Part shown: piece after piece, positions 1 to 43,777 of the stretch
How positions within the stretch are numbered: position 1 is the first letter of the stretch
Layout of the letters: every line of letters starts with the position of its first letter
Source: Verrucomicrobiota bacterium
GTDB taxonomy: Bacteria; Verrucomicrobiota; Verrucomicrobiia; Opitutales; Opitutaceae
Length of the DNA: 43,777 nucleotides
Direction of reading: 5' to 3'
Assembly (NCBI GenBank): GCA_018239675.1
Contig: JAFEGX010000027.1
Location: 1 to 43,777, forward strand
The notes under the pieces: generated by a model
The model's database searches: none
What the model saw: the letters and a program-made list of their open reading frames with translations, nothing else
Told to the model about the DNA's origin: nothing
Program-made: the position numbers and the translations under genes

Positions 1-15
1 ATCGGAAATTCCATC

Positions 16-1053
16 GTGAGCACTTCATCCTTCACAGTCGGTATCGTCGGCGCCACGGGCGCCGTCGGTCAAGAGCTCGTGCGGCTCCTGACCGAACGAA
101 ATTTCCCCATGGGCCAGCTGCGGCTATTCGCCTCGGCGCGCTCGGCGGGCAAGGTCGTGGAGATCGCCGGGAAGAAAGTGACGGTGGAGGAGGCCAAGCC
201 CGGGGTTTTCGGCGGGGTCGACGTGGCGTTCTTTGCCGCGGGCGGCTCGGTCACACGCGCGCTCGCGCCGGACGCGGTCAAGGCGGGATGCCTGGTCATC
301 GACAAGAGCTCGGCGCTTCGCATGGACCCGAAGGTCCCGCTCGTCATCCCCGAGATCAACCCGCAGGAACTGCGGAAGCACCAGGGCATCATCGCGAATC
401 CCAACTGCTCGACGGCCGTGACCCTCATGGGCCTTTGGCCGCTCCATCAGGCATTCGGGCTGAAGCGCTACATCGCGTCCACCTATCAGTCGGTGTCCGG
501 CACCGGGGCGGAGGCGATCCGCGAACTCGAGGCCCAGGTCCAGGCGCACGTCAAGGACGCGCCGGTGCCCCGCAAGGTTTATCCCTACCAGATCGCGTTC
601 AACGCCATCCCGCAGGTCGATTCGTTTGGACCAGACGGTTACACGGGCGAGGAGTCCAAGATGATGCTGGAAAGCCGCAAGATCATGGGCCTCCCTCAGC
701 TCAAGGTTTCCGCGACGTGCGTCCGCATTCCCGTGGTCCGGGCGCATTCGATCTCGGTCAGCGCCGAGTTCGAGCGGCCGGTGAGCGTCGAGGCCGCGCG
801 GGCGGCCGTGGCGGCGTTCCCGGGCGCCCAGCTGCTGGATGAACCGGCGACGTCAAAGTACCCGACGCCCCTGGACTTCGCGGAAAAGGTGAAGTGCGGC
901 GTCGGTCGCATCCGCGTGGACACCGCGCTGGACAACGGCCTCTCGTTCTGGGTCTCCGGCGACAACCTGTGGAAGGGCGCGGCGCTCAACGCGATTCAGA
1001 ACGCCGAGCTCATGATCCGCGAGGGGATCCTGAAGCCGAAGGCGCGGTTATGA
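16..1053 (+). CDS. asd: aspartate-semialdehyde dehydrogenase
   Basis: Cytoplasmic enzyme reducing aspartyl phosphate to aspartate semialdehyde with NADPH, the branch point towards lysine/diaminopimelate, threonine, methionine and isoleucine. The 345-aa protein has the full family length. An N-terminal NADP-binding glycine motif (GIVGATGAVG, residues 9-18) and the catalytic-cysteine motif NPNCST with Cys131 are visible. The start is GTG at position 16; no ATG lies upstream inside the window, so the call rests on the glycine motif sitting at its usual distance. The next features are a tRNA-Val and ilvN-ilvC, so aspartate-family and branched-chain synthesis are side by side. Confident. Confidence 0.96.
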   Translation: MSTSSFTVGIVGATGAVGQELVRLLTERNFPMGQLRLFASARSAGKVVEIAGKKVTVEEAKPGVFGGVDVAFFAAGGSVTRALAPDAVKAGCLVIDKSSALRMDPKVPLVIPEINPQELRKHQGIIANPNCSTAVTLMGLWPLHQAFGLKRYIASTYQSVSGTGAEAIRELEAQVQAHVKDAPVPRKVYPYQIAFNAIPQVDSFGPDGYTGEESKMMLESRKIMGLPQLKVSATCVRIPVVRAHSISVSAEFERPVSVEAARAAVAAFPGAQLLDEPATSKYPTPLDFAEKVKCGVGRIRVDTALDNGLSFWVSGDNLWKGAALNAIQNAELMIREGILKPKARL

Positions 1054-1086
1054 CAGAACCGCGCCAAATGGCTCCGGATTAATTCC

Positions 1087-1116
1087 TTGTCATGCCTGCC
1101 CGCCCGGGGCTTATGT
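1087..1116 (+). promoter_or_regulatory. possible sigma-70 promoter for tRNA-Val (and ilvNC)
   Basis: TTGTCA at 1087-1092 and TTATGT at 1111-1116 are separated by 18 bases, giving a start site about seven bases before the tRNA. The fit is by eye only; promoter consensus in this lineage is assumed to resemble the E. coli housekeeping type. Confidence 0.4.
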
Positions 1117-1129
1117 CCACCCTCGGCTT

Positions 1130-1206
1130 GGACGCCTAGCTCAGTTGGTTAGAGCATCTCGTTTACACCGAGGGGGTCGGGGGTTCGAGTCCCTCGGCGT
1201 CCACCA
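1130..1206 (+). tRNA. tRNA-Val (anticodon TAC)
   Basis: A 77-nt cloverleaf: a seven-pair acceptor stem (GGACGCC with GGCGTCC, all Watson-Crick), a D arm with AGTTGGTTA loop, an anticodon stem TCTCG/CGAGG around loop TTTACAC with anticodon TAC at 1164-1166, a T arm with TTCGAGT loop, discriminator A, and CCA encoded in the DNA. It decodes GUA and, by wobble, other valine codons. Only 25 bases separate it from the ilvN start, and no terminator is visible between them, so it may be co-transcribed with the valine-pathway genes ilvN and ilvC. Confidence 0.97.
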
Positions 1207-1231
1207 GTTAAACACCAAGCAATCACGATCC

Positions 1232-1702
1232 ATGCGTCATACGATCTCGGTCATTGTTGAGAACAAGTTCGGCGTGCTGGCCCGGGTGTCCGGGATGTTT
1301 TCCGGCCGGGGCTTCAACATCGACACGCTCAACGTCGCGCCCATGCACGACGCCTCGACCTCGCGGATCACCGTCGTCCTGAAGGGTGACGACGCCGCGC
1401 TGGACATGGTGATCAAGCAGCTGCGCAAGCTGGTGAACGTGGTGGACGTCATCGATTTCAAGGAGGGCCAGGCCGTCGCCCGCGAACTCGTGCTCGTGAA
1501 GGTGAAGGCCGACAACCGCACCCGGCCCGAGCTCCTCCAGATCAAGGACATCTTCCGCGCCAAGATCGTCCACCTCTCGCTCGACTCCCTCATCATCGAG
1601 GCCACCGGCGACGACGAAAAGATCACCGCGCTCCTCGGCCTGCTCGAGCCGTTCGGCATTCTCGAACTCGCCCGCACCGGCCGCCTCGCGCTGAAGCGCT
1701 GA
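1232..1702 (+). CDS. ilvN: acetolactate synthase small (regulatory) subunit
   Basis: Regulatory subunit of acetohydroxyacid synthase, first common enzyme of valine, leucine and isoleucine synthesis; it binds valine for feedback inhibition and stimulates the catalytic subunit. The 156-aa protein has an N-terminal ACT domain (HTISVIVENKFGVLARVSGMF, then GRGFNIDTL) and the usual C-terminal small-subunit domain, which is the normal IlvN/IlvH length. An in-frame ATG further upstream lies inside the tRNA; the ATG at 1232 starts exactly where the family begins. The catalytic ilvB, normally directly upstream, is absent here: asd and the tRNA take its place. ilvC follows 77 bases later. Confidence 0.93.
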   Translation: MRHTISVIVENKFGVLARVSGMFSGRGFNIDTLNVAPMHDASTSRITVVLKGDDAALDMVIKQLRKLVNVVDVIDFKEGQAVARELVLVKVKADNRTRPELLQIKDIFRAKIVHLSLDSLIIEATGDDEKITALLGLLEPFGILELARTGRLALKR

Positions 1703-1746
1703 GGGAGCCCTCAGCCTCCGTCCTTTCTCCCGAACCCAAACCCTCC

Positions 1747-1774
1747 TCACTCGTCTCCTAGTCACTCGTCACTC
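1747..1774 (+). repeat. short heptad repeat (TCACTCG words) in ilvC leader
   Basis: TCACTCGTC occurs at 1747-1755 and 1762-1770, and the second copy runs straight into another TCACTC at exactly seven bases. The same word, in the same 7-nt phase, recurs at 35.1, 36.1 and 38.2 kb. Here it sits just before the ilvC start codon (1780) and so would lie in the mRNA leader. No inverted partner was found nearby. Confidence 0.65.
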
Positions 1775-1779
1775 CCATC

Positions 1780-2808
1780 ATGCCTGCCAAAGTCTACACC
1801 GACAAGGACGCCGATCTCGGCGTGTTCAAGAACAAGACCCTCGCCGTTATCGGCTACGGTTCGCAGGGCCACGCCCACGCGATCAATCTCAAGGAGAGTG
1901 GCTGCAAGGTCATCATTGGCCTCTATCCGGGGTCGAAGTCCCGGCCGGTGGCCCAGCAGCATGGCTTCAAGGTGTACGACACCGGTGAGGCGGTTCGCCG
2001 CGCCGACGTGATCATGGTTGGCCTGCCCGACATGCGCCAGGCCGACGTGTTCAAGCAGGACATCCTGCCGAATCTCACCAAGGGCAAGACGCTGCTCTTC
2101 AGCCACGGCCTCGCGGTGCACTTCGGCCTGATCAAGGCGCCGAAGAACGTCGACATCATCATGGTCGCCCCGAAGGGCCCGGGCCACATGGTCCGCCGCC
2201 TCTACGCCGAGGGCAAGGGCATGCCGGCGCTCATCGCCGTGGCCCAGGACGCCTCCCGGCAGGCCAAGAAGACCGCGCTCGCCTGGGCCAAGGGCATCGG
2301 CTCCACCCGCGCCGGCGTCCTTCAGACGACGTTCAAGGAGGAGACTGAGACCGATCTGTTCGGCGAGCAGGCCGTCCTCTGCGGCGGCGCCAGCGCCCTC
2401 GTGCAGGCGGGCTTCGAGACGCTTGTCGAGGCCGGCTACCAGCCCGAGATGGCGTACTTCGAGTGCCTCCACGAGCTGAAGCTCATCTGTGACCTCATGT
2501 ACGAGAGCGGGATCGCCGGCATGCGGTTCTCGATTTCCGAGACCGCCAAGTACGGCGACATCACCCGCGGCCCGCGCATCGTCGGCCGGCAGACCAAGGC
2601 CGAGATGAAGAAGATCCTGAAGGAGATCCAGACCGGCAAGTTCACCCGCGAGTGGGTGCGCGAGTACAAGGGCGGGCTCAAGAAGTACAATGCCCTCCTC
2701 AAGAAGGGCGAGAAGCACCAGATCGAGAAGACCGGCGCCTATCTCCGCAGCATGATGCCCTGGATGACCAAGAAGAACATCAAGGGCGTGCAGGCGGCGT
2801 ACTCCTGA
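1780..2808 (+). CDS. ilvC: ketol-acid reductoisomerase (NADP+)
   Basis: Converts acetolactate or acetohydroxybutyrate to the dihydroxy acid in two steps, an alkyl shift and an NADPH reduction. The 342-aa length is that of the short class I enzyme. The Rossmann motif [10 protein letters not shown] (residues 25-34) is followed by a beta2-alphaB loop ending GSKS, consistent with NADPH use. The catalytic region contains GPGHMVRR, and the knotted C-terminal domain carries [10 protein letters not shown] and [11 protein letters not shown]. The ATG is preceded by a C- and T-rich tract instead of a Shine-Dalgarno sequence. Likely one unit with ilvN; a strong terminator follows at 2841-2877. Confidence 0.97.
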
Positions 2809-2840
2809 CCGGCCTCATCCCGAGATTGCCAACTTCCCCG

Positions 2841-2877
2841 GGGCGCAGACACTGCTCTGCGCCCTTTTTCTTTTTCC
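2841..2877 (+). terminator. intrinsic terminator after ilvC, ending at the hemC start codon
   Basis: Nine-pair GC-rich stem GGGCGCAGA (2841-2849) and TCTGCGCCC (2856-2864), six-base loop, then a T-rich tract 2865-2877 interrupted by one C and ending in CC. The hemC ATG begins at the very next base, so the whole hemC ribosome-binding region lies inside the terminator. Confidence 0.88.
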
Positions 2878-3732
2878 ATGCCCAAGCTCATCCTCGCCAC
2901 CCGCAAAAGCCCGCTCGCGCTCGCCCAGAGCGAGATGGTTGCCGCGCATCTCCGCGCCTCGCTTCACGTCGAGGCCGAGTTGCTGAAGATGGTTACCACC
3001 GGCGACCGTCAGGCCGAGTGGTCGCTTGAGCAGAAGGGCGGCAAGGGACTGTTCACGAGCGAACTTGAACAGGCGCTGCTGCGCGGCGACGCCGACGTGG
3101 CGGTCCACAGCACGAAGGATCTCCCCGGGGAGATGCCCGCGGGGCTCGCGATCGCCGGCTACATGCCCCGCGAGAACACGCGGGACGTCCTCGTGATCCG
3201 GCAGGGCCTGGCCACGCCGGCCAAGATCGCCACCGGAAGTCCGCGGCGACGGATGCAGATCGCGAAATTGTTCCCCGGCGTCGAGTTCACGGAGATCCGC
3301 GGCAACGTCGACACGCGCCTGAAGAAAATCGCCGAGCTGCACCTCGCCGACGCCACGATCCTGGCCGCGGCCGGCATGAAGCGCCTCGGGATCCACAGCT
3401 GGCCCGGGTTGGAATTCCGTCCGCTGGAGTTCACCCAGATGGTCCCGGCCGTGGGGCAGGGCGCCATTGCCATCCAGTGCCGTACGGCCGACGCCGCGAA
3501 GTTCGCCGCCGTGTTTGACGCCGCCACGGCACGCGGGCTCGCCCTCGAGCGGGCCCTGCAGAACGCGCTCGGCGGCGGCTGCCACACGGCGTTCGGCGCG
3601 CACGTCGCCGGCGACGGGCTGCATTTCTTCCACGAACAGACCGGGCTGCGCCGCCTGCCGCTTGCGCCGGGCGATCTCGACCAGCCTGGCGCCGCCGCCG
3701 CGCGCATCCTGCGCGAACTCGGACTCAAATGA
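2878..3732 (+). CDS. hemC: porphobilinogen deaminase (hydroxymethylbilane synthase)
   Basis: Polymerises four porphobilinogen units into hydroxymethylbilane in heme and siroheme synthesis. Motifs seen: ATRKSPLALAQ at the N terminus, DVAVHSTKDLP (active-site region, residues 73-83), SPRRRMQ, RGNVDTRL and the cofactor-binding cysteine in LGGGCHTAFG (Cys235), which carries the dipyrromethane. At 284 aa it is shorter than the usual 305-315 aa; the third domain ends early. The upstream bases are the T tract of the ilvC terminator, so there is no Shine-Dalgarno sequence. Its stop overlaps the hemD start by four bases, indicating translational coupling. Confidence 0.95.
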   Translation: MPKLILATRKSPLALAQSEMVAAHLRASLHVEAELLKMVTTGDRQAEWSLEQKGGKGLFTSELEQALLRGDADVAVHSTKDLPGEMPAGLAIAGYMPRENTRDVLVIRQGLATPAKIATGSPRRRMQIAKLFPGVEFTEIRGNVDTRLKKIAELHLADATILAAAGMKRLGIHSWPGLEFRPLEFTQMVPAVGQGAIAIQCRTADAAKFAAVFDAATARGLALERALQNALGGGCHTAFGAHVAGDGLHFFHEQTGLRRLPLAPGDLDQPGAAAARILRELGLK

Positions 3733-4523
3733 GCGCGACGCCCCTCCGCGGCCGCCGGATCGTGCTGACCCGCGCCGGCCACCAGAACTCAGAGCTCAGC
3801 GCCAAGCTGCTTGCGCTCGGCGCCGAGGTGGTGGAACTGCCTCTCATCGAGGTCCGGAAGTCGGTCGCGAATGAGGACCTTGCAGAGGTCTTCCCCGAGT
3901 TCGGCTCGTACGACTGGATCGTGTTCACCAGCACCAACGGGGTCCGGTATTTCTTCGAGGAATTCTTCCGCGTGTTCGACGACATCCGTTCGCTGGGCCT
4001 GATCCGCGTGGCCTGCGTCGGCGAGGCGACGGCGAAGGCGGTGGGCGCGCTTCACCTGCGGGTCGAGTGCCAGCCCAAGACCGCCACCGCTGACGCGCTG
4101 GCGGAAGAGCTCATCGCCACCGGCAGTCTCGACAGCGCAAAGGTCCTCGTGGTCACCGGCAATCTGAACCGGGACGCCTTGGTGATAAAGCTCGAGTCGG
4201 AGGGACGCGCGATCGTCGACACGCTAAAGGTCTATGAGACCGTGAAGCATGACCTGAGCGCGGATCCCGCCGCGGCCGATTTCCGGGCCCGGGGCGCCGA
4301 TGCCATCCTGTTTGCCAGCTCGTCAGCCGCCCAATCGTTCGCCGACCAGGCCAAGGCGCTCCAGTTGGCGAAGGACGCCCGTCGGCCGCTCGCCGGCAGC
4401 ATCGGCCCGCAGACGTCCGAGACCATGAAGCAGGTGGGCGTGCCGGTCGACTTTACCGCCAAGGAGCCGGGACTCGATGCCCTGGTCGCGGCGACGGTGA
4501 AGGCGCTAGATCGAGCCAAGTAA
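3729..4523 (+). CDS. hemD: uroporphyrinogen-III synthase
   Basis: Cyclises hydroxymethylbilane with inversion of ring D. HemD proteins are poorly conserved; the call rests on position (ATGA overlap with hemC), on length (264 aa) and on visible family features: RIVLTRAGHQ at the start, VFTSTNGVRYFFEEF in the first lobe, VVTGNLNRD between the lobes, FASSSAAQSF in the second lobe, and IGPQTSETMKQVGV near the end. No HemX or methyltransferase domain is fused. The stop codon TAA lies inside the first unit of the intergenic repeat array that follows. Confidence 0.9.
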   Translation: MSATPLRGRRIVLTRAGHQNSELSAKLLALGAEVVELPLIEVRKSVANEDLAEVFPEFGSYDWIVFTSTNGVRYFFEEFFRVFDDIRSLGLIRVACVGEATAKAVGALHLRVECQPKTATADALAEELIATGSLDSAKVLVVTGNLNRDALVIKLESEGRAIVDTLKVYETVKHDLSADPAAADFRARGADAILFASSSAAQSFADQAKALQLAKDARRPLAGSIGPQTSETMKQVGVPVDFTAKEPGLDALVAATVKALDRAK

Positions 4524-4643
4524 CAGGTACAGATGCCCAAGTAACAGGTACGAGGGGGCAAGTATCAGGGTAAATTGTAGGTTCCGGAGCGTCGTGCGCC
4601 CCGCACGATTCCTGATACCTGTCCCTTGTCTTTTGTTACCTGG
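4517..4643. repeat. heptad repeat array with inverted partner, after hemD
   Basis: Words of seven bases run in phase from 4517 (CAAGTAA, CAGGTAC and variants); the 13-mer AAGTAACAGGTAC is repeated exactly 21 bases apart (4518-4530 and 4539-4551). A degenerate inverted counterpart lies at 4611-4643 (CCTGATACCTG ... GTTACCTGG). Between the arms is a small perfect hairpin, TCGTGCG/CGCACGA at 4592-4598/4602-4608. The remaining bases up to the DegT start at 4714 show nothing else I recognise. Confidence 0.75.
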
Positions 4644-4713
4644 CGTGCAGCCCCTTGCTGGTTTGCTTTCCTGATCCTTGCTCCCTGAGACCGGTTACCC
4701 TACGAAAGTCCCC

Positions 4714-5808
4714 ATGAAGGTTCCGTTCCTCGATCTCTCCCTGCAGCACAAGGCGCTGCGCGAGCCCGCGCTGGCGGCGCTGGCGGCGACGTATGACGCC
4801 ACCCGGTTCTGCCTCGGCAAGGACGTCGAGGATTTTGAGAAGGGCTTCGCCGCGGCACTGGGCTATCCCGCGGTGCTCGGCATGAACAGCGGTACCGCAC
4901 CGCTCCATGTCGCCTGCATGATGGCTGGATTCGGCCCGGGCGACGAGATCATCACGGCCCCCTTCACGTTCATCTCGTCCGCCTGGGGAATAAATTACGT
5001 CGGGGCCCGGCCGGTGTTCGCTGACATCGAGGAAGGCACCTTCAACCTCGATCCCGCCAAGGTCGCCGCGGCCGTGACGCCCCGCACCAAGGGCATCATC
5101 GCGGTGCACCTATTCGGCCAGCCGGCGCGGATGGACGAGATCATGGCCATCGCGAAGCAGCACAATCTTTTCGTGATCGAGGACTGCGCGCAGGCGGTCG
5201 GCGCCCGTTATCAGGGCACCCCGGTCGGGCTGCTGGGCGACGTGGGCACATTCAGCTTCTATCCGACCAAGAATCTTGGGGGCTGCGGCGAGGGCGGCGC
5301 GCTCGTCACCCGGCGACCGGAGCTGCACACCCGCGCGCGGCACATCCGGGTGCACGGGTCGGACCGGCGCTACTATCATGACATCGTGGGCGGAAATTTC
5401 CGAATGGATGGGTTCCAGGGCGCGTTGCTGAACGTGAAGTTGCCTCACCTCGCGGGCTGGACGCGGCGGCGGCAGGCTATCGCGGGACGGTACCTCCGCG
5501 AGATCCGGCTCGCCGATGTCCGCCTGCCCGACCAGCCGAGCTACGGTCAGTCGGTCTTCCACCAGTTCACGATCCGGCATCCGCAGCGCGACGCGCTCCG
5601 GGAGCACCTCACGCGTCGCGAGGTCGGCACCGACCTGATCTATCCGGTGCCGCTGCACCTCCAGAAGTGCTACGGCTATCTTGGGTACGGTCCCGGCAGC
5701 TTCCCGGTGTCCGAACGTTCCGCCGCCAACTGTGTCAGCCTGCCGATCTTCCCGGAGCTGACCGACGCGCAGGTCGATCACGTCATCGCCAGCGTCAACG
5801 CGTTCTGA
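4714..5808 (+). CDS. DegT/DnrJ/EryC1/StrS family PLP aminotransferase
   Basis: Fold-type I PLP enzyme of the sugar aminotransferase family, which usually transfers an amino group to a nucleotide-linked keto sugar for surface polysaccharides or glycosylated metabolites. The 364-aa protein shows VPFLDLSLQH at the start, MNSGTAPLHVA (phosphate cup), TAPFTFISSAWGI, FVIEDCAQAVGA (Asp binding the pyridine ring) and FSFYPTKNLGGCGEGGA with Lys186 as Schiff-base lysine. I chose ATG 4714; an in-frame ATG 36 bases upstream would add residues unlike the family. The substrate cannot be told: no sugar-nucleotide genes are adjacent. Two bases separate it from trpF, so they are probably co-translated. Confidence 0.9.
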   Translation: MKVPFLDLSLQHKALREPALAALAATYDATRFCLGKDVEDFEKGFAAALGYPAVLGMNSGTAPLHVACMMAGFGPGDEIITAPFTFISSAWGINYVGARPVFADIEEGTFNLDPAKVAAAVTPRTKGIIAVHLFGQPARMDEIMAIAKQHNLFVIEDCAQAVGARYQGTPVGLLGDVGTFSFYPTKNLGGCGEGGALVTRRPELHTRARHIRVHGSDRRYYHDIVGGNFRMDGFQGALLNVKLPHLAGWTRRRQAIAGRYLREIRLADVRLPDQPSYGQSVFHQFTIRHPQRDALREHLTRREVGTDLIYPVPLHLQKCYGYLGYGPGSFPVSERSAANCVSLPIFPELTDAQVDHVIASVNAF

Positions 5809-5810
5809 CC

Positions 5811-6458
5811 ATGGTGGGCGACATTTCGCTTAAGGTCTGCGGACTCACGACTGCGGCGGATGCCGCCGCGGCCGTGCGGGTTGGCGCCGATTATCTCGGA
5901 TATATTTTCTACCCGAAGTCGCCGCGCTATCTTCCGCTCGACGTCTACCGGGGCCTCTCGCTGGGTTCTCTGGCCGCCAAGCGCGTGGCAGTCGTGGTCG
6001 AGCCGGCGACCGCCGAGCTGGCGGAACTCGCCACCGCCGGTTTTGACTTCTTCCAGCTCCACTGCCGGCCCGAGGTTTCGACTGAGACGGTCGCGGGCTG
6101 GGCTGAGACCGTCGGCGTGCAGCGGCTCTGGCTTGCGCCAAAGTTGCCTCCCGGCACCGACTATCCGGATCGCTTCCTGCCATTTGCTCGGACCGTGTTG
6201 TTCGACGCCTTTGACGGCGACAAGTTCGGCGGCACGGGCCGCACCAGCGACTGGGGCAAGTACACGAGACACCGGCGGCTCTGGCCGCACATCGCCTGGA
6301 TCCTCTCTGGTGGACTGAGTCCGGCCAATGTGGCGGATGCGCTCGCCCAGACCGGCGCGTCCTGGGTCGACGTCAACAGCGGCGTGGAGTCAGCGCCCGG
6401 CCGGAAAGACCCGGCGAAACTGGAAGCGTTGGCGGCGGCAATTCAGGCGCGAAAGTAA
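5811..6458 (+). CDS. trpF: phosphoribosylanthranilate isomerase
   Basis: Catalyses the Amadori rearrangement of phosphoribosylanthranilate in tryptophan synthesis. TIM-barrel protein of 215 aa with LKVCGLT (catalytic cysteine near the N terminus), GADYLGYIFYPKSPRYL, FFQLH, DAFDGDKFGGTGRTSDW (catalytic aspartate and phosphate-binding glycines), LSGGLSPANV and VDVNSGVESAPGRKD. The open frame extends 144 bases upstream into the aminotransferase gene, but ATG 5811 fits the family start. The partner trpC is encoded separately 34 kb downstream on the other strand, so the trp genes are dispersed in this genome. Confidence 0.94.
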   Translation: MVGDISLKVCGLTTAADAAAAVRVGADYLGYIFYPKSPRYLPLDVYRGLSLGSLAAKRVAVVVEPATAELAELATAGFDFFQLHCRPEVSTETVAGWAETVGVQRLWLAPKLPPGTDYPDRFLPFARTVLFDAFDGDKFGGTGRTSDWGKYTRHRRLWPHIAWILSGGLSPANVADALAQTGASWVDVNSGVESAPGRKDPAKLEALAAAIQARK

Positions 6459-6483
6459 TCGGCAGATGTAGCAGAGAGCCAAA

Positions 6484-6516
6484 CTTCGGACACCGATGTC
6501 CGGCATTCGCCTGCCT
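6484..6516. repeat. heptad repeat (TTCGG-CCGATG type) between trpF and ogt
   Basis: A run of seven-base words (TTCGGAC, ACCGATG and variants). It matches 12076-12108 at about 27 of 33 positions by eye, including the shared tail TTCGCCTGCCT. It contains a local palindrome CGGACA/TGTCCG. Its end overlaps the ogt stop codon (6515-6517). It separates two convergent genes. Confidence 0.65.
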
Positions 6517-7009
6517 ACACCGGGTGCAATGCTCCCTCGTGCTCCAAGAGCTGGCGCTTGATTTCCTCACCGAATGCGTAGCCGGTCAGCGAGCCGTCGC
6601 GGCCGATCACGCGGTGGCAGGGGATGAATACACAAATCGGATTGGTGGCGTTGGCGCGACCGACGGCCCGGGCTGCGCCCTCGTGGCGGAGGGCAGCGGC
6701 GAGCTCGCCATAGGTGCGGGTTTCGCCGAAGGGAATCTCCAGGAGCGCCTTCCAGACGGACTGCTGGAAAGCGGTGCCGATGGGCGCCAGCGGCAAGTCG
6801 AAGGCGTCGCGGTCTCCGGAAAAGTACTCGGCCACCTGATGCCGGACGGCGGCCAGCCGCACCGGACCGCGGTTCAGGGTGCCGGCGTCGAAGCGCTCCC
6901 GGAGATCGGAGACGTTGCCAAAGGCGGCTGCGACGATCGCACCGGCGTCGTTCACGGCGACGGAAAACTCGCCGGAGGGAGTTAGGAAGCTGTCGTAGAA
7001 GTGGTTCAT
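6515..7009 (-). CDS. ogt: methylated-DNA--[protein]-cysteine S-methyltransferase
   Basis: Suicide enzyme that takes the methyl group from O6-methylguanine (and O4-methylthymine) onto its own cysteine. The 164-aa protein has an N-terminal ribonuclease-like domain and the C-terminal DNA-binding/catalytic domain with FQQSVWKALLEIPFGETRTY, RAVGRAN (arginine finger and helix) and IPCHRVIG with acceptor Cys131. The open frame continues about 170 codons further upstream, but that part is out-of-frame shadow of the preceding gene; ATG 7009 overlaps the stop of the Ada/AlkA gene by four bases, which fixes the start. Third gene of the alkylation-repair operon. Confidence 0.95.
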   Translation of the reverse strand: MNHFYDSFLTPSGEFSVAVNDAGAIVAAAFGNVSDLRERFDAGTLNRGPVRLAAVRHQVAEYFSGDRDAFDLPLAPIGTAFQQSVWKALLEIPFGETRTYGELAAALRHEGAARAVGRANATNPICVFIPCHRVIGRDGSLTGYAFGEEIKRQLLEHEGALHPV

Positions 7010-8454
7010 GACGGTGGAGGTTGGTTGAATTGCCAGAGGTGGGTGGTCGCGAGGCTGCGGTAGGGGGAGAACATGGCCATCAGGCGCTTGGTCGCGTCGA
7101 TGTCCGGCCGCTCTTCGAGCTTGAGCAGCGCTTTCAGACCACTCGTGACGCCCGTATCTCCGAGCGGGACGCAATCCGGGAAGCCGAGCGAGCGCATCAT
7201 GAGGTAATTGACCGACCACGGGCCGAGGCCGCGCACGGCGAGCAAGGTACGCTCGGCCCGCGTCGCGGAAAGGCCCGCGAGCGCGTCGAGATCGAGCTGC
7301 CCCGTGACGACCAGGCGGGAGGTGTCGATCACGTAGGCCGCCTTCTGCCGCGAGAACTGGAGCGGCAGCAAGTCCGCCGGCTCGAGGGCCGCGACGGCAG
7401 CGGGCGTCGGCAACGCGTAGAGTCCTTCGGCGACCGGGGTGCCGGCTTTCTCGATGAGCCGACGCTTGAGCAGGCAGGCAAAAGGGAAGTTGATCTGCTG
7501 GCCGATGATCGACCAAAGCAGCCCGTCAAAGACCGTGGGCGTGCGGCTGATCCGAAGCTCGGATCGTCCCGCCACGAGCCGTCCCAGCCCCAGCTTTCGG
7601 GCGAGGCGCGCGAAGGCGGCGGCATCTTCGTCCAGTCCGAGCAACCCGACCACCCGCTGGTGAACCTCGGGCAGCGACACCGCTCCGACCGCCTCAATCC
7701 GGGCGAACACGCGTTCCGGCGTCAAATGCAGTCGCAGCAGGGCGGGCCCGCCGGAAAGACGCACCGCCGTGACGTAGCGGTCGCCCTCGAGGCGTTCCGT
7801 GATGCTGTGAATGTCACGACTCAAGGCCCGCCGCAGGTAAGGCAGGAGATAGCCATCAGGAAGCTGGATCTCAAACTCGCGACCCTGGCGGAGATCGCGG
7901 TACGCGGCGGGCGTGAGGCCATTGAGGCGACGGAAGTTCTCGTGAAAGGCCGACAATGCCTCGAAGCCGACCTCAAGGGCGATCCGCGCAATGGACGCGT
8001 CGGACTCAAGCAGGCGCCGCTTGGCCGCGTCGATCCGGGCCCGGAGCAAGAGATCGGACGGGGTGGTGTGGTAGTGCTGCCGGAACAGCTCGATGACGCG
8101 CGTCGCGCCGAAACCCGACCGGCGCACGACCGCCCGCGCGTCCGGGAAACTCTCGGGTGCGCGGCGGATCTCGGCGACGAGCGTCTCGATGGTTTCGAGG
8201 ACCGGGTCGGCCCCGCGCGCGAAGTCGTCCGGATGGCACTTCTTGCACGGGCGGAGTCCAGCGGCGCGGGCCGCCTCGCAGGTGGGGAAGAACCGCACGT
8301 TGGCCAGCTTCGGCTTGCGCGCCTTGCAGGCGGGCAGGCAGTAGATGCCGGTGGTCAGGACCCCGGTGAAGAAGCGGCCGTTGTAGCTGGCGTCGCCGGC
8401 CAGCACCCGGGAATACATCTGGTCATTGGTCATGCGCATGGGACGGGCGGCCAC
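7006..8454 (-). CDS. Ada-type regulator fused to AlkA 3-methyladenine DNA glycosylase
   Basis: 482-aa fusion. Residues about 12-80 form the Ada zinc/methylphosphotriester domain with cysteines 39, 43, 70 and 73 (YCLPACKA and PCKKCHP); Cys39 is the expected methyl acceptor. Residues about 85-190 are an AraC/XylS helix-turn-helix pair (RIALEVGFEALSAFHENFRRL). Residues about 195-478 are an AlkA N-domain plus HhH-GPD glycosylase with VRGLGPWSVNYLMMRSLG and catalytic Asp433 in PLGDTG. The first possible start is GTG 8454, directly after the DUF1203 stop; ATGs at M6, M8 or M13 are alternatives. The O6-methylguanine transferase domain of classical Ada is missing here and is supplied by ogt next door. 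Likely self-regulating when methylated. Confidence 0.94.
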   Translation of the reverse strand: MAARPMRMTNDQMYSRVLAGDASYNGRFFTGVLTTGIYCLPACKARKPKLANVRFFPTCEAARAAGLRPCKKCHPDDFARGADPVLETIETLVAEIRRAPESFPDARAVVRRSGFGATRVIELFRQHYHTTPSDLLLRARIDAAKRRLLESDASIARIALEVGFEALSAFHENFRRLNGLTPAAYRDLRQGREFEIQLPDGYLLPYLRRALSRDIHSITERLEGDRYVTAVRLSGGPALLRLHLTPERVFARIEAVGAVSLPEVHQRVVGLLGLDEDAAAFARLARKLGLGRLVAGRSELRISRTPTVFDGLLWSIIGQQINFPFACLLKRRLIEKAGTPVAEGLYALPTPAAVAALEPADLLPLQFSRQKAAYVIDTSRLVVTGQLDLDALAGLSATRAERTLLAVRGLGPWSVNYLMMRSLGFPDCVPLGDTGVTSGLKALLKLEERPDIDATKRLMAMFSPYRSLATTHLWQFNQPPPS

Positions 8455-8925
8455 TCAGGCTCGTTCGATTCGGAAGGTGTAGCAACCATAGGTTAACGAT
8501 CGCACGTGGATGCACTCGGCCCGGGGATTGGCGAACAGGTCGGCGATCACCGCATCGGGATCCGGCGCTCCCACCCGCGCATCGACAATCCGTTCCGCGG
8601 CGTCGTAGCTCCGGAACACCCGCGTGGTGGGATCAAAATCGGGCGGAAACCGGTGAATGTCCGCGTAGGGTTGACCGCCGTCGGCCAAGACGAAGATCGG
8701 TCCGATCTCACGATAGGGGTGATCATGGGCGAAAGGGCTGTGGCTCAAGAGCAGCAGGCGCTCGCCCTTGCGGATATAGCGGAGCGTCAGGCGGCAAGGC
8801 CGCCCTTCCTCCAGGTTGACCTCAGGCGTGACCCGGTGACCCAGGCAGTCGACGCCCGTACGGCGGACATCCTCGACCATCTGGAGCGGGAGCGGCACGA
8901 TGCGATAGGGAATGGGGCGAGACAT
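8455..8925 (-). CDS. DUF1203 domain protein
   Basis: 156-aa cytoplasmic protein matching the DUF1203 family, with characteristic FRSYDAAERIVDARV (residues about 105-119) and the C-terminal RSLTYGCYTFRIER. The function of the family is not established to my knowledge. No membrane segment or signal peptide. It is the first gene of an operon with the Ada/AlkA fusion (the next start codon immediately follows its stop) and ogt, which suggests, but does not show, a role linked to alkylation stress. The start codon is preceded by GTAAAGTGGGCCC, without Shine-Dalgarno sequence. Confidence 0.85.
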   Translation of the reverse strand: MSRPIPYRIVPLPLQMVEDVRRTGVDCLGHRVTPEVNLEEGRPCRLTLRYIRKGERLLLLSHSPFAHDHPYREIGPIFVLADGGQPYADIHRFPPDFDPTTRVFRSYDAAERIVDARVGAPDPDAVIADLFANPRAECIHVRSLTYGCYTFRIERA

Positions 8926-9053
8926 GGGCCCACTTTACCGCATGCGCGTCGGAACGTCGTCCGGATAGATTCGGTGCAATTTTTCAGGCTCTGGTTGGAC
9001 CCTGGTGCCGCAAGTCGGCTCGACACCGGAGACGGGCCGGACACGCTCATGAC

Positions 9054-9503
9054 ATGCCCACGCTCTACGAGACCCTTCGCGCGGATATCGTGACGGCCAT
9101 GAAGGCCCGCGATTCCGCCACCACCACCGCCCTTCGCACCGCCGACGCGGCGATCAAGCGCGCCGAGCTCGATACGGGCAAGCCGATCGATGACGCGATG
9201 GTCATCACGACGCTGAAGAAAGCGGTCAAGAATCTCGTCGACGCGAAGGCCGAGTTCGCAAAGGGCGGCCGGGCGGACCTGGTCGCGGCGAACGAGGCGG
9301 AGATCAAGGTGCTGGAGAAGTACCTGCCGCAGGCGCTGGACCCGGCGAAGCTCGAGGCGCTGGTGCTCGAGGTCATCAAGGAGACTGGCGCCCAGTCGAA
9401 GAAGGAATTGGGCAAGGTCATCGCGGCGCTGAAGCAGCGGCCCGAGGCCGGGCTCATCGACTTTGGCAGCGCGAGCAAGCTCGTGCAGTCGAAGCTGCCG
9501 TAG
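9054..9503 (+). CDS. YqeY / GatB-tail domain protein
   Basis: 149-aa helical protein of the YqeY family, whose fold matches the tail domain of the amidotransferase subunit GatB. It begins LYETLRADIVTAMKARD, contains ALRTADAAIKRAELD, then EAEIKVLEKYLPQALD and SKKELGKVIAALKQR, all typical. A role in tRNA-dependent amidation is presumed from the domain but unproven for stand-alone proteins. Divergently transcribed from the DUF1203 operon; the shared 128-base gap must hold both promoters but no clear consensus is seen. Confidence 0.92.
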   Translation: MPTLYETLRADIVTAMKARDSATTTALRTADAAIKRAELDTGKPIDDAMVITTLKKAVKNLVDAKAEFAKGGRADLVAANEAEIKVLEKYLPQALDPAKLEALVLEVIKETGAQSKKELGKVIAALKQRPEAGLIDFGSASKLVQSKLP

Positions 9504-9543
9504 GCAGTCGCGGCGCCCGGTTTCCTGAGGTTCTGCTCCCGCC

Positions 9544-9780
9544 ATGAGTGCTGAAGCCGCCGGTCAACCGCGCATTGTGCCCGTGCGCTCGGTGCCGATC
9601 GAATTGAGCCAGTTCCTCAAGTTCGCCGGTCTCGTCGAGTCCGGCGGCGAGGCCAAAGCCGCGATCCATGCCGGCAAGGTTCGGCTTAATGGCGCAGTCG
9701 AGAGCCAGAAGGGACGAAAACTCCAGGTCGGCGACCAGGTGAGCTACGGCGGCGAAACCATTGTCGTCCAGCTCGGCTGA
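9544..9780 (+). CDS. small S4-domain RNA-binding protein (YbcJ/YaaA-like)
   Basis: 78-aa protein that is essentially one S4 RNA-binding domain: IELSQFLKFAGLVESGGEAK, then AIHAGKVRLNGAVESQKGRK and a final beta hairpin. This family of very short S4 proteins includes YbcJ and YaaA; the RNA target is unknown. It lies 40 bases after yqeY in the same direction and converges on the DTW-domain gene, whose stop is 11 bases beyond its own. Confidence 0.9.
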   Translation: MSAEAAGQPRIVPVRSVPIELSQFLKFAGLVESGGEAKAAIHAGKVRLNGAVESQKGRKLQVGDQVSYGGETIVVQLG

Positions 9781-9791
9781 CGCCGGACGGC

Positions 9792-10502
9792 TCAGCCCGG
9801 AAGATATTTCTGCCGTCGGGCGCCGCTGCGGCCGCGGACCGGACGCCGCTGGGCCGGTGTGCTATAGGGCTTGCGGCGGTAGCCCGGCCGGTTCGGGTCG
9901 GTCGCGCAGCGGATCTGGAAGTCCTGCATGCGCTGGAAGAGTCCCAGCAGCTGGTCAGGGAGCGGATACTCGTCGAGTCCGGTCCGTGCGAGGGCCTGCA
10001 GGAGCTCATGGGTCGCCTCGAGGGTGGAAAGGCAACCTTCCTGGGGCTGCTGCTTGATGACGTAGCGGCTCGGCCCCGTGGCCGTGAACATCACGCGCGG
10101 CAGTGCCTGAAGGGTGCGGCTCAAGCGCAGCATCTTGCGGGCACAGGCCCAGGTGGCGTCGAGCAGGAGCACGACCAACCGTCGGCCCTGCAGATCGGCG
10201 GGGGGCAGTTCCCCTTCCGACAGGTTGCGCGCCTGCCCTCCGGGATACAGCAGAACGGCGAAATTCGCCGGGTCGCGCAGGATGGACTGCACCGCCTCGT
10301 CGCCGTCGAAGGTCACGCCCATGTGCACCTCGGAGTTCGGCAGACAGAGGTGCGTGAGGCGCCCGGTGGCGGCCTTCTCCTGCTTGAATTCCTTCGGGTG
10401 CATCAGGAACACGAAACGTGTCCGGGTGGGCATCGGGGTGATGGACGAGCACCAGCACAGCGCCTTGGGCCAGAAACAGCGGTAGCAGGTTTCGCGGCTC
10501 AT
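9792..10502 (-). CDS. DTW-domain tRNA-uridine aminocarboxypropyltransferase family protein
   Basis: 236-aa protein of the DTW family, SPOUT-like enzymes that add an aminocarboxypropyl group from S-adenosylmethionine to uridine in tRNA (acp3U). An N-terminal zinc-type cysteine cluster (CYRCFWPKALCWC, residues 6-18) is followed by HPKEFKQEKAATGRL, LLYPGGQARNL, and the signature aspartate-x-threonine-tryptophan in LLLDATWACARKML. The C-terminal arginine-rich tail could contact RNA. Position of modification (47 or 20) cannot be told from sequence. Lies downstream of ffh on the same strand after a 105-base gap. Confidence 0.88.
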   Translation of the reverse strand: MSRETCYRCFWPKALCWCSSITPMPTRTRFVFLMHPKEFKQEKAATGRLTHLCLPNSEVHMGVTFDGDEAVQSILRDPANFAVLLYPGGQARNLSEGELPPADLQGRRLVVLLLDATWACARKMLRLSRTLQALPRVMFTATGPSRYVIKQQPQEGCLSTLEATHELLQALARTGLDEYPLPDQLLGLFQRMQDFQIRCATDPNRPGYRRKPYSTPAQRRPVRGRSGARRQKYLPG

Positions 10503-10607
10503 GGTGAATGGTGCCTGTCAGTCAGCAGCCGGTGATCAGCACCGGGCCGGGTCATGCAAAGCCGGGCGCTGCTGGGCAGTTGACACGGAGTTCGAAGGCG
10601 GCGCCCG

Positions 10608-11951
10608 TCACATGCCCGGGAAACCGCCGCGGCCGCGCATGGCCTCAAACTGGCGCATCATCTTTTTCGCGCCGCCGCCCTTCATCATCTTCATCATCTT
10701 CTGCATCTGCTGAAACTGTTTCAGCAGCTGGTTCACCTCGACGATCTTCACCCCGGAACCTTTGGCGATGCGCTGGCGGCGGTTGCCGTTCAAGATCTCC
10801 GGCTTGAGGCGCTCCTGTTTCGTCATGGAGCGGATGATTGCCTCGGTGCGCGCGAGCTGTTTCTCGGCCCCCGGCCCGATGTCCACGCCGCTCATTCCGG
10901 GCATCATGCCCAGGATGCTCTGCATGGAGCCCATCTTCTTCACCTGCTGCATCTGGGCGAGGAAGTCCTCGAGGTTGAAGTCCGCCTTGCGCATTTTCTC
11001 CGCCATGCGCTCGGCCTCCTTCTGGTCGATCGTCTCCTGCGCCTTTTCCACGAGCGAGACGACGTCGCCCATGCCCAGGATGCGGGAAGCGAGACGGTCC
11101 GGATAGAAGTTGTCGAAGTCGCCGGTCTTTTCGCCCGTGCCGACGAACTTGATCGGGACTCCCGTGATGGACTTGATCGAGAGGGCCGCGCCGCCGCGGG
11201 CGTCGCCATCCATCTTGGTCAGGACCAGGCCCGTGAGCGCGAGGGCGTCGTGGAAGGCCCGCGCCACATTCACCGCCTCCTGACCGAGGGCGCCGTCGGC
11301 GACCAGCAGGATCTCGTCCGGCTGCACCTTGGCGCTGAGGCGCTTCACCTCCTCAATGAGTTCGGTGTCAATCTGGAGGCGGCCGGCCGTGTCGAAAATG
11401 ACGCAGTCACAGGTGGCGGCGCCGGCCGCGGCCAGCGCGGCGGCGCCGATGGCGGACACATCCTGCGAGGTCCGGTCGGCGTAGAAGGCGACCTCCTCCT
11501 GCTTGGCCAGGATTTCCAGCTGGTCGATGGCGGCGGGTCGGTAGATATCACAGGCCGCGACCAGCGGGCGGTAGCCGCGTTTCTTGAGGAGCTTGGCCAG
11601 CTTGACGGTCGAGGTGGTCTTGCCGGAGCCGTGGAGACCGACCATCAGGATGCGCAGCGGACGGGCGGTGGAAAGACCGGTCGCGCCCTCGCCGAGCAGC
11701 CGGACCAGCTCGTCGTGGATGATCTTCACGATCTGCTGGCCGGGCGTCACGGACTTCAGGACCTCCTGGCCGACGCACTGGGCCTGGACACGCTCGATGA
11801 AATCCCGCACGACCTTGAAATGGACGTCGGCGGAGAGCAGGGCGGTGCGGACCTCCTGGAGGGCCTCCGCCATGTTGGACTCCGAGAGCTGGCCGACGCC
11901 GCGCAGGTTGCGCAGGGCGCTGCCAAGTTTTTCGGTGAGGGATTCGAACAT
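10608..11951 (-). CDS. ffh: signal recognition particle protein Ffh (SRP54)
   Basis: GTPase that binds signal peptides and SRP RNA and delivers ribosomes to FtsY. The 447-aa protein begins [16 protein letters not shown] (N domain), has the P-loop [24 protein letters not shown] and [10 protein letters not shown] in the NG domain, and ends with a methionine-rich M domain ([17 protein letters not shown]). The open frame has 37 extra codons upstream, but those translate the intergenic repeat; ATG 11951 is the family start. The bases before it are GCCCCTTTCC, with no Shine-Dalgarno sequence. I did not find the SRP RNA gene nearby. Confidence 0.97.
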
Positions 11952-12009
11952 GGAAAGGGGCAATAAGAGCGGCGATGGGGCGGGCGGCAACCAAAACTCG
12001 GGGGCCAGA

Positions 12010-12101
12010 CGAACGCCGAACATCGGACGCCGAACGCCCAACGTCGAAGTGAGGTGAGTCACGAGGCGATCGTAACTTCGGCGTCCGATGTTCGGCGTTC
12101 G
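12010..12101. repeat. 25-bp perfect inverted repeat built of heptads, between ffh and the aminotransferase
   Basis: Arms 12010-12034 and 12077-12101 are exact reverse complements over 25 bases with a 42-base spacer. Each arm is itself a chain of seven-base words (GAACGCC, GAACATC, GGACGCC); the phase continues beyond the arm into 12035-12048. The element sits between two divergent start codons, so it is not simply a transcription terminator. Related single arms occur at 6484 and 16987. Confidence 0.9.
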
Positions 12102-12196
12102 CCTGCCTTAGGGCAAAAGCACCAACCGGCGGGTTCATCCTCTTTTTTGGTGGCCTAGCCGCTTTCCCTTCTGCGACGCTGGGAGGATTAATCACC

Positions 12197-13390
12197 ATGA
12201 GCTCCCCGTCACTGAGCAGTCCCTGGGTCGCGAAACACGTCGCGGCTCTTCCCAAGAGCGGCATTCGCGACTTCTTTGAGCTCGTCGCCGCCCTCAAGGG
12301 CCAGGACGTGATCTCCCTCGGTGTGGGCGAACCCGACTTCGTCACGCCGCAGCACATCCGCGACGCGTCCATCGCGGCCCTCCAGAAAGGCCGGACCTCC
12401 TATACGTCCAACCTGGGCCTGGTGGAACTGCGGGAGGAGATCGCCCGCTACGTGGAGCGCCATTTCCAGGTCAGCTATCGGCCGGCGGATCAGGTCATCG
12501 TGACCGTCGGCGTCAGCGAGGCGCTCGACCTCGCGTGCCGCGCGCTGATCAACCCGGGCGACAAGGTCATGTATCACCAGCCGTGCTACGTGAGCTACTT
12601 CCCGAGCATCGCGCTGGCGCATGGCCAGGCCATCGCGGTGCCGACCTACGCGAAGGACGACTTCGCGCTCACGGCCGAGGCCCTGCGCGCCGCGTGGCAG
12701 CCGGGGACGAAGATCCTCATGCTCAACCTCCCGTGCAACCCGACCGGCGGCACCTGCACGCGCGAGCAGCTCGAAAAGATCGCCGCGTTCTGTCGCGAGA
12801 AGGACCTGCTGGTGTTCACCGACGAGATTTACTCGGAGCTCACGTTCGAGGGCACCCACACGAGCATCGCGAGCCTGCCGGGCATGGCCGAGCGCACCAT
12901 TTTCCTGCACGGCTTCTCGAAGGCGTTCGCCATGACCGGCTGGCGGATCGGCTATGCCTGCGGCCCGGCGCCGCTGATCGACGCGATGATGAAGGTGCAC
13001 CAGTACACGATGCTGTGCGCGTCCATCATCGCGCAGGACGCCGCCATCGAGGCCCTGCGCCACGGCTGGGACGAGGTGCTGAAGATGCGCGAGCAGTACC
13101 ATCGCCGCCGCGACCTGATCGTCCGCCGCTTCAACGAAATCGGCCTGAAGTGCCACCTCCCTCGCGGTTCGTTCTACGCGTTCCCGAACATCACCTCGAC
13201 CGGCCTCACCGAGAAGGATTTCGCCGTCGGCCTGCTGGAAAAGCACAAGGTCGCGCTCGTGCCCGGTACCGGGTTCGGCGAGGGCGGCCGCGGCCACGTC
13301 CGCGCCTGCTTCGCCACGAGCTACGAGAAGATCGGCATCGCCTGCGACCGGATCGAGCAGTACGTCGCCGGCATTCGGGCCAAGCACTAG
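12197..13390 (+). CDS. class I/II PLP aminotransferase (aspartate aminotransferase-like)
   Basis: 397-aa fold-type I aminotransferase with the conserved SLGVGEPDFVTP, YTSNLGLVELRE, NLPCNPTGG, FTDEIYSEL and [14 protein letters not shown] motifs; Lys242 binds PLP and the arginine near the end (GRGHVRACFA) binds the substrate carboxylate. It is of the archaeal/Bacillus AspC-PatA branch, so the amino donor and acceptor (aspartate, aromatic, or an acetyl-diaminopimelate type) cannot be fixed. One of the few genes here with a good Shine-Dalgarno sequence (GGGAGG at 12181-12186). A second enzyme of the superfamily lies at 23852. Confidence 0.9.
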   Translation: MSSPSLSSPWVAKHVAALPKSGIRDFFELVAALKGQDVISLGVGEPDFVTPQHIRDASIAALQKGRTSYTSNLGLVELREEIARYVERHFQVSYRPADQVIVTVGVSEALDLACRALINPGDKVMYHQPCYVSYFPSIALAHGQAIAVPTYAKDDFALTAEALRAAWQPGTKILMLNLPCNPTGGTCTREQLEKIAAFCREKDLLVFTDEIYSELTFEGTHTSIASLPGMAERTIFLHGFSKAFAMTGWRIGYACGPAPLIDAMMKVHQYTMLCASIIAQDAAIEALRHGWDEVLKMREQYHRRRDLIVRRFNEIGLKCHLPRGSFYAFPNITSTGLTEKDFAVGLLEKHKVALVPGTGFGEGGRGHVRACFATSYEKIGIACDRIEQYVAGIRAKH

Positions 13391-13428
13391 CTCGGCCGAG
13401 GCCGGTGGCCTTTCCCCGACCCGGAATC

Positions 13429-13500
13429 ACCACGAAGGGCGCCAAGCCCACGAAGTCTACGCCCCCGGCATAAGGCTTCGTGCCCTTGGTGCCCTCCGTG
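13429..13500. repeat. nine-base-period inverted repeat between aminotransferase and der
   Basis: Nonad words ACCACGAAG, GGCGCCAAG in phase from 13429 to 13455 are mirrored by GGCTTCGTG, CCCTTGGTG words from 13474 to 13500; the 9-nt phase is kept through the loop. The two arms are imperfect reverse complements (roughly 25 of 31 pairs). Same family as 27114-27187. The remainder of the 192-base gap to der holds nothing else I recognise. Confidence 0.78.
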
Positions 13501-13582
13501 GCGATCAGCGATCCCGCGAGGCGGTTCGCCGGCAACTATTGGCTGTATTCCGGCTGCAATCTGCCCTCTGCTAACTCCAATC

Positions 13583-15082
13583 GTGATGAATCGCACCGTC
13601 GCCATCGTGGGCCGGCCCAATGTCGGCAAGAGCCGCCTCTTCAACCGCCTCGCGGGGAAGCGGATCTCGATCGTGCACGACCAGCCGGGCGTGACGCGCG
13701 ACGTGATTTCCACGGAGGTGGCGGACGGCGCCTACACGCTGCTCGACACTGGCGGCCTCGGGTACCGCGGCCACGACACGCCGGCGGCGCTGACGAAGGC
13801 GTCGGAGGCGCAGGTGGACTTCGCGATCGAGACGTCCGCCCTGATCCTGTTTGTGATCGACGGGCTGGAAGGACTCACGGCGCTCGACGAGCGCATCGCC
13901 TCCCGGCTGCGGCGGAGCAAGAGCAAGGTGCGCCTCGTGATCAACAAGGCCGACTTCGGCGACGAGAAGATCGAGCTGGCGGAGGCCTACCGTCTCGGGC
14001 TGGGCGAGCCGCTGCAGGTCAGCGCCGAACACGGACGCGGCGAGCCGGAGCTGCGCGCCGCCATTGCGGAGGCGCTCGGTCCCGTGCCGCCCGACGAGGC
14101 ACCGCGTGACGCGAAGACCCCGCTGGGCGTCTGTTTCATCGGCCGGCCCAACGTGGGCAAGTCCTCGCTCAGCAACCGGCTGCTCCAGAGCGAACGCCTG
14201 ATCGTCAGCGAAGTCCCGGGGACGACCCGCGACGCGGTCGAGCTGTCGTTCGAATTCCGCGGCCGCAACGGGCAGCTCTATCCGTTCCGCCTGATCGACA
14301 CCGCCGGCATCAAGGCGGCCACCAAGCTCGCGTCGCCGGTGGAGTACTTTTCCCGGCTCCGCTCGCTCGATGCCATCAAGCGCACCGACGTGGTGTTCCT
14401 GGTGCTCGACGCGATGGACGGCGTGACCCAGCAGGACAAGGCGATCGCCGGCGAGGCGGTGAAGGAGCACAAGCCGATCGTCGTGGTCGTGAACAAGTGG
14501 GACCTCGTGAAGGAGACGTTCAAACGGCCTGGCAGCCTGTCGGAATTCAAGAACGAGCGGGACTACCGCGAGAAGTACGAGAAGGCGCTGTTTGACCGGC
14601 TGTATTTCACGCCGGGCTCGCCGCTGATCTTCGTCTCGGCCCTGAGCGGCTACGAGGTCGACCGGATGCTCAACGCGGCGGTAAAGCTCAACCGCCAGCA
14701 GGATCTCAAGCTGCCGACCGCCCGCCTGAACCGGCTGCTGCAGTACCTGACCGAGCGCACGCCGCCACCGGCGATCGGCGGGCGCCGTTTCCGCATCTAC
14801 TACGCGACCCAGACCGGCAACCGGCCCTTCCGGATCCGGCTGTTCTGCAACCGCGAGGAGAAGCTCACGGAGCAGTACCGCCGCTACCTTGAGGCGGGGA
14901 TCGTCGAGGAGTTCGACCTCGCCGGCTGTCCCGTCTATTTCGACCTTGTGGGCAAGGAGAAGCATGTGCCCGGGACGCCCTACACCGGCAAGGCCGCGAA
15001 GGCGGAGGCGCATGTCGCCAAGTGGAAGGCCCGCGAGTCGGAGGAGCCCGGCGACTTTTCCCATGAAACTCTCGAAGACTGA
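13583..15082 (+). CDS. der: ribosome biogenesis GTPase Der (EngA)
   Basis: Tandem GTPase needed for assembly of the 50S subunit. The 499-aa protein has domain 1 with VAIVGRPNVGKSRLFNRL, PGVTRD, DTGGLG and NKAD, domain 2 (from about residue 190) with CFIGRPNVGKSSLSNRL, PGTTRDAVE, DTAGI and NKWD, and a C-terminal KH-like domain from about residue 380 (QYLTERTPPPAIGGRRFRIYY is close to its start). No Shine-Dalgarno sequence; ATG at 13583 or at the next codon. Its 3' end overlaps the next gene by 20 bases in another frame. Confidence 0.97.
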   Translation: MMNRTVAIVGRPNVGKSRLFNRLAGKRISIVHDQPGVTRDVISTEVADGAYTLLDTGGLGYRGHDTPAALTKASEAQVDFAIETSALILFVIDGLEGLTALDERIASRLRRSKSKVRLVINKADFGDEKIELAEAYRLGLGEPLQVSAEHGRGEPELRAAIAEALGPVPPDEAPRDAKTPLGVCFIGRPNVGKSSLSNRLLQSERLIVSEVPGTTRDAVELSFEFRGRNGQLYPFRLIDTAGIKAATKLASPVEYFSRLRSLDAIKRTDVVFLVLDAMDGVTQQDKAIAGEAVKEHKPIVVVVNKWDLVKETFKRPGSLSEFKNERDYREKYEKALFDRLYFTPGSPLIFVSALSGYEVDRMLNAAVKLNRQQDLKLPTARLNRLLQYLTERTPPPAIGGRRFRIYYATQTGNRPFRIRLFCNREEKLTEQYRRYLEAGIVEEFDLAGCPVYFDLVGKEKHVPGTPYTGKAAKAEAHVAKWKARESEEPGDFSHETLED

Positions 15083-15980
15083 CTACCGCGGCGGCGAAGC
15101 CCTCCGGATCTCGACGCGGGCCATTGAGCTGGTCGTGCCCACTACGTTGGGCCCGCGCGTCACCTCGCTGCGGTCGCACCGGGGCCGTGCCGGGAACCTG
15201 TTCCTGGAGCTGCCCGCGGACGAGCAGCGCTATCACGGCTATTTCCTGCGCGGCGGCCACCGGCTGTGGCATTCGCCGGAGGACATCGTCCGCACGTACC
15301 AGCCCGACGACGCCCCGCCGGCCCTTCAGGTGCTCGCGCGCGGGGTGTCCCTGATTCAGCCGGTGGAGAAGCTCACCGGCCTCCAGAAGGGCCTGCGGCT
15401 GGAGGTGCTGGGTGAGCGCACGGTGAAGGTGACCCACACGTTAACGAACCGCGGCGCCTGGGCGGTGACGTGCGCGCCTTGGGCGCTCACGATGTTCCCG
15501 GCAGGCGGCTATGGCGTCCTTTCGCTGCCGCCCAAGGGCGACCACGCCCGCGGCGACCTCCTGCCCACCTACGCGCTGGTGCCGTGGACATTCACCGACC
15601 TCTCGCAGCCGGCCTGGCAGCCGCGCTGCGATCATATCGGGATCGAGGTCGCGAAGGCCCGCTCGGCCCAGAAACTCGGCATCACCAGCTATCCGGGCTG
15701 GTCCGCCTACTGGCGGAAGGGCACGGCCTTCGTGAAATACGCGGCGCCGATCGCCGGCGCCACCTATCCGGACCTCGGCAGCTGCTTCGAGGTCTTCACC
15801 AACGGGAACATGCTCGAGCTCGAGACCCTCGGCCCGCTCGCGCCGCTGGCGCCGGGCAAGGCCACCAGCCACGTGGAATATTGGACCGTGCTGGACGGCC
15901 TCCCGAAGCCGGCGAGCGACGCCGTCTTTGCCCGGACCCTGGCCCCGGCCGTCCGGCGCTGGCTGGCGACGCTGCCGTAA
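15063..15980 (+). CDS. conserved hypothetical protein, galactose-mutarotase-like (DUF4380-like)
   Basis: 305-aa protein without signal peptide. I recognise the style of DUF4380/aldose-epimerase-like beta-sandwich proteins: an N-terminal IELVVPTTLGPRVTSL, then GGHRLWHSPED, KVTHTLTNRGAWAV, FPAGGY, and YPDLGSCFEVFTNGNMLELETLGP. If so it would bind a carbohydrate, but the catalytic histidine and glutamate of true mutarotases cannot be assigned with confidence. The ATG at 15063 lies inside der, giving a 20-base overlap and probable translational coupling; fmt follows after 12 bases. Confidence 0.7.
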   Translation: MKLSKTDYRGGEALRISTRAIELVVPTTLGPRVTSLRSHRGRAGNLFLELPADEQRYHGYFLRGGHRLWHSPEDIVRTYQPDDAPPALQVLARGVSLIQPVEKLTGLQKGLRLEVLGERTVKVTHTLTNRGAWAVTCAPWALTMFPAGGYGVLSLPPKGDHARGDLLPTYALVPWTFTDLSQPAWQPRCDHIGIEVAKARSAQKLGITSYPGWSAYWRKGTAFVKYAAPIAGATYPDLGSCFEVFTNGNMLELETLGPLAPLAPGKATSHVEYWTVLDGLPKPASDAVFARTLAPAVRRWLATLP

Positions 15981-15992
15981 CCACCGCGCAGC

Positions 15993-16979
15993 ATGAGCGC
16001 GCCCCTCCGTCTCGTCTTTCTCGGCTCAGACCCGATCGCGCGACCGCTGCTCGACCGGCTGGCGGGCGACGGCAGGGAGGTTGCGACGGTGGTCGGGGTG
16101 TTTACCCAGCCCGACCGGGCCGCGGGTCGCGGTCAGAAAGTCGTGGCCAACGAGATCAAGCGCTGGGCGCTGGCGCGCGGGCTTCCGGTCCTGCAGCCCG
16201 AGAAGATCACCGAGCCGGTGCGCGCCGCACTGGCGGATCTGCAGCCGGATGTTTCGCTTGTGATGGCGTACGGTCACATCCTCCGCGAGGACTTCATTGC
16301 GACCCCGCGTCTCGGCACGCTCAACCTGCACACCTCGCTGCTGCCCAAGTACCGGGGCGCCTCCCCGATCCAGAGCGCGGTGGCGAGCGGCGAGACCGAG
16401 ACGGGCGTCACCCTGATGCGGATCGTGCGCCAGCTCGACGCCGGACCGGTGGCGGAAGTTGAGCGCGTGGCAATCGGCCCGGGCGACACCGCGCTTGAGG
16501 TGGAGCATCGGCTGGGCGTCGCCTGCGTGCCGCTCCTGCAGCGCACGCTGCCCAGGCTGCGCGACGGCTGTCTGACATTCGCCGCGCAGGATGAGGCGGC
16601 GGCGACTTTCTGCCGTCGGCTGGAGAAGGCCGACGGTGCCCTCGATTTTCGCGCCCCGGCGCGCGTGCTGGCCGCCCGGATCAACGGCCTGTATCCGTGG
16701 CCGGCCTGCACGGCCGCGATTCAGGGTGTGGAAGTGAAATTCGGGCTCGCCGAAGCGCGAGACGGCACCGGCCGCGCCGGCGAGGTGGTCGGTGCGGATG
16801 GCGGTGCCCTGCACGTCGCCACGGGTGAAGGCGTCCTGGGCGTGCGACGCCTGCAGCGCCCTGGGGGGCGGATGCTTCCCGCCGGAGAATTTCTCCGCGG
16901 ATTCCCAGTTCCAGCCGGCACCGTCCTGCCGAGCCGCGAGCACACCCTGCTCGTCAGCCATCAGCCCTTTCGGCGCTAG
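15993..16979 (+). CDS. fmt: methionyl-tRNA formyltransferase
   Basis: Formylates initiator Met-tRNA using 10-formyltetrahydrofolate. The 328-aa protein has the expected two-domain length: N-terminal hydrolase domain with VFLGSDPIARPLLDRL, GVFTQPDRAAGRGQ, VMAYGHIL, the catalytic NLHTSLLPKYRGASPIQ and LDAGPVAE, and a C-terminal OB-like tRNA-binding domain starting at about residue 210 (INGLYPWPACTA). def is not adjacent. The heptad repeat begins eight bases after the stop codon. Confidence 0.96.
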   Translation: MSAPLRLVFLGSDPIARPLLDRLAGDGREVATVVGVFTQPDRAAGRGQKVVANEIKRWALARGLPVLQPEKITEPVRAALADLQPDVSLVMAYGHILREDFIATPRLGTLNLHTSLLPKYRGASPIQSAVASGETETGVTLMRIVRQLDAGPVAEVERVAIGPGDTALEVEHRLGVACVPLLQRTLPRLRDGCLTFAAQDEAAATFCRRLEKADGALDFRAPARVLAARINGLYPWPACTAAIQGVEVKFGLAEARDGTGRAGEVVGADGGALHVATGEGVLGVRRLQRPGGRMLPAGEFLRGFPVPAGTVLPSREHTLLVSHQPFRR

Positions 16980-16986
16980 TTCTTCC

Positions 16987-17035
16987 TTCGGCGTCGGGCG
17001 TTCAGCATTCGATGTTTGGCGTTCGGTCCGGTATT
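16987..17035. repeat. heptad repeat run (TTCGGCG/TTCGATG words) between fmt and the LysM gene
   Basis: Seven consecutive seven-base words starting at 16987 (TTCGGCG, then TCGGGCG, and five further variants such as TTCGATG at 17008-17014). Same wording as one arm of the 12010-12101 element and as 6484-6516. No inverted partner is present nearby, so this copy would not form a long hairpin. Confidence 0.7.
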
Positions 17036-17090
17036 TCCGAATTACGGTCTTTCTTGTTTTTGCGGACCCCATGGCGCAATCTGCCGGTCC

Positions 17091-17657
17091 ATGTTCAAGC
17101 GATTAATCCTGATGGTTGGCGCGGCGGTGGTTCTGGCCCTGACTGCGCGGGCCCAGGCGACGCAGGTCGAGCTGGCCAACCTCCGCGAGGACGTTCGGGG
17201 GCTCGTGCAGCGGGTGGGAGAGCTCACGCTGCGGGTCGAGGCCTTGGAACGCCAGAACGCCGAGCTGCGGGAGAAGCTCAACGCCGGGACCCCGGCCTAT
17301 GCGACGCTGGAGCAGCTGAATGATGCGGTGAACGAACTGAAGCGGGCCATCGCGGCTGGCGACAATGCCACCGCCGAGCGCGCCGCCACGCAGATCAAGC
17401 GGCTGGGCGATGCGACCAACGCCGCCATCGACTCGCTGGCCAAGGGCCTGGCGACGCGGCCCACCGTGACGACCTTCAACGAAAACTATCCGAAGGAGGG
17501 CGTGAGCTACACCGTCCAGAAGGGCGACACCCTCGCGCTCATCGCGAAGAAGACCGGGGCGAAGACCCAGGACATCATCAACGCGAACAAGATTGTGGAT
17601 CCGTCCCACATCGTCGTGGGCCAGACGCTTTTCATCCCCACCGGCCCTGCCAAATAA
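17091..17657 (+). CDS. secreted LysM-domain protein with coiled coil
   Basis: 188-aa protein with a signal peptide (MFKRLILMVGAAVVLALTARA, cleavage expected after ARA), a long helical, probably coiled-coil segment at residues 25-130 (VELANLREDVRGLVQRVGEL and similar heptads), and one C-terminal LysM domain (YTVQKGDTLALIAKKTG ... IVGQTLFIP type, residues about 140-185) that should bind peptidoglycan. It resembles YbgF/CpoB-like arrangement only in having a coiled coil. Start fixed at ATG 17091 by the signal peptide. Five bases separate it from parB. Confidence 0.85.
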   Translation: MFKRLILMVGAAVVLALTARAQATQVELANLREDVRGLVQRVGELTLRVEALERQNAELREKLNAGTPAYATLEQLNDAVNELKRAIAAGDNATAERAATQIKRLGDATNAAIDSLAKGLATRPTVTTFNENYPKEGVSYTVQKGDTLALIAKKTGAKTQDIINANKIVDPSHIVVGQTLFIPTGPAK

Positions 17658-17662
17658 TCCCC

Positions 17663-18598
17663 ATGGCTGCTGCTCCCAAATCACGTCTTGGCCGCGGACT
17701 CGGCGGCATCATCTCCAGCTCCGCGGCTGTCACCCCGAAGCCCGTGGCGTCCGGCGCCGCGCCGGCCGGACCCGCGGCCGCCCCGCCGTCGCCCGCCGCC
17801 CCCGGCTACCTCGAGGTCGCGGTGCACCTGGTCGAGCCCAGCCCTTATCAGGCCCGCAAGGAAATCCCGGCGGAGCAGCTGCATGAGCTGGCGGAAAGCA
17901 TCCGGTCGGAGGGATTGCTCCAGCCAATTGTCGTGCGCAAGGCCGGCGACAGGTACCAGCTGATCGCCGGTGAGCGCCGCTGGCGGGCGTTCCAGCACCT
18001 CAAGCTGAAGACGATCCCGGCGCGCCTCGTCGAGGCCAGCAACGCCTCGGCCGCGGCGCTGGGCCTGATCGAGAATCTCCAGCGCGAGGGCTTGAACCCG
18101 ATCGAGGAGGCCCACGGCTATGCCAGCCTGATCCGCGACTTCGACCTGACGCAGGAGACCGCCGCCGACCGCGTCGGCAAGGCGCGCGCCACCGTGGCGA
18201 ACAGCCTTCGGCTGCTGAGTCTCGACGCCGAGATCCAAGGCTACCTGGCGAAAAATATCCTGAGCGTCGGGCATGCGAAGGTCCTGCTCGGCCTCGGCGA
18301 CACCGCGCAGCGGGTGGTCCTGGCCCGGCGCGTGATTGAGGAGGGCCTGAGCGTCCGGAGCACCGAGAAGCTCGTGGCCGAACGGAAGACGACCACCGGC
18401 CACGGCCGCGCCACCAAGTCCCGCAGCCTTTCCAGCAAGGATGCCGAGGCCGTGGCCGATATCGAGAAACGGCTGGCATCGCATCTCGGCGCGCGCGTGG
18501 CCGTGCTCCATTCGGCGAAGAAGGGCCGGATCGTCATCGAATACCACGGCAACGAGGACCTCCAGCGCCTGCTCGAGAAGCTGGGGATCGAGACGTAG
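17663..18598 (+). CDS. parB: chromosome-partitioning protein ParB
   Basis: CTP-dependent DNA clamp that loads at parS sites for chromosome segregation. 311 aa: N-terminal KSRLGRGLGGII (the usual ParA-stimulating segment), an alanine/proline linker to about residue 50, CTPase/ParB-N domain with SPYQARKEIP, ELAESIRSEGLLQPIVVR and GERRWRAFQHL, HTH region (TQETAADRVGKARATVANSLRLL), and C-terminal dimerisation segment. parA is not adjacent, unlike the usual parAB order. I did not find a parS-like 16-mer in the window by eye. Confidence 0.95.
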   Translation: MAAAPKSRLGRGLGGIISSSAAVTPKPVASGAAPAGPAAAPPSPAAPGYLEVAVHLVEPSPYQARKEIPAEQLHELAESIRSEGLLQPIVVRKAGDRYQLIAGERRWRAFQHLKLKTIPARLVEASNASAAALGLIENLQREGLNPIEEAHGYASLIRDFDLTQETAADRVGKARATVANSLRLLSLDAEIQGYLAKNILSVGHAKVLLGLGDTAQRVVLARRVIEEGLSVRSTEKLVAERKTTTGHGRATKSRSLSSKDAEAVADIEKRLASHLGARVAVLHSAKKGRIVIEYHGNEDLQRLLEKLGIET

Positions 18599-18614
18599 CA
18601 CGCGTTGCGAGAGC

Positions 18615-18828
18615 GGTGGGTGAAGGGCGGCGGACGGGTGCCGGTGGGCGGTGGACCGTCGACAATTGGCGGTCCCTACTGCCGTCTTCGGCTGCAGACT
18701 ACATATCTATTGAAAGCTCATGCCGTTGCCTGAGAGGACAGCGGCGCCGACAAAGGCGACAATTACCGCCCACTGTCTACCGTCTTCAATCCACGGTCCA
18801 GCGTCCACAGGCCACCGGCTGCCCTCCG
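18615..18828. repeat. heptad repeat arrays in opposite orientation between parB and secG
   Basis: A run of seven-base words from 18615 to 18677 (GGTGGGT, GGTGGAC and variants) and a reverse-oriented run from 18766 to 18828 (CGGTCCA, GCGTCCA and variants). They are about 88 bases apart and partly complementary, so a long imperfect hairpin is possible. Between them lies an unexplained AT-richer stretch near 18700-18720. secG starts at 18880. Confidence 0.68.
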
Positions 18829-18879
18829 CATCCCGGCATTGACAATACCGGTCGGCGCCTGCTCCTTTGACCCTTTCAC

Positions 18880-19227
18880 ATGAGCATTTTGATCCCGATT
18901 CTGACCGCGCTCCTGATCCTTGTCTCGGTCTTCCTCATCCTCGTCGTCTTGGCCCAGAAGGCCAAGAGCGACGGCGGGGTGGGCGCCGCCCTGGGTGGCG
19001 GCATGACCGAAGCCACGTTTGGCGCCGACACGGGTAACGTGTTGAGCAAGGCCACGATCAATGCGGCCATCGCGTTCTTCGTCCTGGGCTTCGCCCTCTA
19101 TCTCGGCCACATCTACCTCCGGAAGCATGCGGCGATCGCGGCGGGTGAGGCGCTGCCGAGCATCACCGCCCCGGCCAAACCCGCTCCGGCCCCGGCGCAA
19201 CCGGCCCCGTCCACGCCCAAGCCCTGA
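18880..19227 (+). CDS. secG: preprotein translocase subunit SecG
   Basis: Small subunit of the SecYEG channel. 115 aa with two membrane helices (residues about 3-25 and 65-83) around the conserved cytoplasmic loop LAQKAKSDGGVGAALGGG and FGADTGNVLSKAT, followed by an alanine/proline-rich tail. No Shine-Dalgarno sequence (CCCTTTCAC before ATG). The terminator of this gene lies within the first codons of the following open frame. Confidence 0.94.
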   Translation: MSILIPILTALLILVSVFLILVVLAQKAKSDGGVGAALGGGMTEATFGADTGNVLSKATINAAIAFFVLGFALYLGHIYLRKHAAIAAGEALPSITAPAKPAPAPAQPAPSTPKP

Positions 19228-19233
19228 GTAAGC

Positions 19234-20118
19234 ATGGCCTTGGTGGCAGATTTTGCGCCCGCCTTTATAGGGCGGGCGCTTTTTTTATCAGTCCTCCTTG
19301 CGGCTGCCGTGCACGCCGGCCCGCCGTCCAACCCGGCGTCGCCTCCGTCCGAGTACCTGCAACTCGGGGGCCCGAGCCAGGAAGAAGGCAGGCGCGTCCT
19401 CGAGGTTTTCCGCCGCGCCGGGATTCCAGGCGAGTATTATCTCGAGTTTGACCTGCGGATCATGCCGCGGCGCGGCGAGGAGCGGGACGTTCCCGGCCGG
19501 CTCTGGGGCGGACGCCATGGCGACGGTGCGGTCACCCGCGTCGCCTTTTCGCTCCCGTCCGGCGGCGAGCGGCGACTGCTGCTCCAGAACGGCGAGGACG
19601 CGCGCGTCTGGTGCCGGGACACGGCCGATGCCTCGCCGGTCACGCGCATGGTGGACGCCTTCGAGCCGCTGATGCCCGGGGTTGAACTTTCGGCCTTCGA
19701 TCTCCTGATGCCGTACCTCTATTGGACCGACTGGAAACTGGAACGCCTTGCCCGCGTCCGGAGCCGGCCGACCCACGTGTTCCTTTTCCGGCCGCCGGCG
19801 GCCTGGGCCGCCCAGCATCCCGAAACCCGCGGCGTGCGCGCGTACCTCGACACGCAGTTCAACGTGCCGGTCCAGACCGAGCTGATCGGCGACCAGGGGC
19901 AGGTGCTGCGGACGCTCTCGCTCGTGGACCTCGTCAAGGTTTCGGATCAGTACATCCCGAAGTCCGTCGACTTCCGGAATGATGTGACGCGCGACAAAGT
20001 GCGTTTCCAGGTCACGGCCGCGTCACTGAATTACCCGCTGCCGGCCGCGGTGTTCGATCCCGAGCAATTGTCGCTCGCGGCGCCGATCCCGCTGAGGCCG
20101 ACGCCGGTGATTCCATGA
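19234..20118 (+). CDS. outer-membrane lipoprotein-sorting-like protein (LolA-fold family)
   Basis: 294-aa exported protein. After a hydrophobic signal (ALFLSVLLAAAVHA, residues about 15-28) the mature part resembles the family annotated as outer-membrane lipoprotein-sorting proteins: RRLLLQNGEDARVW, ELSAFDLLMPYLYWTDWKLE, YLDTQFNVPVQTELIGDQG and SVDFRNDVTRDKVRFQV. A periplasmic lipid- or lipoprotein-binding role is inferred from fold resemblance only. ATG 19234 is six bases after the secG stop; GTG 19243 is an in-frame alternative. Both lie upstream of a strong terminator hairpin that is contained in the coding sequence. Overlaps the HAD gene by four bases. Confidence 0.7.
   Translation: MALVADFAPAFIGRALFLSVLLAAAVHAGPPSNPASPPSEYLQLGGPSQEEGRRVLEVFRRAGIPGEYYLEFDLRIMPRRGEERDVPGRLWGGRHGDGAVTRVAFSLPSGGERRLLLQNGEDARVWCRDTADASPVTRMVDAFEPLMPGVELSAFDLLMPYLYWTDWKLERLARVRSRPTHVFLFRPPAAWAAQHPETRGVRAYLDTQFNVPVQTELIGDQGQVLRTLSLVDLVKVSDQYIPKSVDFRNDVTRDKVRFQVTAASLNYPLPAAVFDPEQLSLAAPIPLRPTPVIP
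19255..19286 (+). terminator. intrinsic terminator inside the 5' coding region of the lipoprotein-sorting-like gene
   Basis: Perfect nine-pair stem GCGCCCGCC (19255-19263) / GGCGGGCGC (19271-19279), seven-base loop, and seven consecutive T at 19280-19286. It is a textbook terminator for secG, yet it encodes residues 8-18 of the next reading frame, including the start of its signal peptide. Confidence 0.85.
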
Positions 20119-20780
20119 GGCGCAACGTCGCGCCCGCCGCCGTCGTGTTCGATCTCGACGGCACCCTGGTGGACAGCATGCCGCTGGTGCTGCGCGCCTT
20201 TGCCCATGCGTTGGAGCCTGCCTGCGGCGAGCTTACCCCCGCCGAGATCATCGCACATCTCGGCGGTCCGCCGGAGCGGACCTTCCAGGCCCTGATCGGC
20301 ACCCCCGAGGGCGTGGCCGACGCGATGGAGCGCCTGCGCGACTACAGCCTGCGGCACTGGCGGCTGATCCGACCGTTCGACGGCATGGCGGAACTGCTGG
20401 ACGCGCTGATCGCCAGCCGGCGGAGCGTCGGGGTCTGGACCGGTCGCGAACGCGAGTCCGCCGAGTGGATCCTGAACCAGAACGGCATCGCGCCCAAGCT
20501 GGCCGCGTGCGTCTATGGCGACGACCTGCCGACGCACAAGCCGCATCCGGGCGGCCTGGAGGAAACCCTGCGCCGGCTGAACGTGACCAGGGACCAAAGC
20601 CTGTTCGTCGGTGACGCCGACGTGGATCTGCTGGCCGGAGCGGAACTCGGCGTTCGGACGCTTCTGATCACGCACGGCCGCCACGTGGAAAAGGCGCTGC
20701 GCAACCGCGCCTGGCGCGCCGTCGATACCCCGGCCGAGGCGTACGCGCTCGTGCGGAGCGAGTGCGGTCTGGCAAGGTGA
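20115..20780 (+). CDS. HAD-superfamily phosphatase (phosphoglycolate phosphatase-like)
   Basis: 221-aa HAD hydrolase of subfamily IA. Motif I VVFDLDGTLVDSM with nucleophile Asp13 and Asp15, a helical cap domain (LRAFAHALEPACGELTPAEI), motif II around GVWTGRE, motif III lysine in THKPHPGG and motif IV VGDADVDLLAGAELG. Such proteins dephosphorylate small metabolites such as phosphoglycolate or pyrophosphate; the substrate is not predictable here. It overlaps the preceding gene by four bases (ATGA), so the two are co-translated. Confidence 0.9.
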   Translation: MRRNVAPAAVVFDLDGTLVDSMPLVLRAFAHALEPACGELTPAEIIAHLGGPPERTFQALIGTPEGVADAMERLRDYSLRHWRLIRPFDGMAELLDALIASRRSVGVWTGRERESAEWILNQNGIAPKLAACVYGDDLPTHKPHPGGLEETLRRLNVTRDQSLFVGDADVDLLAGAELGVRTLLITHGRHVEKALRNRAWRAVDTPAEAYALVRSECGLAR

Positions 20781-20819
20781 ACAAGGGCTCGGTTATCCCG
20801 AGGTAGGACGCCGAAGCGG

Positions 20820-20839
20820 CCCGTGCGGTCTTGCACGGG
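20820..20839 (+). terminator. hairpin after the HAD gene
   Basis: Seven-pair stem CCCGTGC (20820-20826) / GCACGGG (20833-20839) with a six-base loop, 40 bases after the stop codon. There is no T tract, so termination is uncertain. Confidence 0.35.
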
Positions 20840-20864
20840 AATGCCGAATGGCGTTCCCTCCGCC

Positions 20865-21995
20865 ATGGCCCAGCTGCCCTGCCGTCCCGAGGTGGCGGTG
20901 ATTTATTGCCCACTTTGGCACCCCTATGACCATGCGGCGGCGTGGAAAGGCGAGGGCTGGTGCGAGTGGGAACTCCTCAAGTCGGCCATTCCGCGTTTCC
21001 GGGGTCACCGCCTCCCGCTGCGGCCGACGTGGGGCTGCTTTGACGAGAGCGACCCTAAGTGGGCGGCGCGCGAGATCGACCTTGCGGCCGACCATGGCGT
21101 CGACGTGTTCATCTTCGACTGGTACTGGTACAGCGGCGTGCGGCTGATGGAGGAGGCGCTCGAGCGGGGCTTTCTGCGGGCGCCCAACCGACGGCGGCTG
21201 AAATTCGCGCTGATGTGGGCCAACCACCACTGGGCGGACTATTTCCCGGCGCCCTTTGACCAGCCGTGGAACTCCTGGCTGCCGATCCGGCACACCCCGC
21301 GGGACCTTACGCGGGTCGTCGACTATGCGGTGGAGAACTATTTCCGGCAGCCGAACTACTGGCGGGTGGAGGATCGACTGTTCTTCAGCCTGTTCCAGGC
21401 CGAGTGGCTGGTGGAGCAGCTCGGCGGGATCGAGGCGACGCGACGCGAATTCCGGAAGATCGACCGCCGACTCGCGGCGGCCGGCCTGCCGGCGATGCAC
21501 TGGAACGCGATGACGTGGGGCGCCGGACCGGTGGCCAAGCTCAAGGCGGCGGGCTTCCACAGCACCACCACCTACAACGTCACCTCCGATGGCCGGCCGA
21601 AGGGTGGGATGGTCCAGCAGTATCCCGCGGTGATGGCCGAGCATGGGCGGAAATGGCGCGAGCTCGCGGCGGCGCCGCTGCCGCACTGCCCGGTGGTGAC
21701 CATGGGATGGGACGTGACCATGCGCTGCGTCCAGAAGCTGCGGTGGCCGTTTCCTCCCTCAAAGCGCACGGGCAACCACGACTACCCCTACTGCCACCTG
21801 GTGGTGGGCAACACCCCGCGCCGCTTCGGGCGGCTCTGCTGTCAGGCGCGCGCGTTCGCCGAGTCCGATCCGCGCCGTCCCTACGCCGTGTTCGTGAACG
21901 CGTGGAATGAATGGACCGAGGCGAGCTATCTTCTGCCGGAGAAACGGTACGGGCTGGCTTATCTTCGGGAGTTGAAGAAAGCGTTTCTGGGGTAG
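20865..21995 (+). CDS. glycoside hydrolase family 99-like / WbsX-type protein
   Basis: 376-aa protein resembling the WbsX/GH99-like family found in polysaccharide gene sets: VAVIYCPLWHPYD at the start, GWCEWELLKSAIPRF, PTWGCFDESDPKWAAREI, GVDVFIFDWYWYSG, and the C-terminal VNAWNEWTEASYLLP with the typical asparagine-glutamate-tryptophan cluster. A TIM-barrel fold and glycan hydrolysis or processing are inferred from the family. No signal peptide is visible from ATG 20865; two in-frame ATGs upstream (20823, 20841) add residues that look like the hairpin region, so I rejected them. Convergent with the ABC ATPase gene. Confidence 0.82.
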   Translation: MAQLPCRPEVAVIYCPLWHPYDHAAAWKGEGWCEWELLKSAIPRFRGHRLPLRPTWGCFDESDPKWAAREIDLAADHGVDVFIFDWYWYSGVRLMEEALERGFLRAPNRRRLKFALMWANHHWADYFPAPFDQPWNSWLPIRHTPRDLTRVVDYAVENYFRQPNYWRVEDRLFFSLFQAEWLVEQLGGIEATRREFRKIDRRLAAAGLPAMHWNAMTWGAGPVAKLKAAGFHSTTTYNVTSDGRPKGGMVQQYPAVMAEHGRKWRELAAAPLPHCPVVTMGWDVTMRCVQKLRWPFPPSKRTGNHDYPYCHLVVGNTPRRFGRLCCQARAFAESDPRRPYAVFVNAWNEWTEASYLLPEKRYGLAYLRELKKAFLG

Positions 21996-22039
21996 GCGAG
22001 CGACGGGGCGGGCGCCAAGGCGTCCGAGGTTCTACGTTC

Positions 22040-22062
22040 AACCGGCCCGCCTCGGGCCGGTT
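22040..22062. terminator. bidirectional terminator between convergent genes
   Basis: Perfect nine-pair stem AACCGGCCC (22040-22048) / GGGCCGGTT (22054-22062), five-base loop. Followed by TCTCCC on the plus strand and by AACG towards the minus strand; it serves both the GH99-like gene and the ABC ATPase gene, whose stop is at 22067. Confidence 0.7.
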
Positions 22063-22066
22063 CTCC

Positions 22067-23197
<1,131 letters not shown>

Positions 23198-23328
23198 GGG
23201 GTGGGGAGGAGAAAGACGACACCCGAAACTCGGGGAAACACCGGGTGAGTCAATTTCTTATCCACGGCAAATTTTGTTGCCCCGAAGTGCACTCGGGCGC
23301 CTGATACCGGCTCTGTCCCGCCGACGCC

Positions 23329-23646
23329 ATGGCCACCCGCCACTCGAAAACCGCCGCGCCCCTGACCTTCGACCTCCCGCGCGCGCTGATTGAACGCATC
23401 CAGGCCATCCGCAAGGGGCGCAGCCTCAAGACCGCCAGCGAGGTGGTCCGCGAGGCGATCGCGCAGTTCGATTTTGATTCGTGTCATCCGAAGCGCGAGC
23501 CGCACACCCAGATCTCGGTTCGGATCAGCGGGCCGCAACGGTCGCTCCTCCGCCGCAATGCCCGCGCGAAGGGCGTGAGTGTCGGCGAACTCCTGCGCCT
23601 GGCGCTTGAAGCCATGCCGGTGAAGGCACCCCGCGCCCGGCGGTGA
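23329..23646 (+). CDS. small protein with two ribbon-helix-helix-like repeats
   Basis: 105 aa, basic. Two similar halves are visible: residues 11-50 (LTFDLPRALIERIQAIRKGR followed by TASEVVREAIAQF) and residues 59-98 (TQISVRISGPQRSLLRRNAR followed by VSVGELLRLALEA). Each has a short beta strand then two helices, as in ribbon-helix-helix DNA-binding domains, which normally act as dimers; here a pseudo-dimer in one chain is inferred. Function unknown. No toxin gene is adjacent, so an antitoxin role is not supported. It lies alone between the divergent ATPase gene and the aminotransferase gene. Confidence 0.7.
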   Translation: MATRHSKTAAPLTFDLPRALIERIQAIRKGRSLKTASEVVREAIAQFDFDSCHPKREPHTQISVRISGPQRSLLRRNARAKGVSVGELLRLALEAMPVKAPRARR

Positions 23647-23851
23647 GCGGCCGGGTCAGGTTTGAATCGAACCGGGCGGTGCGGATCGTCCGCCACACGC
23701 GGGTTCGGCTGAGAGGAGACATCAAGGCAGGGCTTCAGCGCATGGAAGAACGCGCTGCGCTCCCTCTGGCCGTGGCGGTGTGCCGCGCACGCGCTAGTAC
23801 AGTCCGGGAGCTTGCTTTTGCGCGGACCGGTCCCCTTAAGTCGTCCTTTGC

Positions 23852-25045
23852 ATGAGTACTGCTCCGCACCCGCTTTCCGTCTGGGCACGCAACATCTCGC
23901 CTTCGCCGACCCTTGCCGTGGACGCGAAGGCGAAGGCCATGGCGGCGTCGGGCGTGGATGTCTGCAGCTTCGCCGCGGGTGAGCCGGATTTCGACACGCC
24001 GGAGCACATCAAGGAGGCCTGCATCACGGCGCTCAAGGGCGGGAAGACCAAGTACGCCCCGACCCCCGGCATCGAGGTGCTCCGCCAGGCCATCGTCGAG
24101 CGCTACGCCGCCGAGTACGGCCTCAAGGCCACGTCGGCCCAGGTCATCGTCTCGCCCGGCGGCAAGTTCAACTGCTACCTCGGCGTTCTGGCCACCTGCT
24201 CACCCGGTGACGAGGTGATCATCCCGGCGCCGTACTGGGTCAGCTATCCCGAGATGGTGAAGCTCGCCGGCGCGACGCCGAAGTTTGTGCTCTGCGACGA
24301 CCGCGCCGGCTTCAAGCTCACGCCGGCCCAGCTCTCCGCCGCGATCACGCCCAAGACCAAGCTTCTCATCCTCAACTCGCCGTCGAATCCGACCGGCGCC
24401 GTCTACACCCGGGCCGAGCTGGCCGAGCTCGTGGGCATCGCCGTGCGGCACAATCTCTACATCCTTTCCGACGAGATGTACGAGCATCTCGTCTACGATG
24501 GCGCCACGCCCACCTGCCTCGCAACGCTCTCGCCGGAGGCCGAGGCCCGGACCATCACGGTGGCGGGCTTCTCCAAGACCTATGCCATGACGGGCTGGCG
24601 CATCGGCACGACGCTGGCGCCGTTGCCGGTGGCCAAGGCCATCGCCGAGCTGCAGAGCCAGATGTCGTCAAACGTGACCACGTTTGCCCAGTACGGCGCG
24701 CTGGCCGCGCTCAAGGAAAAGGACAAGACGGGTGCCGCGCTCAAGACGATGCTGGTCGCCTTCGACCGGCGGCGGAAGGCCCTGCACGCCGAGCTCAACC
24801 GGATTCCCGGCGTGCGCTGCCTGCTCGCCCAGGGCGCGTTCTACCTCTTCCCCAACATTTCCAGCTTTGGCCTTTCCGACCTCGAGTTCTGCAACCGTCT
24901 CCTCGAGACGGAGCACGTCGCGGCCGTGCCGGGCAGCGCGTTCGGCGCGGAGGGCTACCTTCGCCTGAGCTACGCGACAAGCGACGAGACGATCGCGAAG
25001 GGCGTCGCCCGGCTGGCGAAGTTCTGCGCCGCGCTGCGGAAATAG
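23852..25045 (+). CDS. aspartate aminotransferase (class I, subgroup Ib)
   Basis: 397-aa PLP enzyme that interconverts aspartate and oxaloacetate with glutamate as partner. Motifs: [54 protein letters not shown], and [14 protein letters not shown] with Lys242; arginine in YLRLSYATS binds the distal carboxylate region. This is the Thermus/Bacillus type of AspC and is the better candidate for the cell's true aspartate aminotransferase than the gene at 12197. The 205-base gap upstream carries no repeat I recognise. Confidence 0.92.
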
Positions 25046-25067
25046 GCGGCACTTGGGGAGCCCTACA

Positions 25068-25964
25068 ATGGCCGTGCCGCCCGAGCGCCTGCTGATCACC
25101 GGAGCGGAACTCCAGCCTCAGCTAGGCAAGGGCAGTTGGATCGTCTTTGACTGTCGGCACGAGCTCACGGTGCCCGATCGCGGCGCCCAGTGGTACGGGG
25201 AGAGTCATCTGCCGTCGGCACACTTCGCTTCCGTGGATCAGGTCCTGTCCGGCGCCGTGACCGGACAAAACGGCCGGCATCCGCTGCCGCAGCCGGCGGA
25301 CCTGGCGGCGTTTCTTTCCCGGCATGGTGTCACCGCCGCATCCCAGGTCGTCGCCTACGACGACGCGGGCGGGCAGTATGCCGCCCGGTTCTGGTGGCTC
25401 GCGCGCTGGTTGGGCCTCACGAATTTCCGGGTGCTGGATGGCGGCTGGTCGAAATGGCTCGCGGAGGGCCGGCCGACGACGCGGGACGTGCCGGTGCCGC
25501 GCCGGGCGGAGCCGCTGCCCGCGCGGGTGGACGCTACACAGGTGCTCGAGGCCAGGGAAGTGATCGCGGGCCTGCGGAAAAAGGCGATCGTGGTTCTCGA
25601 TGCCCGCACGCCGGAGCGTTACCGCGGCGAAACCGAACCGATCGACCCGGTGGCGGGCCGAATTCCGACGGCCCGCAATCGTCCGTACGGTTTGAATCTC
25701 TCGGGCGACAAGTGCTTCCGACCGGCGGAGGAGCTCCGGCGAGACTTTGCTGCCGTGCTGGGCGAATGGCCGTCCGGGCAGGTCGTCCACCAGTGCGGCT
25801 CGGGTGTCACCGCCTGCGCGAACCTGTTCGCCATGGAACTTGCGGGCCTGACCGGCTCGCGCCTCTATGCCGGCTCGTGGAGCGAATGGATCGCCGATCC
25901 CGGCCGACCGATTGCGCGGGGTCCGCTCGACGCCAACGAAGCCGGCCTCATCGGCGAGGCGTGA
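25068..25964 (+). CDS. sseA: sulfurtransferase (3-mercaptopyruvate type, two rhodanese domains)
   Basis: 298-aa two-domain rhodanese. The inactive N-terminal domain spans residues about 8-135 (VFDCRHEL, VVAYDDAGGQYAARFWWLARWLG, VLDGGWSKW); the catalytic C-terminal domain spans about 150-290 with the loop QCGSGVTAC and Cys243. The CGSG-type loop is typical of mercaptopyruvate rather than thiosulfate sulfurtransferases. ATG 25068 is preferred over TTG 25053. Moves sulfane sulfur to thiols or cyanide; physiological acceptor unknown. Confidence 0.88.
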   Translation: MAVPPERLLITGAELQPQLGKGSWIVFDCRHELTVPDRGAQWYGESHLPSAHFASVDQVLSGAVTGQNGRHPLPQPADLAAFLSRHGVTAASQVVAYDDAGGQYAARFWWLARWLGLTNFRVLDGGWSKWLAEGRPTTRDVPVPRRAEPLPARVDATQVLEAREVIAGLRKKAIVVLDARTPERYRGETEPIDPVAGRIPTARNRPYGLNLSGDKCFRPAEELRRDFAAVLGEWPSGQVVHQCGSGVTACANLFAMELAGLTGSRLYAGSWSEWIADPGRPIARGPLDANEAGLIGEA

Positions 25965-25973
25965 GCGGGAAGG

Positions 25974-26363
25974 TCAGCGGCGCCACGGGAGCAGGGCCCG
26001 GATCCGCGGGTCCCGCAGGTAGAGGTTGACCCAAAGGAGGGCGCCCAGCAGCGGCGGCATGAAGAAAGGCTCGCCCACGCGCAGGTGGGTGAGGGTCGCG
26101 CCGCCGAGGTAGCCGGTCAGCAGGACGGCGCCGAGGACGGCGGTGCGCGGGATGAGAAAGACGATCGTGCACCCGAATTCCAGCCAGCCGATGAAGCCGA
26201 CGCGGGCGAGGGGCAGTCCAAGCTTCGTGAAGCCGTCGGCCACGCCCGGGGCCTGGACGATCTTCATCGCGGCGCTGAAGAGCAGGAGCCCGACCGGGGG
26301 GACGCAGAGAATGTAGGCGAGCCAGCGCTGCCATTTCGGGAGGGGTGCAGGATTGGTTTCCAT
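25974..26363 (-). CDS. DoxX-family membrane protein
   Basis: 129-aa integral membrane protein with four predicted helices (about 12-33, 45-68, 72-93, 99-118), the pattern of small DoxX-like proteins: LLLFSAAMKI, GFIGWLEFGCTIVFLIP, VLLTGYLGGATLTHLRVGEP and ALLWVNLYLRDP. The function of this branch is unknown. ATG 26363 chosen; 29 more codons are open upstream but are polar and arginine-rich. Converges on the sulfurtransferase gene, with nine bases between the stop codons. Confidence 0.85.
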   Translation of the reverse strand: METNPAPLPKWQRWLAYILCVPPVGLLLFSAAMKIVQAPGVADGFTKLGLPLARVGFIGWLEFGCTIVFLIPRTAVLGAVLLTGYLGGATLTHLRVGEPFFMPPLLGALLWVNLYLRDPRIRALLPWRR

Positions 26364-26672
26364 GGGGTAGATTGGGGGTTCGCCTTCAGGAAACCGTGGC
26401 CGTGTCTTCCGGCGAGGCGAATGTCTCCCGCCTGAAGAATATTTTCCCAAAGCTGGGAACCAGAGGTTTCGACAGTGGCATCATCGCGTGAGCTGGAAAA
26501 TGAGCGCAGAATTTTTTCTCGCTCATGCTCAGTCACTACCGAGAACCGGCAAAATTTGGCGTAACTGATGCAAGAGGTGACGGGTACTTGCCAATGACCG
26601 ATGCGGATCAGCGCGCCGTTCAAAGGCAGCAACCTCAACCTCCCGAACCTTCCGCCCACGCGGAATCCCCCC
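26364..26672. other. 309-base non-coding gap with low-GC core
   Basis: Lies between the divergent starts of the DoxX gene and the TonB-like gene. The core (26440-26570) is clearly AT-richer than the surroundings (29 G+C in the 60 bases from 26461, hand count). It contains a seven-pair hairpin ATGAGCG/CGCTCAT around a T-rich loop (about 26500-26527). Promoters for both genes are expected here, but I cannot assign boxes with confidence. No gene or repeat array is seen. Confidence 0.5.
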
Positions 26673-27032
26673 ATGAAAATCCTCAAGTACCTCCTCGGAG
26701 CTGCACTCTTCGGCAGCCTCCTTTCCGTCTCTGCCTACGCCCTTAACCGCGATAACGTCGCCGCGCCGGTCCTCACGACGCCGGTCGTGAAGGAAGTCGT
26801 TCATCCGACCGGTCTCATGGATCGGCATGAAGGCATCACGGTAAACGTCAGCATGACGATCGACGCCCAGGGCAAGCCCCACGATATCCGGCTGCTCTCG
26901 CTCCGTGACCCTTATCTTGTGAAGCAGCTCGTCCCGACTCTCGCCCAGTGGCGCTTCGCCCCGGCGACCCGGGATGGCGTGCCCGTGAGCATGAAGGTCA
27001 TCCTTCCGGTCAAGCTCATCGCCGAAAGCTGA
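26673..27032 (+). CDS. exported TonB C-terminal-domain-like protein
   Basis: 119-aa protein with a signal peptide (MKILKYLLGAALFGSLLSVS, cleavage near SAYA at residues 20-23) and a domain resembling the TonB C terminus: HEGITVNVSMTIDAQGKPHD, then VKQLVPTLAQWRFAPATRDG and VPVSMKVILPVKL. Real TonB proteins keep an N-terminal anchor and a proline-rich span; both are missing, so this is unlikely to energise receptors by itself. ATG 26673 follows CCCCCC with no Shine-Dalgarno sequence. No TonB-dependent receptor or ExbBD gene is near. Confidence 0.8.
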   Translation: MKILKYLLGAALFGSLLSVSAYALNRDNVAAPVLTTPVVKEVVHPTGLMDRHEGITVNVSMTIDAQGKPHDIRLLSLRDPYLVKQLVPTLAQWRFAPATRDGVPVSMKVILPVKLIAES

Positions 27033-27054
27033 AGGCCATGAACCAACTGACAGA

Positions 27055-27078
27055 CCCGGTGGAGCAACCTCCGCCGGG
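27055..27078 (+). terminator. hairpin after the TonB-like gene
   Basis: Ten-pair stem CCCGGTGGAG (27055-27064) / CTCCGCCGGG (27069-27078) including one G-U pair, with loop CAAC, 22 bases after the stop codon. It lacks a T tract, so it may act as a Rho-dependent or weak terminator, or as 3'-end protection. Confidence 0.5.
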
Positions 27079-27113
27079 CCCTGTCGCGTCGGTCAAGTCC
27101 GGATGGCAACGTG

Positions 27114-27187
27114 GCCGCCAAGGCACAAAGCGCACAAGGCCCAAGCGGCTCCCGCCGGGCTGGGTGCACTTGGTGAGCTTGGTGGTA
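27114..27187. repeat. nine-base-period inverted repeat between TonB-like gene and icd
   Basis: Nonad words GCCGCCAAG, GCACAAAGC, GCACAAGGC in phase from 27114, mirrored by TGGGTGCAC, TTGGTGAGC, TTGGTGGTA at 27161-27187. Imperfect complementarity; same wording as 13429-13500. Located between convergent stop codons. Confidence 0.7.
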
Positions 27188-27228
27188 AACGCGGATCCGT
27201 TGTCCCGCGGGGAGCCTGAAGGCAGGCG

Positions 27229-29481
<2,253 letters not shown>

Positions 29482-29539
29482 TCAGCCTGCACGTAAGGGC
29501 CGCCGACTGACACGGTCAAAGGCAATCTCCGGCGCGGGC

Positions 29540-30475
29540 CTAGACGTAGAGGTAGACGTAGGCGGCGAAGGCCACCGCGGCGGCGCCGGCCGTGGCGGCA
29601 AGGGCCCAGAGGAAATTTCGCTTCTGCGCCGCAATCGAGAAGGTCGAGATGATCACCGCCAGCTGGGCCGCCAGCATGCCGTAGAAGAAGCGCTGGCTGC
29701 GGGAATGGTGCCGCTCGGCGGAGAGGTTGCCCTTCCGGACCTGCAGCTCGAGCAATTGGGCCACCACCTGATTCTGCCGCGACTCCGCGTCATAGCGCTG
29801 GGCGGCATAGGTGAGCCGGGCCTGGGTGAAATCGCGGGCGAGTTCGTCCGCCGGGTTCCGGGCGAGTTCCTTCTCGACCGCATCAATCAGGGCGTTCACC
29901 GGCTTCAGCGCCACGTCAAAGGCGCGGACCCGCTGGGCGGAATCCGCCGCCGCCGTCGTCAGGTCGGCCTCCTTCACCTTCGCGAGCAGGGCGTTGATCT
30001 CCGCGTCGGGCTGGCCGGCGTCGATGGCGGTCAAGACGGCCGCAATCGACGGGCCCAGGTGCGGCTCACCGCCGGCGGCCGGCAGCGCGCCGTGGGCCAG
30101 GGACGCGAGGGCGGCGGTGCCATTGGCGCTCGCGAGGAGATCCCGGAGCGGGGTTGACGCCAGCCGGGCCGAGAGCGCCGCCGCGTCGAGGGTGCGGGCG
30201 CCGGTGGTGCCGCGCAGCACGTCGAGCGTGTTGCGCTGCAATGCGGCCCGCAGGCGCTTGGCCTGGAAGTAACTCCACTGGTCGCCCGCCTTCGACTGCA
30301 GCTGCGCGGCGAGCGAGCGGTCGTATTGCGCCCGCGTCATCTCGCTGGAGGCAAGCCCGGCCAGCGCGGTGGCGATCACGGTCATGATGATGGGCGTCGC
30401 GGCGAGCACCTTGCCCCAGCTGGATTGAGGCAGGTTCGACTTCAGGGCCTCTGGAATCTCGATTTTGGCGCACAT
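29540..30475 (-). CDS. DUF4337-like membrane protein
   Basis: 311-aa protein. One membrane helix near the N terminus (VLAATPIIMTVIATALAGLA, residues about 23-42), then a long soluble helical region with the DUF4337 hallmark SKAGDQWSYFQAKRLR, and two C-terminal helices (FFYGMLAAQLAVIISTFSIA and FLWALAATAGAAAVAFAAYV). The soluble part here is longer than in the shortest relatives. Function unknown. Divergent from the GreA/GreB-like gene. The 79-base gap before icd is unremarkable. Confidence 0.8.
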   Translation of the reverse strand: MCAKIEIPEALKSNLPQSSWGKVLAATPIIMTVIATALAGLASSEMTRAQYDRSLAAQLQSKAGDQWSYFQAKRLRAALQRNTLDVLRGTTGARTLDAAALSARLASTPLRDLLASANGTAALASLAHGALPAAGGEPHLGPSIAAVLTAIDAGQPDAEINALLAKVKEADLTTAAADSAQRVRAFDVALKPVNALIDAVEKELARNPADELARDFTQARLTYAAQRYDAESRQNQVVAQLLELQVRKGNLSAERHHSRSQRFFYGMLAAQLAVIISTFSIAAQKRNFLWALAATAGAAAVAFAAYVYLYV

Positions 30476-30593
30476 GGGACGGGGCGGGGAAGGCTCGAGG
30501 CTGCCCGCCGTCCCGCGGGGACGCCACAGAAATCCGGGCGGCGGCGGCGTTTGCCGGATTGAAGGAACAAGGGAAACCCGCTATGGTATGCTC

Positions 30594-31100
30594 ATGAGCA
30601 AGGCATTCACCCGCGAAGACGACGAAACCGAGGAGCCAGTCGTGCCGGCCCTCGTCTCGCCGCTCCCGCCCGGCGCCAAGAACTACATGACCGCCGAAGG
30701 CGCCAAGCGCCTGCGGACCGAGCTGGCGAACATGCTCGATGAGAAACGTCCCGCGCTCGCCCCGGCGGCTGCGACGGACCCGGAGGCAAAGCGGGAACTG
30801 GCGCAGCTGGACCAGCGCATCCGTTACCTCCAGCAGAGTCTCTCGACCGCGGAGATCGTGCCGCCCACCGGCACGGTGCCCAACCAGGTGGCGTTCGGCT
30901 CGACCGTCACCGTCCGGGACACGAAGGGCGTGACCTCGGTCTACCGCATCGTTGGCGTTGACGAGGCCGACTTCGAGCGCAACGAGGTCAGCTGGCTGTC
31001 GCCGATCGCCAAGGCGCTGATGAACGCCCGGCTGGGTCAGAAGGTGCCGTTCAAGTTTCCCCGCGGCGCGACCGAACTCGAGGTCGTGAAGATCGAGTGA
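30594..31100 (+). CDS. greB: GreA/GreB-family transcript-cleavage factor
   Basis: 168-aa protein of the Gre family, which inserts a coiled coil into the RNA polymerase secondary channel and stimulates cleavage of backtracked RNA. N-terminal coiled coil (YMTAEGAKRLRTELANML at residues 31-48, then ELAQLDQRIRYLQQSLSTAE), C-terminal FKBP-like domain with VAFGSTVTVRD, SVYRIVGVDEAD, WLSPIAKALMNARLGQKV and final ELEVVKIE. A 30-residue acidic, proline-containing extension precedes the coiled coil. The linker residues between the two helices of the coiled coil do not match the usual acidic DxxxE/D tip closely, so catalytic cleavage activity is uncertain. greB is a family label. Confidence 0.85.
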   Translation: MSKAFTREDDETEEPVVPALVSPLPPGAKNYMTAEGAKRLRTELANMLDEKRPALAPAAATDPEAKRELAQLDQRIRYLQQSLSTAEIVPPTGTVPNQVAFGSTVTVRDTKGVTSVYRIVGVDEADFERNEVSWLSPIAKALMNARLGQKVPFKFPRGATELEVVKIE

Positions 31101-31130
31101 CCCTGCGGCTCGTAGGCAGAAAGCCGTTTC

Positions 31131-31206
31131 TTTCACAGGAGGAAACAGAGGGAGCAGAGTTAAGGCTGTTGCCCGGTCTCTGTTCCCTCCGTTTCCTCCT
31201 GTGAAA
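31131..31206. repeat. 29-bp inverted repeat of nonads between greB-like gene and esterase-cupin gene
   Basis: Arms 31131-31159 and 31178-31206 are reverse complements at 27 of 29 positions, with an 18-base spacer. The sequence is built of nine-base words (CACAGGAGG, AAACAGAGG) that keep phase across the loop. It separates convergent genes. The same words occur at 37715-37851. Confidence 0.9.
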
Positions 31207-31252
31207 AGAACGCTGCGTCCTTCTCGACGGCGCGAGTTTCGACAGCGCGAAG

Positions 31253-32527
31253 CTATGGAGCGGGGGTCAGCGGGCTGACGAACCGCAGCACGAAATATGT
31301 CGCGTCACCCGGTCCAGGATTGCGGAGGCCATGTGGATCGCGGGAGGAGATGAAGCAGACGGAGCCCGGACCGACCGTCTCGGTCCGTCCGTTGATGGTG
31401 ACCTCGATCGTGCCGCTCTTCACGAGAATCATTTCCTCGTCCGGGTGCTGATGGGCCGGGTGCGGAATCTCGCCGGCATGCACGGTGGTGACGTGCCCCT
31501 CGAGGTTGGATAAAGTTGCGGTCGGCGCGTCGAACAGCTCGCGGCGCTCGCCGATCTTGGTCGGGTGCACCGGGAGTTTCGTCCAGTCAAGGACCGTGGA
31601 GGGCAACGGGTGCTTCGGGATGGAGGTCATGGCGGGGGCGGGTAGAAAGTGGTTGGCGCGCAGCCACGCGGCGCAGAGCTCGGGCCAGGCCGCGGGCGGA
31701 CCGGCGTTGGCGTGCATGCCAAAGCCGTGGGACCCGTGGGGCCAGACGTGGAGCTCGGCCGGGACGTGCGCCGCGCGCAGCGCGGCATAGAATCGCAGGC
31801 TGTTCTCCACGGGCACGGACCGGTCGTCCTGCCCGTGGGCGAGAAACACCGGGGGAGTGCGGGCCGTAACTTGCCGCTCGAGCGAATAGTGGGCGCGCAG
31901 TTCATCCGTGGGCGACGCCCCGAGCAGTGCCCGCGCCGAACCAGCGTGGGTGATGGCCGAGCCGTCCATCGTGATGACCGGGTAAATCAAAACGGCGAAG
32001 TCCGGACGCGCGCTGACGGCGTCCAGCGGTGCGCCGGTCCGTCCCGCGGGATCGTCGAAGAGCGTGGCGGCCGACGCGGCCAGGTGCCCGCCAGCCGAGA
32101 AGCCCATGACGCCGATCCGGTTCGGATCGACGCCAAAATCCGCGGTGCTGGAGCGCACGAGCCGGATGGCCCGCAGGACATCCCGCAACGGTGCCGGCTG
32201 GCCATATTCCTTCAGCCGGTAATGCAGCACGAACACCCGCACGCCAAGGGCGTTGAATCGCTGCGCGACCTTCGTGCCCTCGTTGTCGAGGGAGAGGTTG
32301 ACGTACCCGCCGCCCGGGCAGACGACCAGCGCGGTGCCGTTGGGCACGGCAGGCGCAAACTCGGCGAGGTACGGATAATGCACCGCCCGGCCTTGGTCGC
32401 CGTCGATCACCTCGGGGGCGGCGCCGGGGAGGAGTCCCGGTACGCCCTCCGGCCAGAGTGGAAAAACTGCGGGTTCAGCCACCCTGAGGGACAGGGTCAG
32501 GGAAAGCAGCAGGACAAGGCGCAGCAT
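31253..32527 (-). CDS. exported alpha/beta-hydrolase (BD-FAE-like esterase) fused to a cupin domain
   Basis: 424-aa protein with signal peptide (MLRLVLLLSLTLSLRVA). Residues about 20-290 form an esterase: oxyanion motif VVCPGGGYVNLS, nucleophile GFSAGGHLAAS, aspartate in HGQDDRSVP and histidine in PHGSHGFG; similar enzymes remove acetyl or feruloyl groups from plant polysaccharides. Residues about 300-420 form a single cupin (HPAHQHPDEEMILVKSGTIE, GPGSVCFISSRDPHGLRN) with metal-binding histidines and glutamate. An internal methionine (MTSIPKHPLP) marks the junction, suggesting a gene fusion. Downstream of the AraC regulator, 125 bases apart, same strand. Confidence 0.88.
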   Translation of the reverse strand: MLRLVLLLSLTLSLRVAEPAVFPLWPEGVPGLLPGAAPEVIDGDQGRAVHYPYLAEFAPAVPNGTALVVCPGGGYVNLSLDNEGTKVAQRFNALGVRVFVLHYRLKEYGQPAPLRDVLRAIRLVRSSTADFGVDPNRIGVMGFSAGGHLAASAATLFDDPAGRTGAPLDAVSARPDFAVLIYPVITMDGSAITHAGSARALLGASPTDELRAHYSLERQVTARTPPVFLAHGQDDRSVPVENSLRFYAALRAAHVPAELHVWPHGSHGFGMHANAGPPAAWPELCAAWLRANHFLPAPAMTSIPKHPLPSTVLDWTKLPVHPTKIGERRELFDAPTATLSNLEGHVTTVHAGEIPHPAHQHPDEEMILVKSGTIEVTINGRTETVGPGSVCFISSRDPHGLRNPGPGDATYFVLRFVSPLTPAP

Positions 32528-32600
32528 GGGGAAGGTAACGGGTGACAATTGAACCGGGCGGGGTGGGTGCAATGGCAGGAGGGGCGGACAGTCCCGGCAT

Positions 32601-32624
32601 CCTTCGCGCCTTTGGCGGCGAAGG
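32601..32624. other. hairpin between AraC gene and esterase-cupin gene
   Basis: Near-perfect stem CCTTCGC-GCC / GGC-GGCGAAGG around TTT. It could end the AraC transcript or shield the 5' end of the esterase message. No T tract. Confidence 0.4.
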
Positions 32625-32652
32625 CTGCCGGAGGAAGCAAGATTACGCCGGC

Positions 32653-33465
32653 TTACGATGGTTCCCTGGTGCCGCGCCGCCGCGAGTGGCCGGGACTATG
32701 ACCGAACCGGGTGCGGAAAGCCCGGCAGAACGCATTGCTGCCGGCGAAGCCGCTGGCGAGGGCCACGTCCTGCACGCTCAGCTCGGTGCCGGCCAGCAGC
32801 GTGCGCCCGTGTTCCAGCCGCAGCCGTCGCAGCATGAGCCCGGGCGACTCGCGGTAGCGGGCGCTGAATTCGCGGATGAAATGCTCCCGGCTCACGCCGC
32901 ACTTCTGCGCCACGCCCTTCAGGTTGATCGGCGACCGGAAGTGGTTCCGCAGGTAATGGTGACCGAACTCGACAGGGTCGCTGTGGCGCGTGCCCTGGAC
33001 CTGCTCCCGGTACAGCGCGGTGAGCAGGCGGCAGACCAGCTCCGATTCGTGCAGGCGGTCGCGGAACTGGCGTTTCCGGAAGCGTTCGATGGCCTCGTCA
33101 AACAGGGCCGTGGCCTCCGACTCGTCCGGCATGCGGACCACCGAGCCGAAGTCCGCCCGGATCCGGGCGAAGAGGTCCTGCGCCCCGTTCGGCGAGAACG
33201 CCAGGAACCGCAGGCGATAGGACTCCCGGCTTCCGGCTGGAAAACCGTAACCGGTCGGTTCCGCGTGCGTGAACAGCATGGCTTGGCCCGGGCCGACCGT
33301 GGTGGTGCCACCCGCCTCCCGGAAGTATGCGGCTCCCGCCACCGTGCGCTGGATCACGAGCGCGTTCGGGCCGTCGCGGTGGGCGTTGTCGAAGCGGTAG
33401 TCAGGCGAGTCGTATTCCTCCTCGGCACCGACATGCACCACGGTGAACGGATCGGGCAGGGCCAT
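32653..33465 (-). CDS. AraC-family transcriptional regulator
   Basis: 270-aa regulator. N-terminal cupin-like sensing domain (residues about 1-150; GGTTTVGPGQAMLFTHAEPT) and C-terminal AraC/XylS DNA-binding domain (about 170-262) with two helix-turn-helix motifs: INLKGVAQKCGVSREHFIREF and VQDVALASGFAGSNAFCRAFRTRFGHSPG. Such proteins usually respond to a sugar. It is transcribed away from the GH4 glycosidase across a 131-base intergenic region and towards the esterase-cupin gene, so both are plausible targets. Confidence 0.93.
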   Translation of the reverse strand: MALPDPFTVVHVGAEEEYDSPDYRFDNAHRDGPNALVIQRTVAGAAYFREAGGTTTVGPGQAMLFTHAEPTGYGFPAGSRESYRLRFLAFSPNGAQDLFARIRADFGSVVRMPDESEATALFDEAIERFRKRQFRDRLHESELVCRLLTALYREQVQGTRHSDPVEFGHHYLRNHFRSPINLKGVAQKCGVSREHFIREFSARYRESPGLMLRRLRLEHGRTLLAGTELSVQDVALASGFAGSNAFCRAFRTRFGHSPGHSRRRGTREPS

Positions 33466-33596
33466 CGAACGTTCATCACATTATGCACATCGCGAATCAA
33501 CCTTTTGCTATCGGCGAGCGGGGTCCTCCGTGCTGGGATCGCGGCCGTCCCGCACCGCCACCCCGCGTCCACGTTCCCCATTATCACATTCTACCC
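33466..33596. promoter_or_regulatory. divergent control region of AraC gene and GH4 gene
   Basis: 131 bases between the two start codons, with AT-rich patches near 33473-33510 and 33577-33596. An AraC-type operator is expected here, but I could not identify a convincing direct repeat. Confidence 0.4.
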
Positions 33597-35072
33597 ATGA
33601 GCGCCCAGAAAACCAAACTACCCGGCCATGCCTCGCACACCCAGGACGCCGCCGCGCGCGGCCTCCCGGGACGGATCCTCCGGCCGATCAAGATCACGAT
33701 GCTCGGCGCCGGCAGCGCCTTCACGCCGCGCCTCATGAACGACGTGCTCCGGATTCCCGGCGACCAGGGCGGCACGATCGCGCTGGTCGACATCGACCGC
33801 GAGCGGCTCGAGACGATGGTGAAACTCGTCACGCGGCTCACCCAGCAGCTGGGGAAGGCGAACTGGAAGGTGATCGGCTCGGCCGACCGCCGGAAGGTGA
33901 TGGGCGGCTCAAACTACATCGTGAACTGCATCGAGGTCAGCGGCACGGCCTGCGTGCGGTTCGACAACGACATTCCCGCGAAATACGGCATCGACCAGTG
34001 CATCGGCGACACCATCGGGCCGGGCGGCCTGTTTAAGTCCATGCGCACCATCCCGGTCTTCCTGCAGGTGCTGAAGGATGCCGAGGAGCTCTGTCCCGAC
34101 GCGATCGTGCTGAACTACACGAATCCGATGGCGATGATGTGCCTGGCCGCCGGCCGCACCTCCTCCATGCAGATCGTGGGCCTGTGCCACTCGGTGCAGG
34201 GCACGAGCCACCTGCTGGCCGAGCGCGCCGGGGTGCCGGTGGCCGAGATGGACTGGGAGTGCGCGGGCATCAACCACCTCGCCTGGTTCACCAAGCTCGA
34301 GCACCGGGGCCGCGACCTTTACCCGCTCCTCAAGCGGAAAGCCGCCGCCGACCTCGCCCGCGCCATCAAGGAGGGCCGTCCCAAGCGGCCGAAACGCGTC
34401 AACCACTACCAGTGGGAGGCGCCCGAGTGGCACAAGGATCTGGTTCGAAAGGACATGATGCTCCACTTCGGCGCGTTCATCACCGAGTCGAGCGGCCACC
34501 TCTCGGAGTACCTGCCGTACTACCGGAAGCGCAAGGATCTCATCCAGCGTTTCAGCCGCGAGGGCTACGACGGCGGCACGAGTTTCTATGCGGACAACTG
34601 GCCGAAATGGCGCAAGGGCGCGGACCGGCAGCGGGCCCGCATGCTGGCCGGCAAGGAGGCCATGGAGTGGGAGCGCAGCTGGGAGTACGCCAGCTGGATC
34701 ATCGAGGCCCGCGAGAAGGACACGCCGTTCCGCATCCACGGGAACGTCATGAACAACGTCGCCGGCGCCGGGCAGCTGATCACGAACCTGCCGGCCGACG
34801 GCTGCGTCGAGGTCGCGTGCATGATCGACCGCAACGGCATCAATCCCACGCGCTACGGCGCGCTGCCCCGCCAGATGGCGGCGGTGTGCGACTCCAACAT
34901 GCGGATGTTCGACCTCGGCGCCCAGGCCTGCATCGAGCGGAGCAAGGAGCTCGCGATCTACGCCCTCATGCTGGATCCGCTCACCTCGGCCGTGTGCAGT
35001 CCTGAGGAGATCAAGCGCATGACGCTCGAGATGTTCGACGCCGAGAAGGCGTTCCTGCCCGGATACCGGTGA
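33597..35072 (+). CDS. glycoside hydrolase family 4 (alpha-galactosidase/alpha-glucosidase type)
   Basis: 491-aa NAD- and metal-dependent glycosidase acting by oxidation, elimination and reduction rather than direct displacement. Seen: nucleotide-binding ITMLGAGSAFTPRLMNDVL (residues 33-51), DIDRERLE, VLNYTNPMAMM, metal ligand Cys197 in GLCHSVQGTS, His227 in GINHLAWF. The CHSV ligand loop is of the kind found in alpha-galacto/glucosidase and glucuronidase branches; the sugar is not certain. A 30-residue polar N-terminal extension precedes the Rossmann fold, without clear signal peptide, so it should be cytoplasmic. Start ATG 33597 follows TCTACCC. Probably controlled by the divergent AraC regulator. 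Confidence 0.92.
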   Translation: MSAQKTKLPGHASHTQDAAARGLPGRILRPIKITMLGAGSAFTPRLMNDVLRIPGDQGGTIALVDIDRERLETMVKLVTRLTQQLGKANWKVIGSADRRKVMGGSNYIVNCIEVSGTACVRFDNDIPAKYGIDQCIGDTIGPGGLFKSMRTIPVFLQVLKDAEELCPDAIVLNYTNPMAMMCLAAGRTSSMQIVGLCHSVQGTSHLLAERAGVPVAEMDWECAGINHLAWFTKLEHRGRDLYPLLKRKAAADLARAIKEGRPKRPKRVNHYQWEAPEWHKDLVRKDMMLHFGAFITESSGHLSEYLPYYRKRKDLIQRFSREGYDGGTSFYADNWPKWRKGADRQRARMLAGKEAMEWERSWEYASWIIEAREKDTPFRIHGNVMNNVAGAGQLITNLPADGCVEVACMIDRNGINPTRYGALPRQMAAVCDSNMRMFDLGAQACIERSKELAIYALMLDPLTSAVCSPEEIKRMTLEMFDAEKAFLPGYR

Positions 35073-35082
35073 GGGTAGGGCC

Positions 35083-35150
35083 GAGGGACGAGTGACAAGT
35101 GACAAGACCGGGCGGCTTGACCGCTGGAATTCTTGCGTCTTGTCACTCGC
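35083..35150. repeat. heptad repeat with inverted partner, upstream border of the accessory island
   Basis: Seven-base words (GAGGGAC, GAGTGAC, AAGTGAC) from 35083, then AGACCGGGCGGC at 35105-35116, then CTTGTCACTCG at 35139-35149, which is the reverse complement of 35089-35099. The copy at 36074 shares AGACCGGGCGGC and the following TGRCCGCYGGAA pattern in the same orientation. Confidence 0.85.
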
Positions 35151-35216
35151 CACGCCCGCGGCGTGTGATCAGGAATTGGCTTGGAAAGGCACCTGCAGCC
35201 ACGCGATCGTGTGAGC

Positions 35217-35444
35217 ATGTCGCACGCTGCCACCCTTCATGTCGCTCCCAGCGGGGACGGCAGTTGGTTCGTCCAGAAGTCATGCGCCTCACGGGCCTCC
35301 GCCAGAAAGGATTCGCGCGCTGAGGCTGTGGTGTATGCGCGCAGATTGGCCAGCACTTCGGGCCTGAGTGTGTATGTGCATGCCAAGGATGGACGCGTAC
35401 TGAGCAGAATCAGCTACGCGGGTCAGGTCTCGGCGACGCGCTAG
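35217..35444 (+). CDS. DUF2188 protein
   Basis: 75-aa protein matching the small DUF2188 family: LHVAPSGDGSWFVQKSCASR, then ASARKDSRAEAVVYARRLA and VYVHAKDGRVLSRISYAG. Two beta-sheet halves around one helix are expected, like a short double-stranded RNA/hairpin-binding-like fold, but no function is established to my knowledge. I chose ATG 35217; an in-frame ATG 36 bases upstream adds nothing family-like. Two bases separate its stop from the next start, so the pair is translationally linked. Base composition is lower in G+C than the surrounding genes. Confidence 0.78.
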   Translation: MSHAATLHVAPSGDGSWFVQKSCASRASARKDSRAEAVVYARRLASTSGLSVYVHAKDGRVLSRISYAGQVSATR

Positions 35445-35446
35445 GA

Positions 35447-36214
35447 ATGGCGACCTATGATCGCAGTGTGTTCATCAATTGTCCCTTTGACGCGGACTAT
35501 CATCCGCTGTTTCGGCCGCTCATCTTTACGACGCTTTATTTGGGACTTCAGCCGCGCATCGCGTTCGAGCGCTCGGATGGCGGCGAACTGCGACTGAGCA
35601 AGATTCACAGACTCATCCGGGAGTCACGCTTCGGTATTCATGACTTGTCGCGCTGTCGGGCGGAACGCAAAGGCGAGTACTTCCGTCTCAATATGCCGCT
35701 CGAGCTGGGCATTGACTGCGGATGCAAGTGGTATGGCGGCCGCAGGTTTTCGCGGAAGCGGTTCCTGGTTCTGGAGAAACGCCGATGGGGCTACCAAAAG
35801 GCCCTTTCTGATCTGGCCGGCGCCGATATCAAGTCCCACGGCAATCAGCCGTGGAAAATGATCGAAGCCGTGCGCAACTGGCTGGTGCAAGAGGCGCAGG
35901 GCAGAACGCGTCCGGCGTCGGAGATCAGAACGAAGTTCCTCGCCTTCAGGGCGGCGCACTCTGAACGGTTGGAGCGCGATGGCTACACCAAGCGCGAAAT
36001 CGAGCTGCTCCCGCTTAACGAACTGAAACTGGCAATGGTGTCTTGGTTAAGGGCCGAGTGGAGCGCAAAACAGGTGAGACCGGGCGGCCTGGCCGCCGGA
36101 AATCCGGTCACTCGTCACTCGGCCTTCGTCACTGCGGCGCGTCGGGGCCGTAGAATTCGATCACGGGCTGGCCGGTCGAGAGGTGCACGCCGCGGTACAT
36201 GCCGGGGGTGTTGA
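35447..36214 (+). CDS. FINCPFD-type TIR-like / deoxyribosyltransferase-like protein with repeat-derived C terminus
   Basis: 255-residue frame. Residues 1-209 belong to an uncharacterised but widespread family with VFINCPFDADYHPLFRPLIF at the start, SKIHRLIRESRFGIHDLSR in the middle and NMPLELGID (83-90). The order of beta strand, serine-containing helix and a conserved glutamate in PLELG recalls TIR and nucleoside-deoxyribosyltransferase folds, which cut or transfer nucleotide bases; this is inference. From residue 210 (position 36074) the frame reads through an intergenic repeat and ends 86 bases inside the opposite-strand peptidase gene, so the natural stop seems lost; a TGA lies one base out of frame at 36075-36077. 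G+C about 53-55% in two counted lines against 67% in a neighbour. Confidence 0.75.
   Translation: MATYDRSVFINCPFDADYHPLFRPLIFTTLYLGLQPRIAFERSDGGELRLSKIHRLIRESRFGIHDLSRCRAERKGEYFRLNMPLELGIDCGCKWYGGRRFSRKRFLVLEKRRWGYQKALSDLAGADIKSHGNQPWKMIEAVRNWLVQEAQGRTRPASEIRTKFLAFRAAHSERLERDGYTKREIELLPLNELKLAMVSWLRAEWSAKQVRPGGLAAGNPVTRHSAFVTAARRGRRIRSRAGRSRGARRGTCRGC
36074..36126. repeat. heptad repeat, downstream border of the accessory island
   Basis: Starts directly after codon 209 of the preceding gene. Contains AGACCGGGCGGC (36077-36088) as in the upstream copy, a local palindrome GGCGGCCTGGCCGCC, and the tandem words GTCACTC, GTCACTC. Ends beside the stop codon of the isoaspartyl peptidase gene. Confidence 0.85.
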
Positions 36215-37199
36215 AGGGCATGGCGACGTTGCCGTGGCGGTCGAGGGCGATGACGCCGCCGCTGCCGCCGAGCTCGCCAATGCGCCGGATTGTGTCCGCG
36301 GCGGCGTCGGCCAGGCTCGCGTTGCGGTAGGCCATCTGGGCGGCGACGTCGTGACCGACCACTTCGCGGATGAAATACTCGCCCTGGCCCGTGGCGCTCA
36401 GCGCGCAGGTGGCATTGCTGGCATAGGTGCCCGCGCCGATCACGGCCGAGTCGCCGACCCGCCCGTAGCGCTTGTTGGTGAGGCCGCCGGTGGAGGTGCC
36501 GGCGGCGAGGTTGCCCGCGCGGTCGAGGGCGACGCAGCCCACGGTGCCGTACTTGAATTCGTTCACCCGGTATTCGTCGCCGGGATTGCCCGAGCCGATC
36601 CGCTCCCGCAGGAGGGCCGCCGACGGCTTGCCGCCGGCCTCGATGCGGCGGGCCTGCTCCAGCTGCTGCCGGCGGACTTCGGTGATGAAGTACTCGGCGG
36701 GCTCCAGCGCGTACCCCAGCTTTTTGGCGTAGGTCTCCGCACCGTCGCCGATCATCAGGACGTGGCCGGATTTTTCCATCACGTCGCGCGCCAGCGTGAT
36801 CGGGTTCCGGATGTGGTGCAGCCCGGCGACGGCGCCGGCCGCGAGGGTGCGGCCGTCCATGATCGAGGCATCCAGCTCGCAAACGCCCTCCGCGTTCAGG
36901 ACCGCGCCCTTGCCGGCGTTGAAGAGGGGCGAGTCTTCCATGACCCGGATGGCGGCCACGACCGCGTCGAGCGCCGGCCCGCCGCGGTCAAGAATCGCAT
37001 AGCCGGCGGCCAGCGCCTCGCCGAGCTTGGCGCGGTACTCCGCCTCGAGCGCGGGTGGCATGTTCTCGCGCAGGATGACGCCCGCGCCTCCGTGGATGAC
37101 GAGTCCGAACGTCGGGTTCTTCATGGGAGCAGGAGTGGCTTCGGCCGCCCGGAGGACGGCAGGTAGGATGAGAGCGACAAGAATCAGGTGGCGGAGCAT
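36129..37199 (-). CDS. iaaA: isoaspartyl peptidase / plant-type L-asparaginase, exported
   Basis: 356-aa N-terminal-nucleophile hydrolase that removes isoaspartyl residues from dipeptides and hydrolyses asparagine. A signal peptide (LRHLILVALILPAVLRAAEA) suggests a periplasmic enzyme. Family motifs: GLVIHGGAGVI, SPLFNAGKGAVLN, ELDASIMDG, and the autocleavage site KYGTVGCVALD with nucleophile Thr219, followed by GTSTGGLTNKRYGRVGD. The precursor is expected to split into alpha and beta chains before Thr219. ATG 37199 taken; another four codons upstream are open. Eight bases downstream of the GNAT gene, hence same operon. Confidence 0.95.
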   Translation of the reverse strand: MLRHLILVALILPAVLRAAEATPAPMKNPTFGLVIHGGAGVILRENMPPALEAEYRAKLGEALAAGYAILDRGGPALDAVVAAIRVMEDSPLFNAGKGAVLNAEGVCELDASIMDGRTLAAGAVAGLHHIRNPITLARDVMEKSGHVLMIGDGAETYAKKLGYALEPAEYFITEVRRQQLEQARRIEAGGKPSAALLRERIGSGNPGDEYRVNEFKYGTVGCVALDRAGNLAAGTSTGGLTNKRYGRVGDSAVIGAGTYASNATCALSATGQGEYFIREVVGHDVAAQMAYRNASLADAAADTIRRIGELGGSGGVIALDRHGNVAMPFNTPGMYRGVHLSTGQPVIEFYGPDAPQ

Positions 37200-37207
37200 G
37201 GCGGAAG

Positions 37208-37702
37208 TCACGGCCCGAGCCGGCGGCCCAGGATGAGCAGGTCGCGTTCGATTCCATCGAGGCGGGCGACGCGGGGGAGGTGGGCCCAGCGTGCAAACCC
37301 GTTCTTCTCAAAGAAACGAAGGCTGGGTTCATTGTGGGCGAAGATGTACCCAAGCAGGGTATGGAGCCCGAGCCGCGGGGCCGTCGTCACCGCTCGGTCG
37401 AGCAGTTCCTGGCCAAGCCCGGAGCGGCGCCGGGCCTCGGTTACATAGAGCGCGATCATTGCCGTGCCGTCGTATGCGGCCCGGGGATAGAACGTGTCGA
37501 AGCTGAGCCAGCCCACGATCTCGTGACCGTCCTCCGCGACCCACACCGGGCGCCGCGCCGGGTCATGGGCCTGCAGCCACGCCACCCGGCTGGCGACCGT
37601 CACCGGCTCAAGGTCGGCGGTCACCATGCGCCCTAGGACGATCGAATTGTAGATGCCAACGATGGCTGGCAGGTCGGACTCGCGGGCGTCGCGGATGGTC
37701 AT
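37208..37702 (-). CDS. GNAT-family N-acetyltransferase (phosphinothricin acetyltransferase-like)
   Basis: 164-aa acetyltransferase: IRDARESDLPAIVGIYNSIV at the start, WVAEDGHEIVGWLSF, the acetyl-CoA loop RRRSGLGQELLDRAV (R-x-x-G-x-G type), and HNEPSLRFFEKNGFARWAHL near the end. The overall pattern is the PAT/YncA-like branch that acetylates amino groups of amino-acid analogues or small amines; the actual substrate is unknown. ATG 37702 chosen over an upstream start that would read through the repeat. First gene of the pair with the isoaspartyl peptidase. Confidence 0.88.
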   Translation of the reverse strand: MTIRDARESDLPAIVGIYNSIVLGRMVTADLEPVTVASRVAWLQAHDPARRPVWVAEDGHEIVGWLSFDTFYPRAAYDGTAMIALYVTEARRRSGLGQELLDRAVTTAPRLGLHTLLGYIFAHNEPSLRFFEKNGFARWAHLPRVARLDGIERDLLILGRRLGP

Positions 37703-37714
37703 GGGCCTAGTTTG

Positions 37715-37851
37715 CACAGGAAGAAACGGAGAGGCCGAAGGCGAGGGGTTCCTCAAGAAACTCCAATCGTCACGACGTCGAACGCATCAGAAAGAATGCG
37801 TGTCCGGAGTCCATGGCAATGCCGCCTCCGTTCTCTCCGTTTCCTCCTGTG
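37715..37851. repeat. nine-base-period inverted repeat upstream of the GNAT gene
   Basis: Arms 37715-37732 and 37834-37851 match as reverse complements at 17 of 18 positions, with a spacer of about 100 bases. Words CACAGGAAG, AAACGGAGA repeat the vocabulary of 31131-31206. Lies in the promoter-side region of the GNAT gene and 3' of GlsB. Confidence 0.78.
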
Positions 37852-37887
37852 AGAACTTCTGTCGCGCCCTGTTCTTCGGATGACGCG

Positions 37888-38136
37888 TCATTTCTTGATG
37901 AACCGGAGCAGCCAGAGAAACGCCAGCGCGCCGAGCACCGCGAAGATCAGCTGGCCGATGAAGCTGTGGGCCGAGATGCCGACCAGCCCGAAGCCGAATC
38001 CGCCGAGAAAGGCGCCGATGATGCCGACGATCATGTTGCCGGCCACGCCGAAGCCCTTGCCCTTGCTGATCAGCCCGCTGATCCAGCCGGCCAGCGCGCC
38101 CAGGATGAGAAAGGTCAGGAAGCCCTGCAGGGTCAT
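37888..38136 (-). CDS. GlsB/YeaQ/YmgE-family small membrane protein
   Basis: 82-aa protein with three hydrophobic segments (residues about 3-22, 33-55, 60-79) and the family's glycine-rich pattern: FLILGALAGWISGLISKGKG, VGIIGAFLGGFGFGLVG and LIFAVLGALAFLWLL. Formerly annotated as transglycosylase-associated protein; no enzymatic activity is established. Family members are often stress-induced. It stands alone between two repeat arrays. Confidence 0.93.
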   Translation of the reverse strand: MTLQGFLTFLILGALAGWISGLISKGKGFGVAGNMIVGIIGAFLGGFGFGLVGISAHSFIGQLIFAVLGALAFLWLLRFIKK

Positions 38137-38192
38137 GCGGCAAGAATGCGGCCCCTCGGCAGCGTCGCGAGCGAAAAGGACTCGGCCGCGTT

Positions 38193-38290
38193 GCGGCCAG
38201 TGATGCGCGGCCAGTGACGAGGGACGAGTGACTAGTGACGAGCTTGGCTAGGCACCAATCCGGATTCGTGGCCCTGGTCACTCGTCCCTC
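38193..38290. repeat. heptad repeat with 14-bp perfect inverted repeat, upstream of GlsB
   Basis: GCGGCCAGTGA occurs at 38193-38203 and 38207-38217, 14 bases apart (twice seven), continuing as seven-base words to 38239. GAGGGACGAGTGAC at 38219-38232 is the exact reverse complement of 38277-38290. Same words as at 35083. Ends just before the stop codon of the next minus-strand gene. Confidence 0.85.
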
Positions 38291-38297
38291 GATCCGC

Positions 38298-38969
38298 CTA
38301 AGGCGACGCGGGTCGGGTGAACTCCATCTTGTTGGCCAGGTCGACGAGGCGCTCGCGGAGGATCTGGTTCTCCTCCTCCGTGGTCTTGTGGTAGGTGCTG
38401 CGCTCGGTGACCCGCTCGGCCAGCTCGGTGGTGATCACGTAGATGTTGCCGTTGCGGACGAAGATGAGATTGCCGCGCTTGGCAACGATGGGCGTGTCGT
38501 CCGCCCCGAGGATCGCCCGCTTGGCCGCGAACATCGAGCCGTTCGGCAGGAGCGTGTAGGCGATCAGCGCCCCGTCCATCACTCCCGGCGTGAACACCAC
38601 GCTCTCGACGCTGCCCCCGGGAAAGGCGTGCTGGAAATCCGGCATGACGTACGAGCTGAAGAAAAAGGCCAGGTAGTCCTTCAGGCCGCGGGTGGACAGC
38701 TCCCACCGTTGCGTGGCGTCCTGCGCGAACACGCCGATGCTGACGTGGAGATTGAAGGCGTCCTGGAAGGTGACGACATTGTCGGTGTCACGGATCGTTC
38801 CGCCGAGCTCGGGCAGGACCGGGATCGGCATGCGGAAGGTGCCGGTGGGCGAAATGTACACGCGTCCCTCGACGCGCCCCATCAAACCGGGCGCGGTGTC
38901 TTCCACCTGCGCGAGGAGCGGCGCCCCCAGCAGCAGCGAGGAAAGCAGGATGGTGCGCAACATCGTCAT
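38298..38969 (-). CDS. exported protein of unknown function
   Basis: 223 aa with a signal peptide (MLRTILLSSLLLGAPLLA, from the second methionine). The mature part begins with a beta-rich segment (GRVEGRVYISPTGTFRMPIP, then TIRDTDNVVTFQD), has FPGGSVESVVFTPGVMDGAL and NGSMFAAKRAILG, and ends with a charged helix (TTEEENQILRERLVDLANK). I do not recognise the family. It follows rsmA on the same strand after a hairpin; no functional clue from neighbours. Confidence 0.75.
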   Translation of the reverse strand: MTMLRTILLSSLLLGAPLLAQVEDTAPGLMGRVEGRVYISPTGTFRMPIPVLPELGGTIRDTDNVVTFQDAFNLHVSIGVFAQDATQRWELSTRGLKDYLAFFFSSYVMPDFQHAFPGGSVESVVFTPGVMDGALIAYTLLPNGSMFAAKRAILGADDTPIVAKRGNLIFVRNGNIYVITTELAERVTERSTYHKTTEEENQILRERLVDLANKMEFTRPASP

Positions 38970-38987
38970 GACTATTGCAGCGGACCG

Positions 38988-39007
38988 CCCCGGCTTTCAA
39001 GCCGGGG
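38988..39007 (-). terminator. palindromic hairpin directly after rsmA
   Basis: CCCCGGCTT/AAGCCGGGG, nine pairs around two bases, adjoining the rsmA stop codon (39008-39010). No T tract on either side, so it may act more as 3'-end protection than as a strong terminator; the next gene starts 18 bases further on. Confidence 0.6.
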
Positions 39008-39835
39008 CTATCTTCCTGATACCGCGAGCCGCTGCCAAAGTTCCACGGGAATGGTCTCGGCGCGAGCCTGGGCGGTGAATCCCGCCCGGGTCAATTCCGC
39101 CAGCCAGGCGGCGCCCCCGTCCGGGAGGAGCCCGCGCAGCAGCCCGCCCAGCTGCTTGCGTCGCTGCTGGAAGCACGCGCGGATCACGGTCTTGGCGGCC
39201 GACGCGAACACGTGTGGCGTCCCGCGGCGGACCAGGTGCAGGAGGTACGATTCGACCTCCGGCTTGGGGTAGAAGCAGGCTGCATCCACCCGGTGCCCCG
39301 GCGCAATTTCGTAGGCCGACTGGAGGAAGATCGAGATCGCGCCGAAGTCCTTGCCCCCCGGCCGCGCCGCATAGCGCTGCGCCGCCTCCTGCTGGAGCAT
39401 CAGGACCATCCGGTCCGGCAGCGGGCCGGACAGGACCGCGTCCATCCACGGCGTCGAGACCGCGTAGGGCAGGTTGGCCACGATCTTGAAAGGCCGATTG
39501 CCCGGAAATCCCGCGAGCGGCGATTCGACCGCATCACCTTCGAGGAGGTGAAGGCGCCCGCCGGCCGACGGAACGAGCGATTCCTCAAGGTGGTGGTGGA
39601 GATGGCGATCCTTCTCGACCGCCCATACCTCCGCGCCCGCTTCGAGCAGCGCGCCGGTCAGAGTGCCGAGCCCCGGGCCCACCTCGATGACGACGTCCTC
39701 TGCACCCACTTGGGCGAGTTCGAGGGACTTCCGGACGATGTTGCCGTCGACCAGGAAATTCTGCCCGAGGAAGCGCTTCGGCTGGTGGCCCAGCCGCGCG
39801 AGGAGTTCGCGGGTCGCGCTGGGGGAGAGCGGCAT
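39008..39835 (-). CDS. rsmA: 16S rRNA dimethyladenosine transferase RsmA (KsgA)
   Basis: Dimethylates two adjacent adenines in helix 45 of 16S rRNA (A1518 and A1519, E. coli numbering) with S-adenosylmethionine. 275 aa: KRFLGQNFLVDGNIV near the start, SAM motif IEVGPGLGTLTGALLEAG, acidic EKD, catalytic NLPYAVSTP, and C-terminal helical domain (ACFQQRRKQLGGLLRGL). Its start codon shares a base with the trpC stop (TGATG), so it is translated after trpC; the pairing appears incidental to function. Confidence 0.96.
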   Translation of the reverse strand: MPLSPSATRELLARLGHQPKRFLGQNFLVDGNIVRKSLELAQVGAEDVVIEVGPGLGTLTGALLEAGAEVWAVEKDRHLHHHLEESLVPSAGGRLHLLEGDAVESPLAGFPGNRPFKIVANLPYAVSTPWMDAVLSGPLPDRMVLMLQQEAAQRYAARPGGKDFGAISIFLQSAYEIAPGHRVDAACFYPKPEVESYLLHLVRRGTPHVFASAAKTVIRACFQQRRKQLGGLLRGLLPDGGAAWLAELTRAGFTAQARAETIPVELWQRLAVSGR

Positions 39836-40635
39836 CAGGTGGCCCGGAAGCTGGCAATCAGGGCGCCCGGGTCGGTGGCCCGCATCAGCGATTCGCCGAC
39901 CAGCACGGCATGCGCGCCGGCCGCCCGGACGCGGGCGGCGTCGGCCCCGGAGGCGATCCCGCTTTCGCTGACGGCGGTCACGCCGCGCGGAAACCGCGGG
40001 ATGAGGCGTTCGCTGAGACCGAGGTCGGTCTGGAAGATCGCGAGGTCCCGGTTGTTCACGCCGATGATCTTCGCGCCGTGGGCGACGGCGCGGTCGAGTT
40101 CGGATTCCTCATGGATCTCGTAGAGGGCGTCGAGACCGGCGGCGGCGGCGGCCTGGGCCAGGGGGCGGATCTCGGCATCCGCGAGGGCTCGGACAATGAT
40201 AAGGATGGCGCTGGCCCCGGCCTCGCGGGCCTGCCGCACCTGGATCGGGTGGACCATGAAGTCCTTCCGGAGGCAGGGAACCGCGGGCGGTGTCGACCGG
40301 AAATGCGCGGTGACGCCGGTCAAGTCGGCCAGATTTCCGCCGAAATACTTTTCATCGGTCAGCACCGAGAGGGCATCGGCGCCGGCGGCTTGGTAGCGGC
40401 GGGCCTGCTCAAGGGAGGACGCGCCGGCCTTGATGTCGCCGGCGGACGGCGAGCGGCGCTTGATTTCCGCGACCACGGCGAGGCGGCCGTCGGTCCGGCG
40501 CAGAGCGCCCGCGAACGACGGCGGCCGGGGAAGCCGGGCGTGCAGGTCGGCCAGCTCCGCCGGATCGACCGGACGGATCAGCGGGGCGATCTCACGCCGC
40601 TTCCAGGCCATGATTTCCGTGAGCTTGTCGGACAT
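39835..40635 (-). CDS. trpC: indole-3-glycerol phosphate synthase
   Basis: Closes the indole ring from carboxyphenylamino-deoxyribulose phosphate in tryptophan synthesis. 266-aa TIM barrel: LTEIMAWKRREI at the start, VAEIKRRSPSAGDI (catalytic lysine), ALSVLTDEKYFGG, CLRKDFMVHPIQV, YEIHEESELDRA, IGVNNRDL, VSESGIASG and VLVGESLMRA. ATG 40635 fits; 88 codons open upstream belong to the shadow of mazG. trpF is 34 kb away and no other trp genes are here. Confidence 0.96.
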   Translation of the reverse strand: MSDKLTEIMAWKRREIAPLIRPVDPAELADLHARLPRPPSFAGALRRTDGRLAVVAEIKRRSPSAGDIKAGASSLEQARRYQAAGADALSVLTDEKYFGGNLADLTGVTAHFRSTPPAVPCLRKDFMVHPIQVRQAREAGASAILIIVRALADAEIRPLAQAAAAAGLDALYEIHEESELDRAVAHGAKIIGVNNRDLAIFQTDLGLSERLIPRFPRGVTAVSESGIASGADAARVRAAGAHAVLVGESLMRATDPGALIASFRAT

Positions 40636-40738
40636 GCCGGGCAATAGCCGCAAAGAGGCGCGTCCGGGGCAAGAAACAATCGGCTCGGTCCCGGGTTTTC
40701 CTTTTGCGCTTTGGGCGGCTTTTTGCGGCCATATCCCC

Positions 40739-41407
40739 ATGAGTGCCATCGAGGACCTTTGCCGGACCATGGCCCGGTTGCGTGAGCCGGGCGGCTGCCC
40801 CTGGGACCAGGAACAGAACCACGCGACGCTGGTGCGCTGCCTGATCGACGAGGTGAGCGAATTGATCGACACCATCGACCGCCACGACCTGCCGCACATG
40901 CGGGAGGAGCTGGGCGACGTGCTGATCCAGATTGTCTTCCACGCCCGTCTCGCCGAGGAGGCGGGTCACTTCAATTTCGAGGACGTGGCGCGGGACATCA
41001 ACGACAAGCTCGTCCGGCGGCATCCGCATGTGTTCGGCGACGGCAAGCTCGACACCTCCGACCAGGTGATCGCCCAGTGGGAGGTCATCAAGGCGGGTGA
41101 GAAGAAGAACGGCCCGGCCAAGAGCGGCGTGTTCAAGCACCTGCCGCCGAAGCTCCCGGCCCTGATGTTTGCCGAGGCGGTGTGGAAGCAGATTCAGAAG
41201 GACCAGCTGCCGGCGGAGAAGAGCGTCGACGGGGCGCAGGTCCACGCCCTCAGCCGCTACCTCACGAGCGAGTCTCTCGGCCGGATGCTCTTCGAGCTGA
41301 CCGCGGCGGCGCGGGAAAAGGGGCTCGATGCCGAGGGCGCGCTGCGCCAGCACGCCACCCAGGTGATGCGCGATGTCGAGCAACGCGTCCAAGCCGCCCC
41401 TGCCTGA
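40739..41407 (+). CDS. mazG: nucleoside triphosphate pyrophosphohydrolase MazG
   Basis: Hydrolyses NTPs to NMPs and pyrophosphate, removing damaged nucleotides and modulating ppGpp. 222 aa with start IEDLCRTMARLREPGGCPWD, metal-binding EEVSELIDTID-type helix, REELGDVLIQIVFHARLAEE, KLVRRHPHVFGD and QWEVIKAGEKK. The second MazG repeat of the E. coli protein is degenerate, leaving a shorter helical tail. ATG 40739 follows ATATCCCC without Shine-Dalgarno sequence. Divergent from trpC; overlaps the recombinase gene by 35 bases. Confidence 0.94.
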   Translation: MSAIEDLCRTMARLREPGGCPWDQEQNHATLVRCLIDEVSELIDTIDRHDLPHMREELGDVLIQIVFHARLAEEAGHFNFEDVARDINDKLVRRHPHVFGDGKLDTSDQVIAQWEVIKAGEKKNGPAKSGVFKHLPPKLPALMFAEAVWKQIQKDQLPAEKSVDGAQVHALSRYLTSESLGRMLFELTAAAREKGLDAEGALRQHATQVMRDVEQRVQAAPA

Positions 41408-42326
41408 CCTTCCGGCCGACGTCCGGGACGAGTGGTGGACCCCGTTCGCGGAGCACCTGCTCCACGAGCGCCGCTATTCGCCGTACACGCTGCGCAACTA
41501 CTGGCAGGCGTTCGCTGATTTCCACGCCTGGCTGAAGGGCGCCGGGTTGGCCGACCGCGGACTCGACCGGCTCGGTTCGCGGGAGGTGCGCGACTTCATC
41601 ATCGAGTCACAGCGCCGCTACGGCCGCCGCACGCTGCATAATCACGTTTCCGGCCTACGCGCGTTCTACAAGTTCTGGCTGCGGCGGGAGCGCGTGGCGC
41701 GCAATCCGTTCGTCGGCGTGCCGCTCCCGAAGCTCGAACGGCGCCTGCCCAAATTCCTGACCGAGGAGCAGATGACCCGGCTTCTGGCCGCACCCCAGCA
41801 GCTGCTGGCGGCGGGCCAGTTGGACGAGTTCACCGCCCGGCGCGACCGGCTCGTGATGGAGCTCCTCTACGGCGGCGGGCTGCGCATCAGCGAGCTCGTG
41901 GGCCTGAACTACGGCACGATCGACCTCGACGACGGCGTGGCCCGCGTCCTCGGCAAGGGCCGGAAGGAGCGGCTGTGCCCGCTGGGCAAGGTGGCCACGG
42001 CGCTTCTGGCCACCTTCCGCTCCGAGCATGCCCGGCACACGTTGCCGCACTCGCCGGTGATCATCGACGCCCACCACCGCCGCCTGCCGGTGCGGCAGGT
42101 TCAGCTCCTGCTGAAACGCTACCTCGCGCACGCCGAGCTGCCGATGGACCTGACTCCGCACAAGCTTCGGCACTCCTACGCGACGCACCTGCTCAATGCC
42201 GGCGCCGACCTGCGGCTCGTGCAGGAGCTCCTCGGCCATGCCCAGCTCACCACGACGCAGGTCTACACCCACGTGAGCGTGGCGCGGCTGAAGGACATTC
42301 ACGCCAAGGCGCACCCGAGAGGCTGA
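41373..42326 (+). CDS. tyrosine recombinase XerC/XerD
   Basis: 317-aa tyrosine recombinase of the chromosomal dimer-resolution type. N-terminal SAM-like domain (FAEHLLHERRYSPYTLRNYW), catalytic residues Arg171 in GGGLRISEL, Lys195 in GKGRKER, His263 and Arg266 in HKLRHSYATH, His289 in LLGHAQLTTT and nucleophile Tyr298 in QVYTHV. Sequence alone does not separate XerC from XerD. It overlaps mazG by 35 bases, so this is a resident gene rather than a phage or island integrase. No dif site was recognised in the window by eye. Confidence 0.93.
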   Translation: MSSNASKPPLPDLPADVRDEWWTPFAEHLLHERRYSPYTLRNYWQAFADFHAWLKGAGLADRGLDRLGSREVRDFIIESQRRYGRRTLHNHVSGLRAFYKFWLRRERVARNPFVGVPLPKLERRLPKFLTEEQMTRLLAAPQQLLAAGQLDEFTARRDRLVMELLYGGGLRISELVGLNYGTIDLDDGVARVLGKGRKERLCPLGKVATALLATFRSEHARHTLPHSPVIIDAHHRRLPVRQVQLLLKRYLAHAELPMDLTPHKLRHSYATHLLNAGADLRLVQELLGHAQLTTTQVYTHVSVARLKDIHAKAHPRG

Positions 42327-42353
42327 CGCGGTGAAGATGGGCTTTTGAAGGGA

Positions 42354-42489
42354 TGGCCCACGGAAGACACGGAATACGCGGAAGGAATTCGAATGGACCA
42401 TGCCGAGCTGAGCCTCAGCTGGACACCGATCTGTGCACGGGCGCACCGAAGCAAAACCCTTCCGCGTGTTCCGTGTCTTTCGTGGGCCA
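42354..42489. repeat. 32-bp inverted repeat of nonads between xerC/D and hemL
   Basis: Arms 42354-42385 and 42458-42489 pair at 30 of 32 positions; the two mismatches are both G-U in a plus-strand transcript, so that RNA would pair fully. Nine-base words (CCCACGGAA, GACACGGAA, TACGCGGAA) make up the arm. The 72-base spacer contains a near-perfect palindrome AGCTGAG C CTCAGCT (42406-42420). It lies between convergent genes. Confidence 0.92.
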
Positions 42490-42500
42490 CTGATCCTGCT

Positions 42501-43777
<1,277 letters not shown>

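Follow-up and report, generated by a model that had tools for sequence, protein, structure and literature searches.

The window, by which we mean the whole stretch of DNA analysed (43,777 nt), carries in the gaps between its genes a series of degenerate arrays of short words, recurring every 7 or 9 nt. Fourteen periodic sites had been listed in an earlier note on this DNA, and 11 of them were significant one by one against shuffles (p < 0.05, uncorrected for the 14 tests), at lag 7 (1747, 12010, 18615, 35083, 36074 and 38193) or at lag 9 (13429, 27114, 31131, 37715 and 42354), with 400 dinucleotide shuffles per site except for 36074, which was compared with single-base shuffles. The other three were not significant, the lag score being borderline at 4517 (p = 0.07) and weak at 16987 (p = 0.13), while periodicity was unsupported at 6484 (p = 0.69 in the shuffle test). 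The same note had seen an inverted counterpart behind most arrays; this holds for 8 of the 14, which had an ungapped inverted repeat at p < 0.05 (4517, 12010, 13429, 18615, 31131, 37715, 38193 and 42354), in tests of 60 shuffles each, whose lowest attainable p is thus 0.016. The repeat was borderline at 35083 (p = 0.066), a 9-bp repeat without p value was present at 36074, none was found at 6484, 16987 or 27114, and the sole inverted repeat at 1747 (p = 0.049) is not one of the array. The inverted-repeat survey kept scores of at least 14 in gaps of at least 40 nt, and later surveys scores of at least 16, and of at least 13 over all sequence.

Among the 7-nt sites, the array at 1743..1774 (plus strand, words CTCGTCA/CACTCGT, detected by TRF, lag 7 p = 0.025 at 1758-1774) lies directly upstream of ilvC and has no inverted arm that we could find; judged by eye, the ilvC gap of relatives holds different words or none. 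Several relatives seemingly have 7-nt arrays in the ilvC gap, these being too degenerate for the conservation test. A borderline 21-nt (3x7) array, CCAAGTAACAGGTACAGAGGC, with an inverted counterpart occupies 4516..4690 (TRF score 66; inverted repeat 4553-4569/4670-4686, p = 0.033), and a hairpin of CGAACGC words fills 12006..12105 in a divergent gap, with 28/29 positions of its 29-nt arms paired (lag 7 p = 0.0025, inverted repeat p = 0.016). The weak, lone array of TTCGGCG words at 16984..17025 (plus strand) follows a stop codon and is additional sequence relative to relatives G004, G009 and G008. At 18630..18829, CCACGGT words are accompanied by an inverted arm (lag p = 0.0025, inverted repeat p = 0.016), and the corresponding gap of G008 carries another 7-nt word. 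Further arrays found by TRF are GACAAGT at 35077..35147, with an inverted arm (lag 7 p = 0.0025), GTCACTC at 36052..36133, with a short inverted arm (lag 7 p = 0.004), and AGTGACG at 38213..38291, with an inverted arm and significant in both the lag and the inverted-repeat tests.

The 9-nt sites are mostly hairpins, identified by these same two tests. That at 13426..13505 (CACCACGAAGGG...) has the word family that occurs across phyla (see below), and its gap is nearly missing in relatives G008, G005 and G001. The array CAAGGCACAAAG, with CTTGGTG words, at 27112..27184 (lag 9 p = 0.010 at 27160-27184) is the one for which an ungapped inverted repeat was looked for and not found. The hairpin at 31131..31206 (TTTCACAGGAGGAAACAGAG..., 18-nt loop) lies in a convergent gap; that at 37715..37851 (CACAGGAAGAAACGGAG, 79-nt loop) aligns with element L042 of another contig of the same genome (64.6%, 147 columns); and that at 42354..42489 (CCCACGGAAGACACGGAA, 30/32 paired, 72-nt loop) has a word whose near-identical counterpart in relative G009 (L061) sits in another gap. 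An Rfam search at gathering scores gave a tRNA as its only match, and a literature search with six array sequences as strings found no paper.

Periodicity, dispersed copies and placement

The genome-style 7- and 9-nt periodicity claimed in the earlier note was borne out by autocorrelation, with an excess of 4-nt matches over shuffles at lags 7, 14 and 21 and at lags 9 and 18 (209 gaps, window and genome sample together). Gaps were defined by our own gene calls, 4-nt match runs were scored, and 60 dinucleotide shuffles served as control. Within the window (33 gaps, 6,073 nt), z reached 7.2, 3.5 and 6.0 at lags 7, 14 and 21, and 3.9 and 3.5 at lags 9 and 18. On other contigs (176 gaps, 43,565 nt), the corresponding values were 23, 20 and 15, and 15 and 5.6; the largest remaining positive lags there were 29 (z = 4.1), 5 and 15 (both 4.0) and 20 (3.5), and lag 2 was depleted. 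A genome-wide family with both periods, changing words and inverted pairs is supported.

Many arrays form the arms of elements that are dispersed and measure roughly 60-200 bp, with 7-nt arms 15-41 nt long in this genome and its relatives; arm identities within the genome are biased, since hairpins were picked by complementarity. In the element comparison (195 alignments, the longest 45 inspected), families aligned across the whole element, loop included, in either orientation. Family A, for instance, has five copies with a pairwise identity of 76-91% over 159-193 columns, and of 80-90% to the copy L037. Some elements appeared by eye to be nested inside others.

In the 595 kb examined, arrays occupied 70/332 gaps of at least 30 nt, about one fifth. 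They were found in 23/68 convergent, 38/196 co-directional and 9/68 divergent gaps; their reported presence in divergent start-start gaps is therefore real, but it is there that they are least frequent. Lag-7 arrays avoid genes, 74/82 lying inside gaps. The heptanucleotide STRR of cyanobacteria are direct 7-nt arrays between genes, a description that the present arrays also fit by their lag and placement.

Orthologous gaps differ between species. Within the genus, a relative's gap had a 7-nt array opposite 1/9 window gaps with such an array versus 7/79 others, and a 9-nt array opposite 0/6 versus 4/82, neither difference being significant. In four Herpetosiphon species, orthologous gaps look by eye like differing mosaics of array modules. 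Two Ferrigenium species offer one nearly precise filled/empty pair, with about 14 unexplained bases at its right and with gain and loss indistinguishable. Arrays can also be kept, since two Lamellibrachia symbionts share one identical array at orthologous positions (A 7917 / B 10892). The word GTGACGA is patchy, occurring in 13/194 genomes of the phylum; its reversed control occurred in 10/194, with at most 12 sites in one genome, and in none of the 13 GTGACGA carriers.

Nine-nucleotide words in distant bacteria

Arrays of the core CACGAAG were found under at least 13 phylum-level names, taken from record titles. In both these and CGCAGAG arrays, a TTTMAC edge is mostly followed by three units, and the arrays often come in inverted pairs. 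Exactly three units with this edge were counted in 90/99 and 103/116 CACGAAG arrays, in 74/89 CGCAGAG arrays and in 11/40 arrays of a reversed control word, two-unit arrays being uncounted because seeds needed at least three exact cores. These counts cover 80/119 genome loci and 80/119 viral-collection loci, among the matches listed, and arrays too close to a contig end were left out. The reversed control word looks by eye like coding repeats, and some seed hits may be coding as well (e.g., Bradyrhizobium L098 and Streptomyces L144). Neighbouring arrays within 300 bp showed a clear inverted polarity, with 144 cases of +-, 10 of -+, 28 of ++ and 28 of -- in 309 loci, which include some on related contigs. 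Spacer, duplication and polarity analyses used all listed loci, with duplicates dropped for spacers and duplications. That very distant bacteria share both the words and the three-copy architecture suggests a widespread, little-studied kind of repeat.

Cores and spacers behaved differently in the two families. In CACGAAG pairs, among arms admitted with at most three core mismatches, cores were 93-95% alike while the spacers of the two arms varied independently; the cores accordingly look like sites read by sequence, and the notion of tandem protein-binding sites, proposed earlier, fits this pattern. CGCAGAG arms share spacers (0.500 versus 0.375, 2/1000 permutations), as is expected of copied or paired arms, which counts against the explanation that we favour below. 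Copying of one arm from the other was rejected for CACGAAG, in view of its independent spacers, and not for CGCAGAG.

Searches for traces of mobility and for partner enzymes

Target duplications showed no general excess. Around 45 hairpins of this genome and its relatives, a direct repeat of at least 3 nt occurred in 4 versus 4.9 expected, and around 114 cross-phylum pairs, repeats of 4-6 nt stood at the permuted level; at 7 nt, 5 of the 114 pairs had one versus 1.8 expected (sd 1.3). A 2-nt excess exactly at the edges of the 114 pairs (10 versus 0.7) is no sign of duplication, since all ten were GC, CG or AT, which are self-complementary.

No recurrent gene was recognised between distant inverted arms, as an autonomous copy would have. 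Recurring clusters of open frames between arrays, which lie in groups of related viral-collection contigs, were rejected as such copies; by eye, some frames in the four groups inspected resembled phage structural genes and others did not look like genes. No convincing copy was found in 72,556 plasmid and 50,697 phage records, an odd result if the elements are mobile and span phyla. A reverse transcriptase (RVT_1) was matched in 5/18 genomes, with none in this genome or in seven other family genomes tested, and reverse transcriptase or telomerase-like synthesis was on this ground rejected as a general partner. Of the earlier proposal of non-autonomous or enzyme-generated elements, the first part fits the looped, dispersed copies and the second found no positive support.

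Discussion

The earlier note was mistaken in holding that no known parallel keeps its period fixed while its words change. Three classes of this kind were described in Geobacter metallireducens in 2009 as "predicted global regulator binding sites" (classes 1-3), with tandem sites paired on opposite strands; binding of IHF/HU was offered by the authors as a guess, and three of four sets were called unique to that genome (PMC2700814). Those sites resemble ours in being multicopy, with tandem units 7, 8 or about 9 nt long and opposite-strand pairs at variable distance (PMC2700814). The arrays studied here likewise have tandem repeats within the range of three to five units of 7-9 nt (three 9-nt units; 7-nt arms) and opposite-strand pairs at variable distance (+- 144 versus -+ 10). 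Class 2 consists of three tandem TCTCCGTS[Y] (PMC2700814), the complement of which agrees with CRCRRAG, the format of the cores in the present arrays. Unlike ours, the Geobacter sites concern one genome, and the portions of that text used here do not speak of a left edge, of identity across phyla or of independent spacers (PMC2700814).

Other repeats share parts of this architecture. The heptamers GGGAATC of Xanthomonas and GGGGAYT of Nostoc form largely intergenic 7-nt arrays, with 70 and 75 cases of a convergent inverted partner in two Xanthomonas genomes, but each uses one G-rich word, in 2-26 and 2-18 units, for which G-quadruplexes are discussed (PMC4692102). TAACTGA repeats of Beggiatoaceae, Cyanobacteria and Bacteroidetes are also 7-nt, mostly intergenic, patchy and of no evident mechanism; they differ in being mostly direct arrays just 5' of start codons, an inverted one occurring once in the genome studied (PMC4679880). 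Our elements match MITEs in being short, dispersed, gene-less copies with inverted ends, and differ from the DDE type of MITE in showing no general excess of target duplications.

We favour the view, which we consider to have an even chance of being right, that these are small non-autonomous elements whose inverted array ends are read by a protein and which are copied or moved, in one piece, by factors acting in trans. Each arm would be a tandem of short cores at fixed spacing with free spacer letters (for period 9, a 7-nt core plus 2), and classes with periods 7 and 10 may, by analogy, be built likewise. At each inverted end a protein would sit on the phased cores, and the whole element with its loop would be copied or moved, for the most part to 3' gaps and to the interior of other elements. 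We infer, moreover, that a recombinase mobilises the elements, that one protein class reads all the words, and in which direction the species differences arose.

A broader version is put forward tentatively, as possible and somewhat improbable: the elements may form a pan-bacterial mobile class with phased-array ends (for period 9, a TTTMAC edge and three units), whose specificity can change by word at kept spacing, served by one still unnamed enzyme. That enzyme would, on the same tentative footing, read the spacing and a short core and leave no regular target duplication, the 7- and 10-nt arrays being sister classes. In the published papers that we found, such arrays figure as multicopy sequences that lack an explanation or as repeats belonging to one genome or one group. 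With its three units conserved and its spacers free, the code points to a specific protein that reads DNA, none being named in the literature found; finding that protein would explain much of the intergenic DNA of these bacteria and perhaps reveal a new route by which small elements move. The TTTMAC edge, the unit number and the polarity make the elements searchable.

Alternatively, the arrays may be static paired sites bound by a nucleoid protein or a global regulator of the host, spread by ordinary duplication with cores kept by selection, which we consider unlikely. In line with this are cores that stay alike as spacers vary, the usual number of three units and the identical orthologous array of the two symbionts, and also the IHF/HU reading published for the same architecture (PMC2700814). 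By contrast, arrays are rarest in divergent gaps, the main place of action of regulators, orthologous gaps within the genus mostly do not retain them, GTGACGA is patchy, and loops are copied with the arms.

Two further readings are already disfavoured. Local replication slippage with hairpin template switching, the 7 nt being set by the polymerase footprint (PMC4679880), is very unlikely: 7-nt repeats are indeed the commonest long simple repeats of many genomes (PMC4679880; PMC4692102), but distant phyla have the same words, with a shared left edge and in most arrays three units, CACGAAG arm spacers are not mutual copies, and dispersed copies have homologous loops.

REP/REPIN elements moved by a RAYT (Y1 HUH) transposase seem more improbable still. 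REPs of the GTAG and CGTC families are, like our elements, dispersed palindromes outside genes, and hairpins, the lack of target-duplication excess and the preference for 3' gaps agree with such a mechanism; they differ in that the cited text, as far as used here, mentions no tandem period (PMC3733652), and in that a Y1 partner adjoins such repeats at loci inspected here. Y1 genes were matched in 14/18 genomes tested, but not in the genome of the window (95.5% complete), in the array-rich Herpetosiphon genomes G211 and G212, or in G001. None of 20 Y1 loci, inspected over at most about 1.5 kb on each side, carried a 7- or 9-nt array hairpin; 8/20 had palindromes of other kinds, L482, L483, L484 and L487 had single periodic stretches, and that of L487, a 7-nt array with no inverted partner, lies about 1.4 kb away from the Y1 match.

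Transcription terminators or mRNA 3' stabilisers, to which the preference for convergent and 3' gaps and the strong stems of the window might point, are equally hard to credit, and the earlier note rightly set simple terminators aside: they do not explain the CACGAAG family, because its T-rich flank, with a T-run 5', precedes the pair and its A-rich flank, with an A-run 3', follows it, the reverse of a bidirectional terminator and unlike an intrinsic one with its 3' U-run, and its spacers fail to keep pairing.

Periodicity of the intergenic gaps

The genome to which the window belongs (3.85 Mb in 148 contigs, 95.5% complete, G+C 0.67), of which the window is one entire contig, showed a marked periodicity between genes. 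With genes called by a small Markov script and runs of four matching bases counted at each lag against 60 dinucleotide shuffles, the gaps of the window displayed an excess at lags 7, 14 and 21 (z 7.2, 3.5 and 6.0) and at lags 9 and 18 (z 3.9 and 3.5). Stretches from 21 other contigs did so too (z 23, 20 and 15; z 15 and 5.6), with z at most 4.1 at every other lag. The 7- and 9-nt intergenic periodicity proposed in the earlier note was thus borne out. Taken singly, 11 of its 14 array sites passed p < 0.05, those at 4517, 6484 and 16987 failing; the inverted counterpart ascribed to most arrays was significant at eight of the 14. Most lag-7 arrays (74/82) lay in gaps, and a 7- or 9-nt array was found most often in convergent gaps (23/68), less in co-directional (38/196) and least in divergent ones (9/68). 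A 10-nt period array (TTTTGCGGCT), detected by TRF at 40702-40729 in the gap preceding the gene at 40739, may belong to the 10-nt class found elsewhere.

Anatomy of the 9-nt arm

The organization of the arm was examined on two sets of CACGAAG arrays (n = 99 and n = 116) and one of CGCAGAG arrays (n = 89). Exactly three units were present in 90/99, 103/116 and 74/89 of these, respectively. Both words shared a left edge, T-rich upstream, with T at -5 in 65, 55 and 65%, A at -2 in 85, 91 and 72%, and C at -1 in 88, 91 and 65%. As a control, the same letters in reversed order, GAAGCAC, yielded 40 arrays; 11 had three units, and this T-rich/A/C edge was absent. By eye, these control arrays mostly resemble coding E-A-P repeats. 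Adjacent arrays at most 300 bp apart, counted in 309 loci, some on related contigs, had the order +- 144 times, against 10 for -+, 28 for ++ and 28 for --. Together with the left edge, this order places a T-run outside the pair on the left and an A-run outside it on the right. For these 9-nt words, this is the reverse of a terminator layout, in agreement with the earlier view that simple terminators do not explain the arrays.

If pairing between arms mattered, the two letters of each spacer would be expected to match. CACGAAG arms showed no such match, either in 42 pairs (identity 0.405 versus 0.370 permuted, 169/1000) or in a second set of 43 (0.372 versus 0.374), and core changes mostly affected one arm (44 versus 2 and 61 versus 9). 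CGCAGAG spacers did match somewhat (29 pairs, 0.500 versus 0.375 permuted, 2/1000), which counts against free spacers. Spacer letters were mostly purines. Judged from sequence, three cores at constant distance, their spacers free to vary, resemble the phased contacts of a protein, and the arms look as if they would be read as sequence, beyond hairpin pairing.

Dispersal and turnover

In a first sample of 327 kb including the window, 38 inverted repeats were found in gaps, their arms having a best lag of 7 in 12 cases and of 9 in 15 (lag match at least 0.5). Dispersed copies were sought by all-against-all gap comparison over 595 kb of the same genome; among the longest 45 of 195 alignments, the dispersed unit was often the entire element, loop included. 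Family A (beginning TGTAGCCGCAAAG) comprised five copies in either orientation, 76-91% identical in pairs when aligned together with their loops over 159-193 columns. Family B (CACAGGAGG) contains a 10-nt hairpin, CGCTAATC, and family C (CCACCAAGG) likewise encloses a hairpin, CCGCCAAGG; both reached approximately 64-83% identity over approximately 120-195 columns. Some elements appeared by eye to be nested inside others.

Same-genus relatives showed strong synteny and, by eye, several orthologous gaps with other words or empty. In a fixed-threshold test, however, 7-nt arrays showed no positional conservation in same-genus gaps (1/9 versus 7/79). Across four Herpetosiphon species the genes can be aligned, and the orthologous gaps between them are, by eye, mosaics that differ in their 7-, 9- and 10-nt modules. 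In two Ferrigenium species, a 125-145 bp element was present in one and absent from the other between the same gene pair. TAGATTT precedes the element in the filled gap and also stands in the empty one, so that the T-run seems to have been there before the element; this is one case compared by eye, with approximately 14 extra bases on the right, and it fits gain as well as loss. Two Lamellibrachia tubeworm symbionts, A and B, aligned over 35.5 kb of a 72-kb contig, in three long stretches with 90-93% identity and a shorter fourth with 84%. Arrays stand in two of the three alignment breaks, and there the symbionts agree in period class but differ in word: CACGAAG versus CGCAGAG/CGCAAAG within a kept outer stem, one arm in B being at 8-nt spacing, and ACAGGTN versus AAAGGCT. 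As a counter-case, a further CACGAAG array is unchanged between the two at its orthologous position (A 7917, B 10892).

Candidate mobilisers and interpretation

Of the genome-wide partners suggested, a transposase or a reverse transcriptase, neither a Y1 (HUH, RAYT type) transposase nor a reverse transcriptase was matched in the window's own genome. Y1 was also without match in the relative G001 and in Herpetosiphon G211 and G212. At 20 Y1-match loci of other genomes, a 7- or 9-nt array hairpin was seen in none, a single periodic stretch in four, and palindromes of other kinds in eight, from relatives and genomes of the phylum (L494, with GTAGGGCGAGGTCTTGGACCCGC as an example, L489, L490, L491, L488, L476, L477 and L484). 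Similar palindromes filled gaps of genomes G007 and G008; ordinary REP-like repeats thus coexist with the periodic elements. Reverse transcriptases were found in 5 of 18 genomes tested; the window's family, represented there by eight genomes, had none. One with an 812-codon frame is common to three array-rich Herpetosiphon genomes (G212:C5, G211:C112, G213:C21); it was rejected as a general partner because it is unmatched in the window's genus. No autonomous copy was recognised.

Target duplications showed no excess in 45 hairpins of the genome and its relatives, nor in 114 cross-phylum pairs, save five 7-mers versus 1.8 expected. Directly at the pair edges there was a 2-nt excess, which was discarded as duplication because its letters are all self-complementary.

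The reading that fits best, in which we place about even confidence, is that the arrays are candidate arrayed protein-binding ends of non-autonomous elements; its main weaknesses are that mobiliser and target duplications are both missing. Ranked next, and rather unlikely, is that a DNA-binding protein of the host uses them as static sites. IHF/HU was suggested as binder for multicopy "global regulator binding sites" in the 2009 Geobacter metallireducens genome paper (PMC2700814). Those sites comprise four 8-nt, three ~9-nt (TCTCCGTS[Y]) or five 7-nt tandem repeats, paired on opposite strands as stated for classes 1 and 2 and drawn for class 3; the complement of class 2 fits the CRCRRAG format of the 9-nt words here. 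The claim that no known parallel combines a fixed period with changing words therefore has to be withdrawn. Multicopy sequences, among them direct repeats (6 to 42 nt), occur in 12% of G. bemidjiensis intergenic regions (PMC2996986), Xanthomonas heptamers include inverted pairs (PMC4692102), and TAACTGA repeats are patchy over phyla, with no evident mechanism (PMC4679880). This kind of repeat is therefore already in print, piecemeal. In the literature searched, largely without full texts, no description was found of the identity across phyla, the left edge, the number of units or the independence of the spacers.

Spread across bacteria

Exact CACGAAG cores, three in a row and spaced at 9 nt, occurred in at least 119 genome-collection stretches under 13 phylum-level names, tallied from record titles, many of them of MAGs, with classes in these titles assigned to phyla. 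Outside the selecting pattern, 80 CACGAAG loci contained 27 more arrays at period 7, versus 0-5 at any of the other periods between 4 and 13, so that the 7-nt and 9-nt kinds occur together in distant bacteria. Within the phylum, the 7-nt word GTGACGA was patchy (13/194 genomes, one with up to 413 sites), and its pattern read backwards had zero matches in these 13 carriers. Intended as a control, the reversed word reached up to 12 sites per genome in 10 genomes (G189, G083, G195, G022, G062, G156, G179, G182, G185 and G197), where it may itself be another 7-nt word.

Neither plasmid (72,556) nor phage (50,697) records contained a convincing arm (best E 0.07 and 1, respectively). The exact CACGAAG pattern was nevertheless present in 119 IMG/VR stretches, a part of them resembling phage structural genes. 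By eye, the viral-collection contigs L241, L254 and L416 carry CACGAAG or CGCAGAG arrays between frames, some phage-structural-like, as if picked up by temperate phages of carrier hosts.

At L155:7912-8000, a composite element of approximately 90 bp has an outer stem (beginning GTGTTCGTT) with CACGAAG arms inside, and 38 full or partial matches in the tubeworm symbiont genome G214. Around 5387 of L119, a cyanobacterial MAG, a 9-nt CACGAAG hairpin has a long 8-nt array (GGGGTGCC) approximately 0.9 kb away.
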